The notes under the pieces were generated by a model. It worked only from the letters and a program-made list of their open reading frames with translations. It did not search any database and was not told the DNA's origin. Below, piece after piece: positions 1 through 39,438 of a stretch of 39,438 nt of DNA. How positions within the stretch are numbered: position 1 is the stretch's first letter; the number at the start of each line of letters is the position of its first letter. The translations under genes were made by a program, and so were the position numbers. This DNA is from a virus, in IMG/VR virus record IMGVR_UViG_3300027513_000032, positions 1-39,438 of that record; one strand, given 5' to 3'.

Positions 1-147
1 GACGCGAGTGGAATACTGCATCCACGCGCCCCGCCCGGTCGGCCCCACGTACCAGACGTAGCGCCGACCCGTAGACGTATTCTGCCAGACGTCGCCTGAT
101 CGTGGCGACGCTGGCGGCGACGTTCCCTGGACTACATCAAGCGGCAC
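1..147 (-). CDS. Partial small protein, likely virion-associated
   Basis: The reading frame runs off the left edge; 49 codons are visible. It begins with GTG at 147, preceded by GGAGGAG (157-151 on the minus strand), with an in-frame TAG just upstream. The product starts MPLDVVQGTSPPASPRSGDV and continues with a Trp/Tyr-rich stretch (VWYVGPTGRGAW), a pattern seen in short phage structural proteins that wrap a beta-sandwich. It lies downstream of the coat gene on the same strand, where head-completion or tail genes are expected. The function is not recognised. The start is inferred from the strong ribosome-binding site. Confidence 0.5.
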   Translation of the reverse strand, partial: MPLDVVQGTSPPASPRSGDVWQNTSTGRRYVWYVGPTGRGAWMQYSTRV

Positions 148-173
148 CTACTCCTCCATGGAAAGGAGACGGA

Positions 174-189
174 TTACCCCGAGGAGTAA
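174..189. repeat. 16-bp palindrome, TTACYC-N4-GRGTAA family
   Basis: TTACCC-CGAG-GAGTAA. It lies between the end of the coat gene and the start of the partial gene at the left edge, 27 nt from that GTG. Confidence 0.8.
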
Positions 190-213
190 CCCGTCCCTTG
201 CAGCCCCGGAGGA

Positions 214-1230
214 TCAGACAGGCGTCGGGCTCGTCACGACCGCTTCCGCGATGGCCACCGGATCGACCACCTTGTAGCCGTAGACCTGAAGACCCCTGAG
301 CAGCGTCCCGAAGGTGAACTCCGACCGCAGCGTCTCGACCTTGGATACCTGCGACGCGAACGTGAGCCCGTGCGCGTGACCGGCGTAAATGATGCCTTCA
401 CCAGCCGCCAGCGCCGGAGGACCAGTGATGGCCCCCTTGGGCAGCAGGTTGCTGACGTACAGCGTGAACCTGTCGATCATGCCCAGACGACCGTTACGCA
501 GGATCGAGGTGTCGTCGCCCGACAGGTAAGCCTGACGGAGTTCCGAGGCCTTGATCAGCGTGGCGGCCCAAGTCGGCATGACGATCCAGCGTCCCTGTTC
601 GGGGATGTTCTGTTCGTCGAGGGCTTGGCCCAACCTGAGGATCACCGCCAGGATCGTCACCTGGCCCGCTACAGGCGTCGCCGCCTGATTGGCGACGACC
701 GGCAGTGGCGTGCCCGTGACACCCAAGTTGATGGTGCCGGAAATCACGCCCCCCGTGAGGCCGCGATTTTTGGCGTGGGCTTGACCCATCAGGCCCAGAA
801 GAACGTCCGTATCGATGACGATCTTCATCTGCTGCGCGGCGTCGTCCGACCAGATGCCCATCAGGTTGATGTCGCTCTGGATCTCCATCACGTCGTCGAG
901 GATCTCGTTGAAATATTTGCCCTTGTCGATGTTGAGATCGACGATGTTGGACGCCGGGCGGTCGACGGCGAGATTACCGCCCACGAGATAATCGCGAATG
1001 GTGATCGTCGGCTTGGTGCGGATATGCACCTTGTCGCCCTGATTGCGGATCTCGCCTTCGTAGTCGGTATTCGAAATCGCGGCCAGAACGGTCGATGCGT
1101 AGAACTTCTCGATCAGCTTCCCGGACCAGATCTCCGGGATAAACGTACCCGCATACGGCGGGGTCGGCTGGGCACTGCCCGTCGGAAAAATCGGAGGGGT
1201 AGTACCTGCACCAGCAAGAGGATAGGCCAT
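214..1230 (-). CDS. Major capsid (coat) protein
   Basis: A 338-residue protein that would form the icosahedral shell. The N-terminus is Pro/Gly-rich and leads into IPEIWSGKLIEKFYASTVLA. This is followed by the GDKVHIRTKPTITIRDYL region typical of P22-type/HK97-fold coat proteins of podoviruses, and the C-terminus has alternating hydrophobic beta segments ending ...EAVVTSPTPV. It lies immediately downstream of a scaffold-like gene and two genes below the small virion proteins and portal, the usual head-gene order. GGGAG sits about 6 nt upstream of the ATG. Length and position fit a coat protein. The assignment is from family-like sequence and context, not a search. Confidence 0.85.
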   Translation of the reverse strand: MAYPLAGAGTTPPIFPTGSAQPTPPYAGTFIPEIWSGKLIEKFYASTVLAAISNTDYEGEIRNQGDKVHIRTKPTITIRDYLVGGNLAVDRPASNIVDLNIDKGKYFNEILDDVMEIQSDINLMGIWSDDAAQQMKIVIDTDVLLGLMGQAHAKNRGLTGGVISGTINLGVTGTPLPVVANQAATPVAGQVTILAVILRLGQALDEQNIPEQGRWIVMPTWAATLIKASELRQAYLSGDDTSILRNGRLGMIDRFTLYVSNLLPKGAITGPPALAAGEGIIYAGHAHGLTFASQVSKVETLRSEFTFGTLLRGLQVYGYKVVDPVAIAEAVVTSPTPV

Positions 1231-1255
1231 TAGATGCTCCCAGGCGTGCCCAGGA

Positions 1256-2404
1256 TCACCTCATGTATGGATCTCTGGGCAACTGTGTGCGGTTGTCGGA
1301 AAGAATGCGACCCTCGCGCTGCGCCAGCATGATGTCTTGGTCGATTGCACGTTGATCCTGCTCGCGACCACGATAACGTCCGGCAGCCACATCGGTGTAA
1401 AACCGTGTGATTTCAGCGGCGGTGTAGACTGGCTTCTCAGCGGGTTGACCACCGGCTGAGTGGGCTCTGCCCGGAGCGGCTAGGGTGATCAGATCCAAGG
1501 GCGCTCCTGGGCTCCGGGGGTCCATCGGGGTATCCGATACGACCATGCGGGAGGGAGGTGGCGTCCTCGGCTGACCTTGCCCTTGCGGGTTCGTGGCAGC
1601 CTCCTCTGCGAGGAAGGCCTGGAAAAATGCGGCTACCCTGTGGGGATCACCGGAGTTCCAAGCATCCTGCATTAGCGTCTTACGAATAGCACCGGAGAAA
1701 ATATCCGGCAACTGGGACCATTGGATAAATCTCGGATCGCGGTTCAGGTCGGACCACCGGGGGATCATGCCCTCCAACGTGGTGTTCATCCGATTGAGGA
1801 AGGCGTTGCCGGTTTCCTGCTGGACGTACCCGAGTTGGCCCCTCAGGCTCTGGATCTCCTGCTGGAGCGGGCCCGCCGTCTCGGCGGCGACACGGCGCAT
1901 GACGTCAACGAACTCGGGGCCGTAGTCCGCAATCTCCTGCTCGGTGACCAGCGGACCAGGCTCGGCGTAGCCATTGGCCTGCGGCGGCGTGCCGGTCTTC
2001 AGCAGCCGGTTCTCCTGCTCGATCTGTTCCAGGCGTTGGCTGAGGGACGTGATCGCTTCGCGGGCCCGCCGGTTCTCGGCCTCGGCACGGCCGTTCAGCG
2101 ACTTGAACCGGCGCTCCCAGGAGCCGTCGTCCTCGGGATCGGGCGTACCACCGGGTCCGACCGGCGGCGCGTCGGGCGGCGACTGATCGGACGGCGCTTG
2201 GCTGGGCGGCTCCTGCGGCGGGGCCTGGCGATCTTCGATCTGGGCGGCAACCGACGGTTCGGCCGTACCGGCAATCGCCTGCTGGATGGCCTCGGAGCGG
2301 CGACCCTGGTCGAGGATCTGCTGCGGGATCTTCACGTTGGGGTCGACCCCCGCCATCGGGGTCTGTTTTGCGATGATCTCGGCGGCTGTCTTGGGCAGGG
2401 CCAT
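1256..2404 (-). CDS. Scaffold-like capsid assembly protein
   Basis: 382 residues, Pro/Gln/Asp-rich and probably largely disordered. A clear coiled coil lies around residues 100-140 (repeated E/R/L heptads, ERRFKSLNGRAEAENRRA then LSQRLEQIEQENRLL), and the tail is charged. This composition and a position between portal and coat are typical of internal scaffolding proteins, which direct coat assembly and leave or are cleaved from the shell. GAGGAA precedes the ATG. The preceding gene's stop overlaps this start by one base (TAATG), implying translational coupling. The role is inferred from composition and gene order. Confidence 0.7.
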   Translation of the reverse strand: MALPKTAAEIIAKQTPMAGVDPNVKIPQQILDQGRRSEAIQQAIAGTAEPSVAAQIEDRQAPPQEPPSQAPSDQSPPDAPPVGPGGTPDPEDDGSWERRFKSLNGRAEAENRRAREAITSLSQRLEQIEQENRLLKTGTPPQANGYAEPGPLVTEQEIADYGPEFVDVMRRVAAETAGPLQQEIQSLRGQLGYVQQETGNAFLNRMNTTLEGMIPRWSDLNRDPRFIQWSQLPDIFSGAIRKTLMQDAWNSGDPHRVAAFFQAFLAEEAATNPQGQGQPRTPPPSRMVVSDTPMDPRSPGAPLDLITLAAPGRAHSAGGQPAEKPVYTAAEITRFYTDVAAGRYRGREQDQRAIDQDIMLAQREGRILSDNRTQLPRDPYMR

Positions 2405-2646
2405 TACTTCCTCGCTTCGTACTTGGCCCGAAGGTCGAGGCAGTCTTCCAGCTTCTGTCGAAGCTGAGTTACCAACTGTGCCTTCCCCTGGACCGGAAAG
2501 ATGACGTTCGGTTCGGCCGCCTGAAGGTCGTCTCGGCAGCGGCTTTCAAAGACCCTGAAGGCGTCCAGCAGCTTGTCGTACTCCCTTGGGGCGGCGAGTT
2601 TCAAGTCCGCCGCCGCCATAACAAGCGGAAATAACGGATCGCTCAC
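2404..2646 (-). CDS. Small protein of head operon, unknown
   Basis: 80 residues beginning at GTG 2646, which overlaps the TGA of the preceding gene (GTGA). The product starts MSDPLFPLVMAAADLKLAAP and is helical and charged after that (DAFRVFESRCRDDLQAAE, QLRQKLEDCLDLRAKYEARK). I do not recognise the family. Its one-base overlap with the scaffold-like gene means it is translated as part of the head operon, so a minor virion or assembly role is likely. Confidence 0.65.
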   Translation of the reverse strand: MSDPLFPLVMAAADLKLAAPREYDKLLDAFRVFESRCRDDLQAAEPNVIFPVQGKAQLVTQLRQKLEDCLDLRAKYEARK

Positions 2647-2828
2647 TTGGGTTTCGGGTATCCTTGGTCGATGATCGACTGGTAATTCGTCAGCGCGCCC
2701 GCCCCGCTCGGGGTGAGCTTCGCGTAATTACCCATCGACATCGCCATAGGCCCGCCCTTAGTCAGCTTGTTCACCGCTTCCCGCGAAGGCAGCATTACCT
2801 TGGTTTTGAGCTTGAAGGGCTTTTTCAT
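2643..2828 (-). CDS. Small basic protein of head operon
   Basis: 61 residues, Lys-rich N-terminus (MKKPFKLKTKVMLPSREAVN) and a Gly/Ala/Ser-rich C-terminus. It starts at an ATG overlapping the stop of the gene before it (ATGA) and ends in a GTGA overlap with the next, so it is one link of a coupled minus-strand series. It resembles the other Gly/Lys-rich small proteins of this phage (37.5-39.2 kb) in composition only. Function unknown. Confidence 0.6.
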   Translation of the reverse strand: MKKPFKLKTKVMLPSREAVNKLTKGGPMAMSMGNYAKLTPSGAGALTNYQSIIDQGYPKPK

Positions 2829-3094
2829 TTCATCGGCTTGGGAAACCCAGGCCCTCCCACACTGAAATCGTAGGGATTATCGGTTTTGTACGCCGCAGTA
2901 TTCTGGGCGTAGCGCCGGTCGCCCACAGCGCCAACCGTCGGCCCACCTCCCAACTTGGACGGGTTGGTGCCCGCCGCCTCGGTCAGCTTCTGCTTGCGCG
3001 CATTGCCGCCGATGCTGCGGTTGGTCAGGTTGAGCGCACCCCCTTGGGGAGTCGCCGCCTTGGTGAAGCGCGTACCGCCTAAGAGCTTGGCCAT
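2825..3094 (-). CDS. Small Gly/Asn-rich protein of head operon
   Basis: 89 residues, low complexity, rich in Gly, Asn, Lys and Thr (MAKLLGGTRFTKAATPQGGA ... GGPGFPKPMK). The ATG at 3094 is one base from a complete copy of the 16-bp palindrome, so the palindrome fills the ribosome-binding-site region (TTACTCGGCGGGGTAACATG on the minus strand). Its 3' end overlaps the next gene (ATGA). No known domain is visible; a minor virion protein is the simplest guess. Confidence 0.6.
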   Translation of the reverse strand: MAKLLGGTRFTKAATPQGGALNLTNRSIGGNARKQKLTEAAGTNPSKLGGGPTVGAVGDRRYAQNTAAYKTDNPYDFSVGGPGFPKPMK

Positions 3095-3095
3095 G

Positions 3096-3111
3096 TTACC
3101 CCGCCGAGTAA
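3096..3111. repeat. 16-bp palindrome directly upstream of a start codon
   Basis: TTACCC-CGCC-GAGTAA on the plus strand. Read on the minus strand it is TTACTC-GGCG-GGGTAA, one base before the ATG at 3094. It fills the whole gap between that gene and the preceding stop (3112). Confidence 0.85.
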
Positions 3112-3438
3112 TTACGGAGAGGTCTTACCGCCCTCAACCCGCTGCGATCCACGGTTTCCAAACATCTTGGTGGTCCCACCCTTGGCGAATTTGTCGTTAC
3201 CGCCTGAGGGATCGGCCGAAGTCTGGCCGGGGGTCTGGGTGCCCGCGTAGGACTTGTTGGAAGCCCCCGCCGAGTAAAACCCGACCTTGCCGCCCGCCTG
3301 TGGCTTGATGTCCCGGCGTGAGCCCGAGTGGCCCTCCTGCGAGGACTGACCGGGGGTCTGGGTGCCCGTTGGCGTAAACTTCTGCATCTGGCCTGAGCTT
3401 CCACCCAGCTTTCCCCAAGATTTTCCTTTGTCAGCCAT
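3112..3438 (-). CDS. Small Gly/Lys-rich protein with internal repeat
   Basis: 108 residues, hydrophilic, rich in Gly, Ser, Lys and Thr. It contains two copies of GTQTPGQ(S/T)S about 40 residues apart, each followed by a Gly/Ser-rich stretch. Near the C-terminus is KFAKGGTTKMFGN, which resembles the (F/Y)AKGG motif of the small proteins at 37.5-39.2 kb. AGGAG lies 8 nt before the ATG. It sits between portal and coat on the minus strand, so a virion role is plausible. Function not recognised. Confidence 0.6.
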   Translation of the reverse strand: MADKGKSWGKLGGSSGQMQKFTPTGTQTPGQSSQEGHSGSRRDIKPQAGGKVGFYSAGASNKSYAGTQTPGQTSADPSGGNDKFAKGGTTKMFGNRGSQRVEGGKTSP

Positions 3439-3459
3439 CTCGATCTCCTTTGATTAAAA

Positions 3460-5688
3460 TCAACCGGGACCAGCCCCGGCACTTCTAGGCGACACCACGT
3501 TCGTCTGGGGCCCACCCTGCGGCGGCCGGGGCGGCGGGCCCGGAGGGCCAGGCAGCTTGCCCTTGGGCCCACCTGGGCCACCGGGCGGCGGTGGCGGCTG
3601 CATCTGGCTGCCAGGCATCCCCGCCAGCAGGGCCATCTTCTTGGCCTGCGCCTCCTGCTCGTCAAGCTCGTCCTTGGTCGGGACGACTTCTTCGCCGTCC
3701 AGGCCGATGCCCTGGCTGACCGCTCGCAGGACGTTGGCACGGCGCTTCGGCCCCATGATCTGGAGATCCGTCGGGTTGTTGGTGAGTTGCAGGAACTCCA
3801 ACTGCCGCTGGCGCTGGGTTTCGCGCTGAACCGCGACCACCACGCCCTTGGGCATTACTTCTTCCTCGCCTGTGAGGAGCCCGGAACTGTCGGACATAAG
3901 CACCAGATCAAGGAGGTTTCGGAGCAGCGGGGACATGACGTCGCGGTCGATATTGGCGCAAACCGTCTGTAGGATTTTGCTCGCGTTGCCCATAAGCATG
4001 GCAAGCCCCGAAGCCGTCCGGCCCGCTCCACCCCCCGGTGAATTGCCCGATAGGTACTTCGGGATTGCGGACATATCGTCAGCCAGTCCGTAGAACGCAT
4101 TGAACACCTGTAGATGCTCGTTGGCGTTGGATTGCGGCTGGAAGAACGTAATCGCCGCCTCGGTAGATCCCGCCACCGCTGGGTTCACGGTGCGCCAGCG
4201 TTTCCAGGGGTAGAGTTCATCCGAGTTATCCATGCCCGACAGGCGGTCCTCGTTGATCACCACCTGTGGGCCTGAACTGATCGACATGTTGTTGACGACG
4301 GATCGCAACGAGGCGTTCGCAACTTCCTGGAGATCACTGATGATGTCCGGGATGCCGTTACCCACCGGAGTAGACGGCACCTTCTCGAAGCTCGTGATGA
4401 AGAACGGATGCCGCCGACGGGGAGAGGGCGACAACTGCACCTTGATCAGGTAGCTCCCGATCAGCCACGCCTGAATGGCATAGTCCTTCAGGTCGTCCGG
4501 TATTTCCTTGGGCGAGAAGCCATACTCAAGAAGCATCCGACCCTGCACGTTCCCGTGGAACTCAAGGGTCGTGATCAGGTTAGACATGTTGTAGACTGGG
4601 TTTTCCCTGCTCTCCAGCACGGCGCGCGTGGCGTCGGTGCTGTCCCAGTTCTCGATAAACCCCTGGCGACCGTAGTTCTCCAATACGGCCCGAATATTGG
4701 TCGAGTTGTATCCAGGCAGTCCAATCAGATCATTGAGATCGGTGCGGGTTACCCGGATGCGGTGGATTATTTGGGCGTCTTCGATGTTGGCGACGCCAGG
4801 GGTCCACCACAAATCGAACGGAGAAACGTGTTCCCACCATAGACGGGGACGGCGCTCCTGAACTGCCTGTCGACCACGCCACTTCACATCCATTACCATG
4901 CGGACGGTTGGGCCCTTGATACAGCCGAACGGGAAGATCGGCATATCGGTAAGGAACTCGGCAAATGCAGAATAGAAATTTCCCTGGGTCAGGATCTCGT
5001 CGATCTTTTCCTCAGAGATTACGGTTTGTTCTTTGGCGTGGACTTTCGCTGCTGCCCGCGCGCTCTCCATCAACTGAAAAATCCGGTCCTCAATCAGCGT
5101 CGGATCCGGCATCTTCCCCGGTATCGGCGGTACCGCCGGGGGTGATCCCGGAGGCGTATTGGGATCGGGTACGCCAGGTGCGCCGACCATGGCAGATTGA
5201 ACCTCGGTCTGAACCAGACCCTCGATTGACTTCAGAACGTGGTCGGGGATCGCAGGGTCGCTGGGAGGAGTGAGCCCCCACGGTCGTTCGGCTCCGAGGT
5301 ACACATCGCGCAAGAGGGAGGACGCTCCCCGACATTTGGCTGCTGTCAGTCGGGCGTATACATCGGAGCCGCCGAACTTTTTTATCTCGGCCAGCTTCGT
5401 CGGGTCATACTGGCCGTTGAACGCACGCAGCGCGGCCAGAAGCCGGTCCGACCAGCCGCCCACCGTGTTGCGGTGCCTGACCATCATGTCAAACTGCGTG
5501 CGTATGTAGCCCTCAAGGCCCCGGTACTGCTGGGTGTCGGGCTGGGTTCCCTGCGTGGCCTCGCGAGCGCGAGCCTCAGCAGCGTCCATCTGGGCGTTGG
5601 AGACTGTCCGCACGAGCGGGTTACCTGCGGGCTGACCGCCGCGCGGCTGGAACGGGATCACCTGGTCGACGATGGCTCGGTCCCCCAA
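3460..5688 (-). CDS. Portal protein (head-tail connector)
   Basis: 742 residues, forming the dodecameric ring at the capsid vertex through which DNA passes. Typical features include the early YIRTQFDMMVRHRNTVGGWS segment, RGASSLLRDVYLGAERPW, a wing/stem with FFSP-like WWEHVSPFDLWWTPG, and a Pro/Gly-rich low-complexity C-terminus (about residues 685-742). It is divergent from the terminase genes and precedes scaffold and coat. The start is weak: a TTG at 5688 is the first possible start after an in-frame TAG, with no clear Shine-Dalgarno. A GTG at about codon 10 is an alternative. Confidence 0.88.
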   Translation of the reverse strand: MGDRAIVDQVIPFQPRGGQPAGNPLVRTVSNAQMDAAEARAREATQGTQPDTQQYRGLEGYIRTQFDMMVRHRNTVGGWSDRLLAALRAFNGQYDPTKLAEIKKFGGSDVYARLTAAKCRGASSLLRDVYLGAERPWGLTPPSDPAIPDHVLKSIEGLVQTEVQSAMVGAPGVPDPNTPPGSPPAVPPIPGKMPDPTLIEDRIFQLMESARAAAKVHAKEQTVISEEKIDEILTQGNFYSAFAEFLTDMPIFPFGCIKGPTVRMVMDVKWRGRQAVQERRPRLWWEHVSPFDLWWTPGVANIEDAQIIHRIRVTRTDLNDLIGLPGYNSTNIRAVLENYGRQGFIENWDSTDATRAVLESRENPVYNMSNLITTLEFHGNVQGRMLLEYGFSPKEIPDDLKDYAIQAWLIGSYLIKVQLSPSPRRRHPFFITSFEKVPSTPVGNGIPDIISDLQEVANASLRSVVNNMSISSGPQVVINEDRLSGMDNSDELYPWKRWRTVNPAVAGSTEAAITFFQPQSNANEHLQVFNAFYGLADDMSAIPKYLSGNSPGGGAGRTASGLAMLMGNASKILQTVCANIDRDVMSPLLRNLLDLVLMSDSSGLLTGEEEVMPKGVVVAVQRETQRQRQLEFLQLTNNPTDLQIMGPKRRANVLRAVSQGIGLDGEEVVPTKDELDEQEAQAKKMALLAGMPGSQMQPPPPPGGPGGPKGKLPGPPGPPPRPPQGGPQTNVVSPRSAGAGPG

Positions 5689-5752
5689 GATCTAGTATGG
5701 GAAATGATATTGTAGGACTGGTTTAGCACAAAAGCTCTAGGGAATTTTCCTC
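5689..5752. promoter_or_regulatory. Divergent intergenic region, portal / terminase
   Basis: A 64-bp AT-rich gap between the divergent portal and small terminase genes. It should hold start signals for both late operons, but I find no -35/-10 pair good enough to place. No palindrome of the 15/16-bp family is present here. Confidence 0.4.
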
Positions 5753-6244
5753 ATGGCCAAGCTCCCCGCCCTCCTGGATGACGCCGGGATCTCCCGCCTA
5801 GCGAGAGAAGTGGCCCGCGACATCAAGGAACTTCCCGACATCTTGGCGACGTTCAAGCTGACGGATGAGCAATTTGACCGGATCGTCGACAGCAAGTTCT
5901 TCCAGACCCGGCTCAACGAGGAAGTCCAGCTATGGAACGCAAGCGACGCCCCCGCGATCAACAAGCGGATCGAAACCAAGGCCGCCACGATGGTGGAGGA
6001 CTGCCTGCTGGAGGTCTACGCGCTGGTCCACGACCGGGAACAACCCCTGGCGGCCAAGGTGGAAGCCCTCAAGTGGGCCGCCCGCATGGCTGGTCTGGGC
6101 GAAGCAAAGACGGGCGCATCAGATGGTGGCGGAGTGAAAATCACGATCAACGTGGGCGGCCAGGAGCTTAAGTTCGACAAGGAAAAGGTGAACTTACCCC
6201 CGCGAGTAACCGACGTGGTTGATCTTACCCCGGACAAAACCTGA
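5753..6244 (+). CDS. Small terminase subunit
   Basis: 163 residues. The N-terminal part (about 1-50: DDAGISRLAREVARDIKELP, then a DEQFDRIVDSKFFQTRLNEE helix) is a DNA-recognition-like helical region and the middle is helical. The C-terminus is a beta-like tail (VKITINVGGQELKFD), as in phage small terminases that mark the packaging site and recruit the large subunit. It overlaps the large terminase start by one base (TGATGG). The assignment rests on position and general similarity. A 16-bp palindrome lies in codons near the C-terminus. Confidence 0.75.
   Translation: MAKLPALLDDAGISRLAREVARDIKELPDILATFKLTDEQFDRIVDSKFFQTRLNEEVQLWNASDAPAINKRIETKAATMVEDCLLEVYALVHDREQPLAAKVEALKWAARMAGLGEAKTGASDGGGVKITINVGGQELKFDKEKVNLPPRVTDVVDLTPDKT
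6194..6209. repeat. 16-bp palindrome inside small terminase gene
   Basis: TTACCC-CCGC-GAGTAA, read in frame as LPPRVTD near the C-terminus of the small terminase. Confidence 0.8.
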
Positions 6245-7683
6245 TGGTTGATATCACCTACACCGCGCCCAAAACCGTAGCCGACTTCATGGTGTCGGAA
6301 GCGTTCATCCGGCTGATCGCTGGACCAGTGGGTTCGGGAAAAACAACAGGTGTGATTTTCGAATTACTGCGAAGGAGTTGCGAACAATGGCCGTCGGCCG
6401 ATGGCATACGCTATACGCGGTGGGCGATCTGCCGCCAGACCCTCAGCCAGTTGAAGAACACGGTGCTGAAGGACATCGCGAGGTGGTTTTCTGGGATCGC
6501 GCGCTGGAAAGTCAGCGACAGCACGATCTACTTCGAATTCGCGGATGTGAAAACCGAGTGGTTGCTGTTACCCCTCGAAACGCCTGAAGACCAGCGACGG
6601 CTTCTCTCGATGAACCTGACGGGCATTTGGGTGTCGGAAGGTATCGAGATCGACTACGACCTGATAGGCCCCATTTCGGCCCGCTGTGGTCGTTATCCGT
6701 CGCCAGCGGACGGGGGTGCCAAATGGTACGGCATAACGATAGACACGAACATGCCCAGCGAGGGGACACCCTGGCAGATTGCCATGTCCGATCCGCCCCC
6801 CGACATGCAGGTATTTATCCAACCGTCTGGCCTCGCTGAGGATGCTGAGAACCTACCGTACCTTCTTCAGACGCCCGAAACGCTTAAACTTCCGGTCGAC
6901 GACCCCCGAAGGATAGCGGCCGGGAGGGTTTATTACGAGCGGCTCGCCCGGAACCAGAACGACGCCTGGGTCCAACGGTACGTCAGGGCAGAGTACGGAC
7001 CAGATCCATCCGGGGCCGCCGTGTATGCCGGGGTATTCCGGCCTTCTTTCCATTGCGTGGAAAACCTGGAACCACTCCGGGGACAGCCGCTTTTCGTCGG
7101 ACAGGACTTTGGCCGTGATCCGTGGGGTGTAATCCTCCAGATGGATCATCGCGGGAAGATACTCGTCCTCGAAGAAGTACCGGCTGAAGATACCGGGCTG
7201 ATTAACCATTGTCGGACAACCCTGCGCCCTAGATTGCTTCAGCCGCGCTACCAAGGCCTGAGCGTCGTAGTAGTCGGAGATCCGGCAGGCAACCAGCGGT
7301 CCCAGTACGACGAACAGACAGCCTTCGACATCCTGAAACGTGAGGGCTTCACCGCACAGCCGTGCTTCACCAACGACATCGACACTCGGCTCAGGGCCGT
7401 CGAGGGGTATCTCCTCCAGCAACGCGATGGAGGTCCAGCGATAATCTTTGACCGTGTACGCTGCCCAAAGCTCATCCAGGCGTGTAACGGGATGTACAGG
7501 TATTCGAAGACGTCCCTCGACGTCTCGAAACCCAAGCCTGACAAGAACCCATGGTCCCACGTTTCCGACGCCCTCCAGTACGCGGTGTTGGCCACTGGAG
7601 GGGGAACATACGCCGCCATCGCCCGCAAGCTCTACCCCAAACGTCGCGCTGCGCCGCCTATAAGCGCAGCCGCGTGGACGTGA
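6244..7683 (+). CDS. Large terminase subunit (packaging ATPase-nuclease)
   Basis: 479 residues. The N-terminal ATPase has Walker A GPVGSGKT at 27-34 and a Walker B-like GIWVSEGIE with the catalytic Glu. The C-terminal RNase H-like nuclease has three acidic positions: D288 (GQDFGRD), D346 (VVGDPAGN) and D442 (HVSDALQY). The length matches the family. It powers DNA translocation through the portal and cuts genome ends. The gene follows the small terminase with a one-base overlap and converges tail to tail with the minus-strand operon at 7685. Confidence 0.95.
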   Translation: MVDITYTAPKTVADFMVSEAFIRLIAGPVGSGKTTGVIFELLRRSCEQWPSADGIRYTRWAICRQTLSQLKNTVLKDIARWFSGIARWKVSDSTIYFEFADVKTEWLLLPLETPEDQRRLLSMNLTGIWVSEGIEIDYDLIGPISARCGRYPSPADGGAKWYGITIDTNMPSEGTPWQIAMSDPPPDMQVFIQPSGLAEDAENLPYLLQTPETLKLPVDDPRRIAAGRVYYERLARNQNDAWVQRYVRAEYGPDPSGAAVYAGVFRPSFHCVENLEPLRGQPLFVGQDFGRDPWGVILQMDHRGKILVLEEVPAEDTGLINHCRTTLRPRLLQPRYQGLSVVVVGDPAGNQRSQYDEQTAFDILKREGFTAQPCFTNDIDTRLRAVEGYLLQQRDGGPAIIFDRVRCPKLIQACNGMYRYSKTSLDVSKPKPDKNPWSHVSDALQYAVLATGGGTYAAIARKLYPKRRAAPPISAAAWT

Positions 7684-7684
7684 T

Positions 7685-7885
7685 CTAACAGTAGTTACGA
7701 TGACAGCGCGGGCGGTACGGCCGTTGGCCTGCATAGGCATAGCTGCCCGAGTAGGCGTAGGCGTACCCCGGCTGCACGTACACCGGCTGGGCATACACGA
7801 CGGGCGGCGGCGCGTAGTACACGGGCGGCTGGTAGTAGCCGTAAGCAGGCATCCCGCAGAACAGTCCGATGCACAGGCCGATCAT
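7685..7885 (-). CDS. Small Tyr/Pro-rich exported or membrane protein
   Basis: 66 residues. A short hydrophobic N-terminus (MIGLCIGLFCGMPAYGYY) is followed by a Tyr/Pro-rich region with repeated Y-x-P and PPVVYAQP units, ending in a basic Cys-containing tail. AGGAGG lies about 9 nt before the ATG. Such Tyr/Pro-rich peptides occur as small envelope proteins in alphaproteobacteria, but the signal segment here is short. It is the last gene of the minus-strand operon and ends one base from the large terminase stop. Role unknown. Confidence 0.6.
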   Translation of the reverse strand: MIGLCIGLFCGMPAYGYYQPPVYYAPPPVVYAQPVYVQPGYAYAYSGSYAYAGQRPYRPRCHRNYC

Positions 7886-7914
7886 GGGCGTAGCCCTCCT
7901 GTTCGAAGTACGTA

Positions 7915-7930
7915 TTACCCCGCCGAGTAA
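7915..7930. repeat. 16-bp palindrome in operon gap
   Basis: TTACCC-CGCC-GAGTAA, in the gap between two minus-strand genes. It is identical to the copies at 3096 and 34211. Confidence 0.8.
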
Positions 7931-7938
7931 TCCCCCGT

Positions 7939-8073
7939 TCAGGGCTTATTTACGGTGTAGGGCTGGGCCCCTTTCGAGAAATACTCGTAGACCTGGCCGC
8001 CCCAGATCACCAGCAGCGTGAAGATCACGGCGACGCAGAACACCAGGATGAGCGCGCCCCCACTACGCATCAT
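7939..8073 (-). CDS. Small single-pass membrane protein
   Basis: 44 residues. It starts at ATG 8073, overlapping the TGA of the gene before it (ATGA); a second in-frame ATG follows directly. One transmembrane segment is clear (ALILVFCVAVIFTLLVIW), followed by a short polar C-terminus (GQVYEYFSKGAQPYTVNKP). The overlap and the uninterrupted frame support a real gene despite its size. Small membrane proteins of this kind in phages are sometimes holins or exclusion factors, but nothing here distinguishes these. Confidence 0.6.
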   Translation of the reverse strand: MMRSGGALILVFCVAVIFTLLVIWGGQVYEYFSKGAQPYTVNKP

Positions 8074-8321
8074 TTGGTAATATGTTTCGTTGCCCACATG
8101 ACGGCTTCTTCCATCTTGGTCTTGGCGATGGATAGCTCCCGGCTCGGTTCAAGGTGCTTGCTCATGTAGAGGACGAAGTCGAGGCCGCAGTCCTTGAACC
8201 ATTTCATGTGGGTTTTCTCGGCCTCGGTCAGCACCCGGTACTCGTGGCGCATGACGTTGTTGGTCACGCGCTGATCGGACGTCGACGGCACGAACTCGGG
8301 GTTGGTATCGGGGGGTTTCAT
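8070..8321 (-). CDS. acb2-like: Putative Acb2/Tad1-like anti-CBASS cyclic-oligonucleotide sponge
   Basis: 83 residues starting at ATG 8321 in an ATGA overlap with the Ig-domain gene. After a short variable N-terminus comes RHEYRVLTEAEKTHMKWFKD, then a second helix with SRELSIAKTKMEEAVMWATK and HIT at the end. This two-helix arrangement (YR-L-EE-...-K-G, then SREL-A-TK-EEAVMWA-KHIT) matches my knowledge of the Acb2/Tad1 hairpin family. Members of that family form small oligomers that sequester cyclic di- and trinucleotide signals of CBASS or the Thoeris-type signal, blocking host defence. The assignment is by motif recognition; no structure or binding test is available. A longer in-frame start at 8390 is less likely. 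Confidence 0.65.
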   Translation of the reverse strand: MKPPDTNPEFVPSTSDQRVTNNVMRHEYRVLTEAEKTHMKWFKDCGLDFVLYMSKHLEPSRELSIAKTKMEEAVMWATKHITK

Positions 8322-8737
8322 GTGACCACTATCGCGTTGGACGTTACCGGGGCGCTCGTACCGCTGATGTTGGTCGCCGTCATGACGCACGTCGCGGTTT
8401 TACCCACGTCGCCCGCCACGCGGGTGTAAGTCGCTGCGTTGGTGCCGACGTTCGCGCCGTCGATCTTCCACTGGTAGGTGCGCGAGTTGGGCGAGCCGTA
8501 CCAGTTGCCCAAGGTCGAGGTCAGCACCGTGCCGGTCTGGTAGATCAGCGGCGCGTCGATCACGGTCGGCGGCGCGATCTCGTCGGCAATGCCCTGCATG
8601 TCGGCCTGGAAGATCTGGACCATTTCTTCCTGGATCTCGGGCGGTGTGCGGGTCAGCACGTAATCACGCGCCGCAACGCGCGCACCGGGCTTAAGCTGGT
8701 CATACAGGCTCTGGGCCCACTGGACGTCCGTCGTCAT
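8318..8737 (-). CDS. Ig-like domain protein with small N-terminal helical domain
   Basis: 139 residues in two parts. Residues 1-45 are helical and carry LYDQLKPGARVAARDYVLTR followed by TPPEIQEEM. Residues about 58-139 form a bacterial Ig-like beta-sandwich (GNWYGSPNSRTYQWKIDG ... VGKTATCVMTATNISG ... SNAIVV). Phage Ig domains usually decorate virions and bind surface glycans weakly. The N-terminal part is paralogous to the 77-residue protein at 37274-37507. The start overlaps the upstream gene by 38 nt. GGAGG lies too close to the ATG to be its ribosome-binding site, but an AGGAG a little further upstream fits. Confidence 0.7.
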   Translation of the reverse strand: MTTDVQWAQSLYDQLKPGARVAARDYVLTRTPPEIQEEMVQIFQADMQGIADEIAPPTVIDAPLIYQTGTVLTSTLGNWYGSPNSRTYQWKIDGANVGTNAATYTRVAGDVGKTATCVMTATNISGTSAPVTSNAIVVT

Positions 8738-9029
8738 CCTCCATCTCCTTGAGCTTGAGCTTCAACGAGGCGATCTCGTCCTCCAGCAGCTTAACATAGG
8801 CCGACGCCCAATACAGTCGCGTGATGGTGCCCTCGCGCTTGGCGGTCATCTCGACCCCCGTCTTCAAACCAAGGATCTGGCTGAACATTTCCAGCCATTC
8901 AGCGTGGTTCATCTTCCGTAGCTGTTCCTCCGGGAGATCGCGGATCTTCAGCTTCAGGTGTGGGCTGACGTAAGTGTTCAGGGGGCGGGGCGGTAATTTC
9001 CCCATTCCGTTCACCGTGTTGTCGTTCAT
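8700..9029 (-). CDS. Phage protein of unknown function
   Basis: 109 residues. The first part carries LNTYVSPHLKLKIRDLPEEQ and a MNHAEWLEMFSQIL helix; the second is a coiled coil (YVKLLEDEIASLKLKLKEME). The start overlaps the stop of the preceding gene, and its 3' end overlaps the Ig-domain gene by 38 nt. I do not recognise it. The coiled coil suggests an oligomer. Confidence 0.6.
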   Translation of the reverse strand: MNDNTVNGMGKLPPRPLNTYVSPHLKLKIRDLPEEQLRKMNHAEWLEMFSQILGLKTGVEMTAKREGTITRLYWASAYVKLLEDEIASLKLKLKEMEDDDGRPVGPEPV

Positions 9030-9520
9030 CGGGTGTTGAAACTCCCGCCCATGACGTCATTGTAACTGAAATTCTCGAGAATTTCACTGACGGCTATCTT
9101 GGGATCGTCGTAACCATACACAGTATCGTTGTAGGTCCACACGAACTTGGGCAAACGAACCAAGTTCGTGGCCCAGCGGTTACCCAGATCGGTAATCCGC
9201 CACATGCCCGAGAACTTTTTATCTTCCTCGGGGTTGGGCTCAGAACGCTCGCACATTTTCCACCACCGCATGGTGGGAAGTTGGTTGGATGCTACCAGCC
9301 AGCGGGGCCCGAACTTGGGTACATCAACCCAGTCGCCACCCGGCTGGGTCATGCGGGCCAGCCAGATGATCGAGGCGGCCATGGTTTTGTTAATTCCCCG
9401 CCGGTACATCTTTCCCCAGCGGTTACAGCACGGACAATGCCCGCCATCATCACGAATAGTCTGCTCCCACTGGGCGCGGGCCTCATCCAGGGTCATGTTT
9501 GAGCCGGTGTGCAAGCTCAT
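9026..9520 (-). CDS. Conserved phage protein with zinc-binding CxxC
   Basis: 164 residues. Near residue 30 is HCPCCNRWGKMYRRGINKTM, a CxCC zinc-binding type cluster followed by a basic helix. The rest is aromatic (WWKMCERSEPNPEEDKKFSG, then WRITDLGNRWA) in the style of a winged-helix or zinc-ribbon phage family I have seen without a function. ATG 9520 has GAGGA 8 nt upstream; ATG 9496 lacks one. It overlaps both neighbours, so it is translationally linked to the operon. Confidence 0.65.
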   Translation of the reverse strand: MSLHTGSNMTLDEARAQWEQTIRDDGGHCPCCNRWGKMYRRGINKTMAASIIWLARMTQPGGDWVDVPKFGPRWLVASNQLPTMRWWKMCERSEPNPEEDKKFSGMWRITDLGNRWATNLVRLPKFVWTYNDTVYGYDDPKIAVSEILENFSYNDVMGGSFNTR

Positions 9521-9698
9521 GGGTGTTTTCCTCGTGAATGGTGTCCAACGCCACCAGTAATATCTGCTCGTGCGTCCAAGCGTGGACCGGGAGATTTCGT
9601 ACGCCGTGTTTCGTAGCGGCGCTCAAGCTTAATCTGAGGGCCTCGGAAAAGATAGCGTACTTGGGCCAGAAATCGGGATCGTTGGGGTTACTCATCAC
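9483..9698 (-). CDS. Small protein of unknown function
   Basis: 71 residues starting MMSNPNDPDFWPKYAIFSEA, mostly helical, with a His/Glu-rich C-terminus (DTIHEENTHELAHRLKHDPG). The sequence contains HExxH-like spacing only by chance arrangement (HELAH), which could bind a metal but lacks the rest of a protease fold at this length. It begins in an ATGA overlap with the gene upstream. Function unknown. Confidence 0.55.
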   Translation of the reverse strand: MMSNPNDPDFWPKYAIFSEALRLSLSAATKHGVRNLPVHAWTHEQILLVALDTIHEENTHELAHRLKHDPG

Positions 9699-9922
9699 CC
9701 CAAAAACAACACCAGTCTGGCTATGTCAACGTCCGACGGCGGAGTTTCGACCGTATCGAGCGGTATCGCCAGCGGTGCGCCGTCGGTTTTACGCCACACC
9801 CGGATCACCCAGTACTCGTACTCGGCGGTGTACGACAGTTCTATATGACCGACCTGGGCCCGCGATTGACTGCTCAAACGGTTTTCCACGCTTCGGATCA
9901 TCATAAGTGGTGAGTTACTCAT
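9695..9922 (-). CDS. First gene of minus-strand small-gene operon
   Basis: 75 residues (MSNSPLMMIRSVENRLSSQS ... YEYWVIRVWRKTDGAPLAIP ...), a beta-rich small protein I do not recognise. Its ATG lies inside an asymmetric relative of the 16-bp palindrome (minus strand TAACTCGGATGAGTAA, 9930-9915), so start codon and motif coincide as in the plus-strand genes. It is the leading gene of the 9.9-7.7 kb operon and diverges from the gene at 10157. Confidence 0.55.
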   Translation of the reverse strand: MSNSPLMMIRSVENRLSSQSRAQVGHIELSYTAEYEYWVIRVWRKTDGAPLAIPLDTVETPPSDVDIARLVLFLG

Positions 9923-9930
9923 CCGAGTTA
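9915..9930 (-). repeat. Variant palindrome TAACTC-N4-GAGTAA with embedded ATG
   Basis: On the minus strand it reads TAACTCGGATGAGTAA, and the ATG of the 9695-9922 gene is inside it. It is nearly identical to the copies at 19306 and 21326. Confidence 0.7.
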
Positions 9931-10156
9931 CTTAAACCCCGGATTAAATAGGGTCAATTGAAAAATACCATCCCGTATTTTGGATAGACCTGAACTCCAC
10001 CCGCCCCCCGCCACCGGCTGGCCATGTGGGGGGTGGGGGGGAGGGGGCCTGGCTATTGATAGCCCCATATTCCTGGCCGCCCCCCGCGCCCCCCGAACAA
10101 ATAGCACTAGGCTATCGGGGGATGTGTCCCCTTTTTTGGAACGGAAGGCTTACCCA
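9923..10156. promoter_or_regulatory. Divergent intergenic region with G-rich tract and dyads
   Basis: 234 bp between divergent operons. It holds an AT-rich part (9930-9985), a plus-strand tract of G6-T-G7-A-G5 (10028-10047), a perfect GGCTAT-TG-ATAGCC dyad (10051-10064) and ATAGC-ACTAG-GCTAT (10101-10115). A terminator-like hairpin follows. It is the obvious place for promoters in both directions. No convincing sigma-70 pair was found. Confidence 0.5.
10118..10137 (+). terminator. Possible attenuator or terminator
   Basis: GGGGA-TGTG-TCCCC followed by T6, 20 nt upstream of the ATG at 10157. The stem is short (5 bp). Because no plus-strand gene precedes it, it may act as a leader attenuator for the 10157 gene. 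Confidence 0.4.
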
Positions 10157-10164
10157 ATGGGTAA
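10150..10164. repeat. 15-bp palindrome with embedded ATG
   Basis: TTACCCAATGGGTAA; the ATG at 10157 is the start of the 245-residue gene. GGAAGG lies just upstream. Confidence 0.9.
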
Positions 10165-10894
10165 CGACAATCAGACGGCCCCCACGACGGGGGAGTTGCT
10201 AAACTCGACGATGCGTGACCGGATGTTTGCCAAGGTGGACGACATCGGTTTCGCGATTGCGATGGGCCGGGATGGCATGAGCGTTGCTGGCCATGACTTG
10301 AACCGGCTTTTCGTGAGCGAGCCGACAACGGACATTGCCATTGTTGGCGAGTTCTATGACCGCATTCAGACGGCGGTCACGAATGCCGCGCTGGCCAATG
10401 GGAAAACCGTCAAAGAGCAAAAGGCTAGCTCGCGCGGTACCCAAGTCAACAAGTTCGCGAACTTCGCGCTTATCGCGCTGATCCCGAACGTCAACGCTCT
10501 CCCCGCGTATGAGTTCGCTCGCGTGGAAAGCAACCTCGGCTATAACAAGCTCGTGGGCTGCATTGTGGCCATCAAGCGCGAGGTCGCCAAGGACAAGGAC
10601 GCGAGCAAGGACACCTTGTTTCAGGCCGTTCGCGACGCGTTGACCAAGGTTCCTCCTCCCCTCTCCGAGGTGGTCGAGGAGCTTGCTGAAACGTGGAACA
10701 CCTTGCGCCACGGCGACGAAAAGAAGGGCCATCCCTACGATGCGGCTTTCACGCGCCTCCTCGCGACGTATCCCGCCGACTACGCGGAACACGTCGCCCG
10801 CGCGCTGGCCGTCGTGGTCGAATGCACCAAGGCCATCGAGAGCGACATGGCACGCGCCACGGCCGCCGCCAAGCTCTCGGCTCTGTCGAGCTAG
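10157..10894 (+). CDS. Unrecognised 245-residue protein, own transcription unit
   Basis: The ATG is inside the 15-bp palindrome, giving the MGN start shared by many genes here; GGAAGG is 8 nt upstream. The protein is soluble, mixed helical, without a motif I can name (GELLNSTMRDRMFAKVDDIG, later ALIPNVNALPAYEFARVESN, C-terminal Ala-rich helix). It stands between a leader hairpin and a strong intrinsic terminator, so it is probably transcribed alone and highly. That isolation and a position next to the divergent control region suit an early takeover or regulatory protein, but this is only inference. Confidence 0.75.
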   Translation: MGNDNQTAPTTGELLNSTMRDRMFAKVDDIGFAIAMGRDGMSVAGHDLNRLFVSEPTTDIAIVGEFYDRIQTAVTNAALANGKTVKEQKASSRGTQVNKFANFALIALIPNVNALPAYEFARVESNLGYNKLVGCIVAIKREVAKDKDASKDTLFQAVRDALTKVPPPLSEVVEELAETWNTLRHGDEKKGHPYDAAFTRLLATYPADYAEHVARALAVVVECTKAIESDMARATAAAKLSALSS

Positions 10895-10911
10895 GAGCCA
10901 GGCCCCCCTCC

Positions 10912-10945
10912 CCCCGCGCGCCAGGAATGGCGCGCGGGGTTTTTT
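10912..10945 (+). terminator. Strong intrinsic terminator
   Basis: Perfect 11-bp stem CCCCGCGCGCC / GGCGCGCGGGG with loop AGGAAT, followed by T6 (10940-10945). It ends the 10157 gene. Confidence 0.9.
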
Positions 10946-10953
10946 ATGGGCTT

Positions 10954-10963
10954 CACTCTCTGA
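10954..10963 (+). repeat. CACTCTCYGA word
   Basis: CACTCTCTGA, non-coding, just after the terminator. It is the first of the one-directional copies. Confidence 0.5.
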
Positions 10964-11012
10964 CCCCCTCCCGCGCATGGGAGCCCATAAACAACCCCGC
11001 ATGGAAGGTGAG

Positions 11013-11027
11013 TTACCCAATGGGTAA
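11013..11027. repeat. 15-bp palindrome with embedded ATG
   Basis: TTACCCAATGGGTAA; ATG 11020 starts the 116-residue gene. Confidence 0.9.
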
Positions 11028-11370
11028 GGCGAACGATAGAACGTGGATGGGTGATCGGATAGGCATGGGCGACGCTAATCTGCCCAGCACGTATCAGCAT
11101 CCCAAGGACATTGCAGCGCGACGCGCGCACGCGATAGCCAGGAATGTGCAACGCGCGCACGACGAGCGCCGCGTTCCTGCTGGCCGCGTCTATCAGGTCA
11201 TCAGCGACACGAGGGGCGAGCCTGAGGTGGGCGATGTTTACCCAATGGGTAACTCCGCCATCGTCTACAATCCTAAGACCAAGTTGTGGGAACACGCGAC
11301 GTGCCTGGCAGTACAACAGCCGCTCGCCGTCACCGCCCGATTGGTCCGCAATAACCCGTACAAAAGGTGA
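11020..11370 (+). CDS. Unrecognised basic protein
   Basis: 116 residues beginning MGKANDRTWMGDRIGMGDAN at the palindrome-embedded ATG, with AAGGTG upstream. The middle is Arg/His/Ala-rich (AARRAHAIARNVQRAHDERR) and the C-terminal half is beta-like with VYQVISDTRGEPEVGDVY. A second full 15-bp palindrome lies inside the gene and encodes YPMGN, so an internal ATG in the same context could start a shorter 42-residue product. It is the last gene before the iteron region. No family recognised. Confidence 0.65.
   Translation: MGKANDRTWMGDRIGMGDANLPSTYQHPKDIAARRAHAIARNVQRAHDERRVPAGRVYQVISDTRGEPEVGDVYPMGNSAIVYNPKTKLWEHATCLAVQQPLAVTARLVRNNPYKR
11238..11252. repeat. 15-bp palindrome inside gene, in-frame ATG
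   Basis: TTACCCAATGGGTAA, encoding YPMGN in the 11020 gene. The ATG at 11245 is in frame and could be an internal start. Confidence 0.9.
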
Positions 11371-11733
11371 ACCACCTACAATATTTAATTCGTGTAGATG
11401 GTTTAGAGGCGATTGTGTAGACGGCAGCACACTCGCTAACTCATTGAAATCCTATATATATTATATAATGTAATAATATAATCATACCATCTACAGTAAA
11501 TTAACCCTTTCATAGCGCGAGGGCTGGCCCGCCGTGTAGATGGTTTGCGGATTAATTAATAATTAATTCCAGACCATCTACAAATCGGGCCCCCTCTCCA
11601 ATGATACAGTGTTGATTTACTGTAGATGGTGTGGGTTCGATTGTTACCCAATGGGTAACCCTTTGATCTAACACCATAATAAAATTGTGTTACCCATCTA
11701 CACTTTCGCCTCACAACCATCTACAGGTAACAA
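11371..11733. other. Iteron-like AT-rich non-coding region, candidate replication origin or control locus
   Basis: 363 bp without a gene. The 10-mer ACCATCTACA or its complement TGTAGATGGT occurs exactly at 11393 (-), 11486 (+), 11535 (-), 11573 (+), 11621 (-) and 11716 (+). Close relatives lie at 11371 (ACCACCTACA), 11416 (TGTAGACGGC) and 11693 (CCCATCTACA). The pair at 11486 and 11621 extends to a 16-bp inverted match (ACCATCTACAGTAAAT). Two AT-rich cores lie between copies (11451-11484 and 11551-11569), the second flanked by the inverted pair 11535/11573. One 15-bp palindrome sits at 11644. Repeats next to melting-prone DNA are typical of phage origins, but no DnaA box is seen. Confidence 0.7.
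11644..11658. repeat. 15-bp palindrome in iteron region
   Basis: TTACCCAATGGGTAA, non-coding, between the iteron copies at 11621 and 11693. Confidence 0.9.
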
Positions 11734-11919
11734 ATGAAAAAGAAAATCTATTTCTACACCAACCAGCATGGCCAGCCAGTCCGCGCGGTATACGAGGATC
11801 TGCCGGGGATAGTTAAGGCCAGGGTTGATTGGTTAAAGTGGAAGCGAAAACAAAAGCTTAACCGCGTCCGCAGGGAGCGCGAGGCGCGTGCTGTTCAACT
11901 CAGAAAGGACAAGCCATGA
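11734..11919 (+). CDS. Small very basic protein
   Basis: 61 residues, starting MKKKIYFYTNQHGQPVRAVY and ending in a Lys/Arg-rich helix (WLKWKRKQKLNRVRREREAR), a likely nucleic-acid binder. It is the first gene after the iteron region and overlaps the next gene (ATGA). Position makes an origin or RNA-related role possible, but no family is recognised. Confidence 0.6.
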   Translation: MKKKIYFYTNQHGQPVRAVYEDLPGIVKARVDWLKWKRKQKLNRVRREREARAVQLRKDKP

Positions 11920-12098
11920 CTATTGTCTACGCTATTGCGGGCCTAGCCGCATTTATCTTGGCGCTGGCCAGCATCGGCCGTCACTCTCCGAAACCCCCCG
12001 TCATCATCAAGCCAGTGGTGATGCGTGAAATAACAAATCATGCGCCAATTATTTTGCGCAATGTTATTACCAATGTGCGGTGGCCTATCAACGAATAG
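11916..12098 (+). CDS. Small single-pass membrane protein
   Basis: 60 residues; N-terminal membrane segment (IVYAIAGLAAFILALASIG) then a 40-residue tail rich in Pro, Ile and Asn (PPVIIKPVVM, ITNHAPIILRNVITNV). Starts in an ATGA overlap with the basic protein upstream. Function unknown. One CACTCTCCGA word is inside it. Confidence 0.6.
   Translation: MTIVYAIAGLAAFILALASIGRHSPKPPVIIKPVVMREITNHAPIILRNVITNVRWPINE
11992..12001 (+). repeat. CACTCTCYGA word
   Basis: CACTCTCCGA inside the 11916 membrane-protein gene, read as HSP. Confidence 0.5.
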
Positions 12099-12106
12099 CC
12101 GCGCGG

Positions 12107-12163
12107 GTGCAGTTTCCTGCACATCCGTTCCGGTACAGCAGCACCGCTATTGCTGTACCGGAA
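12107..12163 (+). other. Two tandem hairpins between genes
   Basis: GTGCAG-TTTC-CTGCAC (12107-12122) followed by a perfect 13-bp stem TTCCGGTACAGCA / TGCTGTACCGGAA around a 10-nt loop (12128-12163). There is no T-run, so it is more likely an RNA-processing or stability element than a terminator. Confidence 0.6.
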
Positions 12164-12184
12164 TAACTACCCGTTTGTCAACCC

Positions 12185-12199
12185 TTACCCAGTGGGTAA
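12185..12199. repeat. 15-bp palindrome with embedded GTG
   Basis: TTACCCAGTGGGTAA; GTG 12192 is in frame with the 96-residue gene. Confidence 0.9.
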
Positions 12200-12482
12200 C
12201 ACAATGGCCAAGCTAAAGTTCTCCGACATCTCGGCACTCGCCAGGATAACCAACACGAGCGAGGGAATACTTCCCTACGGTAATTCGTGGCGCGAGGATG
12301 CGACTACGCGCAAGCCGATTGATCCCGAGGGCGAGATAGAGGCCGTGACGATTTACGGCTCGCACCTCACCCTCACCGAGTTCGACAACCTCATGCGCGA
12401 CCTCCACGGCTTCCAGTTCAAGTGGGCCAAGGATGGGTGCGGAACCTATCTCCGCATCAGTGCCGACCGTGTGGAGTTCTAG
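12192..12482 (+). CDS. Unrecognised 96-residue protein
   Basis: GTG inside the palindrome gives MGNTMAKLKFSDISALARIT; ATG 12204 is a downstream alternative, and neither has a strong ribosome-binding site. The product is a small mixed alpha/beta protein (AVTIYGSHLTLTEFDNLMRD, then FKWAKDGCGTYLRISADRV). It lies just after the two hairpins. No family recognised. Confidence 0.6.
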   Translation: MGNTMAKLKFSDISALARITNTSEGILPYGNSWREDATTRKPIDPEGEIEAVTIYGSHLTLTEFDNLMRDLHGFQFKWAKDGCGTYLRISADRVEF

Positions 12483-12554
12483 ATGCGCGACCTCAGAAAT
12501 GCCATCGCTGATTTCATCGTGTTCTTAATCGAGTTAGTAACGGAGGTGATGTGA
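12483..12554 (+). CDS. Possible 23-residue peptide
   Basis: ATG directly follows the TAG of the gene upstream, with GGAG 6 nt before. The peptide MRDLRNAIADFIVFLIELVT plus EVM is amphipathic and its TGA overlaps the next start (ATGTGATG). It may simply couple translation of its neighbours. Confidence 0.35.
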   Translation: MRDLRNAIADFIVFLIELVTEVM

Positions 12555-12715
12555 TGCGTGAGGAACTAGAGAAGATGCGGCGCGAGCAGGCTATTCGTGC
12601 CCAGCGCCGTGAGAAGGCTCGCCGCGAGCGCGAGATGTTCGAAATGAGCGGGTTGATCCGGTTCATGTACCAGGTCGAGCCGCCCTGCCCGCCTTCGACG
12701 GGTGATGACGACTAG
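12554..12715 (+). CDS. Small highly charged helical protein
   Basis: 53 residues, starting at an ATG overlapping the previous stop by one base, with GGAGGTG upstream. Residues 1-30 are an Arg/Glu-rich helix (MREELEKMRREQAIRAQRRE, then KARREREMFEM), followed by a short hydrophobic part and a Cys/Pro-containing acidic tail. Possibly a nucleic-acid or coiled-coil partner. Unrecognised. Confidence 0.5.
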   Translation: MREELEKMRREQAIRAQRREKARREREMFEMSGLIRFMYQVEPPCPPSTGDDD

Positions 12716-12719
12716 CAGG

Positions 12720-12734
12720 TTACCCATTGGGTAA
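12720..12734. repeat. 15-bp palindrome, intergenic
   Basis: TTACCCATTGGGTAA, five bases after the stop of the 53-residue gene. Confidence 0.9.
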
Positions 12735-12799
12735 CTAGAGGGGAGGTGCGCCATTGCGTTAAACCTAGCGGTCTATCGAGGCCTGAACATGCTGACACG

Positions 12800-12814
12800 T
12801 TACCCACGGGGTAA
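12800..12814. repeat. 15-bp palindrome, intergenic
   Basis: TTACCCACGGGGTAA, about 105 bp upstream of the 12920 gene. Confidence 0.85.
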
Positions 12815-12919
12815 TGCGGCATGGGCCACGCGCTAAACGCGCTCGCTTAGTTGCGACGGTGTGCATCCCTTCATGCGAATGAGGGGGTGCAGCCCGACTT
12901 AACTAGGAGGTTAGTCATC

Positions 12920-13087
12920 ATGGATACCATCATCGCTGCGCTCATCTTGCTAACACTTGTGCTGGCTCTTGTGGCGTTCGCCACTATGGGCCTCACTCTC
13001 CGACGCCCGCTATCCCGCGCCTTCGCGTGGATCGTGTTCGGCGTTTACTTCGGCGTGTTCGCCATCACCTGTCAGTTGGTGTTCTGA
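12920..13087 (+). CDS. Small two-helix membrane protein
   Basis: 55 residues; TAGGAGG precedes the ATG at a good distance. Two membrane segments are visible (TIIAALILLTLVLALVAFA and FAWIVFGVYFGVFAITCQLV) separated by a short Arg-rich loop (RRPLSRA). This hairpin shape is shared by class II holins, but the gene is far from any lysis gene, so other membrane roles are equally likely. Overlaps the next gene by one base (TGATG). Confidence 0.6.
   Translation: MDTIIAALILLTLVLALVAFATMGLTLRRPLSRAFAWIVFGVYFGVFAITCQLVF
12994..13003 (+). repeat. CACTCTCYGA word
   Basis: CACTCTCCGA in the 12920 gene, read as TLR, a different frame from the 11992 copy. Confidence 0.5.
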
Positions 13088-13263
13088 TGCGTAACACCAT
13101 GAATGCCGAGCAGCACTTCAATCGCGCGCTCGACCTCGATACCGAGGCCAAGGCGATGGTTGTGCTGGGCGACCTGATTGCGGCTGAGTATTTCCGCCGC
13201 GAAACCAACTGGCATCTCGCCTGCGCTGCTAACCTCGAACGGGAGGGCTTACCCAATGGGTAA
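13087..13263 (+). CDS. Small helical protein ending inside a palindrome
   Basis: 58 residues (MRNTMNAEQHFNRALDLDTE ... REGLPNG). The TAA stop is the end of the 15-bp palindrome at 13249, whose ATG starts the next gene, so the two genes overlap by 8 nt through the motif. The helical sequence with repeated Ala/Leu/Asp resembles a short TPR-like hairpin, but this is not firm. Unknown function. Confidence 0.55.
   Translation: MRNTMNAEQHFNRALDLDTEAKAMVVLGDLIAAEYFRRETNWHLACAANLEREGLPNG
13249..13263. repeat. 15-bp palindrome: stop of one gene, start of the next
   Basis: TTACCCAATGGGTAA. TAA (13261-13263) ends the 13087 gene and ATG (13256-13258) begins the next; GGGAGG is just upstream. Confidence 0.95.
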
Positions 13264-13384
13264 CCTCATGCTGACCTTCACCGCCATCGTGCTGATGGGG
13301 GTGGCGGCCGTCACCGATAACCTGTGGATCATGGCCGCTGGTGGGGTGCTTCTCCTCATCCGGCTAGTCAGGTGCTACCTATGA
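13256..13384 (+). CDS. Small membrane protein
   Basis: 42 residues starting at the palindrome-embedded ATG (MGNLMLTFTAIVLMGVAAVT), with GGGAGG 9 nt before. Two short hydrophobic stretches flank DNLWIMAAGG; the end is basic (RLVRCYL). Likely membrane-bound. Its TGA overlaps a 9-codon ORF (13381-13410) leading into the next palindrome. Confidence 0.55.
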   Translation: MGNLMLTFTAIVLMGVAAVTDNLWIMAAGGVLLLIRLVRCYL

Positions 13385-13395
13385 ACACCAGGAGG

Positions 13396-13410
13396 TTACC
13401 CAGTGGGTAA
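13396..13410. repeat. 15-bp palindrome with embedded GTG
   Basis: TTACCCAGTGGGTAA with AGGAGG directly abutting its left arm; GTG 13403 starts the 72-residue gene. A 9-codon ORF (13381) stops at its TAA. Confidence 0.95.
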
Positions 13411-13621
13411 GGATCCAATTACCGATCTGCTGGCCAGCATTGCCGGTACATCGTTCGACAACCAGTTCGACGTGGTGAGCGCCTATCTCAGGCGTCTCCC
13501 TGCGAAGGAATGCCTCGACTTCTTCAAGCATCCCGCCGCCAGTGCGTGGATGGACGCCAACGTGAAGGCCATCAACGAGAAGGCCCGCATCCCCGTATCT
13601 CATGGAGGACCAAAGCCGTGA
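13403..13621 (+). CDS. Unrecognised 72-residue protein
   Basis: GTG start inside the palindrome, with an ideal AGGAGG 7 nt upstream, so the palindrome's left arm is exactly the ribosome-binding spacer. The product is MGKDPITDLLASIAGTSFDN followed by helices (VVSAYLRRLPAKECLDFFKH, then AWMDANVKAINEKA). It ends in a GTGA overlap with the next gene. No family recognised. Confidence 0.65.
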   Translation: MGKDPITDLLASIAGTSFDNQFDVVSAYLRRLPAKECLDFFKHPAASAWMDANVKAINEKARIPVSHGGPKP

Positions 13622-14175
13622 AACTATCGCATTACTCTCCGATACCGCTGACGCACGGGCGCTTGCTGCCCAAAAATATGTTGGCCGAAGGCCAACACGC
13701 ATGGGGGATGAAGCCATCGGGACTATGGGTGTCGGTGGACGGCGATGATGACTGGGCAGCATGGTGCCAGTCCGAGCAGTTCGGCCTCGAAACCTACAAG
13801 TTCAAGCAGCGCATTACCCTTCGGAGTAACTCGCTCATAGGTATATGCGAGCCCGCAGGGCGAGGTGTGCTGCACCTCGATGCGCCTATTCAGATCCTGC
13901 GCTTCGATGAAATCTACGCATCGGACGAAAGCCGTTATGGCGGGATCAACTGGGCCAAGGTGATGGACGACTATGACGGTATCATCATCGCGCCCTACCA
14001 GTGGTCGCTGCGCCTCGATGGTCCCTTTTGGTACTACTCGTGGGACTGTGCATCAGGCTGCATCTGGAACACCGAGGTGATCGAGAACATCAGCGAGCCC
14101 GAGCCGGTTACTTGGATCAACCCGTGGACTGATGAGCAGCAGGCCGCTGATGAGGAAGGGTTACCCCGTGGGTAA
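13618..14175 (+). CDS. Unrecognised 185-residue protein
   Basis: GTG start in a GTGA overlap with the previous gene, GGAGG upstream. The N-terminus (LSHYSPIPLTHGRLLPKNML, then KPSGLWVSVDGDDDWAAWCQ) resembles small phage proteins related to ADP-ribosyltransferase-like or NUDIX-adjacent families of the form LYHYS-...-KP-GLW-S, seen here only as a general likeness. The rest is aromatic (YDGIIIAPYQWSLRLDGPFW, then WDCASGCIW). Its TAA is the end of the palindrome at 14161. Function not assigned. Confidence 0.6.
   Translation: MKLSHYSPIPLTHGRLLPKNMLAEGQHAWGMKPSGLWVSVDGDDDWAAWCQSEQFGLETYKFKQRITLRSNSLIGICEPAGRGVLHLDAPIQILRFDEIYASDESRYGGINWAKVMDDYDGIIIAPYQWSLRLDGPFWYYSWDCASGCIWNTEVIENISEPEPVTWINPWTDEQQAADEEGLPRG
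13633..13642 (+). repeat. CACTCTCYGA-like word
   Basis: TACTCTCCGA, one mismatch from the consensus, in codons 6-9 of the 13618 gene. Confidence 0.4.
13814..13829. repeat. 16-bp palindrome inside gene
   Basis: TTACCC-TTCG-GAGTAA, read as ITLRSNS in the 13618 gene. Confidence 0.8.
14161..14175. repeat. 15-bp palindrome: stop of one gene, GTG start of the next
   Basis: TTACCCCGTGGGTAA; TAA ends the 13618 gene and GTG 14168 starts the next. GAGGAAGGG abuts the left arm. Confidence 0.95.
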
Positions 14176-14392
14176 GGTTCACTTCGTTGGCGTGACGCCG
14201 CGCCAGTACTGGTCGGCAATGCGCGTATGGGGTACGCCCGATAGCGTCTATCCCAGCGCAACATGGTCGGTCATGGGGGACATCCCCGGTGAGGACGACG
14301 TGGTGCTGGGCGAGCAGGCCTTCCCTATTCCGCGCAAGTGGAAGGGGCGCAAGCGCCTGCCGCTCACCGCGCACGGTTACCTGAAGGAGTAA
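14168..14392 (+). CDS. Unrecognised 74-residue protein
   Basis: GTG start in the palindrome (MGKVHFVGVTPRQYWSAMRV). A small protein with two conserved-looking turns (VWGTPDSVYPSATW, MGDIPGEDDVVLGE) and a basic end. It overlaps the preceding gene by 8 nt through the palindrome and precedes a small basic gene by 6 nt. Unknown function. Confidence 0.6.
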   Translation: MGKVHFVGVTPRQYWSAMRVWGTPDSVYPSATWSVMGDIPGEDDVVLGEQAFPIPRKWKGRKRLPLTAHGYLKE

Positions 14393-14398
14393 GTAACT

Positions 14399-14536
14399 AT
14401 GGCAGGCATCAAAAAGGGCACGCTCGTTGCGCCCAAGACGGCGTCATCGTGGTGGAAACACATGCGGCCGTTCGGCAAGAAGCAGTTTTGGAAGTCACAA
14501 CGCGCTGCGGCGCGCAAACAACAGGAGAAAACATGA
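14399..14536 (+). CDS. Small basic protein
   Basis: 45 residues, very Lys/Arg-rich (MAGIKKGTLVAPKTASSWWK ... QFWKSQRAAARKQQEKT). It begins shortly after the previous stop with AAGGAG upstream and ends by TGA overlapping the next start (ATGA). Probably nucleic-acid binding; no family known. Confidence 0.55.
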   Translation: MAGIKKGTLVAPKTASSWWKHMRPFGKKQFWKSQRAAARKQQEKT

Positions 14537-15315
14537 GTACGGCAACCGACATCACCTTGTCATGCGGCTTCTGCGCGGGCGACATCGCGGTCCCCGACGT
14601 AGCCGACCGGACGTGCCAGCAATGGCAATGCCCCAACTGCGATAGTTGGAACAACTGGATGAAGACGACCACCCAGGATGACGACGCGACGGCGAATGTT
14701 ACCCAGCGGGTAAACCAACGCTTCAACGTCTGCGCCACGGATGGCGCGCCCATCCCCGACAGCGTGGTCGAGGGCAGGGGCGGCGTGATCGACCACTCGG
14801 AGAATATCCCGCCCGAGTTGTTCGGTAAGTTCGCAGCCGAAATTCAGCACATCGCCAACCGCAGGCCCGTGCTGCCAGGCATGGGCAAGTCCAAGGCCAT
14901 GAAGAAGTGGCTGAAGAAGGGGAAGAAGGGGAAGCTCAAGTGGAAGAAGCTCAAGGCCGTGAAGATCAAGCCCGGTGACATGACGGGATTTCTTACCCCG
15001 TCGAGTAACCCGCCCGAGTTCAGGATGCCGCCGTGGTATCGGCCCGATCCGGTTACCCAACGGGTAACGTGGGATCTGCGCGATACTGAGGGCGACCTTC
15101 ACTCTCCGAGTTGGTACCTCGACGCCTATCTGGTCGCGCGCCAGGAATATCAGGAAGCATGGCAGAAGGTATCCAACGCGGGTGACGATAACTCGCATGA
15201 TGCCGCATTGGACTATGCGTTGGAGGAACTCGACCGATACGGCACCTACATCAATAAGCTGTTCGGATCGGACATGGTGGACGGCGTGTGGAACCGTTCG
15301 GACGAAGATCAATAA
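14533..15315 (+). CDS. Zinc-ribbon protein of unknown function
   Basis: 260 residues; ATG at 14533 preceded by CAGGAGAA. The N-terminus has a four-Cys zinc ribbon (CGFC at about 11-14 and CPNC at about 33-36), the middle (about 120-150) is a Lys-rich linker (KKWLKKGKKGKLKWKKLKAV), and the C-terminal half is acidic and aromatic (SPSWYLDAYLVARQEYQEAW, then LDYALEELDRYGTYI). Three palindromes lie inside it, each read in frame (VTQRVNQ, LTPSSNP, VTQRVTW). It may bind DNA or RNA. Confidence 0.65.
   Translation: MSTATDITLSCGFCAGDIAVPDVADRTCQQWQCPNCDSWNNWMKTTTQDDDATANVTQRVNQRFNVCATDGAPIPDSVVEGRGGVIDHSENIPPELFGKFAAEIQHIANRRPVLPGMGKSKAMKKWLKKGKKGKLKWKKLKAVKIKPGDMTGFLTPSSNPPEFRMPPWYRPDPVTQRVTWDLRDTEGDLHSPSWYLDAYLVARQEYQEAWQKVSNAGDDNSHDAALDYALEELDRYGTYINKLFGSDMVDGVWNRSDEDQ
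14699..14713. repeat. 15-bp palindrome inside gene
   Basis: TTACCCAGCGGGTAA, read as VTQRVN. Confidence 0.9.
14993..15008. repeat. 16-bp palindrome inside gene
   Basis: TTACCC-CGTC-GAGTAA, read as LTPSSN. Confidence 0.8.
15053..15067. repeat. 15-bp palindrome inside gene
   Basis: TTACCCAACGGGTAA, read as VTQRVT, 60 bp after the 16-bp copy. Confidence 0.9.
15100..15109 (+). repeat. CACTCTCYGA word
   Basis: CACTCTCCGA in the 14533 gene, read as HSPS. Confidence 0.5.
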
Positions 15316-15318
15316 ACC

Positions 15319-15333
15319 TTACCCACTGGGTAA
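15319..15333. repeat. 15-bp palindrome upstream of gene
   Basis: TTACCCACTGGGTAA, three bases after one stop and 19 nt before the ATG at 15353. Confidence 0.9.
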
Positions 15334-15352
15334 CAACACAGGAGAAAGAACT

Positions 15353-16048
15353 ATGGCTGATATTATGTCGATGCTGTCGAACAGCGAAGCCGAGAAGCAG
15401 GCTGTCCTGCAACAGTGCGAGGATTTCGGCAAGCGTGAGGGCGGCGGTGCCGCAGCGCGTGCGAACCTCTACGTGAGCCTCACGGAACTGGCCAAGTCCA
15501 AGGCCATCGACGTGACCAACGCGCCCGAGTGCTGGGATCGCTTCGACAAGGGTGTTTCCCTTGGTGCGTCCATGATCGGCGGCGTGAAGGAGGGCAAGGA
15601 TCCTGAGGATACCCGCAAGGTCCGCATCAGCGAATGCCGCCAGTTCCTCAAGCTTGGCGGCCTGCTGTACGTGGACGGGGTGGAAGTCCTCGACCGTGCC
15701 GTGGCCATCATCAAGCAGACGCGCCTCGATGGCCGTCTCAAGATGAAGCCAACCGACGCCATGATCGCTGTGGCGCGGGCTCAGAACAACGACGAGCAGA
15801 ACGCCTTGGAGGATGAAACCATCGAGACGGTCATCCAGCCCAAGGAAGGCCCGGATAAGGTCGAGGCGGATGCCCTGTTCTCGGTCCACACGGCGCTGGA
15901 GCGCATCGTCAAGAAGTTCGAGGAAAGCGACGACGTGCTGACCGCGATCAACTGTGTCGCGCAGCGCATCCAGGCTCTCGGCGGTACGTCGCGCGCCCAG
16001 AAGGCGGCCAAGGCCGCCGCCAAGAAAGCGGCCAAGGGCAAGAAGTAG
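15353..16048 (+). CDS. Unrecognised 231-residue protein with basic Ala/Lys tail
   Basis: ATG 15353 with CACAGGAGAAAG upstream. A helical, charged body (MADIMSMLSNSEAEKQAVLQ; later RVRLD-type helices KQTRLDGRLKMKPTDAMIAV) ends in a 20-residue KAAKAAAKKAAKGKK-type tail like those of histone H1-like and other nucleoid proteins. The tail suggests DNA binding. The rest is not recognised. Confidence 0.65.
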   Translation: MADIMSMLSNSEAEKQAVLQQCEDFGKREGGGAAARANLYVSLTELAKSKAIDVTNAPECWDRFDKGVSLGASMIGGVKEGKDPEDTRKVRISECRQFLKLGGLLYVDGVEVLDRAVAIIKQTRLDGRLKMKPTDAMIAVARAQNNDEQNALEDETIETVIQPKEGPDKVEADALFSVHTALERIVKKFEESDDVLTAINCVAQRIQALGGTSRAQKAAKAAAKKAAKGKK

Positions 16049-16053
16049 GCTCG

Positions 16054-16068
16054 TTACCCGGTGGGTAA
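16054..16068. repeat. 15-bp palindrome upstream of gene
   Basis: TTACCCGGTGGGTAA. The GTG inside is not in frame with the next gene, which starts at ATG 16074, 6 nt after the palindrome. Confidence 0.9.
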
Positions 16069-16073
16069 GCATC

Positions 16074-16328
16074 ATGGGCAAGGCCCGTAAAGCGCCAAAC
16101 TTGGCAGAAGTCAGAAGCATCGTCAGGGATCTCGGTGGCCAGGTCACCGAGGTTCTTGACGGTAATCGCCATGTGCGCGTCCGCGTGGTTACTCGGCAGG
16201 GTAGCCAACTGACGCTCACTCTCTCAAAGGGCAAAACCGAGCCGCACAAGCTCAAGGGCTGGACGCGGCAGGAATTCAATCGGGCTGATGCGGCCCGTGA
16301 AAGGAGCAACGATAATGGCCAACAGTAA
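16074..16328 (+). CDS. Small basic protein, weakly HicA-like
   Basis: 84 residues (MGKARKAPNLAEVRSIVRDL ... NRHVRVRVVTRQGSQLTLTL ... ). The pattern of an N-terminal helix, then G-x-H-x-x-V-x-V and a beta-strand ending in a small polar turn, recalls double-stranded-RNA-binding-like folds such as HicA. The expected HicA catalytic His context is not clear and no HicB partner is adjacent, so I leave it unassigned. Overlaps the next gene by 14 nt. Confidence 0.5.
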   Translation: MGKARKAPNLAEVRSIVRDLGGQVTEVLDGNRHVRVRVVTRQGSQLTLTLSKGKTEPHKLKGWTRQEFNRADAARERSNDNGQQ

Positions 16329-16548
16329 GCGGGCAGCCAAGCCCAAGAAGATGGAGCCGACGTGGTTGGTGCATTTCCACTACGGGCCTCATGCCCTACC
16401 GCTGACCGTGTACGATAACCACGACGGTACGTACACCTACGCCGACGACGACAAGTGGATGCGTGATGCCAGTGCCGAGGAAGTGCTGAAGGTGTTTACC
16501 CATCGGGTAAACAGCCTGGTCCTCGACCAACAGCGCCTCAAGGGCTGA
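16315..16548 (+). CDS. Unrecognised 77-residue protein
   Basis: ATG 16315 with GGAG upstream, overlapping the gene before it. Basic N-terminus (MANSKRAAKPKKMEPTWLVH) and a beta-rich core (HALPLTVYDNHDGTYTYADD). A 15-bp palindrome near the end is read as FTHRVNS. Unknown function. Confidence 0.55.
   Translation: MANSKRAAKPKKMEPTWLVHFHYGPHALPLTVYDNHDGTYTYADDDKWMRDASAEEVLKVFTHRVNSLVLDQQRLKG
16496..16510. repeat. 15-bp palindrome inside gene
   Basis: TTACCCATCGGGTAA, read as FTHRVN in the 16315 gene. Confidence 0.9.
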
Positions 16549-16550
16549 AC

Positions 16551-16913
16551 ATGCACGCCCTGCACCACGCCAGATCCTCGGCAAAAAAATGGGGCGGCGA
16601 GCCCCATGAGTACCTGCCGTTCCACGAATGGTTTGACGAAAGCAAGACGCATCTTGCGGACGTGCGGCATCGCGCGTTGCGGCATCATTCACTGGGGATC
16701 CAGCAGCTTGTGGAGAAGTTCGGCAAGTATTTCGTGAACAGTGCAGGGAAGACCGTGCCGGTGGCGTACATCGGGGAGCAGCATGTGACGGAGGATCTCG
16801 GCTGCATCCCGACGTTCGCTGACTGGATGCGCGGCATGAAGATGGAGAAATGGATGAGCAAGCCGGGGAAGTACTCTCCGGGCGGGCTCACCATCAAAAC
16901 CGTGAAACTCTAA
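16551..16913 (+). CDS. DUF6915-like protein
   Basis: 120 residues, starting MHALHHARSSAKKWGGEPHE, then YLPFHEWFDESKTHLADVRH and later GEQHVTEDLGCIPTFADWMR. The order of MHA-HHA-SSAKKWGG, HEWFDESK-H-AD-RHRALRHH and GEQHV-EDLG-IPTFADW is the pattern I know from DUF6915, found in phages and mobile DNA of proteobacteria. Many His and Trp residues suggest metal binding, but no activity is known. It starts 2 bases after the previous stop. Confidence 0.75.
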   Translation: MHALHHARSSAKKWGGEPHEYLPFHEWFDESKTHLADVRHRALRHHSLGIQQLVEKFGKYFVNSAGKTVPVAYIGEQHVTEDLGCIPTFADWMRGMKMEKWMSKPGKYSPGGLTIKTVKL

Positions 16914-16924
16914 CACACAGGAGG

Positions 16925-16939
16925 TTACCCAATGGGTAA
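16925..16939. repeat. 15-bp palindrome with embedded ATG
   Basis: TTACCCAATGGGTAA with AGGAGG directly abutting its left arm; ATG 16932 starts the 230-residue gene. Confidence 0.95.
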
Positions 16940-17624
16940 GGTTGATCTGCAACACCTAAAGGCGGCAATGGTGCTGGCCTTGGACAGCACGCAGGCGCAC
17001 ACGACAGCCCAGTGGTGGTCGGGTGTGGTCTACGACATGGAGAAGGAACAGGTGATCGTCCTCCAGGTACCGAAGGACTATACCGACAAGGCCATCAAGG
17101 TGCTGAAGGGCTATGGCGTGTACAACGAATGGGTCGAGGGGAGTTCGTTTAACCTCCTGCCCATTCGCGTCGAGCATCTGGAGAACTGTCTTACCCATCG
17201 GGTAACCCGCAAGTGGGCACCCACGGATGAGGCGCATGGCCCGTTCAAGAAGGACGTGATCGACCGGATGGACGATCTCGGCATCGGCTATCTGAGGATG
17301 AGTTACTCGGGTTCGGGTGACAGCGCCAACGATGACGAGTGGAACTGTTCGCGTATGGGCGGGGACGAGTGGTATCCGAGCGACTGGCATTCCCCCGAGG
17401 GTAGGCATTGGCGCGAGCAGTCGAGCCATGTGATCCCTGATGATCTGCAACACCTGATTTCCGAGTACGTGTGGGAAACCCTGGTGCAGTACGATTGCGT
17501 CAACAACGATGGCGGTGGCGGCGATCTGACGATCAATGCGACCGAGGATGAACCGGAGTTCCTGTTCTCCTGCTACACCAACGAGATGGTGTCGACCAAC
17601 CACCACGCCGACGATCCGATCTGA
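16932..17624 (+). CDS. DUF6878-like C-terminal protein
   Basis: 230 residues from the palindrome-embedded ATG (MGKVDLQHLKAAMVLALDST). The C-terminal half carries YSGSGDSANDDEW and DCVNNDGGGGDLTINATEDE. That combination (SGSGDSG in one strand, then NNDGG-G in a beta strand near the end) is how I remember DUF6878, a small phage/plasmid family without known activity. The N-terminal half (about 1-90) is not recognised. A palindrome at 17191 is read LTHRVTR. Confidence 0.6.
   Translation: MGKVDLQHLKAAMVLALDSTQAHTTAQWWSGVVYDMEKEQVIVLQVPKDYTDKAIKVLKGYGVYNEWVEGSSFNLLPIRVEHLENCLTHRVTRKWAPTDEAHGPFKKDVIDRMDDLGIGYLRMSYSGSGDSANDDEWNCSRMGGDEWYPSDWHSPEGRHWREQSSHVIPDDLQHLISEYVWETLVQYDCVNNDGGGGDLTINATEDEPEFLFSCYTNEMVSTNHHADDPI
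17191..17205. repeat. 15-bp palindrome inside gene
   Basis: TTACCCATCGGGTAA, read as LTHRVT in the 16932 gene. Confidence 0.9.
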
Positions 17625-17625
17625 G

Positions 17626-17640
17626 TTACCCAATGGGTAA
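17626..17640. repeat. 15-bp palindrome with embedded ATG
   Basis: TTACCCAATGGGTAA, ATG 17633, just after the stop of the previous gene; no strong Shine-Dalgarno. Confidence 0.9.
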
Positions 17641-17935
17641 GTACTGGCCTGTCATCATGTGGTTCCACACGATCACCAAGGACGGTATGTGTTACATACC
17701 GTCCCAATTGCACCACAAGGACAACAAGGTCGTATCGTGCATAACCTACGAAGATGCGCTCTTGTATGCCTTGCGGCGTATCAAGCCGCAAAGGAGGAGC
17801 GAAGGTCAATCAGGCATCGCTACACCTGTGTTCATTCCTTGGGTAGTCGAAGGAGAACGACCTGACGTTTCGAGTACCAGCACTCTCCGACTGCTGGTGA
17901 ACCGTATCGATCTAACAAATGAAGATGTAACTTAA
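17633..17935 (+). CDS. Unrecognised 100-residue protein
   Basis: MGKYWPVIMWFHTITKDGMC from the palindrome-embedded ATG. Beta-rich start, then a helix (TYEDALLYALRRIKPQRRSE) and a more disordered C-terminus. It precedes the MoxR-like ATPase by 17 nt. No family recognised. Confidence 0.55.
   Translation: MGKYWPVIMWFHTITKDGMCYIPSQLHHKDNKVVSCITYEDALLYALRRIKPQRRSEGQSGIATPVFIPWVVEGERPDVSSTSTLRLLVNRIDLTNEDVT
17881..17890 (+). repeat. CACTCTCYGA word
   Basis: CACTCTCCGA in the 17633 gene, read as TLRL. Confidence 0.5.
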
Positions 17936-17952
17936 CCACAGGAGAATTTAAC

Positions 17953-19059
17953 ATGCTTTTATCGCAGATGATGGAAGAACTGCGTGGGCTCGTTGATGCG
18001 GGCATCGCAGTCGAGATTGCCTCGTCACCCGGCGTGGGCAAGTCAGACGCGACAGTCGATTGGGTCCATCGGCAGTCGGAACTCGACGGGTTCGAATGGG
18101 GCCTCAGCACCACCATGCTGGCGACCCAGACGCCGGTCGATCTTCTCGGCTACCTGATCCCCGGCTATCGCGAGGTGAAGGATCCCGAGACGGGTGAAAT
18201 TACCAAGGTGCGGATTTCCGAGTTCACCATGCCGACGTGGTATGTGAGCGACAAGGGCATCCCACTCTCCCACTACAAGCGCGCCCTGATCCTGCTGGAC
18301 GAGGCGGATAAGTGCGAGCCTGATGTATCCAAGACCTCGGCCGAGATCCGGCTGAAGCGTCGCCTTGGCCCGTGGGCTCTGGACCGCAAGGCGGTGGGCT
18401 GCGTGTCGCTGGTGAACCGTGTCGAGGATCGCTCTGGCACGGGCAAGAAGTTCGACTTCATCATCAACCGGCAGGCTGAGTTCCAGGTCTTGGCGGACGT
18501 CGAGGGCTGGCGCGACTGGGCTCTTACCCATGGGGTAGACCCCCTGTTCATCGCCTTCGCGTCGAAGTACCCCGAGGTGGTGTTCTCGAACAAGGTGCCC
18601 GACAAGCAGGGGCCGTTCTGCACCCCTCGCTCGCTGGTCAACCTCAGTCAGGTGTTACCCAAGCGTGTAACCCCGGACGGCAAGATGAAGGTCGACAGCA
18701 TCGCCAATGAGATCATCACGGGTATGATCGGGCAGGCTGCTGGTATGCAGCTTCATGCGTGGATGAAGCTCCGCCATGAGACGCCGGATTGGGATGACAT
18801 CCTGAAAGATCCTTCGGGCATCGGCATCCCGGCCAAGCCCGACGCCCAACTGATGACGTGCTACGAATGCGCCCATCGGGTGGATACCAAGACGGCGGGC
18901 AAGGCGGTGACGTTCATCAAGCGTCTCCCGGCCCAGTTCGCCGTGACCTTCGCGAAGGCCGCAGTTCGCAGGAACTACGACCTCATCAACACGCCTGCGT
19001 TCATGGATTGGGTGGCGAAGAATGCTTCGCTCCTCAACGCCATCGGTGGGGCCAAGTAG
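17953..19059 (+). CDS. MoxR-type AAA+ ATPase
   Basis: 368 residues with Walker A SPGVGKS (25-31), Walker B ALILLDEAD (111-119) and a GYLIPGYREV region before it. This arrangement belongs to MoxR/RavA-type AAA+ ATPases, chaperone-like enzymes that usually act with a von Willebrand A (VWA) partner in metal insertion or complex remodelling. The partner is plausibly the VWA protein at 19655, with two small genes between. CAGGAGAA precedes the ATG. The substrate in phage infection is unknown. Confidence 0.85.
   Translation: MLLSQMMEELRGLVDAGIAVEIASSPGVGKSDATVDWVHRQSELDGFEWGLSTTMLATQTPVDLLGYLIPGYREVKDPETGEITKVRISEFTMPTWYVSDKGIPLSHYKRALILLDEADKCEPDVSKTSAEIRLKRRLGPWALDRKAVGCVSLVNRVEDRSGTGKKFDFIINRQAEFQVLADVEGWRDWALTHGVDPLFIAFASKYPEVVFSNKVPDKQGPFCTPRSLVNLSQVLPKRVTPDGKMKVDSIANEIITGMIGQAAGMQLHAWMKLRHETPDWDDILKDPSGIGIPAKPDAQLMTCYECAHRVDTKTAGKAVTFIKRLPAQFAVTFAKAAVRRNYDLINTPAFMDWVAKNASLLNAIGGAK
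18524..18538. repeat. Imperfect 15-bp palindrome
   Basis: TTACCCATGGGGTAG, last base differs from the family; read as LTHGVD in the MoxR-like gene. Confidence 0.5.
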
Positions 19060-19062
19060 GTC

Positions 19063-19077
19063 TTACCCAGTGGGTAA
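19063..19077. repeat. 15-bp palindrome with embedded GTG
   Basis: TTACCCAGTGGGTAA; GTG 19070 starts the 83-residue gene. Confidence 0.9.
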
Positions 19078-19321
19078 ACCCAAGAAGCACAAGTGGAAGG
19101 TGCGGAACTACCGCACCTCCACGATGCCGTTCAAGGATGGTGAGCGCGCGATCTATCGGTACAACACCGACGAGATCACGTTTCGCACTCTCCGAATGGC
19201 CCGCGAGAACTCCTGCCGACACCGGGGGACTTCGACCGACGTGCGCCTCGCTGGCGGAATTAGTGAGCGCAAGCGACGGGTCGTCGAGCTACAGCTTTGG
19301 CCCGATAACTCGGACGAGTAA
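19070..19321 (+). CDS. Small basic protein, C-terminus shared with 21063 gene
   Basis: 83 residues from the palindrome GTG (MGKPKKHKWKVRNYRTSTMP), Arg/Lys-rich, ending in WPDNSDE. The last codons TAACTCGGACGAGTAA form a variant palindrome that includes the TAA stop, and the same 3' end occurs in the gene at 21063. So the gene starts and ends in motif copies. No family known. Confidence 0.6.
   Translation: MGKPKKHKWKVRNYRTSTMPFKDGERAIYRYNTDEITFRTLRMARENSCRHRGTSTDVRLAGGISERKRRVVELQLWPDNSDE
19186..19195 (+). repeat. CACTCTCYGA word
   Basis: CACTCTCCGA in the 19070 gene, read as TLRM. Confidence 0.5.
19306..19321. repeat. Variant palindrome TAACTC-N4-GAGTAA at gene end
   Basis: TAACTCGGACGAGTAA; its last TAA is the stop codon. 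Identical to the copy at 21326. Confidence 0.75.
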
Positions 19322-19331
19322 CTTCGCCCGC

Positions 19332-19359
19332 CTGTAAGCCCACGCCCGGGGGCTTACAG
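19332..19359 (+). other. Intergenic hairpin
   Basis: CTGTAAGCCC / GGGCTTACAG, 10-bp perfect stem with an 8-nt loop, between two genes and without a T-run. It may mark RNA processing or a weak Rho-type end. Confidence 0.5.
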
Positions 19360-19373
19360 CAAGGAACACGGCT

Positions 19374-19658
19374 ATGTCAACAATACTGTTCTACACCGAA
19401 GGAAAGGACACAGGAGAAATGGCTACCAAGGTCTTCCACATCGAGCTTCGCGTGCCGGGGGTTACCGATCCGGCCAAGCACGAAGCCCTCAAGAACGCGG
19501 TGCGTATCCACGCACGAAACCTAATGGGTACGGCGATGCTGGTGGTCGGCAACGACACCAAGCCTGCTATCGCAGCGTACTCAGAGGACTTCATCATCGG
19601 CCAAGATAAAATCATGGTCGATACCGACAACACTGACGAGGAGAACATCGGAGCATGA
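19374..19658 (+). CDS. Unrecognised 94-residue protein
   Basis: ATG 19374 has AAGGA 8 nt upstream; ATG 19419 right after CACAGGAGAA is an alternative giving 79 residues. The product (FHIELRVPGVTDPAKHEALK ... FIIGQDKIMVDTDNTDEE) is a mixed alpha/beta protein with an acidic end. It overlaps the VWA gene by 4 nt and lies between the two halves of the MoxR/VWA pair. Confidence 0.55.
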   Translation: MSTILFYTEGKDTGEMATKVFHIELRVPGVTDPAKHEALKNAVRIHARNLMGTAMLVVGNDTKPAIAAYSEDFIIGQDKIMVDTDNTDEENIGA

Positions 19659-21043
19659 GCGTAGTTACATCCAAGGGTAACCCCGTCGAGCTTGATCCCA
19701 AGCTCAAGGCGGGTCGGTTTACCCGAGCCAAGCTGACGCCGCAGCAGCAGCGCCAGTGGAGCGAAACCCTGGCAGCGATCAACTGGATCGCACCGGGGTA
19801 CACCCATCTCCTGTACACCATGATGATCCAAGACGACGGCATCACCGTCGCCATGTTCACCGAGGATCTGCCGCCCCATTGTTGCGCCGCCACCGACGGG
19901 GTGCAGCTTATCTTCAAGCCGAGCGAGTTCTTCGCGCTCACGCTGATGGAGCGGGTGTTCGCCGTGCTGCATGAGATTACCCACTGCGTGGGCGATCATT
20001 GCGGCATGGGGTACCAGATGAAGAAGCGCGGGCATATCGTCATGGGCAACAAGAAGCTCCCGTACGATGCGACCCACTCCAACATCGTGCAGGATCTCAT
20101 CATCAACGACATGCTGATCGAGAGCCAGTTCGGTACCTTCAAGAAGGGCTGGCTGCACGATAAGTCCCAAGCGACCTACATGGACGACTGGGTGGAGGTC
20201 TACTTCAAGACCTACAAGAAGCGGGGCAAAAAGCCGCCGCCCCCTCCGGGTACTGAGCCGCCGTGCGAGGACGGCGAGGGCGGTGAGGGCCAAGGCAAGG
20301 GAGGTACCCAGCCGGGTAACCAGCCCCATGGTGGGTTCGACCAGCATCTGGATCCGGGCGAAAGCCAGGGGAAAACCCCTGAAGAACTGCCGCCGCGCCC
20401 TGTCCAGGAATGGCAGCAGGCCGTGGCTGGGGCATTGGAGGTAGCCCGAGCGCACGGCAAGGCACCGGCAGCGTTCGAGAAGCACTTCGGGCAGATGCTG
20501 GAGCCCAAGGTGGACTGGACCGAGCATCTCAGGGCGCTGGTAGCCCGCAAGGTGGGCTCAGGTGGGTGGGATTTCAGGCGGCCTGATCGTCGCCTGATCG
20601 TGCGGGATATTGTCTCTCCCGGCCGCTCCGGCTTCGGCGCTGGCGTGGTGGTCCTTGGGCTCGATACGTCGGGCTCGATCTTCGGTGATCCCACTCTCAT
20701 CAACCGCTGGCTCGCTGAATTGACCGGCATCATGCAGGACGTGCGGCCCAAGCGGGTGATCGTGGTCGAGTGCGATGCTGTCGTTCAACGGGTTACGGAA
20801 CTGATGGACGAAAGCGACATCGCCCGCATCGAGGTGATGAAGGGCGGCGGGGGTACCTCGTTTGATCCGGTGTTCCAGTATATCAAGGACAACGAGATTG
20901 ATCCTGACGCCCTGCTGTACCTGACGGACGGCTTCGGTGGGTTCCCCACTTCGGCCCCCAAGTACCCTGTCATCTGGGGCAATATATCGGGACCGACAAC
21001 GCCCTACCCGTTCGGTGACGTCGTTCAAGTCCCGGTCGAGTAG
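19655..21043 (+). CDS. Metallopeptidase-like / VWA-domain protein, MoxR partner
   Basis: 462 residues. The N-terminal domain has a zinc-protease HExxH (H106-E-I-T-H110 in VFAVLHEITHCVGDH) as in the putative metallopeptidase domain found with VWA-like DUF2201 proteins. A Pro/Gly-rich linker (about 190-240) follows. The C-terminal VWA-like domain has a MIDAS DTSGS (337-341), Thr401 in GGGGTSFDP and Asp425 in YLTDGFG. This is the classic partner architecture of MoxR ATPases. It overlaps the preceding gene (ATGA). Confidence 0.85.
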   Translation: MSVVTSKGNPVELDPKLKAGRFTRAKLTPQQQRQWSETLAAINWIAPGYTHLLYTMMIQDDGITVAMFTEDLPPHCCAATDGVQLIFKPSEFFALTLMERVFAVLHEITHCVGDHCGMGYQMKKRGHIVMGNKKLPYDATHSNIVQDLIINDMLIESQFGTFKKGWLHDKSQATYMDDWVEVYFKTYKKRGKKPPPPPGTEPPCEDGEGGEGQGKGGTQPGNQPHGGFDQHLDPGESQGKTPEELPPRPVQEWQQAVAGALEVARAHGKAPAAFEKHFGQMLEPKVDWTEHLRALVARKVGSGGWDFRRPDRRLIVRDIVSPGRSGFGAGVVVLGLDTSGSIFGDPTLINRWLAELTGIMQDVRPKRVIVVECDAVVQRVTELMDESDIARIEVMKGGGGTSFDPVFQYIKDNEIDPDALLYLTDGFGGFPTSAPKYPVIWGNISGPTTPYPFGDVVQVPVE

Positions 21044-21045
21044 GC

Positions 21046-28273: not shown

Positions 28274-28289
28274 TTACTCGTGGGGGTAA
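28274..28289. repeat. 16-bp palindrome before start codon
   Basis: TTACTC-GTGG-GGGTAA, 2 nt before the ATG at 28292; a GTG inside (28280) is also in frame. Confidence 0.85.
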
Positions 28290-28291
28290 CG

Positions 28292-28597
28292 ATGATCAGC
28301 TACATGAGCCGCGAAGGCCTGAAAACCTCGCCTTGGTTCGACTATTACGGCAAGACGAAGGACCACCCGTGGGCTATCTCGGCCGAGGCCCAGTCGACCA
28401 TCTATCAGGTCAAACTGGTCAACGCCCTGGCCGAATACACCAACGTCCACTTCGATCATGTGAAGATCGGCCATCTAGGACGACGCATCGCCGTGTTCGT
28501 GACGAAGGGCTCGCAGGCAGCGGTGATCTACGACAAGACCAAAGGATTTCCTTCTGCTAAACTGCTGGCCTCACTGGTGTTACTGGGATCCGCATGA
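28292..28597 (+). CDS. Unrecognised 101-residue protein
   Basis: Starts ATG 28292, or GTG 28280 inside the palindrome. The sequence (MISYMSREGLKTSPWFDYYG ... STIYQVKLVNALAEYTNVHF ...) is a small mixed-fold protein. ATGA overlap with the nuclease downstream; first gene of the recombination group. Confidence 0.55.
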   Translation: MISYMSREGLKTSPWFDYYGKTKDHPWAISAEAQSTIYQVKLVNALAEYTNVHFDHVKIGHLGRRIAVFVTKGSQAAVIYDKTKGFPSAKLLASLVLLGSA

Positions 28598-29283
28598 CCA
28601 CGAACATACTCGCCAAGCCGTTTAGCTGGAGCTATTCGCGCATCAAGAACTTCGAAACCTGTCCGAGGCGGTACCACGAGGTGGACGTCCTCAAGAACTT
28701 CAAGGAGGAACAGTCTCCCCAACTCCGTGACGGCTTCATGGTTCACGAGGCCATGGCCAAGGCTATTACGCAGGGCGGGGCGCTACCCGCCAACATGCCG
28801 TTTGACCACTGGATCCGGTACGCCCTGAAGGGCCGTACCCCCGAGACGCAGATCGAGGTCGAGCAGAAACTGGCCATTACCCAAGGCTTCGGGGCGTGTG
28901 ATTATTTCGACAAGGTGAAGCGGGTTTGGCTGCGTACCGTGGCCGACGTGCTGAGGATCGACGGCAAGCAGGCCCACATCATCGACTGGAAGACGGGTCA
29001 GGTTAAGCCCGACATGATGCAGCTTATGCTGATCGCGACGTGCGCCATGGCCCATCACCCCAAGATCTTCAACATCAAGGCCGAACTGGTATGGCTGGGC
29101 TACGACACGTCCACGGTGGAGGAATTTACGGTGGACGACGTGGTGAAGTTCTGGGGCGACCGGATGTTCGATGCGGTGAACAAGCTCAAGGACGCCCACG
29201 AGAAAAACCACTTTCCGCCCACCCCCATGGGTTTGTGTAAACGGTACTGCCTGGTCACAACTTGCGAACATTGCGGGCAATAA
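28594..29283 (+). CDS. PD-(D/E)XK nuclease, Cas4/RecB-like
   Basis: 229 residues. SYSRIKNFETCPRRYHE at about 14-30 is the signature start of RecB/Cas4-type PD-(D/E)XK nucleases. GFMVHEAMAKA follows, and the active-site strand is DVLRIDGKQAHIIDWKTGQ (D ... D-x-K). The C-terminal Cys cluster (CKRYC ... CEHC), with the Cys in FETC, could hold a 4Fe-4S cluster. Likely an exonuclease or end-processing nuclease working with the helicase and VRR-NUC-like protein downstream. Confidence 0.85.
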   Translation: MTTNILAKPFSWSYSRIKNFETCPRRYHEVDVLKNFKEEQSPQLRDGFMVHEAMAKAITQGGALPANMPFDHWIRYALKGRTPETQIEVEQKLAITQGFGACDYFDKVKRVWLRTVADVLRIDGKQAHIIDWKTGQVKPDMMQLMLIATCAMAHHPKIFNIKAELVWLGYDTSTVEEFTVDDVVKFWGDRMFDAVNKLKDAHEKNHFPPTPMGLCKRYCLVTTCEHCGQ

Positions 29284-29284
29284 C

Positions 29285-29515
29285 ATGGGCGGTGGCGGCG
29301 CAGCGGGCGGAATACCTCGACCCGGCAACATGGAGATCCTTTGGGCGAAGGACGCTGGCCGTTACGTCTACCGCCTGTACTCGGACGGCCATCCTGTAGG
29401 GCACTGGGGACCAGCTATCGCGTTCACGGCGGAAAACGCTAGGCAGTTCGCGCCGCCGATCTTCAATTACGTTACGTGGGTGAAGGCAGGCGAGCTTATC
29501 TATTCGGTGAATTAG
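29285..29515 (+). CDS. Unrecognised 76-residue protein
   Basis: Gly-rich N-terminus (MGGGGAAGGIPRPGNMEILW) and a beta-rich body (GRYVYRLYSDGHPVGHWGPA ... FNYVTWVKAGELIYSVN). Sits between the two nuclease genes, one base after the first. No family recognised. Confidence 0.55.
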   Translation: MGGGGAAGGIPRPGNMEILWAKDAGRYVYRLYSDGHPVGHWGPAIAFTAENARQFAPPIFNYVTWVKAGELIYSVN

Positions 29516-29531
29516 TAACTCGACGGAGTAA
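29516..29531. repeat. Variant palindrome TAACTC-N4-GAGTAA before start codon
   Basis: TAACTCGACGGAGTAA, directly after a TAG stop and 3 nt before the ATG at 29535; GGAG in the right arm is a likely ribosome-binding site. Confidence 0.75.
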
Positions 29532-29534
29532 CTC

Positions 29535-29885
29535 ATGCTTGAGCGTGACGTGAAAAAGCGCGTTTCGCGCTTGCTTTCGCTTGCAATGGAGCATGAGCCG
29601 CTCTATGTATGGATGCCCGTAGTTACTGGCTTCGGGAAGCGATCCCTGGACTACATCTGCTGCGTCAGGGGGCAGTTCGTCGCCATCGAGACTAAGGCCA
29701 CAGGCGAGTGGTTACGACCCGACCAGCGACAGCGGGCTCGGGACATACTGAAGTCGGGAGCCAAGGTGTTCATCATCTCTGGCCCAGACGGCTATGGAGC
29801 ATTGGAGCGTTATCTTGAACACTGTATCCCTTCCCTTAGACAAGCGGATAGTAGGGCTGATCCCCGACGCCAAGTTAGTTGGTGA
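29535..29885 (+). CDS. VRR-NUC-like nuclease
   Basis: 116 residues. VTGFGKRSLDYICCVRGQFV then AIETKATGEWLRPDQR, with a final GAKVFIISGPDGYGALERYL, fits the VRR-NUC/PD-(D/E)XK layout (Gly-rich turn, Asp, then E-x-K). Such small nucleases cut branched DNA and often sit next to a SNF2-like helicase in phages, as here. The next gene overlaps it by more than 70 nt. Confidence 0.8.
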   Translation: MLERDVKKRVSRLLSLAMEHEPLYVWMPVVTGFGKRSLDYICCVRGQFVAIETKATGEWLRPDQRQRARDILKSGAKVFIISGPDGYGALERYLEHCIPSLRQADSRADPRRQVSW

Positions 29886-31329
29886 TCGGCTGCATGTTCA
29901 GCACACGCCCGCTACGACCGTTTTGCTGCGATCTATCGGAATTGAGTTACCCCCGGCTGTAACTTCTTATTACGACTGGTGCGGCGGTACTCCCTTCGAC
30001 ATACAAAAACGCACGGTAGAGCTTTTGACCGAAAACCCCAGGGCGTACGTCCTGTCGAGTTTTGGAACTGGAAAAACCAAGTCAGTATTGTGGGCATTTG
30101 ATTTTTTACGCTCCCAAAATTTTGGAAAACGCATTTTGGTTATAGCCCCTTTATCCACTCTCCGATTTGTTTGGGCGCGCGAAGCTTTCGCCACCGTCCC
30201 CCACCTCAAGGTTAACGTCCTCCATGGGACGCGGGAGAAGCGGCTGGCCCTGCTGAATGACCGGACTGCCGACGTCTACGTGGTTAACCCGGACGGGCTG
30301 GGCATCATCGCGGACGTGGTGATGAAGCGCACCGACATTAACGTGCTGGCCATCGATGAACTCGCCATGTTCCGTAACCGCAGCCTGCGTACCAAGCTGC
30401 TCAAGAAGATCGCCCGCACGAAGCCCGTCGTCTGGGGGATGACCGGCGCTCCGATGCCCAACGCGCCCACCGATGTTTACCAGCAGGCACAAATTGTAAC
30501 GCCCAACACCTGTGGCATCTCGTTCATTCGGTTCCGTGATGAAACCATGGTGAAGGTGTCAGACTTCAAGTGGGTGCCGAGGGTGGGCGCTATTGAGAAG
30601 GCGATGCAGGTTCTGAGGCCCCACGTCAGGTACACCCTGGATGACGTGACCGAGTTGCCCGATTTCGTTTCGCAATACGTCGAGGTAGGTGCAAGCGTAA
30701 AGCAGATGATGGTCTACAAGGACATCAAGCAGCATTGTTTCGCCCTCGCCCAGAACAAGGAGATCACGACAGCTAACGCCGCCGTAGCGATGGGTAAGCT
30801 GCTCCAGATTAGCTTGGGTTGGTGCTACGCATCTGACGGCAGCGTCATCGAGTTGGATCCAGGACCGCGCCTCGATGCGCTAGTCGATATGATCGAAGCG
30901 AACGACCACAAGCTGTTGGTGTACGTGCCGTACAAGCACGCTCTGGCTGGTGTAGTTACTCACTTGGGTAAGGCGGGCATCGATTGCGCTGCGGTATCGG
31001 GCGACACATCCCAGAAGGATCGGGCTGAGATCTTCAACCTGTTCCAGAACACCACGAAATATAAAGTCCTTGTTGCCCATCCGGCTGTTGTTGCCCACGG
31101 GCTCACGCTGACAGCAGCAGACTGCATCGTATGGCTTGGACCTATTACATCATTGGAGGTTTACGATCAGGCGAACGCTAGAATTCGCAGGGTCGGACAG
31201 AACCACCGGCAGGCGTTCATCCACATGTACGCCACGCCGATGGAGCAACAGATCTACAAGTTGTTGGTCAACAAGATCGACGCACAAGATCAGTTGTTGC
31301 AGTTGCTTGAGCAGGCGACTGAGGCGTAG
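29794..31329 (+). CDS. SNF2-like DNA helicase
   Basis: 511 residues from ATG 29794, or 504 from TTG 29815, which has a better GGAG. Motifs: Q-like FDIQKRTVEL, Walker A SSFGTGKTK (about 88-96), Walker B AIDELAMF (DEL instead of DEAH), motif III GMTGAPMPN, and motif VI YDQANARIRRVGQNH. These mark a SNF2-type superfamily 2 helicase or translocase. With the adjacent VRR-NUC-like nuclease it forms a known phage pair that could process replication forks. The large overlap with the nuclease makes the start uncertain. Confidence 0.85.
   Translation: MEHWSVILNTVSLPLDKRIVGLIPDAKLVGDRLHVQHTPATTVLLRSIGIELPPAVTSYYDWCGGTPFDIQKRTVELLTENPRAYVLSSFGTGKTKSVLWAFDFLRSQNFGKRILVIAPLSTLRFVWAREAFATVPHLKVNVLHGTREKRLALLNDRTADVYVVNPDGLGIIADVVMKRTDINVLAIDELAMFRNRSLRTKLLKKIARTKPVVWGMTGAPMPNAPTDVYQQAQIVTPNTCGISFIRFRDETMVKVSDFKWVPRVGAIEKAMQVLRPHVRYTLDDVTELPDFVSQYVEVGASVKQMMVYKDIKQHCFALAQNKEITTANAAVAMGKLLQISLGWCYASDGSVIELDPGPRLDALVDMIEANDHKLLVYVPYKHALAGVVTHLGKAGIDCAAVSGDTSQKDRAEIFNLFQNTTKYKVLVAHPAVVAHGLTLTAADCIVWLGPITSLEVYDQANARIRRVGQNHRQAFIHMYATPMEQQIYKLLVNKIDAQDQLLQLLEQATEA
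30156..30165 (+). repeat. CACTCTCYGA word
   Basis: CACTCTCCGA in the helicase gene, read as TLRF; the only copy beyond 22.2 kb. Confidence 0.5.
30956..30971. repeat. 16-bp palindrome inside helicase gene
   Basis: TTACTC-ACTT-GGGTAA, read as VTHLGK. Confidence 0.8.
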
Positions 31330-31349
31330 ACTATCAACCACAGGAGAAC

Positions 31350-31793
31350 ATGTTGACAGACAAAGTTACTGATCCGAGTAACTCGGAAACGCTTGACGTA
31401 GATAAGGCTGCGGCGTTATACGTTGAGCTTCGTGATGCCAAGGCGAAGATGAAGGCGGAGTTGGCTGAGAAGCTGAAGCCGTACAACAAGGGCATGGAAG
31501 ACCTTGAAGCTGCCCTGCTGAAGCATCTGCAAGATCAGAAGGCTAAGAGCATACGGACGGAGAGCGGCACGGTCTATCAACGTGTCGAGCGCAGCGCGAC
31601 CATCAAGGACAAGCTGGCGTTCCAGACGTTCGTGAAAGAGAACGACCTCTACGATCTACTCGACTGGAAGGCCAACAAGGTGGCCGTGTTCGACTACATG
31701 ATCGAGAAGGCCGTCGAGGTGCCGGGAGTTAACACCTCGGCCTTCATGACTGTTGGTATACGTAAGGGCAACGCCCCACAGGAGGACGAATAG
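31350..31793 (+). CDS. Conserved phage protein upstream of zinc-ribbon protein
   Basis: 147 residues; CCACAGGAGAAC precedes ATG. A coiled coil (ELRDAKAKMKAELAEKLKPY ... LEAALLKHLQDQKAKSIRTE) is followed by GTVYQRVERSATI and AFQTFVKENDLYDLLDWKAN, the shape of a family seen beside phage DNA-binding proteins (short coiled coil, then a beta hairpin starting T-E-x-GT). I know no function. A variant palindrome lies in codons 6-11. Overlaps the next gene by one base. Confidence 0.65.
   Translation: MLTDKVTDPSNSETLDVDKAAALYVELRDAKAKMKAELAEKLKPYNKGMEDLEAALLKHLQDQKAKSIRTESGTVYQRVERSATIKDKLAFQTFVKENDLYDLLDWKANKVAVFDYMIEKAVEVPGVNTSAFMTVGIRKGNAPQEDE
31366..31381. repeat. Variant palindrome inside first codons
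   Basis: TTACTG-ATCC-GAGTAA, one mismatch; read as VTDPSN in the 31350 gene. Confidence 0.55.
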
Positions 31794-32968
31794 TGAGCAA
31801 CGAGATTGTGGTACCCCAGAACTTCGGCCAGGTACCGGCCGTCTTCAAGGAAAGCCCCATCGATCCCGGCGCATGGACGGCGGGCATCGGGATGTCGTGG
31901 CCTACCCTTACCCTCAAGGGTAAGGAGTGGGGCTGGCGGTTCCGGGGTGAGAGCATGACGTACACCGCCCCCGACCCCAACGCGGGCGGTTCGCTCCAGC
32001 CCATGCGGGCGCTGGAGGTAGTGCTGGTCGCCCCGGCCAAGCGCATCAGCAAGGTCTACTACAAGGACGGCTACAAGGACGGCGAGCGTACTCCGCCGAC
32101 GTGCTGGTCCGCTGATGGGATCACCCCCGATCCCGGCGTTGGCGAGAAGCAGTCCAATACCTGCCGTGGGTGTGACCACAACGTCCTGACGGTTGGCCCC
32201 AGCGGCCAGCGCGGCAAGGCGTGCAGCGACAACAAGCGGATCGCCGTGGTCACGGTGGCCGACCTCAAGAACACCGACTTCGGTGGGCCGTTCATGCTGC
32301 GGCTCCCGCCCGGTAGCTTCCAGAACTACACGGCCTTCACGTCCGTGATGAACTCGCGCGGGTATCCGCCCCACACCTACGTCACCCGCATGACGTTCGA
32401 CAGCACCCCCCACCCCAAGGTGGTGTTCTCCCCGGTCCGCATCCTGACCGACGAGGAAGGGGCGATCATCGTCGCCCACCAGAAAGACCCTCGGGTGGAC
32501 GAGATGCTGAACGACAAGGCGGCGGGTTCGGTCGCTGATGTTGACCTCGATCCCGAGATGACGGGTGAGGTGGGCAAGCTGCCCGAGACGACAGCCAACC
32601 CCACCGGCTGGAAGAAGCCCACCAACGGCGAAGCCAAGGTGGTCGAGCCGGTAGCCGAGCCGGTCAAGCCCACCCTGACGGCGGCCCAGCAGGAGATCGC
32701 TGACCTCAAGGCCAAGCTGGCCGCCGCCGAGAAGGTGGTCGAGCCTGAGCCGGAGCCCGTGCTGACGCCCGAGCAGCTTGAGATCCAGGCCCTCAAGGCC
32801 AAGCTGGCCGAGGCAGGCAAGAAGAAGCCGGGGCGTCCCCGGACCCAGCCGGTCGCCCCACCCGCCACGGTTACCGCGTCGAGTAACGGGGCCACCCCCG
32901 CACCGGCCGACGAACTCAGCAACAACATCGCTGATCGCGTCGCCAATATGCTGAAGAAGGCCGAGTAG
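31793..32968 (+). CDS. Zinc-ribbon and AT-hook protein, possible ssDNA-binding protein
   Basis: 391 residues from GTG 31793. The N-terminal domain (about 1-220) has a Cys cluster (TCW ... TCRGC ... KAC) and a GSFQNYTAF ... MTFDSTPHPKVVFSPV beta region common in phage proteins near DNA polymerases. Then come two Ala/Glu/Lys coiled-coil blocks (EIADLKAKLAAAEK; EIQALKAKLAEAGK) and an AT-hook-like KKPGRPRTQP near the C-terminus. DNA binding is likely; a single-stranded-DNA-binding role is inference from context. Confidence 0.55.
   Translation: MSNEIVVPQNFGQVPAVFKESPIDPGAWTAGIGMSWPTLTLKGKEWGWRFRGESMTYTAPDPNAGGSLQPMRALEVVLVAPAKRISKVYYKDGYKDGERTPPTCWSADGITPDPGVGEKQSNTCRGCDHNVLTVGPSGQRGKACSDNKRIAVVTVADLKNTDFGGPFMLRLPPGSFQNYTAFTSVMNSRGYPPHTYVTRMTFDSTPHPKVVFSPVRILTDEEGAIIVAHQKDPRVDEMLNDKAAGSVADVDLDPEMTGEVGKLPETTANPTGWKKPTNGEAKVVEPVAEPVKPTLTAAQQEIADLKAKLAAAEKVVEPEPEPVLTPEQLEIQALKAKLAEAGKKKPGRPRTQPVAPPATVTASSNGATPAPADELSNNIADRVANMLKKAE
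31908..31923. repeat. 16-bp palindrome inside gene
   Basis: TTACCC-TCAA-GGGTAA, in the 31793 gene. Confidence 0.8.
32871..32886. repeat. Variant palindrome inside gene
   Basis: TTACCG-CGTC-GAGTAA, one mismatch; read as VTASSN. Confidence 0.55.
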
Positions 32969-32974
32969 ATCCTA

Positions 32975-32998
32975 GGGGGAGACGGCAACGTCTCCCCC
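32975..32998 (+). terminator. Hairpin, probable terminator
   Basis: GGGGGAGACG-GCAA-CGTCTCCCCC, 10-bp stem with a stable GNRA-type loop, then TCTCGTCTT. Sits between the zinc-ribbon gene and primase-helicase. Confidence 0.65.
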
Positions 32999-33024
32999 TC
33001 TCGTCTTCAGCGTAGGGGGTAACC

Positions 33025-36000
33025 ATGACGGGTCCAATCGACCCGGTTTCGACGTTCCTGAGCATCGTCGAGCCGTGGTCTACGAACACGTACGTCAACA
33101 TCGAAGCCTATACCTGGGAGCCCGCCCCGAACGGCGACCCCAGCAAGGGCGAGGGTGATCTAAGCAGGCGGCAGGGCTCCCGCGCGGCCCGCACCGTGGC
33201 CGAGGCGGCCCAGTACATCCGTTGGCAGAACGGGCTGGGCAAGGAGGTCTACGTCCGTATGGCGGGCCACGGCCAGCCGGGGATTGCAAAAACCGACAAG
33301 CGCGGTAGGACTTACTTCACGGCGCTGGGCGGCAAGGCGAACGCCAAGTTCCAGCAGTCCTTCTTCATCGACGTGGACGTCAAGGCGGGCGGCCACGGGT
33401 CGACAGCCGAGGCCAAGGATGCGGTCATCGCCATGTGCGTGGCCCTCGGCCTGCCGCTGCCCTCACTGGTGGTCTACAGCGGCGGCGGGGGGTTCCATGC
33501 CCACTGGGTGCTGGACGCGCCGCTGCCCACGGCTGACTGGTTGCCGCTGGCGCGGGCTCTGTCTAGGGCCTGCAAGGCCCACAACATCCACGCTGACGAC
33601 AACCTGACGGTCAACCCTGTCTGCCTGCTGCGGATACCGGGCACCCACAACAGGAAGTATGGGGCTCCTAGGGACGTGACCATGGAGGTCATCGGCCCAG
33701 CGATAAATGTAGCAATTATCTCCCAGGTTCTCGGTCCATATGTCCTGCCGGAAAATTTAGGTGGAACCCCAAACGGGACACCTGGTAACGATCCGTGGCC
33801 GCTGCATCTTTTTCCCGCCAGAACCGTGCGTCCCCTGGCGGAGGCCTGGCACGACGGAATTTCCTCGGGCGTCCTCACCCTGGAGGAGGTGGCCGAGGGC
33901 TGCCCGCTGGTGAAGGCTACCCTCAAGACCGGGGGTAAGGGCCAAGAGCAGCCCCTGTGGTTCATGATGGGCCACGTCCCCCTGTTCACCGTGGACGGGC
34001 TCAAGGACTACCACCGCCTGAGCGACGGGCACGACCTGTACGAGCCGGACAAGACCGACCAGAAGTACGCCGAGATCCTCAAGGCCAAGGACGAGCAGGA
34101 TCTGGGCTGGCCCCGCTGCGCTACCTTCGAACAGAACGGCTCGCCCTATTGCGCGGCCTGCCCCAACAGGGGGTTGGGCAAGTCCCCCCTGAACTTCGCC
34201 GTCCGGGCCGTTACCCCGCCGAGTAATCCACAGGAGCCTGGGGATAGCGGGGATAAGTCCTACGTCCCTCCCCCGAGGGCGATGTTCCACGTCGACGGGT
34301 ACCACGACGACCTCGCCACCGGGATCTACAGCCGGATGGTCACCAAGATGGTGAACAACAAGCCCAAGGAGGTCGAAGAAATCGTCAACGACTTCCCGAT
34401 CTGGAACCTCGACTACCTGCGGGGGGCCGACGGCCGGATGGCCATGCACTTCGATACCACCATGGCCAAGGTCGAGAACATCCACGTCACCCTACAGACC
34501 GAGGCCCTGCGCAACAGCGACACCCTGCGGGGAAGCCTGCTGGGCCAGTATGGTTTGCCGATCATCCCCGGCTCGGAGAAAGGATTTCTGACCTTCATGG
34601 CCTCGTTCAAGAGCCAGATGCGCCGCACGCGGGACGTGATCGTGCGCCAGGAACTGATGGGCTGGTCCGAGATAGGCGGTACCCCCGGAGGTAACCCGGT
34701 GGGTTTCATCTATGGACCCTCCAAGTTCACCAAGACCGGAGCGGAGCCGTTCTTCCAGCCTGACAGCATGATCCGGGAACAGTACTTCCCGACCGGCTCG
34801 CCCGACCCGTGGCTGAAGGCCATCAAGATGATCAACGCCGAGAAGCGCCCGGAGATGGACCTCCTGGTGGCGACGGCGTTCGCCGCTCCTCTGATGCGGT
34901 TCACCGGAGAAAAGGGCGTGGTGGTCAGCGCATTCTCGAGCGCCACTGCCGCCCATAAAACCACCGCCATCAAGATCGGGCAGGCGGTGTGGGGTGCCTT
35001 CAAGGGCATCAACCAGTTGACCGATACGCTCAACAGCGTGATCGCCCGCACCGGCAAGACGCGGGTGGTGCCCACCTACTACGACGAGATGAAGTCCTCG
35101 ACCGACATCAAGCGGTTCGCGTCGATGATCTACACCTTCGCTGGCGGCCGGGGTAAGGGACGGCTTAACCGCAACGCCGAGATCAAGGACGTCGATACCT
35201 GGGACACGTTACTCGTCGGGGTAAGCAACGACAGCCTGTTCGATCACATGGCCCACCTCGACAAGGGCACCGACGCTGGCGTCGCCCGCATCTTCGAGTT
35301 CGAGATCATGCGGCCCGACCCCAACTCCCCCGGTCAGATCTCCATGGGTGAGGCGGGCGCGCTGCTCAAGAAGCTGGAACACAACTACGGCCACGCTGGC
35401 CTGAAGTACGCCGAGCATCTGGGCAAGTCGGTCGACACCCTGCCCGGTGAGATTACCCAGCGGGTAAGCCAGTTGCAGAAGGAACTCAAGGCTGAGGACG
35501 CTGATCGGTTCTGGGTATCAGCAGCGGCTGTCCTCATGGTCGGTGCCGAGCAGGCCAACAAGATCGGCCTCACCAACTTCGACATCCCCAAGATGCGGAC
35601 CTTCATTGGCGAGATCTACACCCGGATGCGTGGGGCGAAAGCCGCTGGCGACATGGACATCTCCAACAAGGAGACATTGAAGGCCGCGCTAGCGAACTAT
35701 CTCAACACCCATCGCCGCTCGATATACGCTACCGATACGAAGGGGTTGTCCGCTAGTGCTGGCGGTGCAGTGTCCTCAGTAACTGTGCTTAACCACGCCG
35801 ACATCGCTGGGTACACCGATAAGTTCACGGTCCGTTACATCAAGGACACTAACACCCTGAGGATCTCTATCTCGGCGTTGAAGGACTGGCTTTCCGAGAA
35901 GCAACTGTCTCCGGGCGTGTTCATGAAGAACCTGGTCACGCTGCTCGGGGGCAAAATTGTTGGTCCTACGAACCTTCTCCCTTACGGAAAGGGCGATGCG

Positions 36001-36063
36001 CCAGAGCGTCTGATCGAGCTTGACCTTAACCTCTCCGACCTTGCAGGACTGTACGAGATCTAG
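33025..36063 (+). CDS. Primase-helicase (AEP-type primase with phage helicase domain)
   Basis: 1012 residues. The N-terminal primase has hhhDxD in FFIDVDVKAGG (D116, D118) and the His motif GGFHAHWVL (H158, H160), then LRIPGTHNRK, as in archaeo-eukaryotic primases. A Cys cluster (RCATF ... YCAACPNRG) lies near residue 370-385. The helicase/ATPase part has SSATAAHKTTAIKIG (H644-K645), where most P-loops have G-K, and YYDEMKS (D687-E688). Opens the fork and primes synthesis for the polymerase. Contains three palindromes. Confidence 0.85.
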   Translation: MTGPIDPVSTFLSIVEPWSTNTYVNIEAYTWEPAPNGDPSKGEGDLSRRQGSRAARTVAEAAQYIRWQNGLGKEVYVRMAGHGQPGIAKTDKRGRTYFTALGGKANAKFQQSFFIDVDVKAGGHGSTAEAKDAVIAMCVALGLPLPSLVVYSGGGGFHAHWVLDAPLPTADWLPLARALSRACKAHNIHADDNLTVNPVCLLRIPGTHNRKYGAPRDVTMEVIGPAINVAIISQVLGPYVLPENLGGTPNGTPGNDPWPLHLFPARTVRPLAEAWHDGISSGVLTLEEVAEGCPLVKATLKTGGKGQEQPLWFMMGHVPLFTVDGLKDYHRLSDGHDLYEPDKTDQKYAEILKAKDEQDLGWPRCATFEQNGSPYCAACPNRGLGKSPLNFAVRAVTPPSNPQEPGDSGDKSYVPPPRAMFHVDGYHDDLATGIYSRMVTKMVNNKPKEVEEIVNDFPIWNLDYLRGADGRMAMHFDTTMAKVENIHVTLQTEALRNSDTLRGSLLGQYGLPIIPGSEKGFLTFMASFKSQMRRTRDVIVRQELMGWSEIGGTPGGNPVGFIYGPSKFTKTGAEPFFQPDSMIREQYFPTGSPDPWLKAIKMINAEKRPEMDLLVATAFAAPLMRFTGEKGVVVSAFSSATAAHKTTAIKIGQAVWGAFKGINQLTDTLNSVIARTGKTRVVPTYYDEMKSSTDIKRFASMIYTFAGGRGKGRLNRNAEIKDVDTWDTLLVGVSNDSLFDHMAHLDKGTDAGVARIFEFEIMRPDPNSPGQISMGEAGALLKKLEHNYGHAGLKYAEHLGKSVDTLPGEITQRVSQLQKELKAEDADRFWVSAAAVLMVGAEQANKIGLTNFDIPKMRTFIGEIYTRMRGAKAAGDMDISNKETLKAALANYLNTHRRSIYATDTKGLSASAGGAVSSVTVLNHADIAGYTDKFTVRYIKDTNTLRISISALKDWLSEKQLSPGVFMKNLVTLLGGKIVGPTNLLPYGKGDAPERLIELDLNLSDLAGLYEI
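34211..34226. repeat. 16-bp palindrome inside primase-helicase gene
   Basis: TTACCC-CGCC-GAGTAA, read as VTPPSN. Confidence 0.8.
35209..35224. repeat. 16-bp palindrome inside primase-helicase gene
   Basis: TTACTC-GTCG-GGGTAA. Confidence 0.8.
35453..35467. repeat. 15-bp palindrome inside primase-helicase gene
   Basis: TTACCCAGCGGGTAA, read as ITQRVS; the only exact 15-bp copy outside 10.1-21.1 kb. Confidence 0.9.
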
Positions 36064-36669
36064 ATGCGTGTACTCATTGCCTGCGAAGTCTCGGGCATCG
36101 TCCGGGATGCGTTCACCCGTGAGGGCCACATGGCCGTATCGTGTGACCTCAAGCCGACCGAAGCACCGGGCGAACACTTCCAGGGCGACGTCAGAAAGAT
36201 CCTCGACCTCGGCTGGGATCTGATGATCGCCCACCCGCCCTGCACCCACCTCGCCGTGTCGGGTGCCCGCTGGTTCGAAGCCAAGACCACCGAGCAGATC
36301 GAGGCGCTGGAGTTCGTCAAGCTGCTGATGGCGGCACCCATCGAGAAGATCGCCATCGAGAACCCGGTGTCGATTATCTCGACCCACATCCGCAAGCCCA
36401 AGCAGATCATCCAGCCCTACGAGTACGGGCACGATGCGTCGAAGCGTACCTGCTTATGGCTCAAGAACTTGCCGTACCTGTACGCCACGAAGTACATCAG
36501 GCCTCGCATCGTGCGCGGTCAGGAACGCTGGGCCAACCAGACCGACAGCGGTCAAAACAAGTTAGGCCCATCGGAGGAGCGCGCTGCGCTGCGTGCTGAA
36601 ACTTATCCCGGCATAGCCGAAGCTATGGCACGACAGTGGGGAGGAGAAGATAATGGATACGCCGTATGA
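36064..36669 (+). CDS. Cytosine DNA methyltransferase-like protein
   Basis: 201 residues starting MRVLIACEVSGIVRDAFTRE directly after the primase stop. Features of C5-methyltransferases: the SAM-binding LIACE-SG start, PPC catalytic motif in AHPPCTHLAVSGARWF and ENP in KIAIENPVS. It is shorter than restriction-type enzymes (about 300 residues) and lacks an obvious target-recognition domain, like a common short phage family. May modify phage DNA or be a relic. Overlaps the next gene by 17 nt. Confidence 0.6.
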   Translation: MRVLIACEVSGIVRDAFTREGHMAVSCDLKPTEAPGEHFQGDVRKILDLGWDLMIAHPPCTHLAVSGARWFEAKTTEQIEALEFVKLLMAAPIEKIAIENPVSIISTHIRKPKQIIQPYEYGHDASKRTCLWLKNLPYLYATKYIRPRIVRGQERWANQTDSGQNKLGPSEERAALRAETYPGIAEAMARQWGGEDNGYAV

Positions 36670-36829
36670 CATCCGGCACATCGTGCGTAGGCACGGCGGT
36701 GCCGACTACGAGATCTTTCACGTCGATGACGGCCACGTTCTAACCGCGCACGACTTTACGACGGCCCGCATGACCGTTGAGGCGCTGAACAAGCTGGTGC
36801 TTGAGCGTGCGATAGCGAGGGTAGCGTGA
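36653..36829 (+). CDS. Small protein of unknown function
   Basis: 58 residues; GGAGGAGAAG precedes ATG 36653. The product (MDTPYDIRHIVRRHGGADYE, IFHVDDGHVLTAHDFTTARM, VEALNKLVLERAIARVA) is a small alpha/beta protein. Its TGA overlaps the next GTG start (GTGA). Not recognised. Confidence 0.55.
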   Translation: MDTPYDIRHIVRRHGGADYEIFHVDDGHVLTAHDFTTARMTVEALNKLVLERAIARVA

Positions 36830-37011
36830 AAAAGGAACTCGCTCCGCTGACAGATGAGTTCATCCGGGCAGCTATCGTCAACGGTAACATCGTGCCGCCC
36901 CCAAATGATCACATCGAAACTGTGCCGAGAAAAATCTTCATCGGCATAGCCTGGGCGGTCCCCATGAGCCTGTTACTCTGGGGGGTAATTTACTGGATAT
37001 TGTTTCTTTAG
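36826..37011 (+). CDS. Small membrane-anchored protein
   Basis: 61 residues from GTG 36826 (MKKELAPLTDEFIRAAIVNG), with a C-terminal membrane segment (IFIGIAWAVPMSLLLWGVIY, then WILFL). The end overlaps the convergent HNH gene by 4 nt. The last plus-strand gene of the window. Confidence 0.55.
   Translation: MKKELAPLTDEFIRAAIVNGNIVPPPNDHIETVPRKIFIGIAWAVPMSLLLWGVIYWILFL
36973..36988. repeat. 16-bp palindrome at gene end
   Basis: TTACTC-TGGG-GGGTAA, in the membrane segment codons of the 36826 gene. Confidence 0.8.
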
Positions 37012-37274
37012 AAGGTCTTATCTCCACGGTTCTCATGAACCGAACGCACCCGCCAGTTGGACGGGTCGTTGGAACCCCCAGCGGAAAGGGCCTTGATGTG
37101 ATCAAGGTCTTTCCCCTGGAGGGCCTTTTCTCCCAGACGTTTGACTGCCCAGTACCTGGCCTTGTTGCGGGCCCGCTGGTCCGCCATGTACTTCGCGCCC
37201 TTCTTGTACGCCTTGTCGTATTCTGACGTACCGCCGGGGGGGCGCTTGGTCGAAAGGCCAGATAGATCAGGCAT
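37008..37274 (-). CDS. HNH endonuclease-like protein
   Basis: 88 residues. GKDLDHIKALSAGGSNDPSN plus WRVRSVHENRGDKTF matches the HNH core (D-H-I-x-x-L-S-x-GG-S-N-x-x-x-N-W-x-V ... NR), preceded by a basic helix. No CxxC zinc sites, so it is the minimal phage type, which often helps terminase cut DNA or acts as a homing relic. Ends tail to tail with the plus-strand genes. Confidence 0.75.
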   Translation of the reverse strand: MPDLSGLSTKRPPGGTSEYDKAYKKGAKYMADQRARNKARYWAVKRLGEKALQGKDLDHIKALSAGGSNDPSNWRVRSVHENRGDKTF

Positions 37275-37507
37275 CAGATTGGCGGGGCTGGCCAGTCAGC
37301 CTCGATCAGCGCCGCCATGTCGACTTGGTACTTGGCCGGGGTGCGCGCCAGCACGTAGTTACGAGCGCCTTCGGTGGCCTCAGGCTTCAGGGTTTCGTAG
37401 AGCAGGGTAAGCTCCTCGGTTTCCTCGGGCGTCAGCACGAGGGGTTCGACCACCGGCTGACCGGATGTCATCGCCGGATAGGTCTGTGGATCCTGGTTCA
37501 ATGCCAT
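37274..37507 (-). CDS. Small protein paralogous to Ig-protein N-terminus
   Basis: 77 residues from ATG 37507 with AGGAG upstream; the longer GTG start at 37522 overlaps it. It contains LYETLKPEATEGARNYVLAR followed by TPAKYQVDM, clearly related to LYDQLKPGARVAARDYVLTR and TPPEIQEEM of the 8318-8737 protein, here without the Ig domain. Position among virion genes suggests a structural or adaptor role. Confidence 0.6.
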   Translation of the reverse strand: MALNQDPQTYPAMTSGQPVVEPLVLTPEETEELTLLYETLKPEATEGARNYVLARTPAKYQVDMAALIEADWPAPPI

Positions 37508-37518
37508 GTCGTTCTCCT

Positions 37519-37764
37519 TCACTTGCAGCTTAAGGTCTTGCTGTCGCTACAGGGCGCGCTGACCTTGGGCGAGCCGTGCTTCTTCACCATACCACCGCGA
37601 CTGTAGGTCGGCGCGGCACCGATGCGTCGGCTGCCCTCGCCAATGTTCATGTCGTTCGGACCAGGAACATCCCCGGAGCGGATGGGCCCACCGCCTGCCC
37701 GAGGGCCAATGCGCTTGGGCTCGATCTTCGGACGTCGGGTTTGGCTGTCGATTTCGTCGGCCAT
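37519..37764 (-). CDS. Small Gly/Arg-rich virion-type protein
   Basis: 81 residues (MADEIDSQTRRPKIEPKRIG ... TYSRGGMVKKHGSPKVSAPC ...). Contains the YxxGGMVKKGS-type motif shared with the 37766 gene, and a Cys-containing tail. Overlaps the 37274 gene's GTG start. Likely a minor virion or assembly protein; family unknown. Confidence 0.55.
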   Translation of the reverse strand: MADEIDSQTRRPKIEPKRIGPRAGGGPIRSGDVPGPNDMNIGEGSRRIGAAPTYSRGGMVKKHGSPKVSAPCSDSKTLSCK

Positions 37765-37765
37765 G

Positions 37766-38020
37766 TTACTTACCCCATGATTTGATGACTTTACCGCCGC
37801 TGCACATCTGCGGCGTGGTGTAGGAACCCTTCTTCACCATACCGCCTTGGGCGTAGCCCAATAGATCCAACAACGGATGGCCCCGGCCGCTGGGTGGTGC
37901 AGTTTTTTGCTTCCCCTTGCGGTACTCATCGGCCTGTTCTCTCCAGTTGTCCGCTTTGTAATCCGGGCCACGACGCTGCTCGGCCAGTGTCTCGCCAAAG
38001 GTCTTATTTTGCTGGGACAT
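37766..38020 (-). CDS. Small protein with YAQGGMVKKGS motif
   Basis: 84 residues. Charged first half (MSQQNKTFGETLAEQRRGPD), then LLDLLGYAQGGMVKKGSYTT and a Gly/Lys end (CSGGKVIKSWGK). The GGMVKKGS block is shared with 37519 and related motifs (FKKGGKVK, YAKGGQVGKVGS) in neighbours, so these are probably members of one family of small Gly/Lys-rich phage proteins. Confidence 0.55.
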   Translation of the reverse strand: MSQQNKTFGETLAEQRRGPDYKADNWREQADEYRKGKQKTAPPSGRGHPLLDLLGYAQGGMVKKGSYTTPQMCSGGKVIKSWGK

Positions 38021-38029
38021 GGTTACCTC

Positions 38030-38191
38030 CTAGCGTAGGGTCGCCAAGTTACCTGTGAGCCACAGGATCAGCAGGATGATCAGCACGAGGCCGACGATGC
38101 CGCCGAGCCCGTTATATCCATACCTGCCGTAGCCGTAGTAGCCACCACCGAACAGCAGCAGGACCAGCACGATGATGAGGATCAGGGTCAT
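38030..38191 (-). CDS. DUF3309-like small membrane protein
   Basis: 53 residues: membrane helix (MTLILIIVLVLLLFGGG), a Gly/Tyr-rich turn (YYGYGRYGYNGLGG) and a second hydrophobic helix (IVGLVLIILLILWLTGN). This hydrophobic-GYGxYGYxGxGG-hydrophobic pattern is that of DUF3309, common in alphaproteobacteria and their phages. ATGA overlap with the gene before it. Confidence 0.65.
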   Translation of the reverse strand: MTLILIIVLVLLLFGGGYYGYGRYGYNGLGGIVGLVLIILLILWLTGNLATLR

Positions 38192-38337
38192 CCGGGGGGA
38201 TATACCTTCCAGCCGAGGATGGCGATCAGCACCAGCACGACGCCGAGGCCAGGCAAGAGCGGTTGGGTTCTGAAGTACCAGAACCCACCGAGCGCGGTGA
38301 TCACGAGGATCACCCAGAACAGAACCATGAGCAGCAT
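38188..38337 (-). CDS. Small two-helix membrane protein
   Basis: 49 residues (MLLMVLFWVILVITALGGFW ... PGLGVVLVLIAILGWKVYPP). The ATG at 38337 is one base after a 15-bp palindrome copy on the minus strand. Two membrane segments; could be holin-like, though it is outside the known lysis genes. Overlaps the DUF3309-like gene. Confidence 0.55.
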   Translation of the reverse strand: MLLMVLFWVILVITALGGFWYFRTQPLLPGLGVVLVLIAILGWKVYPPG

Positions 38338-38338
38338 G

Positions 38339-38353
38339 TTACCCTCCGAGTAA
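38339..38353. repeat. Variant 15-bp palindrome before start codon
   Basis: TTACCC-TCC-GAGTAA; on the minus strand GGAGGG and then ATG, with the preceding gene's stop at its other edge. Confidence 0.75.
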
Positions 38354-38527
38354 CTAGCGACCCCGCTTAACGCCCCCGCCGCGTTTGAAGTTCCTGGCGG
38401 GTACGTTGGCTGGGCCACCGATTTTGCCGGTGTAAGGCGTCACCTTCGACGCCTTGAGCATCGGCTTGTCAGTCTTCTCCTTGCCGATCTTGTCGCTATC
38501 GGCCTTGCCGAAACCTTTGGCGACCAT
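38354..38527 (-). CDS. Small Lys/Gly-rich protein
   Basis: 57 residues (MVAKGFGKADSDKIGKEKTD ... ARNFKRGGGVKRGR). Basic and probably disordered, with the FKRGGGVK end typical of this set. One base after the stop of the 46-residue gene, immediately before the palindrome at 38339. Likely a virion-internal or DNA-contacting protein. Confidence 0.5.
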   Translation of the reverse strand: MVAKGFGKADSDKIGKEKTDKPMLKASKVTPYTGKIGGPANVPARNFKRGGGVKRGR

Positions 38528-38528
38528 G

Positions 38529-38669
38529 TTACTTAACCTTTCCGCCCTTCTTGAAGAACGCGGGCTTCTCGGCGGCGACGGGCGCACCCTTCTTGGCGAA
38601 CGGCGGGGCCTTACCCTTGGCTCCGAACGGTGGAGCCTTCTTGCTAGCGAACGGGTTGGGTTTTGCCAT
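38529..38669 (-). CDS. Small Lys/Pro-rich protein ending FFKKGGKVK
   Basis: 46 residues: MAKPNPFASKKAPPFGAKGK, then APPFAKKG, ending FFKKGGKVK. The frame has three A-P-P-F or similar units. This C-terminal FFxKGGKVK peptide is common on small phage proteins. TGATG overlap with the gene before it. Confidence 0.55.
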   Translation of the reverse strand: MAKPNPFASKKAPPFGAKGKAPPFAKKGAPVAAEKPAFFKKGGKVK

Positions 38670-39166
38670 CACGTATCTCCCTTCTTTGAATAGTCCTTGA
38701 AGTTCGTCCGGGGACCACCCCCGGCGAAGTCCGGCTTACTCCGGTGGAGGCCGAAGCTCCCCACCTTACCGACCTGACCGCCCTTGGCGTAGTTATAGAT
38801 GCTGAAGCTGGAGTGGGGATCGACAGGTGTCGCTCCCTTCAAGCCCCGGTTCATCTTCATTCCAGCACCGCCGCCCGATCCGCCGCGTCCTGCACCGCCC
38901 GCGCTGCCACGAACACTGGGCGCGCTCTTAGCTCCCTGGCTGCTGGGCGGGTTGCTCCCCCGCCACCGCTCCGCTTCGCTGCGAATGGCAGGCTCGTTCG
39001 CCGCCTTGACGACCTCCGGTGTTGCCGGGGCGGGTCGCGTCGGCTGCTGCGCTGCGGTGGTAAGTCCGCTCCCTTGGGATGCGATGCGTTCGTCCACATC
39101 GACATCTGTATGGCTGTCAATCTTGTTCTGGCCCGTTGCCATGCGGGCGCTCTGGGTGGGCTTCAT
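38669..39166 (-). CDS. Gly/Ser-rich virion-type protein
   Basis: 165 residues, low complexity (Ala/Pro/Ser/Gly/Arg), with Gly-rich RGSAGGAGRGGSGGGAG and a Lys/Gly end (YNYAKGGQVGKVGSFGLHRS). The ATG is one base after the 16-bp palindrome at 39168, whose arm supplies GGAGGAG. Likely a minor virion or scaffold-like protein; unknown function. Confidence 0.55.
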   Translation of the reverse strand: MKPTQSARMATGQNKIDSHTDVDVDERIASQGSGLTTAAQQPTRPAPATPEVVKAANEPAIRSEAERWRGSNPPSSQGAKSAPSVRGSAGGAGRGGSGGGAGMKMNRGLKGATPVDPHSSFSIYNYAKGGQVGKVGSFGLHRSKPDFAGGGPRTNFKDYSKKGDT

Positions 39167-39167
39167 C

Positions 39168-39183
39168 TTACTCCTCCGAGTAA
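39168..39183. repeat. 16-bp palindrome directly upstream of a start codon
   Basis: TTACTC-CTCC-GAGTAA; on the minus strand GGAGGAG then ATG 39166. Confidence 0.85.
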
Positions 39184-39184
39184 C

Positions 39185-39438
39185 TTAGTCGATCCTGAAA
39201 TAGCCGCCGACGTCCGAGAAGGCCTTTTGGCGACCCGACAGGGGCACGCCCAGCTTCCGTTCGTCCCGCTTTTGCTCAGACTTCTTGCGGTTCTGGGCCT
39301 TCCACAGATCCTCCATGGTGATCCTCAAGCTGGGGTCGTCCAGGGTTTCGTTGTAGCTGTCGATCTGCCGCTTGATCCCGGCCTTCTCCTTGTCGGGAGC
39401 GTCCCGGTAGCGGTTGACCCAACGGTTGTGGACCTCGC
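39185..39438 (-). CDS. Partial gene at right edge, likely large virion protein
   Basis: Only the C-terminal 84 codons are present; the stop is TAA at 39187-39185. The end reads EDLWKAQNRKKSEQKRDERK then LGVPLSGRQKAF and SDVGGYFRID. A basic helix followed by LGVPLSGR-x-F-x-x-VGGYF resembles the C-terminus of large internal or injected virion proteins of podoviruses, but the rest is missing. Upstream sequence would settle it. Confidence 0.5.
   Translation of the reverse strand, partial: EVHNRWVNRYRDAPDKEKAGIKRQIDSYNETLDDPSLRITMEDLWKAQNRKKSEQKRDERKLGVPLSGRQKAFSDVGGYFRID

Follow-up and report, generated by a model that had tools for sequence, protein, structure and literature searches.

Fifteen- and sixteen-base-pair dyad sites along a tailed phage genome, probably spacing variants of a single array

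A stretch of viral DNA of 39,438 nucleotides (IMG/VR record IMGVR_UViG_3300027513_000032; here called the window) carries two classes of palindrome with the same arms, TTACYC and GRGTAA, and a centre of either 3 or 4 bases. Do the two lengths mark two regulators with different gene sets, as the first-pass annotation proposed, or are they forms of one system? The window comes from a tailed phage akin to Rhizobium phage RHph_TM3_14A and covers a fragment of its genome (39 kb, compared with genomes of ~60 kb in its relatives), and about 40 copies of the short dyad word are strewn evenly along it.

The 16-bp class, TTACYC-N4-GRGTAA, has 16 exact matches in the window against 0.01 expected from dinucleotide shuffles, and none of 100 shuffles reached 16; all 16 coordinates first given for it, with a chance expectation of about 0.01, are exact. 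The 15-bp class, TTACYC-N3-GRGTAA, has 22 matches (0.00 expected), and its letters are more invariant. When the core is relaxed to TTAC-Nk-GTAA, there are 23 copies at k=7 and 25 at k=8, and only 0-1 at k=6 and at k=9-13. The spacer of the window sites is not A/T-rich. The interval 10.0-21.2 kb holds 20 of the 22 strict 15-mers versus 2 of the 16 strict 16-mers (Fisher P=1.3e-6), and for relaxed cores the fractions are 20/23 and 5/25, respectively (P=3.3e-6). The 15-bp class is thus nearly confined to 10.1-21.1 kb, as first described, but not absolutely: 15-mers lie away from the main block at 35453-35467 and 38339-38353, and 16-mers lie within the 15-bp-rich region at 13814-13829 and 14993-15008.

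The 16-mers of the window occupy virion and replication genes alike, a distribution that does not separate early from late. The first, TTACCCCGAGGAGTAA at 174-189, directly follows the major capsid gene and falls within a terminator-like hairpin, in its loop; another is located at a gene junction (3096-3111), and a third is within the putative small terminase gene, upstream of the large terminase (6194-6209). Intergenic copies are found at 7915-7930, 24911-24926, and 36973-36988, one copy lies directly past a stop codon (25378-25393), and one lies at the 5' end of a gene (26328-26343). Others are inside the helicase gene (30956-30971), intragenic (31908-31923), or inside DUF927 primase-like coding sequence (34211-34226 and 35209-35224). 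The earlier observation that several sites and near-copies lie 1-6 nt from starts also holds, at 1-5 nt: 3096 lies 1 nt off the start at 3094(-), 28274-28289 lies 2 nt upstream of 28292(+), 39168-39183 is 1 nt from an ORF start at 39166(-), the 15-mer at 38339 is 1 nt from 38337(-), and the near-copies at 22746-22760 and 29516-29531 are 5 nt from 22766(+) and 3 nt from 29535(+), respectively.

Comparison with a colinear sister genome, G021, shows that the sister carries 16-mers at positions orthologous to 15-mers of the window, in the same early genes. It has a single 15-mer among 36 sites, and its copies of the early genes common to both have no 15-mers. At the left end of the block, the window 15-mer at 10150-10164 contains the start codon of the gene at 10157-10894 (TTACCCA-ATG-GGTAA, as also at 13249 and 16925), and the matching gene in the sister has a 16-mer there, with the start codon within. 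The site at 11013-11027 corresponds to the 16-mer at 11565 in the sister; eight more 15-mers follow between 11238 and 14175 (starting at 11238, 11644, 12185, 12720, 12800, 13249, 13396, and 14161), the last of which corresponds to 15300. Farther along, the orthologous pairs are 15319-15333, ~20 nt ahead of the gene for the candidate binder, with 17152; 16054-16068, directly after that gene, with 18576; 16925-16939, which includes the start codon of the gene at 16932, with 20230; and 17626-17640, past a stop codon, with 20954. At 17191-17205, in coding sequence, the 15-mer aligns with the 16-mer at 20520, whose left arm lies one base farther out in the same reading frame and with no indel. A decayed 16-mer of the window, TTACTCGGCAGGGTAG at 16189-16204, is intact in the sister at 18709 as TTACCCCGAAGGGTAA. 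The remaining 15-mers of the block are an intragenic site (14699-14713), one with no clear counterpart in the sister (15053-15067), one within a gene missing from the sister at that place (16496-16510), and two past stop codons (19063-19077 and 21046-21060). For the window 16-mers at 174, 3096, and 6194, the orthologous sister sites are at 398, 3481, and 6473, and the alignment places a sister 16-mer near 14993. A single protein accepting both spacings does not account for a spacing change restricted to one part of the window. An orientation code, in which CC and TC arms seemed to swap sides from the left part of the window to the right, was rejected, as orientation differs at orthologous sites (CC-left at 3096, TC-left at 3481 in the sister).

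The array is a property of the lineage. Each of the 18 genomes first examined, the window counted in, has its own genome-wide palindrome of ~15-16 bp, the dominant gapped palindrome of each is far over expectation, and codon-block shuffles of three of the lineage genomes gave nothing comparable. The letters differ among related phages (TTACYC, TTACCT, TTGACA, TTGATCC, and TACTCC), and further relatives add other specificities, 14-bp forms among these. Some site positions stay occupied across relatives, among them the one just past the capsid gene, where the letters track the motif of each genome, and the sites have no conserved flanks. The remoter relatives KPP25, Rollin, and CRP-3 are without such an array, and in an IMG/VR pattern scan with TTACCCANTGGGTAA, the loci with at least three sites that were followed (L106, L110, L155, and L164) belong, among the matches listed, to the same lineage. 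The 15- and 16-bp spacings often coexist within one genome. Since relatives mix spacings and the sister has 16-mers where the window has 15-mers, spacing is an evolving property of the sites. That the classes mark early and late genes is not supported by the relatives: of the 13 genomes in which both spacings could be tested, 12 show no link between spacing class and early or late genes, in the remaining one (G014) the 15-mers fall on the late side, and runs tests on spacing order were nonsignificant in most relatives. Mixing of this kind in related genomes is what the first-pass annotation had itself named as counting against its reading.

Placement across the lineage is far from random. Of 594 sites, 286 are intergenic (125 expected), 122 lie ≤25 nt upstream of a predicted start (19 expected), and 137 adjoin a stop (29 expected); in RHph_TM3_14A, with its independent annotation, 13 of 46 sites are intergenic, compared to 4.4 expected. 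Roughly half of the sites are within coding sequence, and therefore the proposed use of GGAG in the right arm as a ribosome-binding site, although plausible at junctions, is not a general function. Sites are also spaced more evenly than random with the intergenic/coding split preserved (combined P=8e-16). On the sense strand, G-U and C-A mispairs number 53:36 and 52:53 at the two core-adjacent bases and 140:174 overall, showing no RNA-hairpin bias. With this absence of RNA-strand bias, the junction and start preference and the over-even spacing make the sites look like DNA-binding sites for a dimeric protein. A scan of 13 kb for promoter-like -35/-10 (sigma-70) elements gave four hits, fewer than in shuffles, and none at sites. 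A restriction or modification target was rejected on reasoning, as a phage should shun restriction sites, and the spacing varies.

We consider it probable, at roughly 0.6, that the two classes represent spacing variants of a single dyad array that evolves in concert and is read by a two-fold symmetric, probably phage-encoded protein. Such a protein would bind sequence specifically to half-sites of TTACYC, or close to it, within a total length of 15 or 16 bp. The array would be inherited in the phage lineage, with letters and spacing changing in concert genome-wide, and the early region of the window would have shifted from 16- to 15-bp spacing at unchanged positions, other sites still having 16 bp. 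The candidate family for the phage protein would comprise the products of 15353-16048 and 10157-10894. With less confidence, junction sites, when occupied, may act on transcription elongation along operons, in a stoperator-like manner, or may organize the whole phage DNA. Since no promoter-like motif lies near the sites, any effect on transcription is one that we infer.

The second of these roles leads to the alternative that the array serves genome organization rather than gene regulation, through a protein of the nucleoid or segregation type that would bridge or coat the phage DNA. Even spacing over all operons, the many sites in coding sequence, and the lack of association with promoters suit this alternative, which we nevertheless regard as doubtful: the strong preference for junctions and start codons would be superfluous for pure architecture, although junctions may merely tolerate such sequence.

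The best candidate for the putative binder is a conserved orphan protein, c15 (15353-16048, + strand; 231 aa), whose model is all helical, together with its divergent paralogue c15b (10157-10894, + strand; 245 aa), whose gene is the first one called in the rightward direction. c15 has no Pfam match and no clear PDB match; a structure search returned no Foldseek match at E≤0.001, its VIA-align Z scores (≤6.6) are inside the range expected of unrelated helical bundles, and no resemblance to any known DNA-binding fold emerged. An orthologue is present in 16 of 18 related genomes and was undetected in G011 and G016, whose palindromes diverge more in sequence. These two genomes have another early protein in common, of 304-331 aa and with no Pfam or PHROG match. 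In a Mantel co-divergence test, the motif followed the general phylogeny, and c15 divergence tracked the motif no better than that of many genes. A tandem helix-turn-helix-like protein of RHph_TM3_14A (24216-24767, with a site 3 nt before the start codon) was rejected as a universal binder, as just one further genome has a clear homologue.

Two paralogous phage regulators could serve two gene sets, with c15b acting on the early-region 15-mers and c15 on the 16-mers elsewhere. The sharp segregation of the classes in the window fits this idea, as does the more invariant 15-bp sequence, which would suit a separate, stricter specificity. Both paralogues are encoded, and of the two it is c15b that diverges fast, sharing 32% identity with the sister copy where c15 shares 74% and portal, terminase, and capsid share 83-90%. 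The sister, whose shared early genes are without 15-mers, has a different version of c15b. However, the sister possesses both paralogues yet only one 15-mer among its 36 sites, a single copy is detectable in most of the relatives that have both spacings, and 16-mers persist in the early region of the window (13814 and 14993). We judge this explanation unlikely. From the initial proposal of two specificities or two regulators, we retain segregated spacing variants that are best read as protein sites, and not the assignment of two regulators to gene sets. A lineage-specific two-protein version is conceivable, because the window and its sister encode two diverged candidate copies.

A bolder form of the preferred reading, a single concerted array, is speculative, and we hold it only tentatively. 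The sites would constitute an undescribed genome-wide DNA-marking system whose readers form a new all-helical DNA-binding family of no known fold, with letters and spacing diversifying like an immunity code; the window would represent a phage partway through a switch from 16 to 15 bp, with two paralogous readers and base-by-base selection even in coding sequence.

Quite improbable is a role as recombination boundaries that aid gene cassette swaps. Past 17152, the sister has an extra cassette of ~600 bp that ends in an identical 16-mer where the window has one site, similar indels are reported at the repeats of cluster O phages (PMC4351075), and sites are enriched at junctions. This is one clear cassette only, however; essential genes contain sites, and recombination has no need of concerted changes in letters and spacing. 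Similarly improbable is a host DNA-binding protein as the reader, with the phage bearing host-type sites. No helix-turn-helix protein was recognized among the 48 scanned proteins of the window, and the binder could be of host origin. Against this, related phages have unrelated letters, for which different hosts could partly account, and spacing differs in the close sister. RNA hairpins acting in translation or RNA processing are very unlikely, despite sites in the terminator-like loop past the capsid gene and overlaps with Shine-Dalgarno-like GGAG near some starts, as G-U mispairs are not in excess of C-A, many sites are far within coding sequence, and letters vary genome-wide among relatives.

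The lineage offers a natural experiment in which sites hold their positions as their letters and spacing shift in concert, and it suggests that selection for spacing can act on scattered phage repeats inside coding genes. RHph_TM3_14A, a phage of Rhizobium etli, is in culture and carries the candidate gene (orthologue at 18372-19100) as well as its 46 sites, so that binding assays, gene deletion, and transcriptomics are directly feasible.

Several known systems resemble the array in part. Streptomyces phage phiC31 has scattered conserved inverted repeats that are bound by a repressor and overlap early promoters, unlike the sites described here, which have no promoter association. The SAS/ESAS elements of cluster K are asymmetric 13-bp repeats at translation starts, of unknown function (PMC3203893). 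As with SAS, some sites here adjoin translation starts and have a GGAG-like core, but they are symmetric, and about four-fifths lie farther than 25 nt from a predicted start. Cluster A stoperators (L5 and Bxb1) number 20-30 sites genome-wide, many in short intergenic gaps, and their motif diverges among related phages together with the repressor; each is a 13-bp asymmetric site to which a monomer binds, and their orientation follows transcription (PMC6550527, PMC9283540). The array shares with them at least 20 sites genome-wide and a motif divergent between relatives, and it differs in consisting of dyad-symmetric 15- and 16-mers with no conserved orientation. No immunity repressor, helix-turn-helix protein, or integrase was recognized among the 48 proteins scanned in the window, a 39-kb fragment of what is ~60 kb in relatives. 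The only asymmetry, CC versus TC arms, opposes transcription at 6194, 13814, 14993, and 34211, so that the stoperator orientation rule does not hold. The closest described analogue is the 17-bp dyad repeat of the cluster O mycobacteriophages (Corndog), with ~34 sites per genome, inter- and intragenic, mostly off promoters, and tied to cassette indels in phages without an integrase; its arms are an invariant TGTTCGG around a fixed 3-bp A/T-rich spacer, and such genome-wide phage dyad repeats were described without a function (PMC4351075). In contrast, the arms here are degenerate (TTACYC), there are two spacings, the letters vary among relatives, and the sequences are unrelated. In both, the array is dyad symmetric, lies within and between genes, and is unlinked to promoters, and the same design recurs, with many site sequences, in a large and mostly uncultured phage lineage.

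The palindrome TTACYC-N4-GRGTAA (16-bp class) occurs 16 times in the window against 0.01 expected, which bears out the first-pass annotation in both number and position, and the 15-bp class, with a 3-base center, occurs 22 times. The reported clustering of the 15-bp class was likewise recovered: 20 of its 22 copies lie within 10.0 to 21.2 kb, compared with 2 of 16 for the 16-bp class (Fisher P = 1.3e-6). With the core relaxed to TTAC...GTAA, enrichment was confined to gaps of 7 (23 copies) and 8 (25 copies), other gaps tested giving 0 or 1.

The record of 39,438 bases carries tailed-phage genes, with major capsid protein and portal encoded leftward and replication functions (family-A DNA polymerase, helicase, a DUF927 primase-like protein, and a PD-(D/E)XK nuclease) rightward. 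Its capsid protein and polymerase are 70% and 42% identical, respectively, to those of Rhizobium phage RHph_TM3_14A (RHph), and the window is probably a partial phage genome, given that genomes of relatives are ∼60 kb. The DUF927 primase-like gene (33025-36063) is homologous to RHph 42239-45322, labeled “putative integrase”; judged by this homology the label is probably wrong, and it therefore gives no proof of a temperate phage. An 83-amino-acid protein (8070-8321, minus strand) has a match to PF24729 (E = 6e-14), the Acb2/Tad1 hairpin domain, which defines a family of sponge proteins that counter CBASS/Thoeris. An ATPase gene (17953-19059) followed by a metallopeptidase/VWA-like gene (19655-21043; DUF2201) is kept in 15 of 18 genomes and resembles a MoxR-VWA pair.

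The array is a trait shared across this phage family: a motif search without a preset motif returned a dominant high-copy gapped palindrome in every genome searched (16 related IMG/VR records and RHph). The half-site is TTACYC or TTACCC in the window and relatives G012 and G013, TTACCT in RHph and G005, TTACCAC in G003, TTACTC in G014, GTTACAG in G007, TTGACA in G001, TTGATCC in G010, and TACTCC in G011; other relatives have TTACAAC and TTACTCG (14-bp form) or TTATTC, TTACTAC, and TCCCTAC. No comparable array was found in the first 50 kb of the more distant KPP25, Rollin, and CRP-3.

By our own gene calls, 286 of 594 sites fall outside genes (125 expected), 122 lie ≤25 nt upstream of a start (19 expected), and 137 are at a stop (29 expected). 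These calls omit many small genes, and a ribosome-site score enters into their choice of starts, so that closeness to starts could be overstated. The independent deposited annotation of RHph places 13 of 46 sites between genes (4.4 expected). Distances between sites are more even than random under a null preserving the intergenic/coding split (combined P = 8e-16). A site directly 3′ of the capsid gene is retained in many relatives; it is spelled in each genome's own motif and often sits in a terminator-like hairpin loop. A role in RNA pairing would favor G-U over C-A on the sense strand; the G-U to C-A counts for the two positions beside the core were 53:36 and 52:53, and 140:174 overall, and we infer that the sites act as DNA, not RNA.

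The two spacings had been interpreted as two binding specificities or two regulators, possibly marking early and late genes. The spacings themselves are real, but the interpretation is supported only in part, and spacing class showed no association with early or late genes in 12 of the 13 genomes carrying both. The sister genome G021 (21.4 kb) is colinear with the window (protein identity of 91% for capsid, 88% for terminase, 83% for portal, and 74% for the early protein c15); its sites comprise 35 of the 16-bp class and a single 15-mer. When flanks were aligned, six 15-mers of the window scored above the 99.5% null threshold against 16-mers of G021 (11013/11565, 14161/15300, 15319/17152, 16054/18576, 16925/20230, and 17626/20954), and the late pairs 174/398, 3096/3481, and 6194/6473 are 16 bp in both. 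Pair 13396/18984 also exceeded the threshold but is not colinear and was taken as chance. Two pairs were assigned by position: 10150/10753, where the same gene's start codon lies inside both sites, and 17191/20520, within a gene, where the right arm is the same and the left arm is shifted one base without an indel (CTTACCCATCGGGTAACC versus GTTACCCAGCCGGGTAACC). Window position 16189 (TTACTCGGCAGGGTAG), a putative relic, is likely a former 16-mer. These alignments are read most simply as one array whose spacing evolves, with a switch from 16 to 15 bp in the window phage's early region, a direction suggested by this relic and the sister. In place of one window site (15319-15333), G021 has two identical 16-mers with ∼600 bp of additional sequence between them (17152-17795), a pattern that resembles gain or loss of a cassette between repeats.

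We think that the sites would be docking points of a putative dimeric phage protein. Among the families that almost all relatives share, c15 (15353-16048) is the one early gene whose product is not a virion protein or an evident enzyme; the family is present in 16 of 18 genomes, and the gene is flanked by sites in several. The protein has no Pfam match, and its predicted structure is confident and all-helical (pLDDT 88), with no clear structural match found. A second, divergent copy is encoded by the window (10157-10894) and by G021: the c15 model matches the G021 copy (E = 5e-7), and the window copy aligns with the c15 family in hhalign at P = 0.0026. The two second copies are only 32% identical, and the low-confidence model of the window copy (pLDDT 60) has a similar helix order. 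Terminator-like hairpins, one strong (10912-10939, plus strand; 12 pairs and a T-run) directly 3′ of this copy and one weaker (10117-10132, plus strand) directly upstream, suggest that it may be its own transcription unit. c15 is a candidate reader of the sites, but no homologue was detected in G011 and G016 though both carry arrays, and its divergence shows no special tracking of the motif. These two genomes have in common an early protein of 304 to 331 amino acids (G016 14098-15012, without a Pfam or PHROG match; G011 66285-67280), which could be the reader in their subgroup. In RHph, a 183-amino-acid protein annotated as hypothetical (24216-24767) has three helix-turn-helix-like stretches by eye; one palindromic site lies 3 nt before the start of its gene and a second within the gene.

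We favor a stoperator-like (PMC6550527, PMC9283540) effect on transcription elongation, with a probability of roughly one in three, because the sites lie at gene junctions and near starts within long operons, and no promoter motifs were found at them. A DNA-organizing role, to which the even spacing points, is more doubtful. The array does not fit stoperators or SAS on symmetry and orientation. Among described systems, the 17-bp repeat of cluster O (PMC4351075) comes nearest: like the array here, it is dyad symmetric, genome-wide, and partly in genes, and it was described without a function; unlike that repeat, the array here has degenerate arms, two spacings, and letters that diverge between relatives.

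Follow-up and report, generated by a model that had tools for sequence, protein, structure and literature searches.

The question raised by this locus is whether a small minus-strand ORF in a viral genome encodes a protein that captures signal nucleotides of the host, and whether the genes around it share such a role. Both had been proposed in a first-pass annotation. The window, meaning the whole stretch of DNA analysed, is a viral record of IMG/VR in its entirety (39,438 bases). Genes of the major head, portal, terminase, DNA polymerase and primase/helicase-like types are present. The terminase large subunit shares 51% identity with its counterpart in Rhizobium phage RHph_TM3_14A, and the hosts of the phage are probably soil Alphaproteobacteria. 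The terminase gene lies on the plus strand and ends at 7683, and the next plus-strand genes begin near 10.15 kb. Between them is a minus-strand cassette, from 9922 to 7939, of seven small overlapping ORFs. The 83-aa ORF is the sixth of these. In the direction of reading, the features are:

9695..9922, minus strand: 75-aa ORF, the first of the cassette; no family match.
9483..9695, minus strand: 70-aa ORF, with an ATG start within a listed 71-aa GTG ORF; no family match.
9026..9520, minus strand: 164-aa protein of phrog_2693 (function not known; E 1.9e-26).
8700..9029, minus strand: 109-aa protein; no family match below E 0.1.
8318..8737, minus strand: 139-aa protein with a C-terminal Ig-like domain of virion or appendage type (phrog_26223, E 4.5e-9); upstream neighbour of the sponge gene, with an ATGA overlap.
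8070..8321 (stop included), minus strand: predicted Acb2-like sponge gene, 83 aa, from Pfam, a PDB profile search, AlphaFold2/Foldseek and alignment with PaP2 p26 and T4 Vs.4.
7939..8073, minus strand: 44-aa single-pass membrane protein, whose ATG overlaps the sponge stop; no family match under E 0.01.
7885-7685: a further 66-aa ORF, beyond the seven.

Elsewhere in the window, the near-palindrome TTACCCANTGGGTAA occurs in 25 copies with up to three mismatches, against 0.87 expected. Of these copies, 23 lie within 10.15-21.65 kb, on the early plus-strand side, and none lies before 10,150; some span the ATG of a gene. Promoter and terminator scans of the window gave results near chance level.

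The 83-aa ORF is a genuine gene. It is found where the first-pass annotation had placed it, with its ATG at 8321 and the last base of its TGA at 8070, and it contains the two motifs that had been pointed out, YRVLTEAEK and SRELSIAKTKMEEAVMWATKHITK. A GTG at 8390 opens a longer reading frame. Nevertheless, the ATG is favoured, because it overlaps the upstream stop and because the three nearest relatives start at the same alignment column. Junctions of the ATGA or TGATG type occur in the cassette at 9695, 9029, 8321 and 8073. The match to Pfam PF24729 (Acb2_Tad1_hairpin; E 6.2e-14) and the at least 516 related IMG/VR loci place the ORF far from a chance reading frame.

This Pfam match also bears on the family, which had been named from the two motifs. 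It covers residues 28-83 and, at 52.4 bits, exceeds the curated cut-off (27). All 29 members of an alignment of relatives (A1) match PF24729 and no other Pfam family. A1 consists of the window protein, three phage records and 25 of the 36 IMG/VR loci from a first scan. Left out were near-duplicates (L018, L019, L024, L028 and L031), L013, and loci with broken, cut or divergent frames (L034-L037 and L040). Several rows start at a guessed codon, and the N-terminus of A1 is thus less certain than the helices. In pairwise BLASTP the window protein does not match PaP2 p26, and in phmmer against the PDB a weak Vs.4 match at E 0.075 stands among chance matches, as does Acb2 homolog 43 at E 0.3. The matter was settled by searching all PDB chains with the A1 profile. 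The top four matches are all Acb2 (9ptq, 8ixz, 8h2j and 7uq2; E 4e-4 to 1e-3), that is, Acb2 homolog 43 (9ptq), two p26/Acb2 sequences and T4 Vs.4. Tad1 sequences come next, at E ~0.02, and the first unrelated match is at 0.12. Together with the fold and the aligned ligand residues, this search backs the assignment to the Acb2/Tad1 hairpin family. The 83-aa protein is a clear but ordinary addition to that known family, whose tested members take up the signal molecules that infected bacteria produce.

Matches in PHROGs were to phrog_1454 (5e-7) and phrog_717 (2e-5), neither of known function. The profile of phrog_717 has 289 positions and a C-terminal hairpin-like stretch (positions 253-282) that was aligned to window 8073-8321; a hairpin domain may thus form the end of longer phage proteins. 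At two other loci (L075, 5992-6717; L090, 5992-6681), an in-frame fusion joins the hairpin domain to a membrane-like C-terminal segment of ~150 aa; for this segment, no Pfam or PHROG family passed the thresholds applied.

The fold was modelled with AlphaFold2 as a single chain from 26 sequences. In the model, helices span residues 17-20, 33-56 and 61-82, with no strand; the two long helices, 33-56 and 61-82, are predicted to run antiparallel. The pLDDT is 97-98 across residues 31-80 and about 50-63 before residue 31. In a Foldseek search of the PDB, the first six places go to Acb2 chains, at probability 0.91-0.99, and the next five (ranks 7-11) to CbTad1, with weak E-values (0.2-0.3, from 0.2 upwards, none below 0.001). 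VIA-align gives Z 7.1 for T4 Vs.4 (rmsd 2.9 over 62 residues), where unrelated hairpins score as high (top 7.9), and Z 6.8 for Acb2 (rmsd 2.1 over 60 residues, 27% identity), where unrelated hairpins tie. Given these weak E-values and tied Z-scores, the fold is consistent with the assignment yet not decisive, and it is the sequence that decides the family.

Conservation is also seen in the residues expected to contact the ligand. In a ten-row alignment (A3) of the window protein, its relatives, PaP2 p26, T4 Vs.4, Vibrio D75 and HK639, the sole invariant positions are Y28, K43 and T68. Counted from the translations, these correspond to Y11, K26 and T74 of PaP2 and to Y8, K23 and T68 of T4. We take Y11 and K26 of PaP2 to be cyclic-dinucleotide ligand residues, and R67 to belong presumably to the cyclic-trinucleotide site. 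R67 is the equivalent of R61 in the window protein, is absent from T4 and is present in nine of the ten A3 rows; R61 and T68 are both invariant in A1 and A2. With a motif that leaves free the column 15 residues past Y28, and that fitted 106 of 128 scanned loci, that column is K in 106/106. Thus, the alignment would place the cyclic-dinucleotide pocket residues of Acb2 on the invariant Y28 and K43, and those of its cyclic-trinucleotide site on R61 and T68.

Published mutants concern the same positions. According to PMC12657230 and PMC12657218, the Y8A mutant of T4 Acb2 is deficient in binding and has lost the ability to trigger Panoptes, and T68M lowers affinity. F82 of T4 Acb2 is described as stacking on cyclic dinucleotides. 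A C-terminal tail with such an aromatic near the ligand is absent from the window protein, which ends at K83 and has T82 in the F82 column. PaP2 p26, an Acb2 solved with cGAMP bound, shows A in this column but has a tail ending in F; a feature of the F82 type may therefore not be defining.

With family, fold and residue conservation established, the 83-aa protein is predicted, and very probably so, to be a hairpin-family (Acb2/Tad1) sponge with which the phage takes up cyclic oligonucleotides; the binding itself, the hexamer, the ligand, the defence target and the time of expression are what we infer. By analogy with Acb2, the antiparallel helices 33-56 and 61-82 would assemble into a hexamer. 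Y28 and K43 are predicted to line pockets for cyclic dinucleotides, and R61 and T68, from the second helix, to line pockets for cyclic trinucleotides at the trimer interfaces. Such a sponge would hold the second messengers of the host without cutting them, and their capture would keep the effectors of CBASS, or of a related system, off during infection. Points against this proposal are the lack of the tail, T82 in place of F82, and an N-terminal extension and a short loop that are unlike those of characterised Acb2.

Some of these differences could also mean that the sponge serves another signal. Helix 2 is nearer to Tad1 than to PaP2 Acb2 (CRENAMAITKLEEALMW in SBSphiJ7 Tad1 versus SRELSIAKTKMEEAVMW), and the pocket may differ, since there is no Acb2 tail and the N-terminal extension is conserved. 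The protein might then be a hairpin-family sponge for the cyclic ADP-ribose of Thoeris, the oligoadenylate of type III CRISPR or another nucleotide, instead of an anti-CBASS one. This is unlikely, however, as the N-terminal beta-domain of Tad1 is missing and the first helix, in which Y28 and K43 are retained, resembles that of Acb2.

For the entire operon around the sponge gene (7.7-9.9 kb), the first-pass annotation suggested a possible counter-defence island. The neighbours are indeed small, overlapping and on the same strand, and most are without a family. The statement that all are unassigned holds nearly, the exceptions being the 164-aa protein, with its phrog_2693 match, and the 139-aa protein, which matches Ig-like and tail profiles (in addition to phrog_26223, phrog_1407 major tail protein at 1.9e-7). 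Matches of the 139-aa protein occur in 159 phage records, including pectin-lyase-fold and carbohydrate-esterase genes, and those of the 164-aa protein in 228, of which 221 are from Mycobacterium phages. In IMG/VR searches, neither the 164-aa nor the 109-aa protein had any relative, although an ORF resembling the latter by eye lies upstream of the sponge gene in one relative (L041). An ORF similar to the 44-aa membrane protein is also found 3′ of the sponge gene in another (L007).

None of this makes the island probable. Neither Pfam nor NCBIfam nor PADLOC gives a useful match for any neighbour; of the eight cassette proteins, none matches NCBIfam and 0/8 match PADLOC, which is weak evidence because PADLOC covers defence and not anti-defence genes. 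The adjacent Ig-like gene is of virion type. In RHph_TM3_14A, the syntenic place directly after the terminase gene holds other small genes on the minus strand as well as one for a 704-aa protein that matches phrog_26223; four other genes scanned there gave no matches. A counter-defence island is consequently an improbable reading. Instead, from the Ig-like neighbour, the lack of defence-model matches and the 704-aa protein of RHph_TM3_14A, the cassette seems to be a variable region, late or on the appendage side, into which a sponge gene has come.

The sponge gene itself is found in diverse settings. Relatives in IMG/VR numbered 36 in the first scan and at least 516 loci, among 599 candidate stretches, with the use of an alignment. 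Of 31 loci in bacterial genomes, 26 are from Alphaproteobacteria, going by the names in the record titles. The homologue of Sinorhizobium phage Aussie lies between head-tail adaptor and stopper genes, PaP2 p26 has a capsid gene beside it, and a portal gene lies beside the Vibrio homologue. The homologue of HK639 adjoins spanin genes, and that of the Manatee Spring podovirus is upstream of exonuclease and RecT genes. Downstream genes differ between the IMG/VR loci. Among 100 greedily picked ORFs flanking 18 of the 31 genome loci, some of them surely spurious, the commonest family is terminase, with 4. Such diversity is as expected of an accessory gene. The Aussie, PaP2 and Vibrio locations, and the Ig-like virion-type gene next to the sponge gene in the window, could suggest that the hairpin serves assembly, in a small protein of the virion or of morphogenesis, and has no sponge role, but this is very improbable, as PaP2 p26 has such a location too and is a solved cGAMP-bound Acb2 (8h2j), contexts vary with no neighbour family in more than 4/100 flanking ORFs, and the ligand residues are invariant.

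Two individual loci are recorded here as well. In the close relative L007 (4988-5874), the sponge gene is directly preceded, on the opposite strand, by an endolysin gene and small membrane ORFs. The record named Dunaliella viridis virus SI2 (L002, 17428-17658) has a homologue with 54% identity and is classed in Caudoviricetes (tailed phages); its algal host label is therefore doubtful.

In the preprint PMC11722364, Acb2 is called relatively rare and confined to specific phage groups. The tested sponges of the Acb2/Tad1 family come, in the papers covered (PMC12043709, PMC12657218, PMC12657230, PMC11722364 and PMC13348362), from phages of Pseudomonas, E. coli and Bacillus and from a Clostridium prophage. 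A literature search for Acb2 with Alphaproteobacteria returned one paper, unrelated to judge by its title and opening lines. If the relatives described here bind, the Acb2-like family would be far commoner than PMC11722364 states, and cyclic-nucleotide defence would probably press on phages of rhizobia and their kin. The short form would then be a simple scaffold for studying what sets ligand choice.

Compared with known systems, the window protein has the two-helix protomer of Acb2 (PaP2 p26 and T4 Vs.4; PDB 8H2J, 8H2X and 7UQ2) and shares with PaP2 Acb2 the first-helix pattern YR.L..EE..xM..xKD/E. It differs in three respects: the group of the window protein has a longer conserved N-terminus, SxSDxRTVNNVMRHEY, in which R25 and H26 are invariant in A1 and N21 and N22 nearly so; the loop between the helices is much shorter than in tested Acb2, at about four residues; and the C-terminal QPxxF/Y tail of Acb2 is lacking. 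Acb2 homolog 43 (PDB 9PTQ), whose chain of 76 residues carries REKSVFKTKLEEA in its second helix, is the best profile match (E 4.3e-4) and, although aligned over the helices only, appears to be a similar short form.

The second helix resembles that of Tad1 (SBSphiJ7 Tad1 and CbTad1; PDB 7UAV and 8KBF), with REN..A.T..EEALMW in Tad1 and REL..A.TK.EEAVMW in the window protein. By these motifs, helix 1 is Acb2-like and helix 2 Tad1-like. By contrast, the N-terminal antiparallel beta-sheet domain of Tad1 (in SBSphiJ7 Tad1, whose gene encodes 142 aa, the N-terminal part is long) and its C-terminal tail are both missing. Without the beta-domain the architecture is of the Acb2 type, and the part of the first-pass annotation that extended the ligands to gcADPR thus gains no specific support, even though the family itself stands. 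It is conceivable, if somewhat doubtful, that the relatives form a large, mainly alphaproteobacterial subfamily bridging Acb2 and Tad1, in which the NNVMRHEY extension would cap the pocket in place of the missing C-terminal tail and the range of ligands would be unlike that of the tested sponges.
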